The notes under the pieces: generated by a model
Database searches by the model: none
Seen by the model: the letters and a program-made list of their open reading frames with translations, nothing else
Told to the model about the DNA's origin: nothing
Shown here: positions 1 through 64,000 of the stretch, in pieces
Layout: every line of letters starts with the position of its first letter
How positions within the stretch are numbered: the stretch's first letter is position 1
NCBI GenBank assembly: GCA_022414725.1
Contig: CM039466.1
Coordinates: 34,144,271 to 34,208,270, forward strand
DNA length: 64,000 bases
Reading direction: 5' to 3'
Origin: Microglena sp. YARC
Taxonomy: Eukaryota; Chlorophyta; Chlorophyceae; Chlamydomonadales; Chlamydomonadaceae
Made by a program: the position numbers and the translations under genes

Positions 1-330
1 CACATACATACACACACATACATGCATAGGCACTCATGCGTACACACACACACACACACACACACGTACACACATACACACGTACACACATACACACACA
101 CACATACATACATACATACATACATACATACATACATACATACATACATACATACATACATACACACATACATACATACATACATACATACATACATACA
201 CCCCACCACGCACACACCCCACACTGTCTCACCCATACCCACAGTCACCCCCCACCAATAACAACACAGACACCCATACCTACAGTCCCCACCCCACCCC
301 ACCCACCCACCCCCTAACACCCCAACCCAC
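1..330. repeat. CA/CATA microsatellite and C-rich tract
   Basis: (CACA)n and (CATA)n to about 200, then CCCACC-rich sequence leading into the acceptor at 341-343. It lies in the intron upstream of sulfotransferase exon a. Long open frames here encode only Thr-His-Tyr repeats. Confidence 0.95.
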
Positions 331-343
331 CCACCCTATTCAG

Positions 344-475
344 GCACACCAACCTCTATCCAAGAGTATCATGCCGTGCATTGAGAAGTGCATCAAGATA
401 GCTAACAATGGCGGCAACAAGGATGAGTGCCTTGATGGGGCATGCTACCCTGCTGCGGTCAAAGCTGACATGCAG
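344..475 (+). CDS. Sulfotransferase exon a
   Basis: The exon follows the acceptor ctattcag and ends ATGCAG|GTATGG. It is 132 nt, open through 44 codons in phase 0, and contains four cysteines (PCIEKC, DECLDGAC). It joins in phase to the 2692 exon. Three further copies of its 3' end plus donor follow it. Confidence 0.7.
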
Positions 476-3400
476 GTATGGTATGGTGTGGTGTGTGTGG
501 GGGGGGTGGGGTGGGGTGGGGGGGCCTGGCGGACTTGAGCCCAGACAACCAAGAACATATTATCATCCAGATAGCTACCAACGGGAGCAACAAGGAGGAG
601 TGCCTGGATGGGGCATGCTACCCCTGCTGCCGTCAAATCTGACATGCAGGTGTGGCGTGGTGGTGTGTGGGTGTGGTGGTGGTGGGTGGTGGTGGGGGTG
701 GATGGGGCATGCTACTCTGCTGCTGTCAAAGCTGACATGCAGGTGTGGTATGGTGTGGTGTGTGCGTGTCGTGGTGGTGGTGGGGGTGGGGTGGGGGTGG
801 ATGGGGCATGCTACCCTGTCGCAGTCAAAGCTAATGTGCAGGGGAGTGCTTGGCAGTGTTTTATTACCATTTAAGATTTATGTAGACCAGGTTGAGTAGC
901 TACTTGGGCTACTCAAGCCTGATTCCAAGATTGTTGCGTGGCCATCGCATGGTGGAGTGTGAAGTACTAAGCCTGGGGGGGTTGGACGGTTGCGCCAAAC
1001 CCATGCGTCGCCATGCAACGACGGCGACGAGTCTTTGGAAGAAAACAAGCTGGTGCTTGATACTTTAAAGGGTGCTCTCCCCCTTAGGTCGCTCTTGGCG
1101 TTGCAGGTCGTCGTCTACCGCAATGGTAGCTTGTCCAGTTGAGGTACGAGACCGCTCCCCACCTGCGTACGACGGGCTCCCTTAACACCACGCCCCATCA
1201 GGCGTTATCATTACCTTTAGAGGGTGCATGTCCCCTTCGTTGTATGCATGTTACAGTCCAGGGATAGGCCAAATAGGCTAAAGGGACTTCCCCAACCGTG
1301 TAGCAAGGGCTCAAACTGCTGTTTTGTCAGCTAGGCCACTATTTTAAGCGCGCTAAGTCTGTCATCTGCCACTACTACCGCTACCACCAACACAACAAGC
1401 ACCACAAGCACTACAAAACCTCCACCCCCACCCCCACCACCATCACCATCACAAGCACCACAAGCACAAACACTGAAAACGCCACGAACACCAACTCAAA
1501 CACCACACACACCACAAACGGCGCAAAGACCATATAAAACATCACAGACACCATAAATGCCACAAACACCACAAACACCACAACACACCACAACACACCA
1601 CAACACACCACAACACACCACAAACACCACAACACACCACAAACACCATAAATGCCACAAACACCACAACACACCACAAACACCACAAACACCACAACAC
1701 ACCACAACACACCACAACACACCACAACACACCACAAACACCACAACACACCACAAACACCATAGACACCATAAATGCCACAAACACCACAACACACCAC
1801 AACACACCACAAACACCACAACACACCACAACACACCACAACACACCACAACACACCACAAACACCACACCACACCACAAACACCGCACACACCACAAAC
1901 GGCGCGAACACCACAACACACCACAAACACCACAACACACCACAAACACCGCACGCACCACAAACGGCGCAAACACCACAACACACCACAAACACCACAA
2001 CACACCACAAACACCGCACTCACCACAAACGGCGCAAACAACACAACACACCACAAACACCACAACACACCACAAATACCGCACACACCACAAACGGCGC
2101 ACACACCATATAAAACACCACAGACAACACAAACACCACAACACACCACCACCGCAACCTTAGTGGCCGTTTCATCCCCTCCATTGAAAGCCTGCATTGC
2201 CGATTCATCCCTCCCAACCAACAACAGGTTGCAAGCGAGCACAAGATGGACTACATGCGCGATGCCATCACCCGGATGCTCATGTTATTCATTCCCTCCA
2301 TGTTAACCTAGATTGCCGCTTCACCCCCTCCAACCAAAACCAGGTTGCAAGCGAGCACAAGATGGACTACGTGCGCGATGCAATCAACCCGATGCTCATG
2401 TTATTCATTCCCTCCATGTAAACATAGATTGCCGATCCATCCCTTCCAACCAACACCAGGTTACAAGCGAGCACAAGATGGACTACATGCGCGATGCCAT
2501 CAACCCGATGCTCATGTTATTCATTCCCTCCATGTAAACATAGATTGCCGCTTCATCCCTTCCAACCAACACCAGGTTGCAAGCGAGCACAAGATGGACT
2601 ACGTGCGCGATGCAATCAACCCGATGCTCATGTTATTCATTCCCTCCATGTGAACCTAGATTGCCGCTTCATCTCTTCCAACCAACACCAGGTTGCAAGC
2701 GAGCACAAGATGGACTACGTGCGCGATGCAATCAACCCGATGTTCATGCGAGCAATGTACGGTCAGCATGAACCCAAGCTAGTGATCATGCTGCGAGAAC
2801 CTATCGCGCGCTTGCACTCAGCCTACTATGGGTAAGAACTAATCCAAGAAATCTGAATACCCACTTATCTTATAAATATTATTAATCCCCCCCCCCCCCC
2901 ACACCCCCCCCCACACCCCACACACACACACACATACATACAGTCACACAGTCCTTCACATGCATACAGCCTACTATGGGTAAGAACGAAACCAAGAAAC
3001 TTATCTTATCTCATTAATATTACTTACCCCCCCACACCCACACCCACACACACACCCACACCCACACACCCACACACACACACACACACTAACACACACA
3101 GTAGCACACAAACTAGCACCCGCACCCGCATACACCCACACCCACAGTCCTTCACGGACGTGCTCACTGCATGTCTTTTGTCGTACTTAATGAAAACAAC
3201 CAAGAAAGTGTTCCTTTGTCTCTGACGAGCCCAATGATAACATCAGCATGACATGCATACTGCACTCTATGTACATATGTAGATATTGACAACGCCTGGT
3301 AGGGCGTGGTATTAAGGGATCCCCGCCTTGCGGGGGTAGGGAACGGGCTGCTACTTTATCTGGACAAAACTACCATGGCGGTTGATAACAACCGCGAACA

Positions 3401-6400
3401 CTAAAGCGCATCCATACATGTAGACTTCATCACATACTGTATACATGTATCGACCTTTTCACACGCTACATAAAAAAAAGATAACACCTGGAGGGGCGTG
3501 GTGTTAAGTGTCACCCTCCAGGCGGGAGGGACTCCTTCATGCGACGTGTGGCAAGAATGCTGGTACAGGAGGCGATAGATTCTCTGTGCAGCTTGAGATG
3601 AGTTTGTCGTACGTACGTAGACTCACACTCTGCATACATATTTAGACCTTATAAGACGCTACATACATATTTATACCTTATCATACGCTACAGACATGTG
3701 TAGACTTTATCAAATGTACTTACGTTGACTTTGTCACACTCTACGTACTTACGTTGACTTTGTCACACTCTACGTACTTACGTTGAGTTTGTCACACTCT
3801 ACGTACTTACGTTGACTTTGTCACACTCTACGTACTTACGTTGACTTTGTCACATTCTACGTACTTACGTTGACTTTGCCACACTTTACATATATATTGC
3901 CATTTGTAGACCTTATCACATGCTATGTATGTATGAATGTATGTATGTATGTATGTATGTATGTATGTATGTATGTATGTATGTATGTATGTACCTACGC
4001 ACGTACGTAGACTGTATGTTCATACGTAGACTGTATGCCTTATCGACTGTATACCTTACAGACTGTATGTTCATACGTAGACTGTATGTACATACACAGA
4101 CTGTATACCTTACAGACTGTATGTTCATGCGTCAACAGTATGCACATACATAGACTGTATACCTTACAGACTGTATGTTTATGCGTCGACAGTATGTACA
4201 TACATAGACTGTATACCTTACAGACTGTATGTTTATGCGTCAACAGTATGTACATACATAGACTGTATACCTTACAGACCGTATGTTTATGCGTCAACAG
4301 TATGTACATACATAGACTGTATACCTTACAGACTGTATGTTTATGCGTCAACAGTATGTACATACATAGACTGTATACCTTACAGACTGTATGTTCATAC
4401 GTAGACTGTATGTACATACACAGACTGTATACCTTACAGACTGTATGTTCATGCGTCAACAGTATGCACATACATAGACTGTATACCTTACAGAATGTAT
4501 GTTTATGCGTCGACAGTATGTACATACATAGACTGTATACCTTACAGACTGTATGTTCATACGTAGACCGAATGCACATTCATAGACTGTATACCTTACA
4601 GACTGTATGTTCATACGTAGACTGTATGTACATACATAGACTGTATAACACTCTACTTACATAAATTTGGTAGACCTTAGTGTACTCTACTAGCATACAT
4701 TACTTGTAAACGCTGTATGGGGTCATAGTTATTCTTTTCAGCTACCAGCAGCAGCTTTTAGGCAGCTCCTCTGGCTGGCTACCCAGCCAAACATGTAGCA
4801 ATGTAGTGCAGCTGAAAGCTGGCAGAGTGGTCTTTCTAGCACTGCTGAAATCTTGGGGCTTGGCCTATTGGCTGGCTCAGGAAGCTGCCTAGAAGCTGCT
4901 GCTTGTAGCTGAAAATAAAAGCTATGTATGGGGTCCCATACACACACTTCAATACGTTGTTTTAAATTTGTGAAAGGACTTTCATCCCAGGAGGTGGGTC
5001 TCCCGACACAAACCTGCAACACCGAGGATTCAGTTCAAATGGCGTTGCCACTCCTACAAAATAGTAGGCGCACTTAGGGTCGGTGGGAGATACAGACCCT
5101 CGACTAAATGAACATTCACCACTACCTCTATTGACCACGTGAGACAAGCTTAACGATCACATACTTTCGCCCATCTCCTGCTCCTGCTCCTGTTCCATAA
5201 TAATGATAACGCCTGGTGGGGCGTGGTGTTAAGGGAGCCCGTCGTACGCGGGTGGGGAGCGGTCTCCTACCTCAACTGGACAAGCTACCATCGCGGTTGA
5301 CGACGACATGCAACGCCAAGAGCGACCGAAGGGGGAGTCGAACCCTCGACTCTTCATTCTTAAAGTGATTCAGTCTACCATTAGACCAATGTATGTCACT
5401 GAAAGAGGCTTCCTGTTCCACGGAACTCCCTAAGCTCATGCGCCTCCTTGTCTCCGTCCCCAATGCCCTCCACCACTGCCACAACCTGAGGATGTCACGC
5501 CTGGCCTCATCTCTTCTGCACCCCTTACCATGCCTTTAGCCCCTTTCAGTGATGTACATTGGTCTAGTGGTAGACCAAATCACTATGAGGACGAAGAGTC
5601 GGGGGTTCGATTCCCCCTACGGCCGCTCTTAGCGTTGCAGGTCGTTGTCAACCACGATGGTAGCTTGTCCAGTTGAGGTAGAAGACCGCTCTTTACCCTC
5701 GTACGACGGGTTCCCTTAACACCACGCCCCACCAGGCGTTATCATTACTATGCCTTTCTCTGCTCCTCTTCCTGCTGCATGGTATTACCTAACCTGATGC
5801 ACCTCCTCCGATCTGTCCCCCATGTCATCCACCACTACCACGACCTGCGAATGCCCCGCTTAGGATCATCTCTTCACCACCCCTCATCATGCTTTTCTCT
5901 GCTCCTCCTCTTGTTGCGCAGTACTACCTTATAATCTGCTGCACCTCCTCCTCTCCTTCCTCCGTGCCCTCCACCACAGCCACGACCTGCAGATGCCACG
6001 ATTAAGCTCATCTCTTCTCCACCCCTCATCATGCCTTTCTCTGCCCCTGTTCCTGTTCCTGTTGCGCAGTACTACCTTCAAACCTGCTGCACCTCCTTCT
6101 CTCCGTCCCCCATGCCCTCCACCACTGCTACATCCTGCAGATGCCACGATTAAGCTCATCTTTTCTCCACCCCTCATCATGCCTTTCTCTGCCCCTGTTC
6201 CTGTTCCTGCTGCGCAGTACTACCTTCTAACCTGCTGTACCTCCTCCCATCCATCCCCCATGCTCTCCACCACTGCCACGTCCTGCAGATGCCACGATTA
6301 AGCTCATCTCTTCTCCACCCCTAATCATGCCTGTCTCTGCTCCTCTTCCTGTTGCGCAATACCGCCTTCTAATCTCATGCACCTCCTCGTCTCCGTCCAC

Positions 6401-9400
6401 CATGCCCTCCACCACTGCCACGACCTGCAGATGCCACTTTGTGCTCATTATTTTTCCACCCCTCTTCATATTTTTCTCTGCTCCTCCTCTTGTTGCGCAA
6501 TACTGCCCTCTAACCAAGTCCCTTTCGCCTATTGGGCCTACCCCTGGACTGTAACATACTCACTAACCTGCTGCTCCTCCTCTCCTTCTCCCATGCCCTC
6601 CACCACTGCCACGACCTGCGGACGCCACAATTGTGTTCATCTCTTCTTCACCCCTCACCATGCATTCTCTTCGCAGCTACCCGCACTGTGAGTCTTAGAT
6701 AGGCCATATTATAAGTCATATTGAGACCATATTGTAACTCATATTTATACCATATTATTAGTCATATTGAGACTACATTAGTAATCATATTTATACCATA
6801 TTATTAGTCATATTGGGACCATATTATTAGTCAAATTGAGATCACATTATTAGTCATATTGAGACCATATTATAAGTCATACTGTACGCCTGGAAAATTA
6901 AAAATTGTGAACACAGGAGTAAACAAAGAGGTCCACACGCCATGCCTAAGAAACCTGGCGAGGGCTGACCCCCCCCCCCCCCCCCCCCCCCCTCCCCCCC
7001 CTCCTCCCATTAGATAGAAATAATATTTTTTGAAAAACTTAGATATAGATTTAGGGGAGTTACAATATATACAGCGCACACAATGGAGTCCTCGGATTTG
7101 CAGTGCCTGGATCGTGTGATCAGCAAACAAAAGTGAAAAGGTAATGATAACGCCTGGTGGGGCGTGGTGTTAAGGGAGCCCGTCGTACGCGGGTAGGGAG
7201 CGGTCTCCTACCTCAACTGGACAAGCTACCATCGCGGTTGACGACGACATGCAACGCCAAGAGCGACCGAAGGGGGAGTCGAACCCCCGACTCTTCATTC
7301 TTAGGCGATCTGGTCTACCACTAGACCATTGTGAATCACTGAAAGAGGCTAAACAAAAGTGATAATACCAAAAATATATGATAACACAAAAAATAAGTGA
7401 TAACACTGCCGTTGTCATATCTGAGAGACGGGACTAAATGATGTGAAACCACTTGACCCTCAACTCAGAGTATGAGATCATTGAATCATTAAGTGATTAA
7501 AACAATCATACAATTTATATTTAAATCAATTATAAAATCTTTTTTACACATTGAAACATCTAATCATGTAAACGCACCCTACCCCCCCTATCCTGACCCC
7601 CCCCTACCCTCCCTACCCTAAACTCCCCTAACCCCGTACCCTAAACCCCCCCACCCCACCCACCCCCACCCCACCCCACCCCACCCCACCCCACACACAC
7701 ACCCTGAACCCAGACTTCGGTGCTTTCGGCAAAAACTCAACGGGCTTCCTGAAGTATGTTAAAGAGCAAGTTGCTGCCTTCCAGGAGTGCTCTAAGGAGC
7801 ATGGGGATGTGAAGTGCGCTATCATGTTTGAGGTATGGGATGTGAATGGGGATGTGAAGTGGGCTATCATACGGGATGGGATGTGGAGCATGGGGATGTG
7901 CAGTGCGCTATCATATGTGAGGTATGGGATGTGATGTGAAGTGGGCTATCATACGGGATGGGATGTGGCGCATGGGGAAGTGCAGTGCGCTATCATATGT
8001 GAGGTATGGGATGTGAAGTGAAGTGGGCTATCATATGGGATGGGATGTGGAGCATGGGGATGTGCAGTGCGCTATCATATGTGAGGTATGGGATGTGAAG
8101 TGAAGTGGGCTATCATATGGGATGGGATGTGGAGCATGGGGATGTGCAGTGCGCTATCATATGTGAGGTATGGGATGTGAAGTGAAGTGGGCTATCATAT
8201 GGGATGGGATGTGGAGCATGGGGATGTGCAGTGCGCTATCATATGTGAGGTATGGGATGTGAAGTGAAGTGGGCTATCATATGGGATGGGATGTGGAGCA
8301 TGGGGATGTGCAGTGCGCTATCATATGTAAGGTATGGGATGTGAAGTGAAGTGGGCTATCATATGGGATGGGATGTGGAGCATGGGGATGTGCAGTGCGC
8401 TATCATATGTGAGGTATGGGATGTGAAGTGAAGTGGGCTATCATATGGGATGGGATGTGGAGCATGGGGATGTGCAGTGCGCTATCATATGTGAGGTATG
8501 GGATGTGAAGTGAAGTGGGCTATCATATGGGATGGGATGTGGAGCATGGGGATGTGCAGTGCGCTATCATATGTGAGGTAGGGGATGGCCTTTGCCCTAC
8601 GGCTGCCTGCACCCTGTCTAGTTTGTTGAACAGGTGTTCAGGGTGTTCAACATCTCAATATTAAAATACAAGGTTACAATTTAAGGTTGCAAAATAAGGT
8701 TACAATAGAAGGTTACAATTTAAGGTTACAATAGAAGGTTACAATATAAGGTTACAACAGAAGGTTGCAATATAAGGTTACAATATAAGGTTACAATTTA
8801 AGGTTACAATATAAGGTTACAATATAAGGTTACAATATAAGGTTACATTATAACGTTACAATTTAAGGTTACAATAGAAGGTTACAATTTAAGGTTACAA
8901 CATAAGGTTACAATATAAGGTTATAATTGAAGGTTACAATATAAGGTTACAATATAAGGTTACAACAGAAGGTTGCAATATAAGGTTACAATTTAAGGTT
9001 ACAATTGAAGGTTACAATATAAGGTTGCAATATAAGGTTACAATTTAAGGTTACAATTTAAGGTTACAATATAAGGTTGCAATATAAGGTTACAATATAA
9101 GGTTACAATTTAAGGTTACAATATAAGGTTACAATATAAGGTTACAATATAAGGTTACAATATAAGGTTACGATATAATGATACAATATAATGTTACAAT
9201 AATGTTACGGTAATGTTACAAAATAATGCCACAAGTTCACCTCTGGATTCATGTGTCTCTCCACTTTTCAGGCGCTAGGGTCTAAGCATGAGAAGGTCTA
9301 CTTTCACTGCGAGTGAGTTTGCAACCTCTGGCCTGACTTGACCTGACTTGCCTTGACCTGAATCGAAGCAAACTGACCTGACCTGTTGTTCTGTAAGTAG

Positions 9401-11270
9401 ACAGCATGATACTAGGCGTATCTGCCGTTGTCATATTTTAGGGTTGTCGAGTATGATATCGTGGTCACATAAAGCACAACTGACCTGACCTGACCTGACC
9501 TGACCTGACAGCATGATACTAGGTGTATCTGCCGTCAACCGTATGAAACGTGACTGGTTCTAGCCTCGTTGCCAACCTCGAGCAAGGTGAGCTTACGAAC
9601 CGGTGTCGATAAAAACACGTCCTTAGTAGGGTCAACTGTCCCCGGCAGTGTGACTTACTTGGATGTTCTAATTTTCAATTTTCAATTTTTTGGGACTAAG
9701 CATGAGAAGGTCTACTGGCATTGCAAGTGAGTGTGTGTGCAACCTCTGACCTGAACTGGACTGAACTGAACTGAACTGAACTGAACTGAACACAACTGAC
9801 TGAACTACACTAACCAAACCACATGACCTGAACTGGACTGAACTGAACTGAACTGAACTGAACTGAACTGAACACAACTGACTGAACTACACTGACCAAA
9901 CCACATGACCTAAACTGGACTGACCTGACCTGAACTGGACTGAACTGAACTGAACTGAACTGAACACAACCGACTGAACTACACTGACCAAACCACATGA
10001 CCTGAACTGGACTGGACTGAACTGAACTGAACTGAACACAACTGAACACAACTGACTGAACTACACTGACCAAACCACATGACCTAAACTGACCTGAACT
10101 GGACTGAACTGAACTGAACTGAACTGAACTGAACACAACCGACTGAACTACACTGACCAAACCACATGACCTGAACTGGACTGGACTGAACTGAACTGAA
10201 CTGAACACAACTGAACACAACTGACTGAACTACACTGACCAAACCACATGACCTAAACTGGACTGACCTGAACTGACCTGAACTGGACTGACTGAACTAC
10301 ACTGACCAGATCAAACCACATGACCTGAACTCGACTGACCTGAACTGACCTGAACTGAACTGAACTGAACTGGCTGATCTACTCTGAGCAAACCAAACCA
10401 CATGACCTGAACTGACCACACCTGACCAAACCAAACCGGCTGACCTGACCTGACATGTGTCACTTTAACTATTTCCTGCTGTGACAAGTGCGTGCTCACT
10501 TTACTCCTACCTCCCACCTCCAGACCTAAAGTACCAACTGAAGCAACAACTGAAGTACAAACTGAAGCACCAGCTGAAGTACAAACTGAAGCACAAACTG
10601 GTTGCCCTTCTTTGTCTTTGCAGCCAAATCCTGCGTAGCATGCACTCGGTTTGGATGGAAGGATGGTTGCGCTTTTTCCCACGCTCTTCCATTCTCGTGA
10701 TCAAGTGAGTGATTCAAAGATTTTTTGTATATGATGCATAAGTACTTTTTTTTTGACGACGCCTCACCATTCCGTCACTGAATGGCGACGCATGGGCCTG
10801 GCTCAAGTAGTCAGAAATGCCCCCCTAGAACCCTCCACGCTTCACGCCCTGCAAAATTCGGGGGGCAGCGCGTCACACTGGGGTTGCACTGAGGCAATCA
10901 ATTCGTGACGCGGCGCAAAACAAAAAGTAACCACAAAGTGCTACCCTCCGTCTTGGCAGCCAAATCCTGCGTGGTATGCATTTGGTTTGGATGGAGGGAT
11001 GGTTGCGCTTTTTCACACACTCTTCCATTCTTGTAATCAATTGAGTGATTAAAGAGAGTGCATCAACTGAGTAAAGCAGATTAGCAAAAAGATGAGTGAT
11101 TAAAGAGAGTACGTCGACTGAGTAAAGCAGATTAGCAAAAATAATCGTGATGAAAGCGAGTGCATCAACTGAGTAAAGCAGATTAGCAAAAATAATTGTG
11201 ATGAAAGCGAGTGCATCAACTGAGTAAAGCAGATTAGCAGAAATATGTTTGATGATATAAGTGGGATTAT

Positions 11271-11304
<34 letters not shown>

Positions 11305-11697
11305 AGGGGGCAAGGGGGGGGCAAAAAAAAGTGAAAGACCCCATCACAAAAAAGTGTGCAGGCACCCTTCTGCAGCCCCCCCCCTCCCCCGGCTCCGGAA
11401 CCCACTGTACAGCCACTATCTCAGCCACCACTTAGTGTTATGGTGTCTAATTATGCTCATTCTACAGGGTTTTCAAAAGCCTATCCATTGAGGTTGGTCT
11501 CGAGACCGTTGGGAATGTTTGAAACATAGAAAATCATCATCATCGATGTTACATCGTTTGATGGGGCTTGGAGATCAGTCAGTCCGTTAAAACAAAGTCA
11601 GTCAAAAAAGTCAGTCAAAAAAGAAGAAGCAGTGAACTACCACGAGGTCTTACTCTGTACTTCGTTGTACTCGTGTTGGTTACGACGCTGTGTGTGT

Positions 11698-11790
<93 letters not shown>

Positions 11791-12655
11791 CTGAATCCTG
11801 GACCTTGGAACCCCCCCCCTCGCGCGGCCCAGACTTAGGAGGACCATTACTTTTTTTCCACTGGGCCAAATCGAGAAATAAAACCGGATTCTTCATCCTC
11901 TCTATGATATCTACGAAGTTTGATGATAGGTTAATTTTTGTTCGAAGGTGCCCCCCCCCCCTTAGGATTTAAATATCAATTATACCCCTTTTGATAAGTT
12001 GGGCATAAAGTCCCGAAAATAAAAATTCCGTAAAAAATTGTATTTGCTTGAATGAATTATAGACTCTGTATGGTCAAAGCCCAGCAAAGCCATTAGTTGG
12101 TGGCAATACAATTAAAAAAAGCCACACTAGACTTAAAGAGTGGGGCGGGTGTGGCTTTTTAAAACTTGAAGGTGAAGTTGAAGTTCTTAAAAGTTGAAGT
12201 TTAAGTTTAAGAGTTGCAGCCTGCCGGTGATCAAATACGTGAGCTAGTAGAAAAGAAATAAAGGATCAGCTATTAATAATAAATAATAATAAATATATAA
12301 TCATAGATACGTAAGTAGTAGTATCTTCTTTTTATTGTTTGTGATGCTCGTCAGCCTCCCTTAACTTTGTCAAAATGTAGATAACGTTTTTGTCCAATAG
12401 GCCAGCAGGTAATGTAACCATCACCAACCCACCACCGACTCACCACCACACACACACCACCACACGCATCAGCACACGCACCACCGCACACACAACCACA
12501 TTCACAAACACCCCTCACCCCTTCATTGACCCTTTCTGCGGAATTCGGTGAACACTTCAAGAGCACTGAAAATTAGCAGCGTGTGCTGCAAGACAGAGCT
12601 GGACACGCAAGTCTAGTGAATACTAGTATTAGTATTGGTATTAGTATAAGTATCA

Positions 12656-12696
<41 letters not shown>

Positions 12697-15600
12697 CCTA
12701 AACCCTAAACTCTGCAGGTCTGATGAATACTTCAAGAGCTCTGCAAATGAGCTGCGGGTGCTGCAAGACATAGCCAGGCATGCAGGTCTCACAGAGCACA
12801 CACAAGAGCATCTATCTAAAATTACCGCGGAAAACAAGCCACAGGCCTATGCTAAGGTAAGTGGGACCCAATCTGTGTTGCGGTTTAGTCCTAGCTCAGG
12901 TGCAGCAGAGGTCAGAACATAACTACATAAGCCACAGGCCATGCTAAGGTTGGTGGGATCCCAACTGTGTTGCGCGGCAGTCCTGGCTCAGGTGCAGCAG
13001 AGGTCAGAACATAAGCCACAGGCCTTTGGTAAGGTAGGTGGGAACCCAATCTGTGTGTAGCGCGGTAGTCCTGGCTCAGGTGCAGTAGAGGTCAGAACAT
13101 AAGCCACAGGCCTGTGCGAAGGTAGGTGGGGACCCAATCTGTTTGTTGCGCGCTAGTCCTAGCTCAGGTGCAGCAGAGGTCAGAACATAAGCCACAGGCC
13201 TATGCTTAAGGTAGGTGGGGACCCAATCTGTTTGTTGCGCGCTAGTCCTAGCTCAGGTGCAGCAGAGGTCAGAACATAAGCCACAGGCCTATGCTTAAGG
13301 TAGGTGGGGACCCAATCCGTTTGTTGCGCGCTAGTCCTAGCTCAGGTGCAGTAGAGGTCAGAACATAAGCCACAGGCCTATGCTTAAGGTAGGTGGGGAC
13401 CCAATCTGTTTGTTGCGCGCTAGTCCTAGCTCAGGTGCAGCAGAGGTCAGAACATAAGCCACAGGCCTATGCTTAAGGTAGGTGGGGACCCAATCTGTTT
13501 GTTGCGCGCTAGTCCTGGCTCAGGTGCAGTAGGGGTCAGAACATAAGCCACAGGCCTATGCTTAAGGTATGTGGGGACCCAATCTGTTTGTTGCGCGCTA
13601 GTCCTAGCTCAGGTGCAGCAGAGGTCAGAACATAAGCCACAGGCCTGTGTGAAGGTAGGTGGGGACCCAATCTGTTTGTTGCGCGCTAGTCTTAGCTCAG
13701 GTGCAGTAGAGGTCAGAACATAAGCCACAGGCCTATGCTTAAGGTATGTGGGGACCCAATCTGTTTGTTGCGCGCTAGTCCTAGCTCAGGTGCAGCAGAG
13801 GTCAGAACATAAGCCACAGGCCTATGCTTAAGGTAGGTGGGGACCCAATCTGTTTGTTGCGCGCTAGTCTTAGCTCAGGTGCAGTAGAGGTCAGAACATA
13901 AGCCACAGGCCTGTGCGAGGGTACGTGGGGACCCAATCTGTTTGTTGCGCGCTAGTCCTAGCTCAGGTGCAGTAGAGGTCAGAACATAAGCCACAGGCCT
14001 GTGCGAAGGTAGGTGGGGACCCAATCTGTTTGTTGCGCGCTAGTCCTAGCTCAGGTGCAGCAGAGGTCAGAACATAAGCCACAGGCCTATGCTTAAGGTA
14101 GGTGGGGACCCAATCTGTTTGTTGCGCGCTAGTCCTAGCTCAGGTGCAGCAGAGGTCAGAACATAAGCCACAGGCCTATGCTTAAGGTAGGTGGGGACCC
14201 AATCTGTTTGTTGCGCGCTAGTCCTAGCTCAGGTGCAGTAGAGGTCAGAACATAAGCCACAGGCCTGTGCGAAGGTAGGTGGGGACCCAATCTGTTTGAT
14301 GCGTGCTAGTCCTAGCTCAGGTGCAGCAGAGGTCAGAACATAAGCCACAGGCCTATGCTTAAGGTAGGTGGGGACCCAATCTGTTTGTTGCGCGCTAGTC
14401 CTAGCTCAGGTGCAGCAGAGGTCAGAACATAAGCCACAGGCCTATGCTTAAGGTAGGTGGGGACCCAATCTGTTTGTTGCGCGCTAGTCCTAGCTCAGGT
14501 GCAGTAGAGGTCAGAACATAAGCCACAGGCCTGTGCGAAGGTAGGTGGGGACCCAATCTGTTTGATGCGTGCTAGTCCTAGCTCAGGTGCAGCAGAGGTC
14601 AGAACATAAGCCACAGGCCTATGCTTAAGGTAGGTGGGGACCCAATCTGTTTGTTGCGCGCTAGTCCTAGCTCAGGTGCAGCAGAGGTCAGAACATAAGC
14701 CACAGGCCTATGCTTAAGGTAGGTGGGGACCCAATCTGTTTGTTGCGCGCTAGTCTTAGCTCAGGTGCAGTAGAGGTCAGAACATAAGCCACAGGCCTAT
14801 GTGAAGGTAGGTGGGGTCCCAATCTGTTTGTTGCGCGCTAGTCCTAGCTCAGGTGCAGTAGAGGTCAGAACATAAGCCACAGGCCTGTGCAAAGGTAGGT
14901 GGGGACCCAATCTGTTTGTTGCGCGCTAGTCCTAGCTCAGGTGCAGCAGAGGTCAGAACATAAGCCACAGGCCTATGCTTAAGGTAGGTGGGGACCCAAT
15001 CTGTTTGTTGCGCGCTAGTCCTAGCTCAGGTGCAGTAGAGGTCAGAACATAAGCCACAGGCCTATGCGAAGGTAGGTGGGGACCCAATCTGTTTGTTGCG
15101 CGCTAGTCCTAGCTCAGGTGCAGTAGAGGTCAGAACATAAGCCACAGGCCTGTGCGAAGGTAGGTGGGGACCCAATCTGTTTGTTGCGCGCTAGTCCTAG
15201 CTCAGGTGCAGCAGAGGTCAGAACATAAGCCACAGGCCTATGCTTAAGGTAGGTGGGGACCCAATCTGTTTGTTGCGCGCTAGTCCTAGCTCAGGTGCAG
15301 TAGAGGTCAGAACATAAGCCACAGGCCTATGCGAAGGTAGGTGGGGACCCAATCTGTTTGTTGCGCGCTAGTCCTAGCTCAGGTGCAGTAGAGGTCAGAA
15401 CATAAGCCACAGGCCTGTGCGAAGGTAGGTGGGGACCCAATCTGTTTGTTGCGCGCTAGTCCTGGCTCAGGTGCAGCAGAGGTCAGAACATAAGCCACAG
15501 GCCTATGCTTAAGGTAGGTGGGGACCCAATCTGTTTGTTGCGCGCTAGTCCTAGCTCAGGTGCAGTAGAGGTCAGAACATAAGCCACAGGCCTATGCGAA

Positions 15601-18600
15601 GGTAGGTGGGGACCCAATCTGTTTGTTGCGCGCTAGTCCTAGCTCAGGTGCAGTAGAGGTCAGAACATAAGCCACAGGCCTGTGCGAAGGTAGGTGGGAC
15701 CCAATCTGTTTTGTTGCGCGCTAGTCCTAGCTCAGGTGCAGCAGAGGTCAGAACATAAACCACAGGCCTATGCTTAAGGTAGGTGGGGACCCAATCTGTT
15801 TGTTGCGCGCTAGTCCTAGCTCAGGTGCAGCAGAGGTCAGAACATAAGCCACAGGCCTATGCTTAAGGTAGGTGGGGACCCAATCTGTTTGTTGCGCGCT
15901 AGTCCTAGCTCAGGTTTAGCAGAGGTCAGAACATAAGCCACAGGCCTATGCTTAAGGTAGGTGGGGACCCAATCCGTTTGTTGCGCGCTAGTCCTAGCTC
16001 AGGTGCAGCAGAGGTCAGAACATAAGCCACAGGCCTGTGCGAAGGTAGGTGGGGACCCAATCCGTTTGTTGCGCGCTAGTCCTAGCTCAGGTGCAGCAGA
16101 GGTCAGAACATAAGCCACAGGCCTATGCTTAAGGTAGGTGGGGACCCAATCCGTTTGTTGCGCGCTAGTCCTAGCTCAGGTGCAGCAGAGGTCAGAACAT
16201 AAGCCACAGGCCTATGCGAAGGTAGGTGGGGACCCAATCTGTTTGTTGCGCGCTAGTCCTGGCTCAGGTGCAGTAGGGGTCAGAACATGAGCCACAGGCC
16301 TATGCTTAAGGTAGGTGGGGACCCAATCCGTTTGTTGCGCGCTAGTCCTAGCTCAGGTGCAGCAGAGGTCAGAACATAAGCCACAGGCCTATGCTTAAGG
16401 CAGGTGGGGACCCAATGTGTTTGTTGCGCGCTAGTCCTAGCTCAGGTGCAGTAGAGGTCAGAACATAAGCCACAGGCCTATGCTTAAGGTAGGTGGGGAC
16501 CCAATCTGTTTGTTGCGCGGCAGTCCTGGCTCAGGTGCAGTAGGGGTCAGAACATAAGCCACAGGCCTATGCTTAAGGTAGGTGGGAACCCCATCTGTGT
16601 TGCGCGGCAGTCCTGGCTCAGGTGCAGCAGAGGTCAGAACATAAGCCACAGGCCTTTGGTAAGGTAGGTGGGAACCCAATCTGTGTATTGCGCGCTAGTC
16701 CTGGCTTAGGTGTGGCAGACTTCAGAACATAAGCCACAGGCCTATGCAAAGGTAGGTGGGGACCCAATCTGTTTGTTAAGCGCTAGTCCTAGCTCAGGTG
16801 CAGCAGAGGTCAGAACATAAGCCACAGGCCTATGGTAAGGTAGGTGGGGATCCCATCTGTGTTGCGGATTAGTCCGAGCTCAGGTGCAGTAGAGGTCTGC
16901 CAAAGCAAAACCCACAGTAACCATTCCCCAGTGCAAGCAACCGGGGAGGTTCCTTGAATCTCACGCCCCGTGGCAAGCAGAGTTTTTTAGTTCAGAAAGT
17001 GGGTTACCTGGTAGCTCCATTGGTTTAGGCCTTTTGGGCGGAGCCCCCTCCTCAAGGGAGCGGGAGTCCCCATTTTTACCCATTTGTCTGTTTGTCCGAC
17101 CGAACAAAAACTTGAAGCCTGACATGTCAGGCAACGGTCGCGTAACTAACTCGCTTCGGTCAGCTCCATCGTTGCCACCTTTCGTTCCGTTGCCAACACA
17201 CTCCGCCAATTTTTATTCGCCTGTCCTGTCAGCTTTAAGACGAGCTATCTAGCTTCAGGCGACAGTTTTCCCAACTTCATTTGTACTTGTGTAACTTCCT
17301 CGTGTGCAGATGTGTGATTTCTTTTTTAGCGTGAGGTACACCATTGAGCAAGGCTCAACAAGAGGAGTGTGAATCTGCAGTCGTTAGTCAGTTACACCCA
17401 GGATGTTACACCCAGGATGTTACACCCAGGATGTTACACCCAGGATGTTACACCCAGGATGTTACACCCAGGATGTAATGGGTGGATGTCCTGGAAGGTA
17501 CATCCAAGCTGGACGCAACCCAGACGAGCGCCAAGCGCAAGCCGGTCGGATGCACGATCCTGAATTCTGGTCCCCAACGAGGTTCCTAAAGCAGTCGAGT
17601 CTGGGGTCGAGCCCCCTCCCCCCCAACCCCCCACACACACCCACACACATGCACACACATACAGACACACACCCACACACACTCACACACAGCCCACCCC
17701 ACCACCACCACACCAGAGCAGATCATCAGTCTCCATAAAACAATTTGAGTAAATTAAACCATGCATGATGATTATGATAGATAGATAGATAAATAACGTC
17801 CTCAGTTATTGCCATACCCGGGTGATCTCCTCCAAGGGTACGGACTGCAGAGCGCCTACGAAAGTTGTGCAAGGACTAAAAACTGAATTACTTTGTCCAA
17901 ACTCCCGCCAAACTTAATATTTTTTTTTTTTTGTTGCATGGCTGGAAAGGCCTTGACGAGCTTATGCTCATGGACCCCCCCTTTCACCACGTGTAACTGC
18001 TTGGGTGTCTGGGTATGAGGCCTCAAAGTGGGGGCGGGGGTCTCAGGGGTGAAATAACAACTTCTGATGCTGCTGTCTAACAGCTTTATTTTTGCCTCCC
18101 CCACCCCAAACCCCCTCAATAACCCACCCCAAGCCCCCAAACCCCAACCCCCTCTATGAAAGCTATGTCTTATTTCCAGTTGCAGGACTAAGTGATGTTA
18201 CCCGAAATAAAGAAGCTTCTCCCAGAAAATGTGGTGTGACGGGTTTTGCGGTAAAAATCATAAATTATAAATACAGGCTATATCTTATTCCCTGTCGTAG
18301 GACAATGTGATGCTTCCGGCAGCAAAGAAGCTCCTAACAACGAATTTTGTGTGACGTTTTTTTGCATTTCAAAATCACAAAATATGAATAAAAGGTATAC
18401 CTTATTCCCTGCTGCAGGGCCAAGTGATGCTTCCCAAAGCTAAGAAGCTCCTCACAGCAATTTTTGTATGACGGTTGTTTGCATTAAAACACACACATAC
18501 AATATAAATGAAAGCTATGTATTATTACCTGTTGCAGGACCACGTGATGTTACCCGGAGCAAAGAAGCTTCTCCCAGAAAAAATGGTGTGACGGTTTTTT

Positions 18601-19463
18601 GCGTTAAATAATTACAAAATTATAAATACAGTCTATTTCTGATCTCCTGTTGCGGGGCCAAGTGATGCTTCCGGAAGAAAATAAGCTCCTCACAGCAATT
18701 TCTTACGCGGTTTTTGCATTAAAAATCGCAGGACATTAATAAAAGCTATATCTTCTCTCCTGTCGCAAAGCCAAGTGGTGCTTCCAGAAGCAAACAATAT
18801 TCTCACAGCTAATTTGGTGTGACTTTTTGTTGCATTAAAAAATCTCACAATATAAGTAAAAGCTATATATATATTATTTCCTGTTGCAGGACCACCTGAT
18901 GCTTCCCGAAGCAAAGAAGCTCCTCACATCAAATTTGATGTCACTTTTTGCATCAAAAAATCACAAAATATAAATAAAGGTAATCTTATTTCCTGTCGCA
19001 GGACCAAGTGATGCTTCCTGAAGCAAAGAAGCTCCTCATAGCAAATTAAGTAGTGATTTTTTGCACTTAAAATCACAAAATATAAGTAAAAGCTATATAT
19101 CTTATTTCCTGTCACAGGATCACGTGATGCTTGCCGAAGCAAAGAAGCTCCTCACAGCAAATTAAGTAGTGATTTTTTGCATTCAAAATTTCAAAATATA
19201 AGTAAAAGCTATATATCTTACTTCCTGTCGCAGGATGCTTCCCGAAGCAAAGAAGCTCCTCACAGCAAATTCAGTGATATCTTATTGCATTTCAAAATCA
19301 TAAATTATAAATATAAACTATATCTTGTGTCCTGTCGCAGGACCACGTGATGCTTCCCGAAGCAATGAAGCTCCTGACCGACTTCTTTCGCCCATTCAAC
19401 AAGAGGCTCGCAGAGCTACTAGACGACCCTTACTATGCGACATGGAGCGACAAGTGGGCATGA
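344..19463 (+). CDS. Carbohydrate sulfotransferase, C-terminal half (7 exons, 5' partial)
   Basis: Predicted Golgi-type enzyme moving sulfate from PAPS to a sugar hydroxyl. Exons read 344-475, 2692-2831, 7714-7832, 9272-9312, 10624-10704, 12718-12856 and 19341-19463, ending in TGA. All except the 2831/7714 join keep phase across GT-AG junctions. Family features are the 3'-phosphate-binding segment KLVIMLREPIARLHSAYYG (Arg and Ser of the RxPxxRxxS motif), an EQVAAFxxC helix, a Cys-rich CAIMFE-ALGS-HCDQILR stretch, the WLRFFPRSSILVI strand and the tail LPEAMKLLTDFFRPFNKRL. This order matches GalNAc-4-sulfate 6-O-sulfotransferase-like proteins. The 5'-PSB loop and any membrane anchor must lie left of the window. 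The phase mismatch between exons 2 and 3 suggests an unseen microexon or an assembly indel. Substrate cannot be inferred. Nearly every exon edge is duplicated in tandem. Confidence 0.85.
404..842 (+). repeat. Tandem copies of exon a 3' end + 5' splice site
   Basis: The stretch encoding DGACYPAAVKADMQ with its GT donor recurs ending at 475, 649, 742 and 842. The last copy has GG in place of GT. The copies are separated by GTGGTGTGGGG-type low complexity that looks like expansion of donor-proximal intron sequence. Confidence 0.8.
866..1045 (+). repeat. Dispersed repeat family E, diverged copy
   Basis: It shares the block 'gtagaccaggttgagtagct' and the later 'catcgcatggtggagtg', and ends in a GCGACG-rich palindrome. 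Related copies are at 10753-10870, 20685-20865, 37900-38100 and 63548-63765. The family has no coding capacity. Confidence 0.7.
1078..1214 (+). mobile_element. tRNA-derived SINE, 5'-truncated copy
   Basis: Only the body and 3' end are present, from the GGTCGCTCTTGGCGTTGCAG segment to GGCGTTATCATTA. The tRNA-like head seen in the full copies at 5538 and 21406 is missing. 5' truncation is typical of LINE-mobilised elements. Confidence 0.75.
1380..2155. repeat. CACCACAACA-rich minisatellite
   Basis: Irregular repetition of CACCACAAACAC and CACCACAACACA, with an interspersed larger unit containing AAACGGCGCA. It lies in the intron upstream of the 2692 exon array. The open frames on both strands are Cys-Val-Val or Thr-His-His repeats and are not genes. 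Confidence 0.95.
2165..2750 (+). repeat. 116-bp array of 3' splice site + exon b start
   Basis: Copies of (C)CAG|GTTGCAAGCGAGCACAAG start at 2228, 2344, 2460, 2576 and 2692, exactly 116 bp apart. Each carries the intron 3' end, the acceptor and about 55 nt of exon. Only the last runs on into the full exon, so it is the functional one. The first four end in ATGCTCATG followed by intron-like sequence. Confidence 0.93.
2692..2831 (+). CDS. Sulfotransferase exon b (PAPS 3'-phosphate-binding motif)
   Basis: 140 nt, starting in phase 0 after ACCAG and ending TACTATGG|GTAAGA in phase 2. It encodes HKMDYVRDAINPMFMRAMYG and then the 3'-PB motif KLVIMLREPIARLHSAYYG. A second copy of the exon end with donor lies at about 2965-2985. 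Confidence 0.85.
2832..3090. repeat. Duplicated exon b donor plus C-run/CA microsatellite
   Basis: GCCTACTATGG|GTAAGAAC recurs with the copy's GT at 2980-2981, and the following AAACCAAGAAAC is also duplicated. A C-homopolymer and (CACACC)n fill the rest. Confidence 0.8.
3287..3410 (-). mobile_element. tRNA-derived SINE, variant subfamily, truncated
   Basis: Starts AACGCCTGGTAGGGCGTGGT, the complement of the SINE 3' end. The body resembles the 33902 copy (CTACTTTATCTGGACA, ACCGCGAACACTAAAGC) more than the 5198 copy, which indicates a subfamily. A shorter fragment lies at about 3480-3540. Confidence 0.65.
3700..3890. repeat. 29-bp minisatellite
   Basis: About six copies of a 29-bp unit, ACGTTGACTTTGTCACACTC plus TACGTACTT, inside a sulfotransferase intron. 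No gene is seen from 3411 to 4715. Confidence 0.85.
3918..4660. repeat. (GTAT)n followed by 54-bp tandem array
   Basis: (GTAT)n at 3920-3995 passes into about eleven units of a 54-bp repeat built on GACTGTATACCTTACAGACT and ATGCGTCAACAGTATGTACA. Open frames here are repeat translations. Confidence 0.9.
4724..4926. mobile_element. hAT-like MITE, 203 bp
   Basis: Imperfect terminal inverted repeats of about 34 bp begin CATAG and share TTTTCAGCTAC and AGCAGCAGCTT. A perfect 8-bp direct repeat TATGGGGT flanks the element at 4716-4723 and 4927-4934. Eight-bp duplications are typical of hAT transposases. There is no coding capacity, so it is non-autonomous. A degenerate relative is at 22478-22640. 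Confidence 0.8.
5198..5410 (-). mobile_element. tRNA-derived SINE, full length, 10-bp TSD
   Basis: The reverse strand has a pol III A box in a TGG(T/A)CTA-type head with an unusual sequence and a clear B box GGTTCGA in its tRNA-like 5' part. A body of about 130 nt follows, ending GGCGTTATCATTA. The flanks carry a perfect direct repeat TCCTGTTCCA at 5188-5197 and 5411-5420. Confidence 0.9.
5421..6690. repeat. About 143-bp C/T-rich tandem array
   Basis: About seven diverged units containing CCCTCCACCACTGCCACGAC and CTCATCTCTTCTCCACCCCT. One unit is split by the SINE at 5538-5749. The tract is pyrimidine-rich on the sense strand and intronic to the sulfotransferase. Open frames are Ser/Pro/Leu repeats. 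Confidence 0.85.
5538..5749 (+). mobile_element. tRNA-derived SINE, full length, 8-bp TSD
   Basis: The head contains TGGTCTAGTGGTAGA (A box) and GGGGGTTCGATTCC (B box) 30-40 nt apart, as in a tRNA gene. An unrelated body then ends GGCGTTATCATTA. A direct repeat ATGCCTTT flanks it at 5530-5537 and 5750-5757. It inserted into the C/T-rich array, so it is younger than the array. Confidence 0.9.
6690..6900. repeat. CATATT(A/G)TTAGT minisatellite
   Basis: About nine copies of a roughly 18-bp A/T-rich unit such as ACCATATTATTAGTCATATTG. Intronic, no gene seen. Confidence 0.8.
6970..7008. repeat. Poly-C tract
   Basis: Nearly pure run of C with a few T. Similar C/G homopolymers occur at 11274-11302, 28319-28334, 31727-31750, 32317-32341 and 59618-59645. 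Confidence 0.95.
7137..7350 (-). mobile_element. tRNA-derived SINE, full length, 12-bp TSD
   Basis: Same structure as the 5198 copy, with few differences. A perfect 12-bp direct repeat AAACAAAAGTGA flanks it at 7125-7136 and 7351-7362, a strong sign of target-primed retrotransposition. The low divergence between copies suggests recent activity. Confidence 0.92.
7714..7832 (+). CDS. Sulfotransferase exon c
   Basis: 119 nt between CCCAG and GAG|GTATGG. It encodes FGAFGKNSTGFLKYVKEQ and then AAFQECSKEHGDVKCAIMFE, matching the amphipathic helix and Cys segment of the family. It ends in phase 0 and joins the 9272 exon. Its 5' phase does not fit the 2831 donor. Confidence 0.85.
7790..8585 (+). repeat. 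About 82-bp array of exon c end + 5' splice site
   Basis: About nine further copies of GAGCATGGGGATGTG...GCGCTATCAT...GAG|GTATGGGATG follow the real exon end at 7832. Each holds the last 35 nt or so of exon c and its donor. Each unit also contains a half-unit (GTGGGCTATCATA), so the unit itself arose by an earlier duplication. Copies 3-9 are almost identical. Confidence 0.92.
8620..9230. repeat. AAGGTTACAATATA minisatellite element
   Basis: About 38 units of a 14-16 bp repeat, preceded by TTGAACAGGTGTTCAGGGTG. The same leader and repeat occur inverted at 21616-21735, so this is a dispersed element with an internal minisatellite and not a purely local expansion. Confidence 0.85.
9272..9312 (+). 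CDS. Sulfotransferase exon d (41 nt)
   Basis: Acceptor CTTTTCAG, donor GA|GTGAGT. It encodes ALGSKHEKVYFHC, and its last two nt join the first base of the 10624 exon to give Asp. A partial second copy (about 9688-9728, ACTAAGCATGAGAAGGTCTA) lacks an AG acceptor and is probably dead. Confidence 0.8.
9330..10470. repeat. CTGAACTGAA / GACCAAACCACATGACCT compound array
   Basis: Five-bp CTGAA runs are nested in a larger unit of 60-150 bp carrying ACTACACTGACCAAACCACA. The reverse-strand open frames (Ser-Val-Gln-Phe repeats) are not genes. The array begins at the donor side of exon d and its copy. Confidence 0.88.
10624..10704 (+). CDS. Sulfotransferase exon e
   Basis: Acceptor TTTGCAG, donor ATCAA|GTGAGT. 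It encodes QILRSMHSVWMEGWLRFFPR and then SSILVI, the conserved WLxxFPRxQxLVL region of this family. Phases on both sides fit. Confidence 0.9.
10753..10870. repeat. Dispersed repeat family E fragment
   Basis: Contains GACGACGCCTCACCATTCCG, the palindromic GCGACG block, and the Cys-rich-looking GGGGGGCAGCGCGTCAC segment shared with 63660-63690. Confidence 0.65.
10961..11040 (+). pseudogene. Duplicate copy of sulfotransferase exon e, broken donor
   Basis: About 80 nt nearly identical to exon e with acceptor TTGGCAG retained. The donor reads ATCAA|TTGAGT where exon e has GTGAGT. It would encode GMHLVWMEGWLRFF. Either a dead tandem exon or one recently lost from mutually exclusive use. Confidence 0.8.
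11041..11250. repeat. About 48-bp tandem array after duplicate exon e
   Basis: Four units of GAGTGCATCAACTGAGTAAA plus GCAGATTAGCAAAAA. The array starts immediately after the dead donor TTGAGTGATT, whose GAGTGATTAAAG is part of the unit, so it may be a 5'-splice-site array that has lost its GT. Confidence 0.75.
11698..11788. repeat. (GA)n microsatellite
   Basis: About 45 dinucleotide units. From 11303 to 12530 nothing gene-like is visible. The rest is unique A/T-rich intron, a C-run near 11951 and CACACCACC sequence before 12530. Confidence 0.95.
12530..12612 (+). pseudogene. Degenerate copy of sulfotransferase exon f start
   Basis: GAACACTTCAAGAGCACTGA and GTGTGCTGCAAGACAGAGCT mirror the 12718 exon start (GAATACTTCAAGAGCTCTGC, GGTGCTGCAAGACATAGC). 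The frame is broken, which makes it an old 3'-splice-site duplicate. (ATT)n and CCCTAAACCCTAAA separate it from the real exon. Confidence 0.7.
12718..12856 (+). CDS. Sulfotransferase exon f
   Basis: Acceptor CTCTGCAG, donor GCTAAG|GTAAGT, 139 nt. It encodes SDEYFKSSANELRVLQDIAR, then HAGLTEHTQEHLSKI, ending in NKPQAYAK. This corresponds to the DYxxxxxxVLxxVxxFLGL segment of sulfotransferases. It joins exon e by completing a Lys codon and the last exon in phase 0. Confidence 0.88.
12842..16905 (+). repeat. About 46-copy, 87-89 bp array of a 5' splice site
   Basis: Each unit holds CCACAGGCCTATGCTTAAG|GTAGGT, the last 18-20 nt of exon f plus its donor, followed by about 65 nt of intron containing TTGTTGCGCGCTAGTCCTAG and CTCAGGTGCAG. 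Variants alternate between TGCTTAAG and TGCGAAG. Central copies are nearly identical while units at both ends are diverged, the pattern expected from unequal exchange. The GT is kept in essentially every unit. Confidence 0.95.
16906..17260. repeat. Dispersed repeat family H (17020-17215) and flank
   Basis: GAAGCCTGACATGTCAG, GTAACT-ACTCGC and CGTTGCCACCT recur in order at 53640-53800. The start (AGTGCAAGCAACCGGG) resembles family C. No coding sequence is recognised. Confidence 0.65.
17390..17477. repeat. 14-bp minisatellite GTTACACCCAGGAT
   Basis: Six near-perfect copies. The flanking 17478-18160 is intron with a CACACACC tract and nothing gene-like. Confidence 0.92.
18160..19340 (+). repeat. 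Array of 3' splice site + last-exon start (about 10 extra copies)
   Basis: Units of 105-120 bp carry TTATTTCCTGTCGCAG|GACCAAGTGATGCTTCC and GAAGCAAAGAAGCTCCTCAC. Pseudo-exon starts fall near 18186, 18301, 18418, 18538, 18656, 18769, 18890, 19002, 19118 and 19234, with the real one at 19341. Two copies have lost the AG (tgcgggg, gcaaag), and one has lost the first 7 exon bases. Confidence 0.93.
19341..19463 (+). CDS. Sulfotransferase last exon with stop
   Basis: Acceptor TGTCGCAG, 123 nt, stop TGA at 19461-19463. It encodes DHVMLPEAMKLLTDFFRPF and then NKRLAELLDDPYYATWSDKW. The L-x-x-F-[FY]-RP-[FHY]-N-x-x-L signature is the C-terminal hallmark of this sulfotransferase group. Confidence 0.9.
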   Translation, partial: DHVMLPEAMKLLTDFFRPFNKRLAELLDDPYYATWSDKWA

Positions 19464-20690
19464 GAGGTGAATTTCGGACAATTGTAAATGCTAAAGCCAC
19501 ACTAGCGTGCGCTTATACATGGGGCTTGCAGTTGGGGCAAAGCTCCAACCTAGCTTGCATACTCACAGTAGCTCGCAGAGCTACTAGACGACCCTTACTA
19601 TGCGACATGGAGCGACAAGTGGGCATGAGTGGTGAATGTTCATTCGGTCGAGGGTCGGTATCTTCCACCGACCCTAAGTGCGTCTACTCTTTTATAGGAT
19701 AGGCAACGCTACAACGCGGGTTTGTGTCGGGAGACCCACCTCCTTAAACAACTAAAATAAAAAAGGCTCGCAGAGCTGCTAGACGACCCTTACTATGAGA
19801 AGTGGAGCGACATGTGGGCATGAGTGGTGAATTGCACACAACTGTAAATGCCTAGGCCACACTAGCGTGCGCTTATACATGGGGCTTGTGATTGGGGCAA
19901 AGCTCCAACCTAGCTTGCATACTCACAGTAGCTCGCAGAGCTACTAGACGACCCTTACTATGCGACATGGAGCGACAAGTGGGCATGGGTGGTGAATGTT
20001 CATTCGGTCGAGGGTCGGTATCTTCCACCGACCCTAAGTGCGTCTACTCTTTTATAGGAGTGGCAACGCTACAACGCGGGTTTGTGTCGGGAGACCCTCC
20101 TCCTAAAATAAATAAAATAAAAAAGGCTCGCAGAGCTGCTAGGCGACCCTTACTATGAGAAGTGGAGCGACATGTGGGCATGAGTGGTGAATTGCACACA
20201 ACTGTAAATGCCTAGGCCACACTAGCGTGCGCTTATACATGGGGCTTGTGATTGGGGCAAAGCTCCAACCTAGATTGCATACTCACAGTCGCTTGCAGAG
20301 CTGATAGGCGACGCTAACTGTGAGACGTGGAGCAACAAGTGGGCATGAGTGGTGAATTTCACGCACTTGTAAATGCTTAGGACATACTAGCACGCGCTAA
20401 TCAATGGGGCTTGTGATTGGGGCAAAGCTCCAACCTAGATTGCATACTCACAGTCGCTTGCAGAGCTGATAGGCGACGCTAACTGTGAGACGTGGAGCAA
20501 CAAGTGGGCATGAGTGGTGAATTTCACGCACTTGTAAATGCTTAGGACATACTAGCACGCGCTAATCAATGGGGCTTGTGATTGGGGCAAAGCTCCGACC
20601 TAGATTGCATACTCACAGTAGCGCGCAGAGCTGATAGACGACGCTAACTGTGAGACGTGGAGCGACAAGTGGGCATGAGTGATTTTCCGA
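19404..20690 (+). repeat. Gene-tail array of the sulfotransferase
   Basis: The stretch from GCTCGCAGAGCTACTAGACG through the stop TGA and about 100 nt of 3' flank recurs about eight times in units of 165-195 bp (starts near 19404, 19571, 19766, 19931, 20125, 20290, 20457, 20620). Some units also carry a second block, TTCATTCGGTCGAGGGTCGG. Copies decay with distance from the gene. Confidence 0.92.
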
Positions 20691-20865
20691 CGACGGCCCC
20701 TATGTTGCCATTCCGTCGTTGCATAGCGACGCATAGGTTGGGCGCTGCCCCCTGTACCCCCCAGACTCCGGGCTCCGCCATGCAATGGCTACACAATAAT
20801 CCTGAAATCATACTTGAATAGCCCAAGTAGCTACTCAGCCTGGCCAACAGAAATCTGAAATCAAT
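20685..20865 (-). repeat. Dispersed repeat family E copy
   Basis: Inverse of the 63548 copy. CCATTCCGTCGTTGCATAGCG, then the GCGCTGCCCCCTGTACCCCC stretch, then GCCCAAGTAGCTACTCA. Confidence 0.7.
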
Positions 20866-20949
20866 AACACGGGTGGTGGACGATTCACTCACAGTCCCCC
20901 TCTGCCAAGCTGCCGGCACTTCTGGAGTCCAGTAGGGCACCAGGACAAT

Positions 20950-21090
20950 TGAACCGTCACCATCCTGTCACGGTTGGGCAAGTCCCTTCAGCCTATTTGG
21001 CCTACCCCTGGCATGTAACATACATTCATACATACATACATACATACATACATACATACATACATACATACATACATACATACATACATT
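20950..21090 (+). mobile_element. Family B short retroposon with (CATA)n tail
   Basis: TCACGGTTGGGCAAGTCCCT, then AGCCTATTTGGCCTACCCCT, ending TGTAACATACA and running straight into (CATA)n. The fixed 3' end with a microsatellite tail suggests a SINE-like retroposon. It is 5'-truncated here. Confidence 0.7.
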
Positions 21091-21219
21091 ATCCCCATCA
21101 CCATCACTATCACAGCAAGTGTGACCAAGCCGCAGAGAGCATTGAGCTCCCTAGTAATCGAACACTGGGGAGCTGTGGAAGGTTAAGCTTCCTGGCTAAG
21201 CTGTTCAAACATATGAATA

Positions 21220-21405
21220 TATGATATACATACATGATAATATGGCCAGATGGGTCACTCATGTCTAGGTAACGGCATATCATATGATGTTGACCAAAGG
21301 CGAGTATGATATCATATAGGACTGGTAACTTTGGCCTAGCTAGACCGTCGTCGTCACGTGATATCATATGATGGCATGATATCAATTTATATCGTACTGC
21401 CGTGC
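21220..21405. repeat. Palindromic family D element
   Basis: Multiple CATATGATATCATATG-like palindromes around TGTTGACCAAAGGCGAGTAT and CTGGTAACTTTGG. Related copies are at 37507-37660 and 53415-53590. Probably a MITE with hairpin-rich ends. Confidence 0.65.
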
Positions 21406-21614
21406 AGCCCCTTGCAGTGATATACAATGGTCTAGTGGTAGACCAGATCGCTTGAGGATGAAGAGTCGGGGTTCGAATCCCCCTTCGGTCGCTCTTGGCG
21501 TTGCAGGTCGTTGTCAACCGTGGTGGTAGCTTGTCCAGTTGAGGTGAGAGACCGCTCCCCACCCGTGTACGACGGGCTCCCTTGACACCACGCCCCACCA
21601 GGCGTTATCATTGC
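21406..21614 (+). mobile_element. tRNA-derived SINE, full length
   Basis: A box AATGGTCTAGTGGTAGACC and B box GGGGTTCGAATCCC are intact and correctly spaced. The body ends CAGGCGTTATCATT. No clear target duplication is seen, and it sits between family D and the inverted AAGGTTACAATATA element. Confidence 0.88.
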
Positions 21615-22477
21615 ATTACCTTTAACCTTATATTGTAACCTTATATTGCGACCTTAAATTGTTACCTTGTATTGTAATATTGAGATGTTGAACACCCTGA
21701 ACACCTGTTCAACAACCTAGACCTTTTACTGCCGTGCCCTACTCATATCAAAGTGTAGTATGACTAACCAGGGTTGTTTAGGATGCTGCGTCCTTCGTCG
21801 CAGACGCAACGTCGAAGGGTCCGTTGCGTCGCCGAATGCAACGTGGGGAGGACCTGTTGACCAGAAGGAAGGATCCGTTACGTCGCAGGACGCAGGCTAT
21901 ACAGTTGGTTGCGTCTCAGGGACTCAGGCAGCAGAGCTTGGGGTCCTCCTGAAGTACCCTATTACTGACCTATGCTGCAGCCATGGGTGTGAACAGCCAT
22001 GAGAGAGAGTGCAAGAAGTCACCTTTGGGTATACAAAAAAAAAAAAAATCTTAACTTCCAAGATATGTCACAATGACACTTCTAAGGACGTGGGGTTAAG
22101 GAAACCGGCTCGTAAGTATGCGATGGGCGGGCTTACGTCACACCTAGAGTCCAGTTACCATGCCAGTCTACGACCCTCCAGGTGGGCCCAGGTGACCTCG
22201 ATGGGGTTTAACGAACCAGCAACCTGATAAGACCTCGCACCTGCTTCCGTCCAATCCGGGAACGTTAGGGTATAATATTATTGACGTACTAGATGAGTAG
22301 GTGGTAGATTACTAACATATAGAGAGCTAGGTGCCTTGCGGACGGAGGTGAAGGTTTGTTTGAATTTTGAATTGTTACATGGTTCTTCATCCAAGGACGG
22401 CAGTAAAGTTGTGTTGGGCATGATGATGCCATGATTCAGAGGTCGTCCATCATCGTTCTACAATCAGCACGGCATAC
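21615..22477. other. Intergenic, diverse repeat fragments
   Basis: 21616-21735 is an inverted piece of the 8620 element. 21762-21905 (family F, GTTGCGTCG-rich) recurs inverted at 34393-34492. The rest is unique with no recognisable gene. A 79-codon open frame at 21760-22002 lies largely in the family F repeat. Confidence 0.6.
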
Positions 22478-22640
22478 AGCTATTTGCAGCTCCCTGAGCC
22501 AGCCACTGAGCTAAGCCTCAACATTTTAGCAGCGCTAGAAAGCTGATCACACCAGCTTCAAGGTGCACTAGGTTGATTTAGGTTTGGCTGATTGGCCAGC
22601 CAAGGAAGCTGCCTAGAAACTGCTGTTTGTAGCCGGAATA
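22478..22640. mobile_element. Degenerate relative of the 4724 MITE
   Basis: Shares GAAGCTGCCTAGAA-CTGCTG-TTGTAGC and the matching inverted start CAGCTATTTGCAGCTCC. No target duplication could be found. Confidence 0.5.
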
Positions 22641-22893
22641 CCTTCTGTGTATTCTCTGATTCGAGAGTGGACGGAAGGAAGACTCCCAAATCTACCGCTC
22701 CAGGCGCTGTTATAGCCCTATGGTGCCCCTATGCAAGCCTAGGCTCGGGTTCCAGGCCTAGAGTTCGGTTTTGAATTGTTACATGGTTTTTCAGCCAACT
22801 CTGGGCTGTCCAGCGTCTTCCAATTCCAAGTCCCCCAGTGCAACAGTGCGACACCCCCCAGTTACTATCACCGAAAACAGGGAGTACACTAAG

Positions 22894-23142
22894 TGTTATT
22901 CACCGGGTTTCACCGGTTCACCTAGAGTGACTTAGAGTGCAAAGGTCTCCCTCCCTGCTGCACTGTACTGCTGTGCCGCTGCCAGCTATGGCACGGACTC
23001 TGATGCCGGTACCACGAGGTACCGCGACATCTCAGTACTTTCTCCTAGCGCATTGATCGAATGCTTTATCTAACTGTAAATATCTTATCCTTACCGTCTT
23101 CCCCTCGTCTCTGTGCCTTGCACATAACTCCGGAAATTCACA
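22894..23142 (+). repeat. Copia 5' LTR
   Basis: 249 bp, TG...CA. Compared with the 3' LTR it has A for C in GCAAAGG, G for A in CTGTGCC, and A for C in CGGAAAT. Confidence 0.95.
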
Positions 23143-23160
23143 GGTTACGGTCCCATTCGC
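23143..23160 (+). promoter_or_regulatory. Putative primer binding site (internal tRNA type)
   Basis: GGTTACGGTCCCATTCGC directly follows the LTR. It lacks the usual TGG start. Its complement resembles the anticodon arm of initiator tRNA-Met (GGGCCCAUAACCC) at about 10 of 13 positions, the arrangement known for Drosophila copia, which primes from a half tRNA. Confidence 0.5.
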
Positions 23161-23604
23161 TTTAGATTGTCCTTGCTTTAACGGTATTCCGAGCAGAGGA
23201 CATTTTGATTGTTGTCGTGCGGAACGGTACAGTTGAAAGGATTGAGTAAGGCTCTCCAACCGACAAGAACCTCCCCGTTGGGATACCTTTTCTTGTGCGG
23301 AACCATCATCCGCGTTCGGATTGATTATGCTCCATTGAGCCCAAAGCTGTCTTCCAGCACACCCCACTGACAACACATCTCCAAGACCACTGGGCCCCCA
23401 CCACCCCTTCCCATCTCCCACGTCTCGTTGCGTAAGCAACCTCAGCCGCTCTCAGCCACCTCCTGACCTATCATCTCTCCAGATCTCTCCCCAGTTGGCC
23501 TCCACCTCCAACTGTCTCCTGCTCCTCCTGCCCCTACGTCCCGTTGCATCAGCAATCTCTGCCGCCCCATCTCTACAACTGTTGCGTCGCCCTCGCTATG
23601 AGGC

Positions 23605-26600
23605 ATGCTACAACCAACGAGACAGAGCTTCGTCAGACCTTCATCTTCCACCAACACTTTATTTCAAGATTGGCTTGAATCTATGGAAGCTGAACTCAAG
23701 GTATCCCACTGCTACTTTTCCCCTGGATCTAACAGCCTGCCTAAGTTTCAGATTGAATACATCCTTGCGCATCTTTCAGAACCTATCAGAAAGCTTTACA
23801 AGCACCACAACGATCCAGACGACATACTAGAAGCACTCAGATCCAAATACGACCTCAAATCCAAACCTCGACAGCAATCACCTGTCGCAGCCGAATCAGC
23901 CGCATCCAATGTCCCAGCATACGACGGACTTGCATCATCTACCCCTACTGCATCTCATCCTCCTTCGTATGCCCTCCATGCCTCCCCACGCACAGATCGC
24001 ATGGCAGTAAACTGGATCATGGACACAGGAGCTACCTCCCACATGACAGGAGACGAATCACTGTTGTATGACATACATGACATATTCCCTCATATCAAAG
24101 TTCAGACTGCATCAGGACATACTAACATTACCAGATCTGGAAAAGCTCTGATCAGAGGAGACAATGGAGTGATCCACAAACTCAGAAATGTTCATCTCAA
24201 TGATGACCCAAACACTCCAAACCTCATGTCAATGGCTGCAGCCATCAAAGCTAATCCTTCTATGTCAGTTCATTTTGATTCCCATGCCTGCACCATGACC
24301 ATCAATAACAAAGTCATCATAACTGGATCAAAGAACAAGAATCTCTACCTCACCCCCACCCTTGTCCCTGACAATACCCTTATCCATGGGACATGTCTGA
24401 ACATAGCCATGGCCGCCATTTCCAGAACCACACCCCAAACAGCAGAACTTCTTCACAACAGATATGGTCACCTTGCTTACAGCAGTTTAGTTAGACTTAT
24501 TTCTGAACACATGGTCACAGGCACAGATGTCACCACTGCAGCCTGCAACAAAATGAGAAAGCAGACGTGTGAAATATGTGTCCTCTCAAAAATGGACAAG
24601 AACCCCTACCCCACATCATCCACACGTGCAAAAAGACCAATGGCAATCCTCCACATTGACATGAGTGGAAAGATGAAAGTGCCACTTCTAAACGGCAGCA
24701 TATACTTCCAAGGCATTCTAGATGACCACTCAAAGTACTCTATAGTCACATTCCACAAAAACAAACACACAGTGCCCATAGAAACCATGCATGAACTGGA
24801 ACGGTATGAAGTCCTGACAGAAAACAAAATAGGCACTATTTTCTGTGACAATGGATCAGAGTACATCTGCACCCGATTCCAAAACTGGTGCAGAAAGAAA
24901 GGCATTACCCTCAACTTCACAGTCCCTAACAATCCAGCCACAAATGGAGCAGCAGAGCGTCTGAACCGCACTCTCCATGACAGGGCCTGTGCACTCCTCC
25001 TCTCATCCAAATTTCCTGAAAGATACTGGGCTGACATGGTGAAAAATGCTAGCTTCCTAAGAAACCTCAGCCCCACTTCTGACCCAGACAAAACTCCCTA
25101 TGAGATGTTCCATGGAGTCAAGCCTAAGATTGATCACCTCAGAACCATTGGGTGCACAGCCTACGTCCACATACCACCCAAATCCAGGACATGGAAGTTT
25201 GCACCGTCAGCCAAAATCACTAGACTCATTGGTTACTCACACATCAGAAAAGCTTACAGAGTTGTAGACTCCAACCATAAGATCTTTGATGCTAGAGACA
25301 TCACCTTCAATGAGTCTGAGAACCTGGCAGGAAAGAACGGATTCCCAGGTGCAGATGCTGTGATTTTAGGCATGTATGAAGAAGACACCCCTGGTGAACC
25401 TGATGAAGACACTCCCTCACCATCCCACTCTCCCTCAGAAAACAAAGCCATTGAAGCCTTACGGGAGAGAAACAAAGCAAACATGGGAGCATGGGGATCA
25501 CCAGAAGATATAGATGATAGCTACCTGCCCAGTTCTATGCACCAGCAAGGGACCATTGCCCCACAACAGAGTGCACATCAACCCAACAACACTGTTGAAC
25601 AAGGAAATGAACACAACCCCACACAGTCTCAGACAAATGACCTCCCCAACCTCATGGCATCACAAGACAATGCACCAGTACATGCACTCACCTCTCCTGC
25701 ACAAGCACAACAAGCAACCACCCCTCCACCAGAAGCTGCTCTAACACAACCTCGCCATAGTGGCAGAGAAAGGCATGCACCTAACCACCTAGCATTCCTA
25801 GCTGCAGACCAGATAATCATACCCAAGAATGAAAGAGAAGCACTGGCTTCCCCTCAAGCCAAAGAATGGAGGTCTGCCATGAATGAAGAAATAGCAGCAC
25901 TAGCAGAAATGAACACCTGGACATTAGCAGAACTCCCACAAGGAGCCAAAGCCATTGGTGCTAAATGGGTCTTTGATATCATGCAATCAGTGGATGGACA
26001 GCTAGTCAGATACAAAGCTCGTTTAGTAGCAAAAGGATATGCCCAACGTCCTGGCATGGACTATGATGAAGTCTTTGCACCAGTGGCCAAACATGCTACC
26101 ATCAGGTACATCCTGTCCATGGCTGCAGACCCCTCAGCACACCTTGCCCAGCTTGATGTCTCCTCAGCATTCCTCAATGGAGTAGTGGAAGAGGAACTGT
26201 ACTGTTCTCAACCCCCAGGGTTTGAAAAAGATCACAGGGTTTGCCGCATGTGGAAATGCCTCTATGGTCTGAAGCAAGCATCAAGGCAGTGGTATCTAAA
26301 AGTCAAGGAAGATATGACAGCCATTGGCTTCAGAGAAGTTGATGTTGACCAGGGCCTCTTCCTGCTCCCTGGACCAACTACAGGACCCCTCATCTGGGTC
26401 CTCCTCTGGGTCGATGATTCCTCCTGCTGTCCTTTGACAAGAACATCCTGCAGCAGTACAAGGAGAAAATCATGAAGCTCTACAAGACCAGAGATCTTGG
26501 AGAACCATCTGTCTTTGTAGGCTATGAGATCACCAGAGATGCAACTGCTGGAACACTCCACATCTGTCAATCCAGGTTCACTCAAGATCTACTCAGAGCA

Positions 26601-27380
26601 CACAGCATGCTCCCTGAGCCCAACAGCACCAGGTTCCCCATCCCACTGCAGCCTGATGCTCCCCTCCCTTATCCTGAAAAGGACACCCCAGACACTGGTC
26701 TCCCCCTTGCCCAGATTGTAGGATCCCTCAGCTACCTGGCAGTCAACACCAGGCCTGACATTGCCCAAGCTGTTAACAGATTGGCCAGGCACAGTGCCCA
26801 CCCCCTCCATGACCACATGGAAGCTGCAACTGGTATTCTCAAGTACCTCTCCAACACCCCTGACCATGGGATCACCTACACCCACTCCAAGAAACTCCTC
26901 ACTGGCTACTGTGACTCTGACCATGCTGCCTGCCCTATCACAAGGAAGTCCACAACAGGCTATGTCTTCCTCAACCAGGGGGGTGCCATCTCATGGGCAT
27001 CCAAAATCCAAGCATCTGCCACTGCCCTGTCCACCACAGAAGCTGAGTTCATGGCAGCTACCTCTGCAGCCCAAGAAGGAATGTGGTTAAGGAAACTGCA
27101 ATTCTCTGCCACAGGTACCATGCCCCCTGCACTCACCATTTATGGTGACAATCAAGCTGCACTCAGTGCATGAAACCAAGAGAAGCTCTCCTCCAGGCTC
27201 AAGCATATGGAAACAAGATTCCACTTCCTCAAGGAGCAATCCAAGAAGGAAGGCATCAAGCTCAACTGGATCCCCACTGCTGCCAACATGGCTGACATGC
27301 TCACCAAAGCCCTGCCCAGATCCAAGTTCTGTGCATTCAGACAGCAGATTGGCTGCACTGGAAAGCTCAAGCTTGACTAA
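23605..27380 (+). pseudogene. Copia gag-pol, disrupted
   Basis: The first open frame (23605-26475, 956 codons) has a short Gag-like start (LPKFQIEYILAHLSEPIRKL) without a CCHC knuckle, protease DTGATSHM at about residue 139, integrase zinc site HNRYGH and CEIC, catalytic D352, D415, E451 (DD35E), and reverse transcriptase KARLVAKGYAQRPGMDYDEVFAPVAK, quoted here only as its start KARLVAKGYAQ, through the VDD box at 26410-26418. Directly after the VDD a 1-nt loss shifts frame. The second frame (26472-27173) holds the RNase H part (TRPDIAQAVNRLA, DSDHA, YGDNQAALSA). A TGA at 27171-27173 interrupts it, and homologous sequence continues to 27378-27380. Gag appears truncated: only about 130 residues precede the protease. 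Confidence 0.92.
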
Positions 27381-27708
27381 TCTTGTCAATATCCCTGAAG
27401 CCCCTCTGAGACCATTCTAGATTTCCTGACAGATCCTTGAACCAGTTTTTCCCCCTAGATATTGAGTGATTGCACCTTGACTGACTGCTTCCTTCTATTT
27501 AGATTTGATCTGGACAAAATCCTGTCCCACAGGCTATTCTTGGACCATCCATTCCTACATCTGAGTCCTTTCTGCCTGCCCTCTTAAATCAGTCTACCAG
27601 TCAGTCAAGTTTTATCTTACACAGCATAGCTGCTCATGAATATTTAGAGTCCCTCTAGTTTTCTTTAAACTCCTCTAATTCCCGGAATTCTCCAACATGA
27701 AGAATACC

Positions 27709-27723
27709 AGGAATTGGGGGGGA
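27709..27723 (+). promoter_or_regulatory. Copia polypurine tract
   Basis: GGAATTGGGGGGGA-type purine run abuts the 3' LTR start, the expected site for plus-strand priming. Confidence 0.8.
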
Positions 27724-27972
27724 TGTTATTCACCGGGTTTCACCGGTTCACCTAGAGTGACTTAGAGTGCACAGGTCTCCCTCCCTGCTGCACTGTACTG
27801 CTGTACCGCTGCCAGCTATGGCACGGACTCTGATGCCGGTACCACGAGGTACCGCGACATCTCAGTACTTTCTCCTAGCGCATTGATCGAATGCTTTATC
27901 TAACTGTAAATATCTTATCCTTACCGTCTTCCCCTCGTCTCTGTGCCTTGCACATAACTCCGGCAATTCACA
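27724..27972 (+). repeat. Copia 3' LTR
   Basis: 249 bp, 246 matches to the 5' LTR, followed by the CTAAG target duplication. Confidence 0.95.
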
Positions 27973-28629
27973 CTAAGCGGATTAGATAGTTTATATACTT
28001 TTCAGGGATGCTCTGTTGGGTTCCCATGCTGGATGACATGGTGAATGGCAGGTGTGTCCTGGACATCTTGAACTTGGTTACATGGCTCCAGCCAGCAATT
28101 TGGCTGCTCGCGTCTTTGGCAGTAAAAACATAACGTATTTATAAGGGAAAATACCGGTATTTAAACGTGAACAATTATTTGTTTGTTTTTCTTTGACTGC
28201 TTGGCCGATCACCTCTTACCAAAACCTGGCTCTATCCTCGAGACTACAAGAAGAAGAATGTTAACACGTTTGTTTCAGCCAACTGTGCCTGGACTGATAA
28301 CAGTCTCCCAATTATAAGCCCCCCCCCCCCCCCCAAGTTCCTTGATATTACAAGGCAAGGCTTAAGTAACTCCCCCATACCCTTATTGGATTGGATTGTT
28401 TCATGGGTTTTTAGCCAACTCTGGACTGCTCACCGTCTTCCAATGTCTAGTCCCCCCTTGCGATACCCACTGCAACCAAGGAGCCAACAACCGGTTTGCG
28501 GATAAGACAGTTTAAAGATTTTACCAGGTCCCCCATCCCCTTGTGCTCTGGCCTCCACCCCAGTGATGTGCACCTTAACCTCTCACGCGTTGAATTGAAT
28601 TGATTACGTGGCATATCACTATGTGTGAC

Positions 28630-28760
28630 TGTTACAGTCCAGAGGGAGCCAAATAGGCAAAAGGGACTTGACCAAGCTCTATATCAGGAAAAGGTCAGGA
28701 GGCGAGGGGCTAAAGCGAAAGCAATCACTGATGAATTGGGGTACAGCAAATCGTTTTGTC
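28630..28760 (-). mobile_element. Family B retroposon-like copy
   Basis: GTTACAGTCCAGAGGGAGCC, AAATAGGCAAAAGGGACTTG and a later AATCGTTTTGTC. Read on the minus strand it has the family 3' end. Confidence 0.65.
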
Positions 28761-29232
28761 ATGTGTAGAGGCTTCGTTAGATAATAGGGCCAGCGCAATA
28801 TAACCCGTGCTACACATAAATGTACAAGTTCGTTAGATAATAGGGCCGGCGCAATATAACCCGTGCTACACATAAATGTACAGCCTGACTGATCATTTTA
28901 TAGCTTGGAATCAGTTTCAAGTACGACAAGGGGCGGCACTAAATAGCCGCGCACCACATCGTCCTGGCGGCTTCCAGCACATATAAAACCTGCTAGGCAG
29001 TACATGATAGGACTCGTGAGTCAAAGCGAGTCATATCATGACAGATCAAAACAATACCGGTTGCATGATTGACATATTATCCACAATATTGCTTGCCAGC
29101 ATCTTGCAGGTGTTTTTCAATGTTAGACTGTTTCATACAGAGCTGGTGCTTATTGACCCTTTACTCCTTTAGCCTACCCCTGGTCTGTAACATACGAACA
29201 CACAAGAACTTATTCATCGTGAAAGATATATG

Positions 29233-29375
29233 TTGTTACAATCCAGGGGTGGGCCAAATAGGCTAAAGGGAGTTGCCCAACCGTGCCAGGAGGGGCTAAA
29301 ACGAAAAATAACTGATGAACTGAACCCCAGACAATCGATTTATCGACCGGGGCCCTGAGTTCGTGCTACAACGGA
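29233..29375 (-). mobile_element. Family B retroposon-like copy, near full length
   Basis: Spans the whole family consensus: GTTACAATCCAGGGGTGGGC at one end, ACTGATGAACTGAACCCCAG in the middle, and CCCTGAGTTCGTGCTAC at the other. Confidence 0.75.
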
Positions 29376-29756
29376 AATGTAATTATATGCGCAAGCCACC
29401 CATATTTGAGATTGTACTGTGGAGACATTAAACAGAGTGCCATTACACCACCCCTCCCCTTTGGTCCCCGAACCCCACTTGCACGCTCCATCCCAACCCC
29501 ATTCTGCCCTTCCCACAAAAACACGAGAAAACACACCACACCACACATGACACATACACTCCAACTTCCGCACACAACTTACGCACGACACATAACCTCC
29601 AACTTACGCACGCAACTTCCGCACGACACATACACTCCAACTTACGCTCGACACATACACTCCAAATTACGCACACAACATACGCACGCAACATAGTTGG
29701 TGTAGCACAGAACAATATACCAACTCCAATAATACACCCCAAGCACACAGCCCACC

Positions 29757-30454
29757 ACCTAAGCTCCCTGAAGCAAGGAACCAGACGTGTGTCGGACCAC
29801 AACTAGTGATATAAACAGCAGTAATAGTGCAGTGCCTAAGCGCCCTGAAGAAAGGATGCCAGGCGTGGGTCTGAGCGCAGCTAGTGATCCAACCTATAGC
29901 ACACAGCCCGCCAATTAAGCTCCCTGAAGCAAGGAACCAGACGTGCGTCTGACCACAACTAGTGATCTAACCAGTAGTAATAGTGCAGTGCCTAAGCACC
30001 CTGAGGAAAGGATGCCAGAGGTGGGTCTGAGCGCAGCTAGTGTTCCAACCAATAGTACTAGTGCAGTGCCTAAGCGCCCTGAAGCAAGGAACCAGACGTG
30101 CGTCTGAGCGCAGCTTGTGATCCAACCAGTAGTACTAGTGCAGTGCCTAAGCGCCCTGAAGCAAGGAACCAGACGTGCGTCTGAGCGCAGCTTGTGATCC
30201 AACCAGTAGTACTAGTGCAGTGCCTAAGCGCCCTGAAGCAAGGAACCAGACGTGCGTCTGAGCGCAGCTTGTGATCCAACCAGTAGTACTAGTGCAGTGC
30301 CTAAGCGCCCTGAAGCAAGGAACCAGACGTGCGTCTGAGCGCAGCTTGTGATCCAACCAGTAGTACTAGTGCAGTGCCTGAGCACCCTGAAGCAAGGAAC
30401 CAGACGTGCGTCTGACCACAACTAGTGATCTAACCAGTAGTAATAGTGCAGTGC
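29757..30454 (-). repeat. 77-bp gene-tail array of DRC7
   Basis: About nine copies downstream of the real stop at 30455. Each unit repeats the end of the last exon (WLDHKLRSDARL...), its TAG stop and about 15 nt beyond. Units nearest the gene (30065-30365) are almost identical at 77 bp, and distal ones are diverged. Confidence 0.93.
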
Positions 30455-30700
30455 CTAAGCGCCCTGAAGCAAGGATGCCAGTCGTGGGTCTGAGCGCAGC
30501 TTGTGATCCAACCAGTAATACTTGTGCAGAGCCTGCTCCTCGTGCCGCTTCAGCCTCTTCTCCAAGATGTGGATCCTGAACATCGATTCCTCCACTGCCT
30601 TCTCGTACTCCTCCTCCTCTTCCTGCGTCATCTGGTCGCGATCGCGGTTGAAGTTCTGCTGCCTCTTGCCCAGGGACGCAGTCTCCTCGTCGAGGCGTGC
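30455..30700 (-). CDS. DRC7: DRC7 last exon with stop
   Basis: Acceptor CATCCAG, 82 codons including TAG. It encodes a coiled-coil segment ARLDEETASLGKRQQNF, then MTQEEEEEYEKAVEESMFRI, ending SDPRLASLLQGA. The EEEEEY...MFRIHILE block is a strong DRC7 signature. Confidence 0.93.
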   Translation of the reverse strand, partial: ARLDEETASLGKRQQNFNRDRDQMTQEEEEEYEKAVEESMFRIHILEKRLKRHEEQALHKYYWLDHKLRSDPRLASLLQGA

Positions 30701-33700
30701 CTGGATGATGTTTAGGTTTTAGGGTGTAGGGTTTAGGCCAAATATTCAAGTTAATGAAATGATTTGTGTTTTGTTTTGATTGTTTGTTAATTCTCGTTTC
30801 AGTCGTAGCTTTCGCTACGAATGATTTTATTTATGAATTGACTATGTATGTGTGTTCTTACATTTGCGCATGCATTGGCATTTGCATTTGCTTAAGCATC
30901 AAGCCGAGGACATGCGGGGCATAATCTTTAAGGCAGATGCCTGCTGGTGAACCGGTAACCTATGCCTGCATACTATGCTACCAGGCCTTATTGATACGAG
31001 CATCTTGGCTGCATACCTGCTCCGTTCATTCTGCTTGTTGCATTCCCTTATCTTGCTTGCAACCTGCTTTCTAAATGTATGTTGTAACAGTCTAGGGTAG
31101 ACCAAATAGGCTAAAGGGACCCGTCCAACCATGATATCAAGAGGGGCTAAGCAGGGAAAAAACACCGATGAACTGAACCCCAAACAATCGTTTTACCTGG
31201 ATGATGTTGGCGCGCTCGATGAGACGGTCCTTGAGTGCTTTGAGAGCCTTCTCTCGTACGTCCAAGGCCTGCTCCCTTGAGAGGGTCTGCATGCCAGACA
31301 GACTTGGCAAGAAGGGTGAGAGGTAGTCGTAGTTGCTCTCCTCCTCCTCTTCCTCCTCCTCCTCGCTTTGCTCTGCCTTGATGCGAACAATGTCGGTGTA
31401 CGGCGTCTCCAGTGTAATGTTCTGCTCTTGGTTGGTTCGTGTACGCAGGATTTCGGAGATCTCCCACTCTGAGTCTCGAATGGCCTGGAGGGGAGGTGTT
31501 GTCAGGGGGAGGGGGAGGGGAGGTCAGGGGGGGGGGGGAGAGGTCATCGGGGGATGGGGGGGCTGGATGGGAGGTGAAATCAGCGGGGAGGGGGAGGCTG
31601 GATGGGAGGTGTTGTCAGGGTAATGTTTTGCTCCTGGTTGGTTCGTGTACACAGGATTTCAGAGATCTCCCACTCAGAGTCTCGAATGGCCTGGGAGGGA
31701 GGGGGAGAAGGTGTCAGGGGGTGAGGGGGGGGGGGGGGGGGGGGGGGGGTCAGTGTAATGTTCTGCTCCTTGTTGGTTCGGGTACGCAGGATTTCGGAGA
31801 TCTCCCACTCAGAGTCTCGAATGGCCTGGAGGGGAGAAGGTGTCAGGTTGGGTCGGGGGGGAGGTGGTGGTGTCAGGGGGGGAGGTGGGGCCTGGGGGGG
31901 AGGTGGTGTCAGGGGGAGGGAGAGGTGGAGTTGCAACATAGCCTACCAGTATGCAATCCTTCTCGGCCAACATAACCAACATAATCAACAGAACCAACAG
32001 AACCTACCTGCATGCAAGCCTTTTTGGCCAACACAACCAACATAACCTACCTGCATGCAATCCTTCTCGGCTAACAGCAGCGCTTGGTACTCCTCCAGCA
32101 AGGCACTTGCCTGTGGGCGGTCTGCCAAGGGGTCCACTTGAACTATCTGACTCTGACCGTCCTTGTGGTATGTCCGGCTGGAGGCGGTGATGCGGTTGGT
32201 GCCGTAGTGGTGCTCGATATGAATCCTGAGACAGTAGAGGGTGACAGGGGATGGGTCTGAATGTTGAAATAATTTGAATGTTCGAATGACTTGAAAGTTT
32301 CATTGTTTGAGTCATGCCCCCCCCCCCCCCCCCCCCCCCCCCACACACACACCCGCACACACACACACCACCACACCACTACCACCACTAATAATTAGAC
32401 AAGCAAGTATATTTGATATTGATATGCATCTATATACCGTATATATACGATATATATATGCACATCTATATCTAGATGCATATATAGATGTATATCAATA
32501 TATATTTCAATGCCATATGGGGAATGGTATAATCAGAACATGTCAATACATGAACTCATAAATGATATGTTTAACAAGCATATACAACCATATCCTACCT
32601 GTTCTCATCAAGGTAGTACTTGCGTCTCTGAAAAACATTTAAAAAAACATTCAAAAAACATATCCTACCTGTTCTCAACAAGGTAGTACTTGCGTTTGCG
32701 ATAAACATGAAACAAAACATTCAAAAACACATAAAAACATATCCTGTCTGTTCTCAGCAACGTAGTACTTGTTTCTGTGAAAAAACATAAAAAACATCTA
32801 AAAACATAACCTACCTGTTCTCATCAAGGTAGTACTTGCGTCTGTGAAAAACATTTAAAAAACATTAAAAAACATATAAAAACATATCCTACCTGTTCTC
32901 AGCAAGGTGGTACTTGCGTTTGTGAAAAAACTTTTAAAGAAACATATGAAAACATTTCCTACCTGCTTTCAGCAACGTAGTACTTGTGTCTGTTAAAAAC
33001 ATTTAAAGCAACATTCAAAAACATATCCTACCTGTTCTCAGCAAGGTAGTACTTGCATTTTTGAGAAACATTACAAAAACATACAAAAACATCTAACAAC
33101 ACATCCTACCTGTTTTCAGCAAGGTAGCACTTGCGTTTGTGAAAAACATTTTAAAAAACATATGAAAACATATCCTACCTGTTCTCAGCAAGGTAGAACT
33201 TGCATTTGCGAGAAACAGTATAAAAAACATTCAAAAACAAATTGAAAACATATCCTACCTGTTCTCGGCAAGGTAGTACTTGCGTTTGCGAAAAACATTA
33301 TAAAAGACATTAGTAACATTATAAAAAACATTCAAAAATAAATTAAAAACACATCCTACCTGTTCTCGGCAAGGTAGTACTTGCGTTTGCAAAAAACATT
33401 ATAAAATACATTAGTAACATTATAAAAAACATTCAAAAACAAATTAAAAACATATCCTACCTGTTCTCGACAGGGTAGTACTTGCGTGTGCGAAAAACAT
33501 TATACAAAACATTCAAAATCAAATAAAAACATATCCTGCCTGTTCTCAGCAAGGTAGTACTTGCATTTGTGAGAAACATTATAAAAGACATTAGTAACAT
33601 TATAAAAAACATTCAAAAACATATCCTACCTGTTTTCAGCAAGGTAATACTTGCGCTTGTGAACATCCTGATCTGCCTCCACCTTGCTATGGCGCGAAAA

Positions 33701-36700
33701 TTTCTCCGTCATCTTGCGAATGGGCAGAATCTTCTTAGTTTCCTTCGCATTCCTCATGCGCCGCACACGGGTCGCCTCATCCTCATAGGGGTCGTCGCCA
33801 TTGTCCTCACTCTTCTGTACCTGGTACGTGGGGAAGTGAAAATGAAAATTAGTACAAGCTAATCACTCTGCTGCGCATGGTATGTGAGATGGAAAAAAGT
33901 AACGAAAACGCCTGGTGGGGCGTGGGAGCCCTGTCTTACGGCGGTAGAGAACGAGCTGCTACTTTACCAGGACAGTGCTACCATGGGGGTTGACAGCGAC
34001 CGTGAACACTAAAGCACACAATCCTGTACGGATTCGAACCCAGTACGTGGGAAAATGAAAATGAAAATTAATACGAGCTAATAGTGAAGGTATGGCGTAT
34101 AGCTTTATGGTGAACAATTTTGAATGTTGAAAATGAAAATTGCAAATTTGAAAAAATGTAAATTGTAAATAAGTACAAACTGCAACAGCACAAGAGATGA
34201 AAAGAACCCTCCCGTTTGCATGTACCGTACATACTGGAGAATGGCAACTATCCTGAGGTTATTTGTATTCACAGACCCTAGCTGTGTCTGAGCTTGGACT
34301 ACCGCACGACAGAATGGAGGGAAGGCCTCTACCTCTTCCAAGGCTGGTACGTGTGATATATTTGTAGATATCAATTGACAATGCTTTTTCTTTGGTCAAC
34401 GGACGCTCCCCACGTTGCGTCCTGCGACGCAACGGATCCCTTCGACACTGCGTCTGCAACGGAAGATGCACTGCCCTGAACAATCCTGGTTCAGCTCATC
34501 AATATTTTTTCTTTTCAGCCCTTCCTGTCACGGTCGGGCAAGTCCCTGCAGTCTATTTGGCCCACCCCTGGACTGTAACTGTAGCAGACATACTTGTAGC
34601 ACGAACTCAGGGCACCTGTGGGTAAAACAATTGTTTGGGGTTCAGTTCATCATTGCATTTCTCGTCTTAGCGCCCCCTGATACCATGGTTGGGCAGGTCC
34701 CTTTAGCCTATTCGGCTACCCCTGAAATGTGACACCAACTTGCAACATAACCCCTGGTTCAGTTCATCCATGTTAATGTACTTTAGCCCTTCCTGTCACA
34801 GTTGGGCAAGTCCCTTTAGCCTATTTGGCCTACCCCTGGACTGTAACATACATACATACATACATACCTGGTACGTGGCCGACCGGAAAATGAGCCGATC
34901 ATCACGTCCGGTGAAAGTTTCTATGAGCTTTCGCCCCTCCAGCTCCTCACGCCGCATGAGGCCGTCCAATCGAGCCGTGTGGTAGAAGTTCACCTCTCGT
35001 CGATCGTTCTTCACGCTCAAGATGTCATGCAGCCCAAAGGCACTGCCGCCCTCGAACTCCTCTATTGTGGTGTCCTAATGGAGGTGAAAGGGAAGGGCAG
35101 TGAAGTTCAATTTACTATGTCTTTCCCTTTGTATTCACGCTAAAGGTGTTGAGAAGCCTGTAAGGCACTGCCGCCCTCAAACTTCTTTATTGTGGTGTCC
35201 AAAGCTCAAGGAGAGGGGAAAGCGTAGGTAGCCCTCCACTCACCCAACCACCCCTCCCCTTTTCTTACCTTCTCAGGGTCCACCCTACGTTCACATATGC
35301 TCCCAACTACTACCCCTCACCTACCAACACCTCCTACCCCTCACCCACCTTCACCTCACCCTCCCACTCCTCCCTCCTCCCCTCGTCCACCCACACCTCC
35401 CCTCGTCTCTGTGCGTTCTTTTCTTTCCTCACCTTCTGAGGGCACACCCTACATTCACCTATGCTCACAACTACTACCAACACCTACCTACCCCTCGCCT
35501 ACCCTCAACCACCTTCACCTTGCCCTCCCACACTTCCCTCCTCCCCTCGCCCACCCACACCTCCCCTTCTCTTACCTTCTGAGGATACACCCTACGTTCA
35601 CGCAGCTTATCCTTGCGCCTCTGGAATGTCTCTCTTATTTCTGTAACCACCGTCCTCTCCTCATCCTCATACATCACCAGCCTCTCCACCATGCCATCCC
35701 AACGACCGCAATCTCCGAAGAGTGCGAACTTCTCATGCTGGGAGCATTTGTAGAAGGTCATCTTGGAGCCTCGTGGGCAGCGCATGTCAAAGGCGTCGCG
35801 TGGGACTGAGAGCTTGGGGACCCAGCTAGGGGGGATGTCGGGGATGACATCAACCTAGGGGGTTGGGAGGTTGGGGGTGGGGGCATGGGGGAGTGAATGT
35901 GTGTTTTTGTGTTTGTGTTGGGAGCAGTTGTATAGGGTCATCTTGGAGCCTCGTGGGCATTGCATGTCAAAGGCGTCGCTTGGGACTGAGAGCTTGGGGA
36001 CCCAGCCAGGGGGGATGTCCGGGATGACATCAACCTGGGGGGGATGCGGGGGTGTATGTCAGTATGTGTGCACGCGCATGCTTGTGCATGCTGGGAGCAT
36101 TTGTAGAACGTCATCATGGAGCCTGGTGGGAAGAGCGTGTCAAAGGCATCGCTTGGGACTGAGAGCTTGGGGACCCAGCTAGGGGGGATGTCGGGGATGA
36201 CATCAGCCTGTGGGGAGGGGGGCATGCGTCTGTGTATGTCAGCATGTACGTGTTTGGGGCTGTGCTTGTGTGTTTGTATATTTGTGTTTGTGTGTGTTTG
36301 TGTGTACTGTCTTCCCCTTCTCCATCATTAGCACCCATGTCCCCATTGGCGATGGATTCTGCCGTGGCCTGCATCCTACAGGCCCACACACTCACCACCA
36401 AATGCCCCCCCCCCCCCCCCCTCCACCCTTACCTCTCCAGTGCCTCCACCGTCTCCATCATAACCACCCATATCTTCATTGGCGATGAATTCCGCTGTGC
36501 GTGGTCTGAATCCTACAGCTCCACTCACTCACCACCTAATACCCCCCCTCCCCCCTAGCTATGCCCTTTCAAGCGTTAAAAACCCTGGCTCCTACCTCTT
36601 CAGTGCCTGCACCCCCTCCACCGTCTCCATCATGACCACCCATGCCTCCCGGGCAACGGATTCCCACCAGATACTCCCCTTCCCCCTCCCTACCCCCCTA

Positions 36701-39700
36701 GCCCCCCCCCTCCACCCTTACCTCCCCAGTTCCTCCACCACCTCCACCATTTCTATCATGACCACCCATGCCTCCCGGGGCGACGGATTACCACCAGGTA
36801 CGCCCCTCCCCCCCCCCCCCTCCCCCCCCCCCCACTCCCTACCCCCCACTCCACCCTTACCTCTGCAGTGCCTCCACCGTCTCCATCATTACCACCCAAG
36901 TCTCATTACCACCCAAGTCTCCATTGGCAATGGATTCTGCCATGGTCTGCGTCCTAAAGGTCCACACACTCACAACCTTTATACCCCCCCCCCCCCCCCC
37001 CTCACTCCACCCTTACCTCTCCAGTGCCTCCACCGTCTCCACCATCTCCATCATTACCACCCATGTCTCCATTAGCAATGGATTCTGCCGTGCGTGGTGG
37101 GGTCCCGTTCCCTCCTCCGTTCACTGCAGTCCCACGACGCCGGCTACTCATGGAGGGCTCCGAGGTCAGTGTTGTCGGAGGGGTATTCGGTGATGCCTTT
37201 GGCAATGCAGTAGAGGGGGTCTTGGGTTTGTTCATACCTGGTAGCGGTGCAGTTGGGGAGGAGGCCAGGTGAATATGTGTATGCTTGTATGTATGCTTGT
37301 ATGTATGTATGTATGTACGTATGTATGTATGAAATGTATGTATGTATGTATGTATGTATGTATGTATGTATGTATGTATGTATGCATGCATGTATATGAC
37401 AGTCCAAGTCCTTTTAGCCCAAGTCACCCCAAGTGGCTATCCCTGGATATTAACATACATGCCATACATGTAGACGGTGTTGCAGTTGGGGCTGTAAATG
37501 TATAGGGGTCGGCAATATGATATCATACGATATCATGTCATCATATGATATCATATGATGCCGGCGGTCTAACTTTGTAACTTTGGCCTTGGGCATCATA
37601 TCATATGATATCATACTCGTCTTTGGTCAACATCATATGATTTGCCGTTCCCTACAAATGTAGGTCACACATTTATATTTCCCAGTCACAGATCGTAACT
37701 GCCAGACTTCGTCTGTGTGTGGTGGCACGGCAGGGAGGTCTGGCAGAGTGCAACAACTAACAGTGTGGATGCAAGCAGGTTGTTGTTGAGTTGTGGGTTG
37801 GGCTCGGGGTTGGGGGGGTGTTGGTTTGGGTTTCCGGGGTGTTGGAGGTGGTGTAGGGCGGGGGTGGTGTGGAGACTTCGTCTGTCTGTCTGCAGTGTTT
37901 TTAATTTCAGATTTCTGTAGTCCAGGTAGAGTAGGTACTTGGGCGACTCAACCCTGATTTCTGGATCGTTGCGTAGCCATCGCATGGCGGAGCGCGAAAC
38001 ACAGAGCCTGGGGGGTCGGGGGCTGCACGTCCCGATATCGGGGGGTCCGGAGGGTGTTGCATTCTACGGAATGGCGACGCGTCGTCAAAAATAGAAACAC
38101 TGTCGGTATGTTACAGTCCAGGGGCAGCCAAATAGGCTAGAGGGTCATGCCCAAACATGACAGGAAGGGCAAAAAAGAAAAATCATTGATGAAATGAACC
38201 CCAAACAACGTTCTACCGACGTTGGCCCTGAGTTTGTGCTACATGATAATTTAATTATACAATATTAACATATAATCACCAATGACTGTATGTATGTTAC
38301 CGTCCAGGGGTAGGCCAAATAGGCTGAAGGGACTTGCCCAACCGTGGCAGGAAGGGCTTAAAAAGAAAAAGCACTGTTTAACGATTAGCGTTTGTTTGTT
38401 TGTTTGTTTGCGTGTTTGTTTTTTGTGACAATGACTACCGATTAGCGCTTGTTTTATTAGCTCCCAGACACTCGTTTTGATTGTTTGGAGTGAATTTGAA
38501 TTTGAACCTACCAGTCAAGCAACCTGACTTCAAGAGTTTGAATTTGAATTTGAACCAACCAGTCAAGCCACCTGTCTTCATGAATTTGAATTTGAACCTA
38601 CCAGTCAAGCCACCTGACTCCATGAGTTTGAATTTGAATTTGAACCAACCAGTCAAGCCACCTGTCTTCATGAATTTGAATTTGAACCTACCAGTCAAGC
38701 CACCTGACTCCATGAGTTTGAATTTGAATTTGAACCTACCAGTCAAGCCACCTGTCTTCATGAATTTGGATTTGAACCTACCAGTCAAGCCACCTGACTT
38801 CATGAGTTTGAACTTGAATTTGAACCTACCAGTCAAGCCACCTAACTTCACGGATTTGAATTTGAACTTGAATTTGAACCTACCAGTCAAGCCACCTGAC
38901 TTCATGGTGCCGCCTCGGCTCTCCAAGCCAATACGCTCGTCACCGCCAGCGTCAGCAGAGCCGTAGTCATACATTCCGCTTTTCATGCAAGAGCGGTCGA
39001 ACACGGCTTCCCACTTGGTGGAGTCGCTCAGGTCGTATGACACATCCCTGTGGGTAGGTGGTTGGTTGGGTGGGTGGGTCAGTGAGGTGGATGGGTGGGC
39101 GGATGGGTCAGTGTGGTGGGTGGGTAGGTAGGTAGGAGGGGTGGTTCAGTAAGGTGGGTGGGTAGATGGGTAGTTGGGGTGGGTCTGTAGGTGGTTGGGC
39201 CGGTGGGTCAGTAAGGTGGGTAGGTAGGTCAGTGAGGGTGTAGGTAGGTGGTGGGTGGGTCAGTAGGTGTGAGCGTGCAGGGGCCGTCGAATATGGCTTC
39301 CCACTTGGTGGAGTCGATCAGGTTGTATGACACATCCCTGTGGGTGGGTGGGTGGGTCAGTGGGGTGGTAGATTGGTTGGGTAGGAGGGGCAGAGGGTAG
39401 GTGGGTGGGTAGGTGGGTAGGGTGGGTGGGTAGGGTAAGTGGTTGGCATATTGGTTGGTTGAGTGGTTCAGTAGGGTGCGTTTGTGGTTCAGTGCTTTCG
39501 TGGGTAGGTCATCAGGGTGATGGTTGAGGTGGATGGGTGAGTGGGTGGATGTGCATTTTGAAGCCCACCACCACCATCACGACCACCAAGCAGCAGCAGC
39601 ACCACCCCCCTGGCAGTACTCACATAGGATGGACGCGGTAGTCAGAGTGTGGCAGAGCCATCTGCATGCACACCCAGAACATGAAGGTACATAATTTAAC

Positions 39701-40642
39701 ACTCGTGTTACAAGTAGCACCCTCAATAAACTCCTGGATTCACCACTGCAAGCCCACCACCACCACCAAGCACCACCTCCACCACCCTGGTAGCACTCAC
39801 TTAGGATGGGCGCAGGAGTCAGGGTGGCAGAGATATCTGCATGCACACCCAGAACACCAAGGTACGTAATTCAGCACTTTCAATAACCTTCTGAATTCAC
39901 CACTGCAAGCCTACCAACACCACCAACACCACCCTGGCAGCACTCACTTAGGATGGGCGCAGGAGTCTGAGTGTGGCAGGGCCGTCTGCATGCACACCCA
40001 GAACATGAAGGTACGTAATTTAGCACTTGTGCTACAAGCAGCACCTTCAATAACCTCCTGAACTCATCACTGCAATCCCACCAACACCCTGGCAGTACTC
40101 ACATAGTGTGGCGCGGGAGTCTGAGTGTGGCAGGGCCATCTGCATGCACACCCAGAAGTTGCGATGGTTCCACAAGTACTCAATGCCAAGGTAGGGAGAG
40201 CTTTTCAAGGGGTAGCGGCGACCGCTAGACGGCTCTATGAAAATGGGAGCATGCATGTCCCTCTTGCCTGTCATTACTAGCACCCAGGCGTGCAGTAGCT
40301 TGCAACCGGGGGGTGGGATTTCAGCGTTGAACATGCTTTGCATGGTTCCGTTGGCTTCCCCACCCTCACCGCCCTCCTCGGCATCCTCCTTGTCGCCCCC
40401 CTCGGCTACCCTCTTGGCCTCCTGCTCTTTTAAGAACTTGGACTCTAGTTGGGTGTTCTTGCGAATCACGTACTTGGGCTTCTGAAGGGGTTCAATGTAA
40501 CAGGGGGGGAGCGGGAGGGATGTTTTGTTATGTTGTGTGTTGGTCTTTGCGTCGTTGCGCCAGTTGGTGTTTATCGGTGTGACTCTCAATGTGTGTGTTT
40601 GTGTTGTTGTGTGTTGTGTGTTGTTGTTTGTTTGTTGGTGTG

Positions 40643-40685
<43 letters not shown>

Positions 40686-43626
40686 GGTGGTTGTTCCCTT
40701 TTAGCCTTCTGCTCCTTCAGGGTAACTTGGGATCCGCCAGCTAGTTGTGATCATTAATATCATCATCATTATCATCAATCAAAATCTAAACATTATTATA
40801 AAACAGAATCATCATCATCATCAATCATCATCATCTCATCATCATCAACAACCAAAATCTAAGCATTCTTGTAAAAACAAACTTCAACCAATCTCGTCAC
40901 GTGCATCTGTGGTGGTTGGCCCCCAGTGCAAGCAAACAGGCTGCCCCCCTCAACCCCACGCCTCATAATAAGACGTACTATTTATTTATTTAGTTATTCA
41001 TATGCACCTTCACTTCCCCAGTTTAGCTGCAGGCTTTCTGGATGAAAAGCCTGCGGCAGTGTGTTCTCATGTTTGCTGGAGGTGGGTGGCTGTGGATCAT
41101 CATCATCAAGATCATCACCACCATCATCATCATCATCACTCATCATAAACAATCAAAATCTAGCTTTCATTATCAAAATATACGTTATCCAAATCTCTTC
41201 ATACCCACCTTAACTTCCCCGGCTTCGTGCAAATGCAGGCTTTCTGGATGGAGGCCTTGGTCCCATGTCTTGTTTTTTTGCTGGAGGTGGTGGCTGTGAT
41301 CATCATTATCATCGCCACCATCACCACCATCACCACAAACAACAACATCTAAGTAATCTAATCAAGATATTCTTTATCCAATCTCTTTATATGCATTTTT
41401 GGCTGTTGGCCCCAGTGCATGCAAACAGGCTGCCCCCCTCAACCCCACGCCTCATAACAAAGCGTACAATTGACTAATTCATACGCACCTTCACTTCCCC
41501 AGCTTCCGCTGCGGGCGGTTTTCTAGATGAGCCTGGGGCCGCGGTGTCTCTGTGTTTGCTGGAGGGTGGCGGGCGGTACCCAGGCTGCCATCTGCATTCT
41601 CTGTCCCGTCTGATTTCCTCTTTCTCTACAATTGGGACATCTTGGTGACAGCCTGGTCGTTTGTTGGTCACCTCCTGGGTGCGTAGCCCACAACAACAAA
41701 TGCGTTGTTAGCCCACACCTGGCGAGCGTCAGATCAGCAGTCAGAGCTGAATACATTTTGGTGGTGGTGGTGGGGGTTGGTGGGGTACTTGGGCGGGTTG
41801 GAGAGGGTCCTGGGTCGTTTTGGTTGGCACTCCTGGGCGCGTAGCCGACAAGCAACACTTGCATTTGTAGCCCAAACCTGTTTTGAAGGTGACAAACAAG
41901 TCAAGCTGATACAATTTCGCTGGTGGTGGGGTTGGTGGTACCCGGGCGGTGGATGGGGTCCCCCTGGTCGTTGTGTTGGCACCTCCTGGGGCGTGTGCCG
42001 ACAAACAACACCTTGCATTGGGAAAGCCCACAGCTGGAGGCGACAGAAGCAGTCAAGGGCTGAATACATTGTGTGGTGGTTGTGTTGGAAGGGGGTTGGG
42101 CGGGCTGGAAGAGGGTCCCCTGGTCGTTGTTGGTCCCCTCTCCTGGGGCGCCGTGGTAGCCGACAACCAATCACCTGCATTGTCACAACCTGTGTAATCG
42201 TCCCGAACAGAGGACCACTCACTGCAGGCAGCCTGCGGTCATAATATCGATTATGGTCGCACAGCTCGGGTGGTTCGGTGAGATGCAGGAGCGTGGCTTC
42301 GTGTGTGGTTCGGATAGTGGTGCGGCTGTAAACGCTGGAAGCCGTGATTTGGTTTGAGAGTGTTCGCGCTGTTGAGGTGTTCCCTTAGTGTTGGTCAACT
42401 CCTGAGGGGCCCGCTTAAGTCCCACGAAACCCGCAAATGGGAAACAACAAAAATCTGTCGGTTGTTTGGCTCTACTACCGTGAGCGCATGGCTCAGAGAA
42501 AGAGCCCTCAGAACAATAAAGCCTGGGTTTCCCAGTTAGTGGTGGGGAGTGATGTGTAAATTATGCAATAGTAAATTTGAATGTTTACCGGGCGTGTATG
42601 CACTTGGTCACTTCTCTGTAGGATTTCGGATTCTGCAGCAGGTGTGTGTTGCGCTCGTGAGTGGTTGCATGCTGTTTTGGCGTAAAGTTGGCTGGAAGGG
42701 CCAGCGCAACAAAGATGGGACATGTCGGACACCTGTGGGGGTGCTGGGGCCATATAGGATAGTGCATTCCTGTTAGCATCGATGGTTTTGTCGCGAGAGG
42801 GGCTGTTGGGGTGAGGAGAGCTTGGCTTGCGGGTGAGGGACCAGCGCAGCCAACGAGGAGTGAGGACATGCTGCGGGCGGGCCTTGGAGGGGGTCCTCTG
42901 AAAGAGCACACACTCTATAAATGAGGCAGGGGGGCACAGCACTCGTTGGTCATTGTCAAGCAATCCTGCTGCCAGTTGGGTGTGGACTTGGGCGAGGGGA
43001 GGGTATTCCAGGTACTCAGGGGGAGGAGTTGGGGCCTGGGGGTGTGGGGGAAGGGTGGGGTGGAAGGGTGCAGTGTGTGTGTTGCGGTGGTGATGGTGTG
43101 GTGGTGGCGGGTGGTGGTGGTGCTGGTGGTGTGTTGGTGTGTGTGTGTGTGGGGGGTGGGGGGGGGGGTAAAGAAACAATTCTTTCTATGAGGAGGGAGA
43201 CAGCACCGTGGCCATGATCAAAGCAATTCCCTGCCCTTGCCACGTTGAGTGTGACATGGGGTGAGGGAGGTGCGGCATGGTCATCAGGGGGAGGCACGGG
43301 GTGCAGGTGTGTTATTGTGTGTGTGTGTGTGTGAGGGGGGATCGTTATATAAAACAAATCTACCTATGAGGAGGGAGCACAGCACCGTGGCCATGTCAAA
43401 GCAATCCCCTGCCTGCCAGTTGAGTGTCGGACATGGGCGAGGAGGTTACTCAGGCGGGTGAGGGGATCTTCGAGTGAGCTCGTAGGTGATGAAAAGTCCG
43501 CACAAAAGTGCCCAACCCTCCAGGTCATAAAGCTCGGTTTGTAGTTGAGTTGCGTGGGCGGGTGGTTGCAGTGAAACTTCTGGCTAACCGCCTCGTTGCG
43601 CCCCAGGGGTCAAAGGTAACAAGGGC
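30455..43626 (-). CDS. DRC7: Dynein regulatory complex subunit 7 (DRC7/CCDC135/FAP50), 11 exons, 5' partial
   Basis: DRC7 is part of the nexin-dynein regulatory complex linking axonemal doublets and needed for ciliary motility. Exons in transcription order are 43626-43364, 41718-41489, 40481-40103, 39047-38884, 37237-37017, 35854-35576, 35074-34868, 33820-33630, 32225-32051, 31484-31197 and 30700-30455. Junction phases agree except where local indels occur. Diagnostic blocks are the transglutaminase-like core GDCFDMATVLCSLLIG and NAFVVVGYAPR-EVT, LHAWVLVMTGKR, YLGIEYLWNHRNFWVCMQ, VSYDLSDSTKWEAVF, DIPPSWVPKLSVP, LVMYEDEERTVVTEIRE, IRKMTEKFSRHSKVEAD and, at the C-terminus, QEEEEEYEKAVEESMFRIHI plus LEKRLKRHEEQA. 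The start of the protein is not found; it probably lies in or beyond the N gap. About 879 codons are seen, inflated by a low-complexity linker. Most exon edges are multiplied in tandem. Confidence 0.93.
31082..31196 (+). mobile_element. Family B element abutting a DRC7 donor
   Basis: GTTTGGGGTTCAGTTCATC on the minus strand begins a few nt after the exon end at 31197, so the intron 5' end GTAAAACGATTG is itself family B sequence. The body continues to GTTACAACATACAT near 31078. The strand assignment is tentative. Confidence 0.6.
31197..31484 (-). CDS. DRC7: DRC7 exon (acidic, ERANIIQ end)
   Basis: Acceptor CCTCCAG, donor CAG|GTAAAA, 96 codons. It begins AIRDSEWEISEILRTRTNQ, includes a run of nine glutamates, and ends LKALKDRLIERANIIQ. 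Confidence 0.92.
31485..31935 (-). repeat. 3'-splice-site copies of the 31484 exon, in G-rich DNA
   Basis: Two extra copies (about 31625-31693 and 31757-31828) of the acceptor plus the first 70 nt encoding AIRDSEWEISEILRTRTNKE. Between them are GGGGGAGG tracts, pyrimidine-rich on the sense strand, including a pure G run at 31727-31750. Confidence 0.9.
31938..32050 (-). repeat. 5'-splice-site copies of the 32051 exon end
   Basis: Two extra copies of the segment encoding AEKDCMQ plus GTAGGTT, one with a mutated exon end (AGTATGCAATCC on plus). Confidence 0.8.
32051..32225 (-). CDS. DRC7: DRC7 exon (IHIEHHYGTNRITAS)
   Basis: Acceptor GTCTCAG, donor CAG|GTAGGT, 175 nt. Its first base completes the Arg of AENR from the previous exon. 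HHYGTNRITASSRTY aligns with the YHxxxxRITASTR segment of DRC7. Confidence 0.92.
32300..32590. repeat. C-run, CACA and ATATAT low complexity in DRC7 intron
   Basis: Poly-C at 32317-32341, (CACACC)n, then ATATATGCATCTATATAC palindromic A/T sequence. Nothing gene-like. Confidence 0.9.
32590..33629 (-). repeat. 13-copy array of a DRC7 5' splice site
   Basis: Units of 65-105 bp repeat the exon end encoding KYYLAEN plus AG|GTAGGATATG, followed by A/T-rich AAAAACATT sequence. Thirteen copies lie between 32599 and 33560 in addition to the real junction at 33630. Copies vary at single bases but keep GT throughout. Confidence 0.93.
33630..33820 (-). CDS. DRC7: DRC7 exon (PIRKMTEKF)
   Basis: Acceptor GTACCAG, donor AACAG|GTAGGA, 191 nt ending in phase 2. 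It encodes SEDNGDDPYEDEATRVRRMR and later ILPIRKMTEKFSRHSKVEAD, a highly conserved DRC7 block. Confidence 0.93.
33902..34045 (-). mobile_element. tRNA-derived SINE, variant subfamily
   Basis: Starts AACGCCTGGTGGGGCGTGGG and ends in the B-box complement GGATTCGAACCC. It shares the variant body with the 3287 copy. It sits between two copies of GTACGTGGG-AA-TGAAAATGA, which may be its target duplication or a duplicated junction. Confidence 0.7.
34046..34496. other. DRC7 intron, family F fragment
   Basis: 34393-34492 (CCCCACGTTGCGTCCTGCGACG) is the inverse of 21762-21905. The rest is unique intron with no exon recognised. Confidence 0.6.
34497..34865 (+). mobile_element. Three head-to-tail family B copies
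   Basis: Copies at about 34497-34581, 34595-34733 and 34745-34865 each end with AGCCTATTTGGCC(T/C)ACCCCTGGA and TGTAACA. The last runs into (CATA)n that touches the exon at 34868. Together they fill much of one DRC7 intron. Confidence 0.7.
34868..35074 (-). CDS. DRC7: DRC7 exon (FYHTARLDGLMRREE)
   Basis: Acceptor CCATTAG, donor CAG|GTATGT, 69 codons in phase 0. It encodes DTTIEEFEGGSAFGLHDILS and EVNFYHTARLDGLMRREEL. The donor and following intron are the reverse complement of a family B (CATA)n tail. Confidence 0.92.
35155..35202 (-). repeat. 3'-splice-site copy of the 35074 exon
   Basis: GGACACCACAATAAAGAAG and TTTGAGGGCGGCAGTGCCT repeat the exon start in a single diverged copy. Confidence 0.8.
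35268..35575 (-). repeat. 5'-splice-site copies of the 35576 exon end
   Basis: Two extra copies near 35270-35300 and 35430-35465 encode ERR-V plus the donor AAG|GTAAG. Sequence between them is CCCCTC-rich on plus, so G-rich on the sense strand. Confidence 0.85.
35576..35854 (-). CDS. DRC7: DRC7 exon (SWVPKLSVP ... VVTEIRETF)
   Basis: Acceptor CCCTAG, donor CAGAAG|GTAAGA, 93 codons. It encodes VDVIPDIPPSWVPKLSVPRD, MRCPRGSKMTFYKCSQHEKF and LVMYEDEERTVVTEIRETF, the conserved W-x-x-K / CPRG / YED region. Confidence 0.94.
35855..36220 (-). repeat. 3'-splice-site copies of the 35854 exon
   Basis: Two extra long copies (about 35920-36042 and 36085-36215), each with acceptor and about 120 nt of exon, encode DVIPDIPP-WVPKLSVPSDAF. 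Between them is GGGGGTTGG or TGTGTGTTT DNA. Confidence 0.9.
36300..37016 (-). repeat. 5'-splice-site copies of the 37017 exon end, C-rich spacers
   Basis: About five extra copies of GCCTCCACCGTCTCCATCAT with flanking ACCCATGTCTCCATTGGCAA, each next to TTACCTCTCCAG (donor GTAAG on minus) and spaced by CCCCCCTCCACC. They encode variants of SIANGDMG-NDGDGGD. Confidence 0.88.
37017..37237 (-). CDS. DRC7: DRC7 exon, low-complexity linker
   Basis: Acceptor CTACCAG, donor GAG|GTAAGG, 221 nt, phases compatible on both sides (completes Gly after LTG, ends before VDVIPD). It encodes a Thr/Pro-rich part (STALPKASPNTPPTTLTSEP) then a Gly/Asn/Asp-rich part (NGDMGGNDGDGGDGGG). It is not conserved in the DRC7 family as I know it. 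It may be an exonised repeat. Confidence 0.75.
37270..37400. repeat. (GTAT)n microsatellite
   Basis: About 25 tetranucleotide units, directly upstream of the 37237 acceptor on the sense strand. Confidence 0.95.
37507..37660. repeat. Palindromic family D element
   Basis: Begins GGCAATATGATATCATACG and ends CATATGATTTGCCGTTCCC, so the ends are inverted, with internal CATATGATATCATATG hairpins. MITE-like. Confidence 0.7.
37900..38100 (+). repeat. Dispersed repeat family E copy
   Basis: TTTCAGATTTCTGTAGTCCA through CGTCCCGATATCGGGGGGTC to GGAATGGCGACGCGTCGTC, collinear with 63548-63765. Confidence 0.8.
38107..38255 (-). mobile_element. Family B copy, near full length
   Basis: GTTACAGTCCAGGGGCAGCC to CCCTGAGTTTGTGCTACATG. 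A second partial copy follows at 38295-38385. Both lie in a DRC7 intron. Confidence 0.7.
38500..38883 (-). repeat. 8-copy array of a DRC7 5' splice site
   Basis: Units alternate at about 42 and 49 bp, each with CACCTGACTTCATGA / ACCAGTCAAGCC on plus. On the sense strand this is the end of the 38884 exon (KSGGLTG) plus GTAGGTTCAAATTC. The reverse-strand 202-codon frame through this array is a repeat translation, not a real extension of the exon. Confidence 0.92.
38884..39047 (-). CDS. DRC7: DRC7 exon (SYDLSDSTKWEAVF)
   Basis: Acceptor CCCACAG, donor ACTG|GTAGGT, 164 nt. DVSYDLSDSTKWEAVFDRS is the conserved DLxDxxKWE block. The rest (YDYGSADAGGDERIGLESRG) is lineage-specific. The exon starts and ends mid-codon, and both partners fit. 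Confidence 0.9.
39048..39570 (-). repeat. GGTGGGTGGGTAGG tract with one 3'-splice-site copy
   Basis: GGTGGGT-type minisatellite, C-rich on the sense strand, with one copy of the 39047 exon start at about 39290-39345 (encoding DVSYNLIDSTKWEA). Confidence 0.85.
39600..40102 (-). repeat. 5'-splice-site copies of the 40103 exon end
   Basis: Three extra copies ending near 39624, 39797 and 39948 encode MQ-ALPHSD-R plus GTGAGT. They are separated by about 150 nt containing CACCACTGCAAGCC. The 39624 copy reads RVHPM, in the phase expected by the next exon. Confidence 0.88.
40103..40481 (-). CDS. DRC7: DRC7 exon (LHAWVLVMTGKR ... LWNHRNFW)
   Basis: Acceptor CCTTCAG, donor CTAT|GTGAGT, 379 nt. It encodes KPKYVIRKNTQLESKFLKEQ, an acidic EGGDKEDAEEGGEGGE linker, LLHAWVLVMTGKRDMHAPIF and YLGIEYLWNHRNFWVCMQ. 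Its length leaves phase 1, but the next exon needs phase 2. Comparison with the 39624 copy shows a single base missing near the end (CGCGCCACA versus CGCGTCCAT). Confidence 0.93.
40500..40990. repeat. (GTT)n and CATCAT tracts, family C copy
   Basis: (GTT)n at 40640-40690 precedes the 40481 acceptor on the sense strand, and CAT/ATC repeats occur at 40755-40860. 40918-40995 is family C (CCCCAGTGCAAGCAAACAGG...AATAAGACGTACTATTTATT). Further family C copies are at 41408-41470, 61785-61862, 63235-63300 and 63345-63462. Confidence 0.8.
40995..41300 (-). repeat. 5'-splice-site copies of the 41489 exon end
   Basis: Two extra copies (about 41005-41060 and 41200-41245) encode GEVK plus GTG(C/G)(A/G)TATG, with an upstream CCAGAAAGCCTGCA block matching SSRKPPAAE of the real exon. 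CATCAT spacer lies between them. Confidence 0.78.
41489..41718 (-). CDS. DRC7: DRC7 exon (transglutaminase-like core continues)
   Basis: Acceptor GCCAG|GTGTGGG, donor GTGAAG|GTGCGT. Family comparison supports a core of N-A-F-V-V-V-G-Y-A-P-R followed by EVTNKRPG, VEKEEIRRDR and PPAAEAGEVK, matching the GYDAxxVxGYAxREVT region of DRC7. As written it contains two single-base indels, one in GGCTAACAAC and one in CCCAGGAGG. Both are homopolymer-type, so I read them as sequence error, not gene decay. Confidence 0.75.
41719..42200 (-). repeat. 3'-splice-site copies of the 41718 exon
   Basis: Three extra units of about 150-175 bp, near 41825-41890, 41975-42035 and 42135-42200, repeat the GTTTGGGCT...GTCGGCTACGCGCCC start of the exon. 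GGTGGTGGGG-type spacers lie between. Indels differ between units. Confidence 0.8.
42200..42930. other. Indel-rich DRC7 intron sequence
   Basis: No exon is recognised. Short open frames on both strands change frame frequently. Sequence is probably unpolished (see the 41489 exon and the 49180 SINE). Confidence 0.5.
42930..43363 (-). repeat. 5'-splice-site copies of the 43364 exon end
   Basis: Two extra copies, at about 43165-43245 (GGGAATTGCTTTGATC, TCCCTCCTCATAG) and about 42935-43040 (more decayed), of the exon end encoding GDCFD...CSLLIG. GTGGTGGCGG and GTGTGTG spacers. Confidence 0.78.
43364..43626 (-). CDS. DRC7: DRC7 exon (NECG ... ELYDLEGWA ... CFDMATVLCSLLIG)
   Basis: Acceptor TTTTTCGCAG, donor CTCATAG|GTAGAT. 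The order GTTACC..PLTP, RNE.., QKF-C, TELYDLEGWA, then GDCFDMATVLCSLLIG follows DRC7 (LTPxNECGxxKFVCTT, ELYDWxGCA, GNCFDxATLLCSLLIG). Several single-base indels break the frame between blocks. The Cys of GDCFD is in the position of the transglutaminase-like core Cys. Confidence 0.72.
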
Positions 43627-45605
43627 CTGCGAAAAAGGTTTTGGGTTTGGTTTGGGTTATGGGTAGAAGCTGGGTGCAAGTTGACGTTGCCGTTGGGCCC
43701 GGGATGTTGGTGCAGATGAACCTTACTCGTGGAGGTGTCTTTGGACGCGCCTGGCCGTTTATTGCGACTTAGTGGCATGTGAGTTCGTATTGGGATTAGG
43801 GGGGGCTCTGAGAAGATTGCGCTAGCAGAAGGACAAGACAGTGATGACGCTGCGCGAGCCTGTGGAGCCCAAACGTCTGCAGCAGGGTGTTAATGCGCAC
43901 TGATTAGATGGTATGATCTTTGCTTATGAGTCCCGGGGGTGGGTCTGTGTTGATTTGAGAGAGAAAGTGGGGGCCAAGTAAAGTTGCGCCGTTCCTTGAG
44001 TCGAGGTCTTGGAAACTATTCCGTGGTTCCGGCGCAAAATACCGTTGGGTGATAGGGGGTGCATGGTAAGCGCGCAGGAGGCCTAAAAAGTTTATTGCGC
44101 TTACCTGGGACTTAGTATCTGAGAATACGAAGGGGACATCTCGTCAGCGGCGGTTTGGGGTGAGATAGGTCCTCCAGTCTCAACGAGAGGTGGCGCTCGA
44201 TTCACTGAGCCTCTGTGTGTTGAGTCGGGCGGGGTTGGCCGTGATTAGTGCCGGCAGACGGAAATATTCGTGTGCGTGGTTGCCTCCTCGCATCGCGTTT
44301 GCCGCCGTTTACTTGCGGGGTGGGTGATGTGTTGAGGAGGTGCCAAGAACTGCGACGCCGGATTTGGGTTAGTGGTTAAAGAAGTGTTCTGGGCATCTGG
44401 ATGATGTTTGAGTGTTGGGTGGGGGGCGGGAAGGTGGTGCCAATGGGGAAAGCGTAAAATTTTGGTTGGCGGTTCGGGAACTCCGTGCCGTCCAGTACCG
44501 ACTTGGGAACGGGTCGCACATTTTGAGCGCAGCGCTGCCACTGAGGCCAGGTCTTTGGGTGTTTAATGTGGGAGGTTAAGTAAGGATGGATGCGCGAGGG
44601 TGAAGGTTATATTGCAGAGAGTTTGACATTTCGAGTCGGAAGTTGCGGGGGAGAAAGTGTCTCGTGTGTCGAAGCTACGGAACTTAGTCATTGGGGTTTG
44701 CCCCGCATCGGTTAGGCAGAGACAGCTGAACAGGGCAGTAGAGGGGGGCTGCCGGCCCGGATGGTTGGTGTTTTCATGGGTCAAGGAGCATTGGCGGTGT
44801 TTTCTGACTTGTGAGCAGTTGCGGTGTGCAGCATGTACAGAAGACCTAGAAGTAAGGGCCAGGTTGATCCATGTTCGACGAGGCGGTGTGGCCTTTCTGA
44901 GACTCCTTGATAGTGTGGGTTGCAGATGAAACGCTATGACTAAGCTTGCCCGAGCCATGCGTTGATAGCTGCAAAAAGGAGGGAGGGTGAGGGTTGGAGT
45001 CAGGTTAGGAGGGTCCTGTGCGGCAGGATTGGGTTGATGGGCGTGTATGAGCTCCCGGTGTAGGTTGAGTTGGAGTGGGGCGTCAGCAGTTCATGCTCAT
45101 GATTTGTGGTGCAGATGAAACTTCTGCTGTTGTAAAGACGCCGCCACTGATCGTTTGATCGCCGGGGTTGATGCCTTTCAGGGGAAGACTCTTCAGCCTG
45201 AGTGCTGCTAGTGAATGATGGTCAGAGGTGGAAAGGGGGCCGCATGTCTGCGGCGGCATATTGGGTTATGCGTTTAGAGGCTCAGGTTGGCGGACGTGTT
45301 GAGAGAGGTTGAGGAGTGGCGAGGCGAGAGAGTGTTGGTGAGGTGTTGCAGACGAAACTTCTGGTTGCCGCACTCGTTCTCCGCGCGGGGGTGGGGAGGT
45401 AAGAGTGGGCGTAGGGTGGGGAGGTGTGTTTGGGTTATGGGTTAGAGCTGGTGTTTGTCAGTTGAGTTGAGTGGTGGCGGAGGTCGATGCAGCGACTTCT
45501 TGGTTGCCGACACTCGTTCGCGGGATGTGATGGTATGGGGGTTCTAGTGTAGTAGAGAGGTCGTTGCCGGCAGGGTGTTGGGATAGGTGGTTGGTTGGTT
45601 TGACG
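43627..45605 (-). repeat. Decayed 3'-splice-site copies of the 43626 exon, up to the N gap
   Basis: The block that reads NECGNQKF on the sense strand recurs near 43700-43745, 44895-44940, 45110-45150, 45345-45385 and 45490-45530 with different indels in each. No earlier DRC7 exon is recognised before the gap. Confidence 0.6.
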
Positions 45606-46605
45606 NNNNNNNNNNNNNNNNNNNNNNNNNNNNNNNNNNNNNNNNNNNNNNNNNNNNNNNNNNNNNNNNNNNNNNNNNNNNNNNNNNNNNNNNNNNNNNN
45701 NNNNNNNNNNNNNNNNNNNNNNNNNNNNNNNNNNNNNNNNNNNNNNNNNNNNNNNNNNNNNNNNNNNNNNNNNNNNNNNNNNNNNNNNNNNNNNNNNNNN
45801 NNNNNNNNNNNNNNNNNNNNNNNNNNNNNNNNNNNNNNNNNNNNNNNNNNNNNNNNNNNNNNNNNNNNNNNNNNNNNNNNNNNNNNNNNNNNNNNNNNNN
45901 NNNNNNNNNNNNNNNNNNNNNNNNNNNNNNNNNNNNNNNNNNNNNNNNNNNNNNNNNNNNNNNNNNNNNNNNNNNNNNNNNNNNNNNNNNNNNNNNNNNN
46001 NNNNNNNNNNNNNNNNNNNNNNNNNNNNNNNNNNNNNNNNNNNNNNNNNNNNNNNNNNNNNNNNNNNNNNNNNNNNNNNNNNNNNNNNNNNNNNNNNNNN
46101 NNNNNNNNNNNNNNNNNNNNNNNNNNNNNNNNNNNNNNNNNNNNNNNNNNNNNNNNNNNNNNNNNNNNNNNNNNNNNNNNNNNNNNNNNNNNNNNNNNNN
46201 NNNNNNNNNNNNNNNNNNNNNNNNNNNNNNNNNNNNNNNNNNNNNNNNNNNNNNNNNNNNNNNNNNNNNNNNNNNNNNNNNNNNNNNNNNNNNNNNNNNN
46301 NNNNNNNNNNNNNNNNNNNNNNNNNNNNNNNNNNNNNNNNNNNNNNNNNNNNNNNNNNNNNNNNNNNNNNNNNNNNNNNNNNNNNNNNNNNNNNNNNNNN
46401 NNNNNNNNNNNNNNNNNNNNNNNNNNNNNNNNNNNNNNNNNNNNNNNNNNNNNNNNNNNNNNNNNNNNNNNNNNNNNNNNNNNNNNNNNNNNNNNNNNNN
46501 NNNNNNNNNNNNNNNNNNNNNNNNNNNNNNNNNNNNNNNNNNNNNNNNNNNNNNNNNNNNNNNNNNNNNNNNNNNNNNNNNNNNNNNNNNNNNNNNNNNN
46601 NNNNN
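45606..46605. other. Assembly gap, exactly 1000 N
   Basis: Run of N of round length, so a scaffolding gap of unknown true size. Open frames across it are meaningless. Confidence 1.
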
Positions 46606-46930
46606 GTATGTTTGTTTGTTTGTTTGTTTGTTTGTCTGTTAGCCCCTCCTGATATCATGGTTGGTCAGGTCCCTTTAGCCTATATGTCTACCGCTGGACT
46701 GTAGCAACATACATCATCTGCGTAGCACGCCTCCAGCCCTTTTGTTACAATTTGCTGGGGGGTCAGTTCACCATGCTTGTTCTGTATAAGCCCATTTCCC
46801 AATATGACCCTACACCCTAAACCCTTAAAACCTGAAACCCCGTTACACCCTTAACCCAATGAATGAGTCAACCATTGAATTCATTCCCCGAAACTGGAAT
46901 AAAACTCCTGCGTACCACATTGCTTTAACA
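46606..46930. other. (TTTG)n, family B copy, no gene
   Basis: (TTTG)n at the gap edge, family B at 46638-46706 (GATATCATGGTTGGTCAGGT), then CCTAAACCC-like sequence. Confidence 0.7.
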
Positions 46931-48711
46931 GACTCATGCACACACTCACACACACACTCACTCTCACTATATCACTCTCACGCCCACCCACCCATCCATG
47001 CACCCACCCACCCCCCCCACACCCATCAAACCCCAAACTGCCTGCTACCAAATCAGTTGAACAGGTCAAAGCAAAGCCATGCCAGGGAATCCAAAGCCAC
47101 CCACTCACCCACCCACGCCACAAACCCACTCTCACTCACTCACCCATCCATGCACCCACCAACCCATCAACCAACATTTGCTACCACATTGTTAAACAGA
47201 AAAGCCAGGCCAGCCAGGAATCAGTGCACTGCAAACCCACTCTCACTCAATCGCTCACCCGCTCACCACGTCGCCACATCCCTCGCACCCACCCACCCAT
47301 CAAAAACCGAACTCCTGGCTACCACATTGTTAAACAGATCAAAGACGGATTGACTCACGCACAACGACTCATGCACAACCCACTCTCACTATATCTCGCA
47401 CCCGGCCCACCCACCTACTCACCCACCCACCCACCCATCCACACACCCATTCCCCACACCCACTCACCCTTCCACCCACCCATCCACCACACCCACTCAC
47501 CCTTCACCCAACCCATCACCCATCCACGGCACCCACCACCCAACCTACTCACCCAATCCAGCGCACACATCCACCCATCCACCCACCCATCCACGCACCC
47601 ACCCACCCATCCACCCACCCATCCACCACACCCACTCACCCTTCCCGCCCCATCCACCCATCCACGCACCCACCACCCACCTACTCCCATCCACGCACAC
47701 ATCCACCATCCACCCACCCATCCACGCACCCACCCACCCATCCACACACCCATCCACACACCCACTCACCCTTCCACGCACCCATCCACCCATCCACGCA
47801 CCCATCCACCCACCTACTCACCCATCCACGCACACATCCACCCATCCACCCACCCATCCACGCACCCACCACCCATCACACACCCATCACACACCCACTC
47901 AACCCTTCCACCCACCCATCCACCCATCACGCACCCAATCCACCCACCTACTCACCCATCCACGCACCACATCCACCATCCACCCACACATCCAACGCAC
48001 CCACCCACCCATCCACCCAACCATCCACGCACCCATACCACCCACCTACTCAACCCATCCACGCACCCACCTGACCATCAACGGTCGCTGTTTGCGTTGG
48101 AGACCCACCTCCTGGGGTGAAATACCGTTCCACAACTTTAAAAACAAAACGAACTCCTGCTGCCACATTGTTGAAATAAACAGATTAAAAACAAGCATGC
48201 AGGAATCCAAACCTCCCACCACCCACCCACCCACCCAGCCACTCACCCACCACGCACAAACGCACTCCCCCACGAGCTCACCCATCCTTTCTCCACCCAC
48301 CCCACAACCAAACTTGCCTGCTACCAAACATCGTCGACAGGTAAAGCAAACATGCCAGGATCCAACCCACCCACTCACTCACCCAACACTCACCCACACA
48401 CTCATCACCACTCACCCACCCACGGCACAAACCCACTCTCACTCCACTCACCCACCCAACAAAACCCACAACAAAAACCACTCTCACTCACTCCACCCAC
48501 CCATTCACCCACCCACACACACACACTCCCACTTCACTCACCCATCCATGCACCCACCCACCCACCCACCGAACTCCTGCTCCACATTGTTGAACAGATC
48601 AAAGACTGATGACTCAGCACACACTCACGCACAAACCCACTCTCACTCACTCACCGCACCCACCACCCACCCCACCCATCACAGAACTCCTGCTACCACA
48701 TTGTCAAACAG
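46931..48711 (+). repeat. (CCACCCACCCAT)n with copies of a 3' splice site
   Basis: C-rich minisatellite interrupted about eight times by GAACTCCTGCTACCACATTGT-AAACAG and CAGGCATGCCAGGAATCAGTGCACTGC variants. The last one leads into the candidate exon at 48712. Irregular single-base differences in the short unit suggest unpolished sequence. The 394-codon frame is a Thr-His-Pro repeat. Confidence 0.8.
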
Positions 48712-48881
48712 GTAAAAAGCCAGGCATGCCAGGAATCAGTGCACTGCGAACCAGACGTATTCAACATGGAAAAGCACATCCTTCACACATCAACCGACAT
48801 CGCTTTGGAGACCCATCTCGGCAAGCGCTGCCAATAACTGAAAGGACATCCACCGCATTGAGCGAATTTGCTCGTATTGAG
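48712..48881 (+). CDS. Candidate exon of an unidentified gene
   Basis: Preceded by acceptor GTCAAACAG with an array of the same junction, and followed by donor ATTGAG|GTATGG and GTGTGTGCATGTGAGT repeats, the arrangement seen around real exons elsewhere in this window. One frame is open throughout (ending ITERTSTALSEFARIE). Another reads NMEKHILHTSTDIALETHLG before a stop. An indel probably separates them. I do not recognise the protein. Confidence 0.4.
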
Positions 48882-48883
48882 GT

Positions 48884-49095
48884 ATGGCGTGTGTTTGGTG
48901 GCATGTGAGTGTGTGCATGTGTGTGTGTGCATGTGAGTGCGTGCATGTGAGTGTGTGCATGTGTGTGTGTGCATGTGAGTGCGTGCATGTGAGTGTGTGC
49001 ATGTGTGTGTGTTGGCATGTGATGTGCTGTGTTCCATGTGTATTGTTTGCATGTGTGTGTGCATGGTGTTTGTTGTTCCATGTGTGTGTGTGAAG
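48884..49095 (+). repeat. GTGTGTGCATGTGAGT array after the 48881 donor
   Basis: Short GTGT/GTGAGT repetition directly downstream of the candidate donor. Confidence 0.9.
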
Positions 49096-49179
49096 GCTAT
49101 TGTTACTGCACTGTGAATGTTTTATCTGTTGGGTTTATTGGGGGCCTTTTATTGTTTGTTTTTTATGCGAACCCTAGAC

Positions 49180-49330
49180 TGTAAGGATAACGCCTGATGG
49201 GGCGTGGTTTGTTAAGGGAGCCCGTCGCTACGCGGGTGGGGAGGGTCTCCTACCTCAACTGACAAGCTACCATCGCGGTTTGACGACGACCTTGCAACGC
49301 CCAGAGCGACTGAAGGGGGAGGTCGAACCC
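49180..49330 (-). mobile_element. tRNA-derived SINE, truncated and indel-rich
   Basis: Matches the 5198 copy but has at least six 1-nt indels in 145 bp (for example GTCGCTACGCGGG for GTCGTACGCGGG, CAACTGACAAG for CAACTGGACAAG, GCGGTTTGACG for GCGGTTGACG). Copies elsewhere differ mainly by substitutions. Confidence 0.8.
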
Positions 49331-49754
49331 ACCCTAGACTGTAACATATACACATTTAGGGATCGCGGGGACTATTTTGATGAATAATTAATCTTATATA
49401 ATATTATTAGAATATTACTATACATTAGTGATGCTTGTTGTGTGAAGCAAATTCAAAGCCAGCTGTGCCGCGCACATACATTTTTACGAGTTATTGTTTC
49501 TGACATTTTGTAATTTTACATTTTTACGCAGTTTACTTTTCTTAAATTTTTACGAGATAATTTTCCTTGCTGTCCTGTTTTTTTCATCTTTGACCACTCT
49601 TCTACCGTCAACCACCATATGCACAGCACCTGCAAAGGTCTGCCAGAACGAGAGGTACTTCCTTTCCGATTAAACTTTTAAGTTGTGGAGCTGAGACGAG
49701 TCTTGCTATACGAGTATACAAGTAAAAAATGGTCCCTTGCTTTTCTGGGAACTT

Positions 49755-49963
49755 AACCCGTGGCAGTGTGCCGGTCATAACATACCCCCTTCTTACTTCA
49801 GTGCTTGTGAGGGCACGTACCGCAGACACACAGCAGTACATCTGACAGTGTGCCCAGTCATAACGTGCCCCCTTCTTGCTTCTCGTACTTTGCAGGCTAC
49901 TTGATCACACAAAACAATCGTTGCTCATCTATCTGCGCGACTGGATGAACAGTGGCATGGCAT
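49755..49963 (+). CDS. Candidate exon 49896-49963 with duplicated acceptor
   Basis: CTTTGCAG|G precedes a 68-nt segment open in the frame LLDHTKQSLLIYLRDWMNSG, ending GGCAT|GTGTATG. The 50 nt before it (GTGTGCC-AGTCATAAC-T-CCCCCTTCTT) is a second copy of 49755-49806. Unidentified; possibly the same gene as the 48712 exon, although the phases do not obviously fit. Confidence 0.4.
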
Positions 49964-49969
49964 GTGTAT

Positions 49970-50118
49970 GTTACAGTCCAGGAGTAGGCCAAATATGCTA
50001 AAGGGACTTGCCCAAACCGTGTTAGGGCAGGAAGATCTCAAAAAGAAAAGGCAGTCACTGATGAACTGGACCAGCCAAACAATCGTTTTTACCGACGGGG
50101 GCCTGAGTGGCAATGCCA
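49970..50118 (-). mobile_element. Family B copy abutting the 49963 donor
   Basis: GTTACAGTCCAGGAGTAGGC to GACGGGGGCCTGAGT. The putative intron would begin inside or at this element. Confidence 0.6.
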
Positions 50119-50146
50119 CTGGCAAGTGTGGCAAAGGTGCAAAATA

Positions 50147-50725
50147 GAGAACATTAAGATAGTAGATAGATAGATGCATAGGTAGATAGGATTAGAATAA
50201 TGATGAGATAGATAATAAGATAGAATAAAGAATAGGGTAGATAGAGTATAGATAGATAGATAGGATAAGGGATAAGAATAGATAGATTAGTAGTAGAAAT
50301 ATTGAAAGGTAGGATTTAGATAGATAGTTTTGATAGAATAGATAGATAGATTATCAGAATAAGTATGTAGATAGATAGATGATAGGATAGTAGATAATAG
50401 GATAGTACCGCATAGATAGATAGATATGTAGATAGATATAAGATGATAGATAGATACGATAGATAGATAGATAGATAGGTAGCGTAGGTAGACTGAGTAG
50501 ATAGATAGATAGACCTAGATAGATAGATAGATAGATAGAGTAGATAGATAGAAAGAAGTAGGTAGATAGAATAGATAGATAGATAGATAGAGATATAGAA
50601 AGGTAGGTAGATAGATAGATAGATAGATAGATAGGTAGGTAGATAGGTAGGTAGATGGATGGATAGATAGATAGATAGATAGATAGATACATAGATAGAT
50701 AGATAGATAGATAGATAGATGTTAC
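50147..50725. repeat. (TAGA)n microsatellite, imperfect
   Basis: Several hundred bp of TAGATAGA with many single-base interruptions. Confidence 0.95.
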
Positions 50726-52850
50726 TGTACTCGAGAGTCCTAGGGTAGTTGCCTAGTTGGCAGGTTATAGTGAGACCTGCAGACCTGCCCGCTCGATAAT
50801 ATATATACAAGAATAAATACAATAATCAGAAGCAATTAAAAAAGGCATGACTCCCTGAACCTGGGACCATAGATGCTTGCCTCGGCCGTACAGGGAATCA
50901 TGCATTTTTTCTTATTTCGGGTACTCGGGTACAAGGAGTCATGCCTTTTTTTCTATTTTTTACATATCTCGGGTAGTCGGGTACAGGGAATCTTGCCTTT
51001 TGTACTTTTTTCTTATCTCGTATACATGCATGTGTGAACCAGTGTTGGTGCACTAGGTAAATGTGCAATAGAGAAATGTACATATGGTAGGGATTGAAAC
51101 AATGAAGTAGACAGGATATTGAAATTGAAATTGTTACATCCGTGTAATACATTCACTCACAGGACGTGAAGTTAAGGACACCAGGGTTTAGCGGCAAGCC
51201 GGAGCTAGCTATAGTCACCGTAAGTAGACAGGATACATGTTGTTACAGTTTCATAGGTGGGCCAAATAGGCTAAAAGAACTTGCTCAAATATAGGTAGAT
51301 ATTGAAACAATGGAGTAGGTAGGTAGGTAGTAGAGAAAGGTAGGTATGCGTTGATAGAACAATTTACTCCCCAGGTAGTGGGTCCGGACCTCCCAAATGT
51401 TGAAATAGATAGAGAGTGTTGACCTCCTCGTTGGAGCAGGGTACTACAAAGAGTATGTTTTCCGTGAGAGCGTAAGCTTTTGGATCCCATTTACGTGATT
51501 CACGTAAAACAAGAAACCCGACCAGCCTGGAGATCCCAGGTTACGTGCCAGGCAATGCCAGCACGTAACTTGAAGATCCCCATCTCCGCTCTCTAACTTC
51601 TCCCAAAATGGCAAATTGGAGTAGCCTGCGATGGATATCCCTGATATTGGCCTAACGAATAGAACAGCAAAATGATTTGTTTCGCGTTTACATTTTCCTG
51701 GTAATATTGTTTCTACCGCTGAAGATGGCGAGCAGCCAAATTGCTGGCTGAAGCTATGTAGTGGTGTTGATCCTATTCTTGTTTTCTCCGCCCCCAATGG
51801 AGTACTGAGCAGCCTTCAAGCTGAGCATAGAACGTGTAATTAAGCCAGTAACGAACTAAATATAGCCAAGCTAGCTTTTCAGACGCAACAGAGCTAGCTT
51901 CAGGCATGGCTCAAGGATGGGAGAAAGGAGGCTTAAAGCTTCTGGTCAGCTGCTACGTGTAGCCGCAAAAGAGAAAGAGGGCGTCCATTGCAAACCCTGG
52001 TTGGCCAGTTGAGCATTTGTGGCCTCAGACTTGGGTGCCCACCCGCTATTGTGGTCCGGAAAATTAAAGCATGTGAGATGATGGTTTAATTGCAATTGTA
52101 GAATTAAATGATCACTGTATCACGAACTCAGGCCCCGTGTTGGCCAAACGATTGTTTGGGATTCAGTCCATCAACGAGTTTTTATTTTTAGCATTTACCG
52201 CCACGGTTGGGGAAGTTCCTTTAGCCTACCGGTATCTGGCCTACCCCTGGACTGTAATATACATGCATACATACATACATATCGTACATGCATACATACC
52301 ATCAGGACTGCTACCCAATCGGACCCAGCGTTGAGAAGCCACCCCCAACATTATTCAGAACCTTGGACCCAATCATGGTGAAGGCCACATAAGGCTAATC
52401 AGCAACGAGTTCTAATACCAGTAATAAGAACAATACTTATAATAATAATTATTCATAATAATAATAATAATTTGTTCATTTAGAAATAATTACAATTTGA
52501 ATGAATCTCTACAACTCGTAGGAATCGCTACAAGTCTTACGGAGACCGATATGTCTTACAGCTTTTTGCAACTGGTAGAAATGAATCCCAGGCCCCGGAC
52601 TAAGCCAAATCATCCTTGCCTACGACGGAGCCAAGGCTTGGCCATACTTGTATGTTTGATCCTCATATCTATTTATGGATGTATGTATCAATGTATGGAT
52701 ATATGTACTGCTCATATATATATATACTGCCCATACATACAGGTCAAAGTGACCCTAGGCCTAGGCTGCCCTCTACACATCCTGGTCCCTTGGACAATCC
52801 AACAGGAAAACGTGCGATACTATATATATAAGAAGTGACCTATAAGTCGC
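50726..52850. other. No gene recognised; repeat fragments
   Basis: A direct duplication of TCGGGTA-TCGGGTACA-GG-ATC-TGCCTTTT at 50915-51010, family B at 51240-51290 and 52118-52262, and AGCTAGCTT inverted motifs at 51860-51900. A 117-codon reverse open frame at 51444-51797 has no family features I can recognise. Confidence 0.55.
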
Positions 52851-53405
52851 TGTGTGAGTCATACAGGCAACTGTCACCGCAGACCTAGGCCTCCACATCT
52901 GTCGTTTGTGAGTCAGTGACAAGGATCAGCCCCGGTCAGAGGTGGTGGTCGATGTGACCATGGCTGCTATCTGCTAACAACCATCCAAATCATCTGCTAT
53001 CTGCTACCAACCATCCGATATCTGCTAACAACCATCCAAAATGTCACCGGGACATCGTTGTGTGAGTCATATGGAACCCTGCTAACAGAGGCTGGTCATT
53101 GTCACAGACACACAAACCACTAAGATGTGGAGGCCTAGGTCTGGTGCTACCTTTGCTTGTATGACGCACATAACGATGTCTCCGTGATATTTTGGATGGT
53201 CACATCCACCACCAACACTAACAAGGGCTGATCATTGTCACAGACACACAAACGACAGATGTGGAGGCCTAGGTCTGGTGCTACCGTGGCCTGAATGACT
53301 GAAATAACGATGTCTTTGTGATATTTTGGATGGTCACATCGACCACCAACACTGACCGTGGCTGGTCATTGTCACATACACACAAATGACTAAGATGTGG
53401 AAGTC
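52850..53405. repeat. Large foldback with repeated arms
   Basis: The left arm (52855-52935: GACCTAGGCCTCCACATCTG, GTTTGTGAGTC) is the inverse of blocks at 53090-53170, 53215-53300 and 53345-53405 (CAGATGTGGAGGCCTAGGTC). ACCATCCAAAATGTCACCGG pairs with the later ATATTTTGGATGGTCACATC. Non-coding. Confidence 0.75.
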
Positions 53406-53414
53406 TATGTGTCC

Positions 53415-53590
53415 TGCATATCATATGATGTTGACCAAAGGCGAGTATGATATCATATGATGTCACACAAATTGCATCATACAACATTGTTCATACATGG
53501 TAACTTTATCTTAGTCAGACTGCCGGTATCATACGATGTCATGTGATGACATGCTATCATATGATATCATATTGCCGTTCCCTATCCATA
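53415..53590. repeat. Palindromic family D element
   Basis: CATATGATGTTGACCAAAGG ... ATCATATTGCCGTTCCCTA, collinear with the inverse of 37507-37660. Confidence 0.7.
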
Positions 53591-53639
53591 CGACCATCCA
53601 AGAAGTCAATCTTGTGTGATACATGCAGGCCCCAGATCT

Positions 53640-53800
53640 AGGTGGGAGCCCCCAGGGTTACCCATATGTCCATATGTCCGACCATCCCGCCGAGACGAAG
53701 CCTGACATGTCAGCCTATGGTCTTGTAACTGACTCGCATCCGTTGCCACCTGTTGCTCCGTCCCGAACACCTCTCTGCCAATTTTTAACGTCGCTTGCGA
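53640..53800. repeat. Dispersed repeat family H
   Basis: AAGCCTGACATGTCAGCC ... CCGTTGCCACCTGTTG, homologous to 17020-17215. Confidence 0.65.
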
Positions 53801-53814
53801 CGCTGCATAGAACT

Positions 53815-54849
53815 TGGGCCTCTACATCATCTGCATCCATCACTGTACCCAGCCCTGGTTGGTAGTGCTCATGATCCAATAAGTCCATGCGGTAGTCGCA
53901 TAGGTCCAGGGAGCCACAGGAGCTTGCAGTGGGAGAGTTTCTTTTCCCAACCAATCACATGCAGGCAACACTTTGCCAAGATCTAGGCCTCTGCATCACC
54001 TGCATCCATCACTGTACCCAGCCCTGGTTGGAAGTGCTCATGATCCAATAAGTCCATGCGTATGTGTGGCATATGCACAGGGAGCCACAGGAGCTGGCAG
54101 TGGGAGAGTTTCTTGTCCCAACCAATCACATGCAGGCAGCACTTTGCCCAGATCTAGGCCTCTGCATCACCTGCATCCATCACTGTACCCAGCCCTGGTT
54201 GGAAGTGCTCATGATCCAATAAGTCCATGCGTATGTGTGGCATATGCACAGGGAGCCACAGGAGCTTGTAGTGGGAGAGTTTCTTGTCTCAACCAATCGC
54301 AGAAAGGCGACGCTAACCCTAGATCTAGGCCTCTGCATCATCTGCATCCATCACTGTACCCAGCCCTGGTTGGTAGTGCTCATGATCTAATAAGTCGATA
54401 TAGGAGTCGTATAGGTCCAGGGAGCCACAGGAGCTGGCAGTGGGAGATTTTTTGTTGTCCCGACCGATCGCATAAAGGCAACTCTAAGCCCATATCTAGG
54501 CCTCTGCATCATCTGCATCCATCACTGTACCCAGCCCTGGCTGGTAGTGCTCATGATCTAATAACTTAATAAGTCGATGCGGGAGTGGTACATGTCCAGG
54601 GAGCTACAGGAGCTACCGGTGGACAATTTTCATGTACCAACCAATCGCAAAAAGGTGACACTAAGCCCAAATCTAGGCCTCTGCATCATCTGCATCCATC
54701 ACTGTACCCAGCCCTGGCTGGTAGTGCTCATGATCTAATAACTTAATAAGTCGATGCGGGAGTGGTACATGTCCAGGGAGCTACAGGAGCTACCGGTGGA
54801 CAATTTTCATGTACCAACCAATCGCAAAAAGGTGACACTAAAGCCCAAT
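53815..54849 (-). repeat. Gene-tail array of the CDPK
   Basis: Six extra units of 165-180 bp downstream of the real stop (54850). Each repeats the C-terminal codons SSCGSLDL-D-RMDLLDHE, the TAG stop (CTAGGCCTCTGCATCATCTG on plus) and flank. Units diverge with distance. Confidence 0.93.
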
Positions 54850-55071
54850 CTAGGCCTCTGCATCATCTGCATCCATCACTGTACCGCAGCCTGGTTGGTA
54901 GGGCTCATGATCTAATAAGTCCATGCGGGAGTCGTATAGGTCCAGGGAGCCACAGGAGCTACCAGTGGGAGAGTTTCTTGTCCCAACCAATCGCATGAAG
55001 TCGTCGAATTCAAGTCCTTCATTGGCATCCAGTGCAGTGTCCATAAGCATTTCTTGGATAGCAAGGTTCAC
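54850..55071 (-). CDS. CDPK last exon (EF-hand 4, tail, stop)
   Basis: Acceptor CACCCCAG, 73 codons plus TAG. It encodes VNLAIQEMLMDTALDANEGL and EFDDFMRLVGTRN, then a Ser/Asp-rich tail. In the EF4 loop, position 1 is Ala. Confidence 0.88.
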   Translation of the reverse strand: MNLAIQEMLMDTALDANEGLEFDDFMRLVGTRNSPTGSSCGSLDLYDSRMDLLDHEPYQPGCGTVMDADDAEA

Positions 55072-58000
55072 CTGGGGTGGGTGGGTGGGTGGGTGGGAAT
55101 GGGTGTGTGGGGGTTGGTGGTGGTGAGTGGGGTGGGTGTGTGGGGGTTGGTGGTTGTGTGTGGGGTGGGGGGTGGGATGGGTGTGTGGGGGTTGGTGGTG
55201 GTGAGTGGGGTGGGGGGTGGGGTGGGTGTGTGGGGGTTGGTGGTTGTGTGTGGGGTGGGGGGGTGGGATGGGTGGTGTGGGGGTTGGTGGTGGTGAGTGG
55301 GGTGGGGGGTGGGATGGGTGTGTTGGGGGTTTGGTGATTGTGTGTGGGGTGGGGGGGTGGGATGGGTGTGTGGGGGTTGATGGTGGTGAGTGGGGTGGGG
55401 GGGTGGGATGGGTGGGGGTTGGTGGTGGTGAGTGGGGTGGGGTGGGTGGGATGGGTGGGTGGGGTTGGTGGTGGTGAGTGGGGTGGGGGGTTGGGATGGG
55501 TGTGTGGGGTTGGTGGTTGTGTGTGGGGGTGGGGGGGTGGGATGGTGTGTGGGGGTTGATGGTGGTGAGTGGGGTGGGGGGGTGGGATGGGTGGGGGTTG
55601 GTGGTGGTGAGTGGGGTGGGGTGGGTGGGATGGGTGGGTGGGGTTGGTGGTGGTGAGTGGGGTGGGTGTGTGGAAGTGGGGGGTGGTGGTTGGTGGTGGT
55701 GTGGGGAGTGGGGGTGGTGGTGGGGTGGGGTGGGGAGGTGTTGGTAGGGGAGGAAGTGCGGGAGTTGGGAGGTGAACATGGTGGGGGGCTGGGTCCACGA
55801 GCATCTTTTGGACAGCAAGGTTTAATTGGGGATGGTTTGGTTTGGCGTGGTTTGGCATGGTTTGGCGTGGTTTGGTTGGTAGTGCTGCGGTCAGATTTTG
55901 GTTTGGCGTGGTTTGGTTGGTAGTGCTGCAGTCAGATTTTGGTCAGACTGGGTGCTTTTGAGACAAGTGTTCTAGTCCCTTTTGCTTTCGTAAACCTCCT
56001 CCTCACTCCTCTCTTCGATAGCTTAGTAAACATGGGGATGGTCTGCTTTTGAGTGCTGTGGTCTGATTTTGGTCAGACAGGGTGATTTTGAGACAAGTGT
56101 ACTAGTCCCTTATACTTAGCAAAGCTCCCTTCCACCACTCAATTGGATATCACGGTCGACACAATAATGGTTTGGTTTGGTTTGGTCTGATTTGGAGTGT
56201 TGTGGTCTGATTTTGGTCAGACAGGGAGCTTTTGAGACACGCGTCCTAATATCTTATGCTTAGCAAAACTCCCTTTCACCCCTCTCTTTGATATCAACCT
56301 GGTTTATGTGGTACACGCCCTCTTTGATAGCATGGTTGACACAGGGATGGTTTGGTTTCGAGTGTTGTGGTCTGATTTTGGTCAGGCAAACAGGTGTTCC
56401 AGCCCCTTATGCTTTATTGAGACCCCCCCCCCACCCACCCCCACCACCCACCCATCCACACACATTCACACACACCACCCCAACAGCATGCAGTATACAT
56501 GACACATCAATAAATAAGTACATGTACACACAAACCAGTAGACACCGACAAATGAGTAAATGTGTGCGCAAATCAGTACATGAGTCCACTAACCAAGATG
56601 TGTGTAAATGTAGACATCAATCAATACATGAACATATATATTTTATTTATACACCAATGTATGAGGGCACGTAAATACACAGCAGGATACATCAGTACAT
56701 GAGGACAAGCATACTGCCAATCAATACATGAGGGCACGTACCGCATACACCAATACAAACATGAGGACACAAATACACAAATCAATACATGAGCACAATT
56801 ATAACCGATACATGAGGGCACGTACCGCATGCACCAATACATACATGAGGACACACAGACACAAATCAATACACGAGCACAATTATAAACCAATACATGA
56901 GGGCACGTACCGCATGCACCAATACATACATGAGGACACGCAGACACAAATCAATACATGAGCACAATTAAAACCAATACATGAGGGCACCTACAGCATA
57001 CACCAGTACATACATGAACACATTGACTAAGACATGAGCACATGAATACATCAATCAATACGAGAACACATTTCTACATCGAAATATGAGGACACATATA
57101 TGCAAAGCAGTACACACCAGTATATAAGGACACACACCGCATGCACCAATCAATAGATGAGTACATTGACCAAGAAATGAGTAAATGCACGTTAACATCG
57201 ATCAATCGATCAACTGATCAATCAATCAATAAATGAATGAATGAATGAATGAATGAATGAATCAATCGATTAATCAATCAATACATACATACATAAGCAC
57301 AATTATAAATTAATACACGAGGACAGATATATGCCGTAAACAGCAGTATGCACCAGTACACCAGGACGCGCATACACCAATACATACATGCGTACATGTA
57401 TACACAAGTACACAAGGGTGTGCACTTGTGTATATATGTATACACAAGTAATTACTAGTTGTGTATACATATACACCCTCGTGTACATGTATACACAAGT
57501 ACACGAGGGTGTATAACGCCTACACCAATACATACATGCGTACATGTATACACAAGTACTCGAGGGCGTGTACCACATACACCAATCAATGCATGTGTAC
57601 ATGTATACACAAGTACACGAGGGCGTGTACCGCTTACACCAATACATACATGCAGAAATGTATACACAAGTACACGAGGCCGTGTACCGCATAAGTTAAT
57701 ACATACATGCAGAAATGTATACACAAGTACACGAGGGTGTGAACCGCATACGCCAATCCAGACATGCGTACGTGTATACACAAGTACACGAGGGCGTGTA
57801 CCGCATACACCAATACATACATGCGTAGATGTATACACAAGTACAAGAGGGCGCGTACCGCATACACCAATACATACATGCGTACATGTATACATGAGGA
57901 CAAGCATACACACGGCAGTTCAACCCACCTCTTCCTCCGGAAGTTTTTCACCCAGCAGTCGCATAATCTCGCCCATGTTGATCCGACCCGTCTTGCTTGT

Positions 58001-61000
58001 GTCAATGTCTTCGAATGTCTTCATAAGACACTTTGTCCATTCTTCTCGGTGGTTTGCCTCAAAGGCTCGCCAGTCAACCTGCTCACAATAGGACGGAATA
58101 GGCAATCAGACAACAGAGCAAGGAGGAGATAGCGGGGAGGAGTTGCTGTACATGAAGCTTGATTGTGTCAATATCTTGGAATGTTGTCATAAGCCACTTC
58201 GTCCATTCTTCTGGGTGGTTTGCCTCAAAGGCGCGCCAGTCAACCTTCCCACAATAGGGAGGAATTGGCAATCAGACAATAGAGCAAGGGGGGGGATAGC
58301 AGGGAGGAGTTGCTGTACATGAAGCTTGATTGTGTCAATATCCTTTGAATGTCTTCCGAAGGCACCTTGTCCAATCTACTCAGTGGTGTGCCTCAAAGGC
58401 TTGCCAGTCAACCTGATCACAGCAGGGAGGAATAGGCAATCAGACAATATAGTGCAAGGAGGGGATAGCGGGGAGGAGTTGCTGTACATGAAGCTTGATT
58501 GTGTCAATATCCTTGAATATATTCATAAGCCACTTTATCCATTCTTCTAGGTGGTTTGCCTAGAAGGCTCGCCAGTCAACCTGATCACAGCAGGGAGGAA
58601 TAGGCAATTAGACAATATATAGTGCAAGGAGGGGATAGCGGGGAGGAGTTGCTGTACATGAAGCTTGAGTGTGTCAATATCCTTGAATATATTCATAAGC
58701 CACTTCGTCCATTCTTCTCGGCGTTTTGCCTTTAAGGCGCGCCATTCAACTTGATCACAGCAGGGAGGAATAGGCAATCAGACAATATAGAGCAAGTGGG
58801 GGATAGCGGGGAGGAGTTGCTGTACATGAAGCTTGAGTGTGTCAATATCCTTGAATACATTCATAAACCACTTTATCCATTCTTCTCGGTGGTTTGCCTA
58901 GAAGGCTCGCCAGTCAACCTGATCACAGCAGGGAGGAATAGGCAATTAGACTATATATAGTGCAAGGAGGGGATAGCGGGGAGGAGTTGCTGTACATGAA
59001 GCTTGAGTGTGTCAATATCCTTGAATATATTCATAAGCCACTTCATCCATTCTTCTCGGTGTTTTGCCTTGAAGGCGCGCCATTCAACCTGATCACAGCA
59101 GGGAGGAATAGGCAATCAGACAATATAGAGCAAGTGGGGGATAGCGGGGAGGAGTTGCTGTACATGAAGCTTGAGTGTGTCAATATCCTTGAATACATTC
59201 ATAAACCACTTTATCCATTCTTCTCGGTGGTTTGCCTAAAAGGCTCGCCAGTCAACCTGATCACAGCAGGGAGGAATAGGCAATTAGACAATATAGTGCA
59301 AGGAGGGGATAGCGGGGAGGAGTTGCTGTACATGAAGCTTGATTGTGTCAATATCCTTGAATATCTTCTGAAGCCACTTCGTCCATTCTTCTCGGTGGTT
59401 TGCCTCAAAGGCTCGCCAGTCAACTTGATCATGATGGAAAGGAACAGGGGTGGGTGGTTGGGGTGGTTGGGGGTGGGGGTGGGTTGTGCTGCTGTGTTTA
59501 TGCTTGTCTTCATGTTGTGGTGTGTTAGTGTACTCATGCATTTATTTGTGTATACGGTACTCATGTACTGAAGAAGAAGAAGAAACTATCGGAGCGAACA
59601 GGGGTGCGTTAGGGTGGGTAGGGGGGGGGGGGGGGGGGGGGGGGCGGTGTGTGTTTGTGTGTGCGTGTGTGTGTGTGCGTTAGGGTGGGTAGGGGTTACA
59701 ATTTAGGTCAAACAGACGATGGAGAAAAGTGGATAAGCAATCATGACTGACCCCCATGGCTTTCTTAAACACTCTTTTGAAAATGGCTTTCTTAAACACT
59801 CTTTTGAAAATTTCATCACTATCATCATCATCATCACCATCATCACCACTCCCACCACCACCACCACCACCATCATCATCATTATCATCATCAAAACCAG
59901 CACCACCATCATCACCATCATCACCACCACCATCATCATTATCATCATCACCATCATAATCACCATCATCACCACCACCAACATCATAATAACCATCACC
60001 ACCATCATCATCACTACCACCACCACCATCATAATCACCCATCACCACCACCATGATCACCACCACCACCTTAACCAGCATCACCATCACCACCTTCATC
60101 ATCATTATCATCATCACCACCATAATCACAACCACCACCACCATCACCATCATCATCACCACCACCACCACCACCATCATCACCACCACCAACACTATCA
60201 CCACCATCATCACCACCATCATCACCATCATCATCACCACCACATCGCCACCACCATAGCACCACCACCACCACCACAATCACCGCCACTACCATCATTA
60301 TCATCATTTGCAAGTTACGAGTCTCGACAACAAATAACCATAAGTACCGAACTCTTCATGAAATCATGACCATTATTCTGAAAATGTCATCATCAGCAGC
60401 AGCAGCAGCATCGGCAGCACACCTGGCTAGCAATGAACTGTGCCTGGCTGATGGTGGAGTTGGCGGAGCCCACAGCGACCTCCCTCAACAGAATCTCTAC
60501 CTCAGAGGGGTCCAGCTGGTAACCTGGGGTTGGGGTTTGATTTGGGGGTTAGAGTTTGGGGATGGGGTTTGGGGATGGGGTGGAGGGTGGTTGGGTGGTT
60601 GTGTGTGTGGTGAGTGTGTGTGGTAGGGCCCGCCCTATATCCGCCGCTACAGCGACCTCCCTCAACAGAATCTCAACCTCAGAGGGGTCCAGCTGGTAAC
60701 CTGGGGTTGGGGTTTGATTTGGTGGGTTTGGTTTGGTGGGTTTGGTTTGGGGGTTTTGGTTTGGAGGGTTTGGTTTGGTGGGTTTGATTTGGTGGGTTTG
60801 GTTCTGGGGGTTTGGTTTGGGGGTTTGGTTCTCGGGTTTGGTTCTTGTGGGTTTGGTTCTGGGGTTTGGTTTGGTAGGTTTGGTTTGGTGGGTTTGGTTC
60901 TGGGGGTTTGGTTTGGTGGGTTTGGTTTGGTGGTTTGGTTCTGGGGGTTTGGTTCTGGGGGTTTTGGTTTGGGGGGTTTGGTTCTGTGGGTTTGGTTCTG

Positions 61001-61748
61001 GGGGTTTGGTTTGGTGGGTTTGGTTCTGGGGTTTGGTTCGGGTTTGGTTTGGTTTTGGTTTGGTGGGTTTGGTTCTGGGGGTTTGGTTTGGTGGGTTTGG
61101 TTCTGGGGGTTTGGTTTGGGGGTTTGGTTTGGTGGGTTTGGTTCTGTGGGTTTGGTTCTGTGGGTTTGGTTCTGTGGGTTTGGTTTGGTGGGTTTGGTTC
61201 TGTGGGTTTGGTTTGGTGGGTTTGGTTTGGTGGGTTTGGTTCTGTGGGTTTGGTTTGGTGGGTTTGGTTCTGTGGGGGTTTGGTTTGGTGGGTTTGGTGG
61301 GTTTGGTTCTGTGGGTTTGGTTTGGTGGGTTTGCTTTGGTGGGTTTGGTTCTGTGGGTTTGGTTTGGTGGGTTTGGTTCTGGTGGTTTGGTTTGGGGGGG
61401 TTTGGTTCTGGTGGTTTGGTTTGGTGGGTTTGGTTTGGGGGTTTGGTTTGGGGGATTGGATTGGATGTGTGGTGAGTGTTTGCGGTAGTGCCCTCCCCAT
61501 ATCTGCCGCTACAGCGACCTCCCTCAGCAGAACTTCAACCTCAGAGGGATCCAGCTGGTAACCTGGAGTGTGGGGTGGGAGGGGGACCCCACCTCAAAGT
61601 CCACAACAAGGACTCCTGTAGAGCAAAAGGAAATACTTTTTCTTATTAGCCCTTCCTGCCACGGTTGTCCCTTTAGCCTATTGGGCCCACCCCTGGACTG
61701 TAACATACATACATAAACTAGGAATCCAGTGGAGCAACGGGAAAAGTG

Positions 61749-61779
<31 letters not shown>

Positions 61780-61863
61780 TTGGTGTTTGACCCTAGTGAA
61801 AGCAAACGGGCTGGCCCCCTCAACCTCATGTTTCGTAATAAGGCGTACTTTTTATTTATTATA

Positions 61864-61899
<36 letters not shown>

Positions 61900-61958
61900 G
61901 TTATCATCACCACCACCATCATCATCATCATCATCATCATCATTATCATCACCTCCAC

Positions 61959-61991
<33 letters not shown>

Positions 61992-62336
61992 TATCATCAC
62001 CACCACCATCATCATCATCATCATCATTATTATCATCACCACCATCATCATCATTATCATCACCACCATCATCATCATCATCATTATCATCACCACCACC
62101 ATCATCATCATCATCATCATCATCATTATCATCATCATCATCATTATCACCACCATCATCATCATCATCATCATCATCAACAACAATCAAAGTCCTCACC
62201 CATGTGCCGTAGTCCCTCACTGATTTCTTCATAAGACAGTTGCTCGTTGGCGTCGTAGTGCAGCTGGGACAACACTTCCACAAGCTGCTCCAGCTCACCT
62301 GATAGGTGTCAGCAAGGGTGTGTGTGTGTGTGGGAG

Positions 62337-62367
<31 letters not shown>

Positions 62368-64000
62368 GCGTATATTCTGCATCAGCTCCCTGAGGTTGTG
62401 CGTGGGGGTGAGGGTGAGGGTGCAGGTGAGTATCGTTTATTCTTCATACGCTCCCTGCCCATGTCCTGTCTCTTAGTGCTGCTGGGACAACACTTCCACA
62501 AGCTGCTCCAGCTCACCTGGTAGGTTTCAGCAAGGGGGAGGGATGGGGGAGTGGTTGGGGGTGAGGGTGAGTAGCGTTTATTATGCATACTCTTTCTTCC
62601 CTCGTCCTGTCTTGTACTGCTGCTGGGTCAACACTTCCACAAGCTGCTCCAGCTCACCTTAAAGGTTTCAGCAAGGTTGGGGGGTGAGGGTGGGGGTGAG
62701 GGTGTGTATGAGGGTGTGGTTGTGGTTGTGGTTGTGGGTGAGGATGGGGGTGAGGGTGAGTAGCACATATTCTGACTACACTTTCTGCCCACGTCCTGTC
62801 TCGCAGTGCAGCTGGGTTAACACTTCTACGGGCTGCGCCAGCTCAACCTGGTAGGTTTCAGAAAGGGGGAGGGGGATGGGGTGTGAGGGGGGGGGGGAAG
62901 GGGGGGGGAGGGTGTGGGAGGGGGGGGATGTGAGGGTGAGGGTGAGGGTGAGGTTTTGGGTGGGGGTGAGGTTGAGGGTAAGGTTGAGGGTGGGGGTGAG
63001 TGTGAGGGCGGGGGCGAGGGTGAGGATGGAAGTGAGGGCAATGGTTAGGGTAAGGGTGAGGGTGAGGGTGAGGGTGAAGACAAGGGTGAGGGTTAGGGTG
63101 TGGGTGAGTAGTGTCGATAATATCGATGTTTTCATCCATTTGCATCCATTTGTTCTTCCCGCAGACGGGGAGCGGCAAAAATACTCATGTATAGAGCATG
63201 TCATAAAATCAAAGAAAGAAATACATCAACAGTGTTCCTTATTACGAGGCGTGAGGTTGAGGGGGCCAGCCCGTTTGCTTGCACTGGGGCCAACCATCAT
63301 TAATTAAAACTGAATCTTAGTTCAATTTGATTAATCAATCATAAATGGTAAGGCGTACTTTTTATTCATTCAAGTGTGCATTTGGTGGTCGGCCCCAGTG
63401 CAAGCAAACGAGCTGCCCCCCTCAACCTCAGGCCTCATAATAAAGCGTAATATTTATTTATTTACTTGTTATTGAAGACGCCACCACTTAAAAAAGCTCC
63501 TCTGTTATGGGGTCTTTCAATATGCCTATGCCTATAAGATCAGGGTTTTTTATTTCAGATTTCTGTAGTCCAGGTTGAGTAGCTACTTGGGCTACTCAAC
63601 CCCGATTTCAGGATATTTGCGTAGCCATCGCATGGCGGAGTGCCAAGCGCGGAGCCTGGGGGGGTCGGGGGGCAGTGCGTCCCGATATCGGGGGGTCCGG
63701 TGGGTGAAGCATTCGACGGAATGGCGACGGAATGGCGACGCGTCGTCGAAAAAAGAAACACTGTATAAGATCCAGTATTTTCTAGAACGCTATAGCACTT
63801 ACAACACCTTGTATCTCAAATCAAACTAAGATGCAAACAAACGTGTTCTCACCTGTACCAGGGAGCAATAGGGCCAAGCCACATTCCGCCACGCCCCTCC
63901 TGACAGCAGCCACTTGATTGATGCAGACAAACCTGTTCTCACCTGTACCAGGGAGCAATAGGGCCAAGCCACATTCCGCCACACCCCTCCTGACAGCAGC
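54850..64000 (-). CDS. Calcium-dependent protein kinase (CDPK), calmodulin-like C-terminus, 5 exons, 5' partial
   Basis: CDPKs couple a Ser/Thr kinase to a C-terminal EF-hand domain. Only that domain is inside the window. Exons in order are >64000-63943, 62298-62200, 60523-60423, 58078-57929 and 55071-54850, with compatible phases at every junction. EF-hand region 1 is QLHYDANEQLSYEEISEGL, then GYQLDPSEVEILLREVAVGS, ISQAQFIASQVDWRAF, the canonical loop DTSKTGRINMGE within LLGEKLPEEE, and finally DANEGLEFDDFMRLV. The tail GSLDLYDSRMDLLDHEPY resembles green-algal CDPK tails. Of four EF-hand positions only the third has a full Ca-ligand set. The others keep the fold pattern but lack Asp at position 1. 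A non-kinase EF-hand protein is possible, but the ASQxDW and EGLRxMGYxL segments favour CDPK. Confidence 0.8.
55072..55830 (-). repeat. GGGTGGGATGGGTGTG minisatellite and one 3'-splice-site copy
   Basis: About 700 bp of GGGGTTGGTGGTGGTGAGTG units, C-rich on the sense strand, before the 55071 acceptor. At 55785-55830 a decayed copy of the exon start encodes LNLAVQKMLVDPA. Long frames here are Gly/Val/Trp or Pro/His/Thr repeats. Confidence 0.92.
55831..56410. repeat. About 125-150 bp tandem array
   Basis: Three to four units with GTTTGGTTTGG, GTGCTG-GGTCAGATTTTGGTC and TTTTGAGACAAGTGT. Intronic to the CDPK. Confidence 0.8.
56411..57928. repeat. CACCCACC, AATACATGAGGGCACGTACC and TACACAAGTACACGAGGGCG arrays
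   Basis: Several nested arrays, A/C-rich on plus and so G/T-rich on the sense strand, downstream of the CDPK donor at 57929. (AATG)n at about 57235-57265. No exon found. Confidence 0.85.
57929..58078 (-). CDS. CDPK exon with canonical EF-hand
   Basis: Acceptor GAGCAG, donor GAG|GTGGGT, exactly 50 codons in phase 0. VDWRAFEANHREEWTKCLMK, TFEDI, then the loop DTSKTGRINMGE with D1, S3, T5, G6, I8, E12, followed by LLGEKLPEEE. Confidence 0.9.
58079..59440 (-). repeat. About 170-bp array of 3' splice site + EF-hand exon start
   Basis: Eight extra units repeat the acceptor and the exon's first 80 nt or so, encoding VDWRAFEANHREEWTKWLM and DIDT. All stop before the calcium loop and continue into ACAGCAACTCCTCCCCGCT. 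Units at 58490-59330 are very similar to one another, some with small deletions at the acceptor. Confidence 0.94.
59450..60422. repeat. G-run, GTGT and (CAT/CAC)n tracts in CDPK intron
   Basis: Poly-G at 59618-59645, a GGTTTAAGAAAG duplication around 59757-59810, then about 480 bp of CATCATCACCACC. Frames are Ile/Thr/His or Asp/Gly repeats. Confidence 0.93.
60423..60523 (-). CDS. CDPK exon (EF-hand 2 region)
   Basis: Acceptor ACCCCAG, donor AGCCAG|GTGTGC, 101 nt. It encodes YQLDPSEVEILLREVAVGS and ANSTISQAQFIASQ. The EF2 loop is degenerate (VGSANSTISQAQ). Confidence 0.88.
60524..61570 (-). repeat. 3'-splice-site copies of the 60523 exon in (GGGTTTGGTTTGGT)n
   Basis: Two extra copies (about 60637-60705 and 61486-61563) of acceptor plus first 70 nt, encoding YQLDPSEVE-LLREVAV, flank about 750 bp of GGGTTTGGTTTGGT minisatellite. 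The minisatellite resembles the sequence immediately before each acceptor. Confidence 0.92.
61640..61712 (+). mobile_element. Family B copy, truncated
   Basis: TTAGCCCTTCCTGCCACGGTTG ... CCACCCCTGGACTGTAACATA, quoted in part, followed by a short CATACATA tail. Confidence 0.65.
61740..62195. repeat. (CAT)n tracts with family C copy
   Basis: (ATC)n blocks at 61748-61780 and 61865-62180 separated by family C (GTGAAAGCAAACGGGCTGGC ... AATAAGGCGTAC). They lie directly downstream of the CDPK donor at 62200. Confidence 0.93.
62200..62298 (-). CDS. CDPK exon (EF-hand 1)
   Basis: Acceptor CTATCAG, donor ATGG|GTGAGG, 99 nt. It encodes ELEQLVEVLSQLHYDANEQL and SYEEISEGLRHM. In the EF1 loop, position 1 is His rather than Asp. 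The last base joins GT of the next exon to give Gly. Confidence 0.88.
62310..63115 (-). repeat. (GGGTGA)n with 3 copies of the 62298 3' splice site
   Basis: Copies of the exon start (GAGCTGGAGCAGCTTGTGGA on minus) occur at about 62475-62525, 62620-62665 and 62805-62855, in GGGTGAGGGTGAGG DNA. The six-base unit is on the sense strand C-rich (TCACCC), abutting each acceptor. Confidence 0.92.
63116..63547. repeat. Two family C copies and unique intron
   Basis: 63235-63300 is inverted relative to 63345-63462 (CCCCAGTGCAAGCAAACGAG ... CATAATAAAGCGTAATATTTATT, quoted in part). Nothing gene-like. Confidence 0.75.
63548..63765 (+). repeat. Dispersed repeat family E, best copy
   Basis: About 218 bp from TTTTATTTCAGATTTCTGTAG through GGGCTACTCAACC, CGTCCCGATATCGGGGGGTC and a GGAATGGCGACG duplication to GCGTCGTCGAAAAAAGAAAC. 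Non-coding, probably a non-autonomous element. Confidence 0.8.
63853..63942 (-). repeat. 90-bp copy of an exon end + 5' splice site
   Basis: CTGGTACAG|GTGAGAACA with about 60 nt of exon upstream occurs twice, with donors at 63851-63852 and 63941-63942, 90 bp apart. Confidence 0.85.
63943..64000 (-). CDS. CDPK upstream exon, 3' end only
   Basis: In the frame that fits the phase of the 62298 exon it reads RRGVAECGLALLLPGT and then joins to give G-ELEQL. Plausible as the junction region before EF-hand 1. The exon continues beyond the window. Confidence 0.55.

Follow-up and report, generated by a model that had tools for sequence, protein, structure and literature searches.

Introner-like elements place the same element in the introns of many genes, and tandem cassette exons of the Dscam type consist of whole exons repeated in frame. 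Zhuo et al. 2007, going by the title, reportedly derived human introns from tandem arrays, and Gao and Lynch 2009, again by title, are said to have connected internal gene duplication with introns. The arrays described here lie in three genes of one window, the whole stretch of 64,000 nucleotides of nuclear DNA from a green alga that was analysed. When the window was compared with itself (E 1e-10, matches inverted or >5 kb apart), no unit of an exon-edge array was found in another gene, apart from simple-repeat stretches and a dispersed segment (4989-5123) that recurs inside the stop-edge array of the sulfotransferase-like gene. Unlike introner-like elements, the units are, within this window, otherwise confined to their own gene. 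Unlike Dscam-type cassette exons, they are partial edges in all cases except the small exons ST3b and ST3c, and 11/25 rounded unit lengths are multiples of 3, without a clear frame preference.

Closer parallels come from local tandem duplication. A tandem duplication across an intron-exon boundary has been described in a potato RdRp gene and, as far as the accessible text of the source goes, it happened once, in that gene, and gave rise to a new intron (PMC4974935); here most edges of three genes are involved, with up to 45 extra copies, and no newly created intron is seen. Drosophila cases of intron gain are ascribed, in the portion of the source consulted, to tandem duplication of proto-splice sites (PMC2891723). 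These cases, the Rogers model and our arrays have in common a local tandem duplication that includes splice signals, but here existing introns were apparently lengthened. Minisatellite arrays are found in introns of C. elegans (PMC4039745), where, as here, repeated units lie in introns near exons; going by the available part of that source, it is particular to our case that the unit contains the exon edge and that each array is private to its own edge. In the open literature, in partial texts and with subscription journals mostly outside its scope, we noticed no prior report of exon-edge arrays at such scale, which is weak evidence of absence. The Rfam database gave 0 matches at the gathering threshold, and three dispersed-repeat patterns (two searched against viral contigs, one against genome contigs) had no match.

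Exon-edge copies in three genes

In all three genes exon-edge sequence together with adjoining intron sequence has been copied outward into the introns. With exon boundaries placed by homology and GT/AG, a strict probe found a junction-spanning local copy on the same strand at 20/37 splice junctions. With a looser probe and the four edges of the two small sulfotransferase exons added, 24/41 junctions have copies (donors 15/20, acceptors 9/21), so that the original prediction of copies at most exon edges holds, if barely. Both stop-codon edges in the window (19463 and 30455) are amplified as well. Among the copies listed with the strict probe, at most 12 for any edge, identity to the functional edge is 76-97%, and the copies have therefore diverged.

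The eight arrays named in advance are all present, with copy numbers about as predicted. Strict probe counts of extra copies beyond the functional one are 4 at 2692 (exact 116-nt spacing), 10 at 19341, 8 at 58079 and 3 at 62299 for the 3' sites, and 10 at 7832, 45 at 12856, 13 at 33630 and 8 at 38884 for the 5' sites. The predicted placement on the intron side was likewise found: copies were scored at 22 edges (20 junctions and 2 stops), and at 21 of these the extra copies lie in the non-coding direction. Only the CDa donor (63853), where the window ends, has its copy on the exon side. Such placement is nearly true by definition for tandem duplication. In total, copies of exon or edge-zone sequence make up ~11.1 kb (9.1 kb after complexity filtering) of the 34.4 kb of intron, and about one third of the intron DNA of the three genes can be traced to adjoining exon edges.

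The stitched protein of the first gene has a weak Pfam Sulfotransfer_1/2 match, and 0/155 candidates scored in a sulfotransferase protein search. The edge probes of ST3c were set at 10622/10706, 1-2 nt off the exon bounds.

344..475, + strand: exon ST1, from reading frame and GT/AG
476..845, + strand: ST1 donor-edge array, 2 extra copies (junctions 648, 742)
2175..2691, + strand: ST2 acceptor-edge array, 4 extra copies, period 116
2692..2831, + strand: exon ST2
2832..3100, + strand: ST2 donor-edge copy (junction 2979)
7714..7832, + strand: exon ST3
7833..8587, + strand: ST3 donor-edge array, 82-nt unit of ~44 + 38 sub-units, 10 extra copies (strict probe)
9272..9312, + strand: small exon ST3b (41 nt); nearly whole copy with donor at 9676-9735 (78%)
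10624..10704, + strand: small exon ST3c; whole copy with both edges ~336 nt downstream
12718..12856, + strand: exon ST4; acceptor-less copy of exon sequence at 12549-12614
12857..16897, + strand: ST4 donor-edge array, 45 extra copies, period 89, higher-order period 266 nt
18156..19340, + strand: ST5 acceptor-edge array, 10 extra copies, period ~116
19341..19463, + strand: last exon ST5 with stop codon
19464..20691, + strand: CDS-end (stop-codon edge) array, 5 extra copies (strict probe), periods 165 and 360

The second gene encodes DRC7 and was compared with the EukProt protein P0001, for which no relatives were found in public genome-contig or viral-contig collections. The match at its stop edge extends 80 nt into the CDS, so the unit corresponds to about the last 77 coding nt. 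The array on the acceptor side of exon a was left out of the count of amplified junctions because neither junction probe scored it.

29742..30454, - strand: CDS-end (stop-codon edge) array, 7 extra copies, period 77
30455..30700, - strand: last exon j, 97.6% to P0001
31197..31484, - strand: exon i
31485..31929, - strand: exon i acceptor-edge array, 2 extra copies
31934..32050, - strand: donor-edge array of exon h (32051-32225), 2 extra copies
32570..33629, - strand: donor-edge array of exon g (33630-33820), 13 extra copies
34868..35074, - strand: exon f, both edges without a junction-spanning copy
35233..35575, - strand: donor-edge copy (junction 35269) of exon e (35576-35854)
35855..36247, - strand: exon e acceptor-edge array, 2 extra copies with the looser probe (0 strict), period ~180
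36306..37016, - strand: donor-edge array of exon d (37017-37237), 3 extra copies
38491..38883, - strand: donor-edge array of exon c (38884-39047), 8 extra copies, 90-nt (48 + 42) unit
39276..39560, - strand: exon c acceptor-edge copy (junction 39338)
39574..40102, - strand: donor-edge array of exon b (40103-40481), 3 extra copies
40815..41295, - strand: donor-edge copies of exon a (41489-41718), 1 strict, 2 with the looser probe
41719..42182, - strand: tandem array on the exon a acceptor side, unit ~153
43130..43268, - strand: donor-edge copy of exon x (43364-43626), junction 43186, GT lost

The third gene had been labelled a CDPK, a name we found unsupported; the gene is EF-hand-like.

57929..58078, - strand: exon CDd
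58079..59448, - strand: CDd acceptor-edge array, 8 extra copies, period 168, higher-order period 338 nt
60423..60523, - strand: exon CDc
60524..61576, - strand: CDc acceptor-edge copies (junctions 60701, 61564) with a 14-nt satellite between them
62200..62298, - strand: exon CDb
62299..62980, - strand: CDb acceptor-edge array, 3 extra copies
63830..64000, - strand: exon CDa and its donor in tandem units of 90 nt, truncated where the window ends; the single scored copy is exon-side

That the exon body is present once, as had been claimed, is right in general but not for the small exons 9272-9312 and 10624-10704, which are copied nearly or completely. At ST4 and at exon f of DRC7, exon sequence is copied without the acceptor, in the latter case around 35148-35153 (family 35010-35205).

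The multi-copy arrays consist of tandem head-to-tail units of >10 nt (TRF), and three of them show higher-order periods (266 over 89, 338 over 168 and 90 over 48). Where there are two or three copies, the spacing in several cases exceeds the module they share, so that these are not clean head-to-tail repeats. The phase of the unit is variable: the edge takes a broad range of positions within it, the fractions of exon part being mildly non-uniform (KS P=0.024), and by eye the breakpoints share no common motif. This speaks against a fixed target at the splice site. A mechanism specific to splice sites was rejected because both stop-codon edges are amplified and the position of the edge in the unit varies. 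Two further candidates were dismissed. Low-complexity intron flanks do not mark the duplicated edges (27.8 vs 29.0 distinct 3-mers at other edges, P=0.34), and for intron looping by pairing of G-rich 5' with C-rich 3' ends the skew is real, but pairing energy within the own intron is no better than between introns.

Edges compared with interiors

The edge statistics cover the three genes of this one window. Whether the edges stand out depends on how arrays are counted. In raw coordinates there is no excess at junctions, where 20/37 have copies, compared to 50-68% of filtered points in intron interiors. When each array is counted once, on which the edge excess depends, an automatic comparison finds 51% of positions within 60 nt of an edge duplicated on the exon side and 57-64% on the intron side; the corresponding values are 12% for the interior of exons and 13-17% for that of introns. 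A distance profile in collapsed coordinates, for which the removed intervals were chosen by hand, falls from a duplicated fraction of 0.56-0.69 within 20 nt of an edge to 0.01 at 300-500 nt into the introns; the fraction is 0.18 again beyond 500 nt and, within DRC7 exons, 0.43 in the 200-300 nt bin (28 points).

Of 31 arrays listed by hand, 25 reach an edge, compared to an expectation of 10.0 or 13.9 (P 1.8e-11 and 1.7e-7); the list omits the CDa array, both arrays at stop codons, dispersed repeats and arrays with a short period (unit <29 nt). Three of the 25 (acceptor sides of ST4, DRf and DRa) have no junction-spanning copy by the probes, and the six arrays without contact to a known edge are all in the sulfotransferase gene. 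An association beyond chance, as predicted, is therefore seen when arrays are the unit of counting but not when raw intron positions are. In the DNA separating the sulfotransferase-like gene from DRC7 (20.7-29.7 kb), which is mostly a retrotransposon and its surroundings, only 44/441 filtered points have a local copy.

Possible origins of the edge arrays

We moderately favour the view that these are ordinary minisatellite-type arrays whose founding duplications fell preferentially near exon borders and were then shaped by selection and turnover. Founding tandem duplications would arise within ~100 nt of exon borders, CDS ends included. A duplication of ~50-400 nt across an exon edge would leave the exon intact and place a further, partial edge in the adjoining non-coding DNA; selection would retain the intact exon and disregard the additional edge. 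Some arrays might then expand by slippage or unequal exchange between copies (to 46 copies, with higher-order periods) while the functional edge stays apart, and introns would consequently grow from their ends and fill with copies of exon edges. We infer that the edge bias is mutational in nature and that the selection and turnover steps followed. Our preferred guess is that it might be triggered where exons and genes end, through polymerase pausing, R-loops or conflict between transcription and replication. In keeping with introns that grow from their ends, the median intron of 1439 nt in the window shrinks to ~401 nt after removal by hand of arrays, low-complexity DNA and transposon pieces, which is near the median introns of 198-343 nt given for core-Reinhardtinia algae in the accessible part of PMC8226300.

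Two processes had been suggested originally, duplication directed to exon/intron borders and selection that tolerates duplication only there. For the former, the enrichment of edges stands when arrays are counted once, but specificity for splicing does not, given the amplified stop edges. The latter is insufficient because intron interiors should tolerate duplication at least as well, yet so few of their positions are duplicated. Between the two, a local mutational bias seems preferable to tolerance by selection only. A related account without any edge bias appears rather unlikely, though it deserves attention: tandem duplications would occur everywhere in the non-coding DNA of a repeat-rich genome, units of ~165 nt would often reach exons from short ancestral introns, and selection would purge those that break exons. 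Raw intron-interior points are indeed as duplicated as junctions, local copies away from known exons occur at 201/517 filtered points of the unassigned stretch 43.7-57.8 kb, six arrays touch none of the known edges, collapsed introns are short (median about 400-730 nt) and unit phase is broad. However, even minimal ancestral introns predict 13.9 edge arrays compared to the 25 observed, and neither the once-per-array contrast between intron interiors and the intron side of edges nor the near absence of duplication at 300-500 nt into introns agrees with it.

It is improbable that the copies are kept for a function, for example to hold alternative splice sites in reserve or to serve as length spacers. 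GT is retained in 85/90 donor copies and AG in 26/30 acceptor copies (the CDa copy being unscored), and the gene models P0001 and P0036 take some copies as exons. However, copies contain GT or AG because tandem geometry carries the edge along; the 25 nt flanking the edge on either side likewise show high identity (mostly 0.76-1.00), the copies of one array are not independent of each other, duplication extends to stop-codon edges, unit lengths lack a clear frame preference, and read-through past the first donor of the ST3 and ST4 arrays meets a stop codon. We regard misassembly, which would have created or inflated the repeats, as very doubtful. It would fit that the assembly has a gap of 1000 N and that indels are scattered through two DRC7 exons, and the exact copy number of long arrays is hard to assemble, but the copies differ from the functional edge by 3-24% (among the copies listed), every array has its own unit and P0001 includes a translated copy from the exon e array. 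Since P0001 is intact where the window is frameshifted, it apparently derives from other sequence. An origin of the introns themselves by tandem duplication of AGGT-containing coding segments, the Rogers model invoked in the original prediction, is extremely unlikely here: the copies bear splice signals and other organisms provide established cases of the model (PMC4974935 and PMC2891723, in the portions consulted), yet its signature is absent from 19 introns of which the first and last 150 nt were compared. Similarity of the intron 5' end to the start of the downstream exon exceeded the 99th percentile of other-intron pairs in 0/19, and the 3' end resembled the upstream exon end in 0/19, while the own adjacent exon is resembled by 12/19 intron 5' ends and 9/19 intron 3' ends.

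If the favoured reading of edge-biased founding duplications is extended, it is possible, although we hold this tentatively, that exon boundaries (splice sites and CDS ends) are hotspots of local tandem duplication throughout the genome in this lineage. Introns would then grow outward from exons by a mutation-driven process that might be linked to transcription or co-transcriptional processing, and edge copies would be the source of much of the intron DNA. Variation in intron length and the origin of intron DNA are an open question, usually answered with transposons and random repeats. A genome-wide process of this kind would represent a mutational process favouring exon borders, would provide a route for the bulk origin of new cryptic splice sites and would explain duplicated peptide fragments in automatic gene models of such algae.

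Gene models of the window

Its proteins led us to assign the window to the nuclear genome of a chlamydomonadalean green alga. Its three genes are modelled as follows:

344-19463, plus strand, sulfotransferase-like gene
~30.4-43.6 kb, minus strand, DRC7 gene
57.9-64 kb, minus strand, EF-hand-like gene

Seven of the 11 DRC7 exons match P0001, a EukProt DRC7 protein with strong DRC7 domain matches in Pfam, at 96.6-100%; the other four score lower because the alignments of exons c and e run into flanking sequence or array copies and exons x and a carry frameshifts. Matches to DRC7 of Chlamydomonas eustigma (P0002) reach ~38-88% per aligned stretch. Scattered indels relative to P0001 are present in exons 41489-41718 and 43364-43626, the other DRC7 exons being clean, and look like residual sequencing error; a 1000-N gap (45606-46605) lies a few kb from these exons. 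The plus-strand gene is predicted to be sulfotransferase-like; its stitched exons match Sulfotransfer_1 (E 0.004) and Sulfotransfer_2 (E 0.008), both below the curated cut-offs. The third gene has EF-hand-like exons with weak matches. Its predicted protein, P0036, showed no kinase or EF-hand family among Pfam matches with E up to 0.01, so that the earlier label of a CDPK is unsupported. Junction positions were set by homology and GT/AG and are sequence-predicted. Two small sulfotransferase exons (ST3b and ST3c) were located by hand, and at least one more is probably missing between 2831 and 7714, since the flanking exon phases do not fit.

Tandem arrays at exon edges

With a probe of 40 + 40 nt across each edge, compared on the same strand within 6 kb, we found at least one local edge-spanning copy at 20 of 37 junctions and at both stop codons. 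A looser probe with four further edges gave 24 of 41 junctions (donors 15/20, acceptors 9/21), the ST3c probe positions being 1-2 nt off in this count. All eight arrays cited in the original prediction, which described splice junctions amplified into local arrays, were confirmed. The copies sit outside the exon at every copy-bearing edge except one, at the window end. They contain 19 to ~120 nt of exon (at sulfotransferase exon ST5, 2 nt in the nearest copy and 35-38 nt in neighbouring copies); ST3b and ST3c are duplicated whole or nearly whole. Unit lengths range from ~48 to 414 nt (median 165, hand-rounded).

In raw coordinates junction duplication is not more than chance: after complexity filtering, 63%, 50% and 68% of random intron-interior points in the three genes have a local copy (69%, 53% and 78% unfiltered) versus 54% of junctions. 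The raw rate is 10% between the first two genes (44/441 filtered points), 39% in the 43.7-57.8 kb stretch without an assigned exon (201/517 filtered points) and 15% in exon interiors (58/394). Because long arrays, many of them edge arrays, account for most of the raw intron figure, each array was counted once, in three ways. A hand list comprised 31 intron arrays with units of at least 29 nt; arrays of short period, dispersed repeats, both stop-codon arrays and that at CDa, an exon of the EF-hand-like gene, were excluded. Of the 31, 25 touch an exon edge. Random placement would put 10.0 at an edge when each intron is reduced to single copies (P 1.8e-11), and 13.9 when simple repeats and transposon pieces are removed from the introns as well (P 1.7e-7). 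The second count used collapsed coordinates, with hand-picked removal intervals and without low-complexity or dispersed positions. Here the fraction of duplicated positions is 0.56-0.69 in the 20 nt to each side of an edge. Inside exons it is 0.10-0.16 at 75-200 nt and 0.43 at 200-300 nt (28 points, all DRC7); into introns it is 0.13 at 200-300 nt, 0.01 at 300-500 nt and 0.18 beyond 500 nt. An automatic count, weighted by 1/copies and leaving intron positions that copy exon or edge-zone sequence out of the interior figure, found 51% (exon side) and 57-64% (intron side) duplicated within 60 nt of edges, and 12% and 13-17% in exon and intron interiors. The three counts agree on an excess at edges when arrays are counted once. 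Intron DNA copied from exon or edge-zone sequence amounts to ~11.1 kb (9.1 kb complexity-filtered) of 34.4 kb. The local pattern is clear; the analysis covered three genes in one window of one assembly.

Origin and consequences of the edge arrays

The sulfotransferase and DRC7 coding ends are amplified like splice edges (stop 19463, periods 165 and 360; stop 30455, period 77, the unit being roughly the last 77 coding nt). This rules out a splice-specific process, and the specificity for splice sites originally proposed was not borne out. Nor do the arrays look like AGGT tandem-duplication intron gain, the idea raised alongside it: none of the 19 introns showed the expected cross-similarity in a comparison of intron ends (150 nt each) with exon ends (100 nt each). 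By contrast, similarity to the exon next to them exceeds the 99th percentile of other pairs for 12/19 5' intron ends and 9/19 3' ends. Self-comparison within the window argued against an introner family common to several genes. The copies listed share 76-97% identity with the functional edge, so the arrays are not a simple assembly echo.

Any tandem duplication across an exon edge leaves a complete exon plus, on the non-coding side, an extra partial edge with GT or AG. Since such a duplication necessarily yields these dinucleotides, the splice site inside the copies is a matter of geometry, not targeting. The position of the edge varies: the exon part makes up 0.08 to 1.0 of the unit (without a misaligned ST5 value of 0.02) and deviates mildly from a uniform distribution (KS P=0.024). 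Exon-side breakpoints look abrupt, and no motif was seen by eye. The higher-order periods show that the arrays turn over in the usual way. Neighbouring copies in the 46-copy array are ~94% alike (TRF), but the 12 copies listed match the functional edge at 81-86%, so turnover proceeds separately from the exon under constraint. In several cases with two or three copies, the module they share does not fill the spacing, and one must assume that sequence between the copies was later inserted or lost.

The point to be explained is why founding duplications are rarer in intron interiors, where selection should tolerate them no less. Erosion explains this scarcity poorly, since edge arrays mostly retain 77-100% similarity in their intron parts (60% in one case, the exon-x donor). 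Our inference is that mutation itself favours the vicinity of exon borders and gene ends. As candidate triggers, polymerase pausing, R-loops or transcription-replication conflict would be consistent with the more frequent amplification of donors than of acceptors (P=0.058) and with the amplified stop edges.

We found no sign in GT/AG retention or unit lengths in the window that copies are in use, though some appear in gene models. GT is retained in 85/90 donor copies and AG in 26/30 acceptor copies, not clearly above general identity and with copies being non-independent, and 11/25 unit lengths (rounded) are divisible by 3. Among the automatic gene models, P0001 (30455-43626) takes up an exon e array copy as an exon and P0036 (57929-64000) joins several 30-residue units in series. 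Proteins predicted in such genomes may therefore hold false repeats, from array copies modelled as exons.

A single case of tandem duplication across an intron-exon boundary is known from potato RdRp (PMC4974935), duplication of proto-splice sites has been described in Drosophila (PMC2891723) and intronic minisatellites lie close to alternative exons in C. elegans (PMC4039745); excerpts of these papers do not describe unrelated genes with most of their edges amplified. Our median intron falls from 1439 nt to ~401 nt after removal by hand of arrays, simple repeats and transposon pieces, compared with medians of 198-343 nt given for core-Reinhardtinia algae in an excerpt of PMC8226300. This fall fits intron growth through these arrays and other repeats.

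Intron composition and other repeats

The 19 introns of the three genes have a G-rich donor end and a C-rich acceptor end, GC skew being higher in the first than in the last part in 16/19 (P 1e-4); pairing within an intron was no stronger than between introns. Complex arrays with 134-, 171-, 84- and 57-nt units occupy 53082-55006, 56722-57017 and 57483-57894, in the stretch without an assigned exon. If the edge rule is true, exons of the EF-hand-like gene that have so far escaped detection would be expected next to these arrays.

A Copia-type LTR retrotransposon with RVT_2 and integrase domains lies at 22894-27972. It has two 249-nt direct repeats (246/249 identical, starting TGTTA), CTAAG flanks on both sides and a coding region in two overlapping frames (23602-26475 and 26418-27173). 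A dispersed repeat of ~140-220 nt, 84-95% identical and in both orientations, occurs at 1077-1218, 5196-5752, 7136-7353, 21406-21623 and 49180-49330. The 13-nt satellite TTACAATATAAGG forms a 41-copy intron array at 8616-9237 and recurs, inverted and short, at 21623-21722 downstream of the sulfotransferase-like gene.
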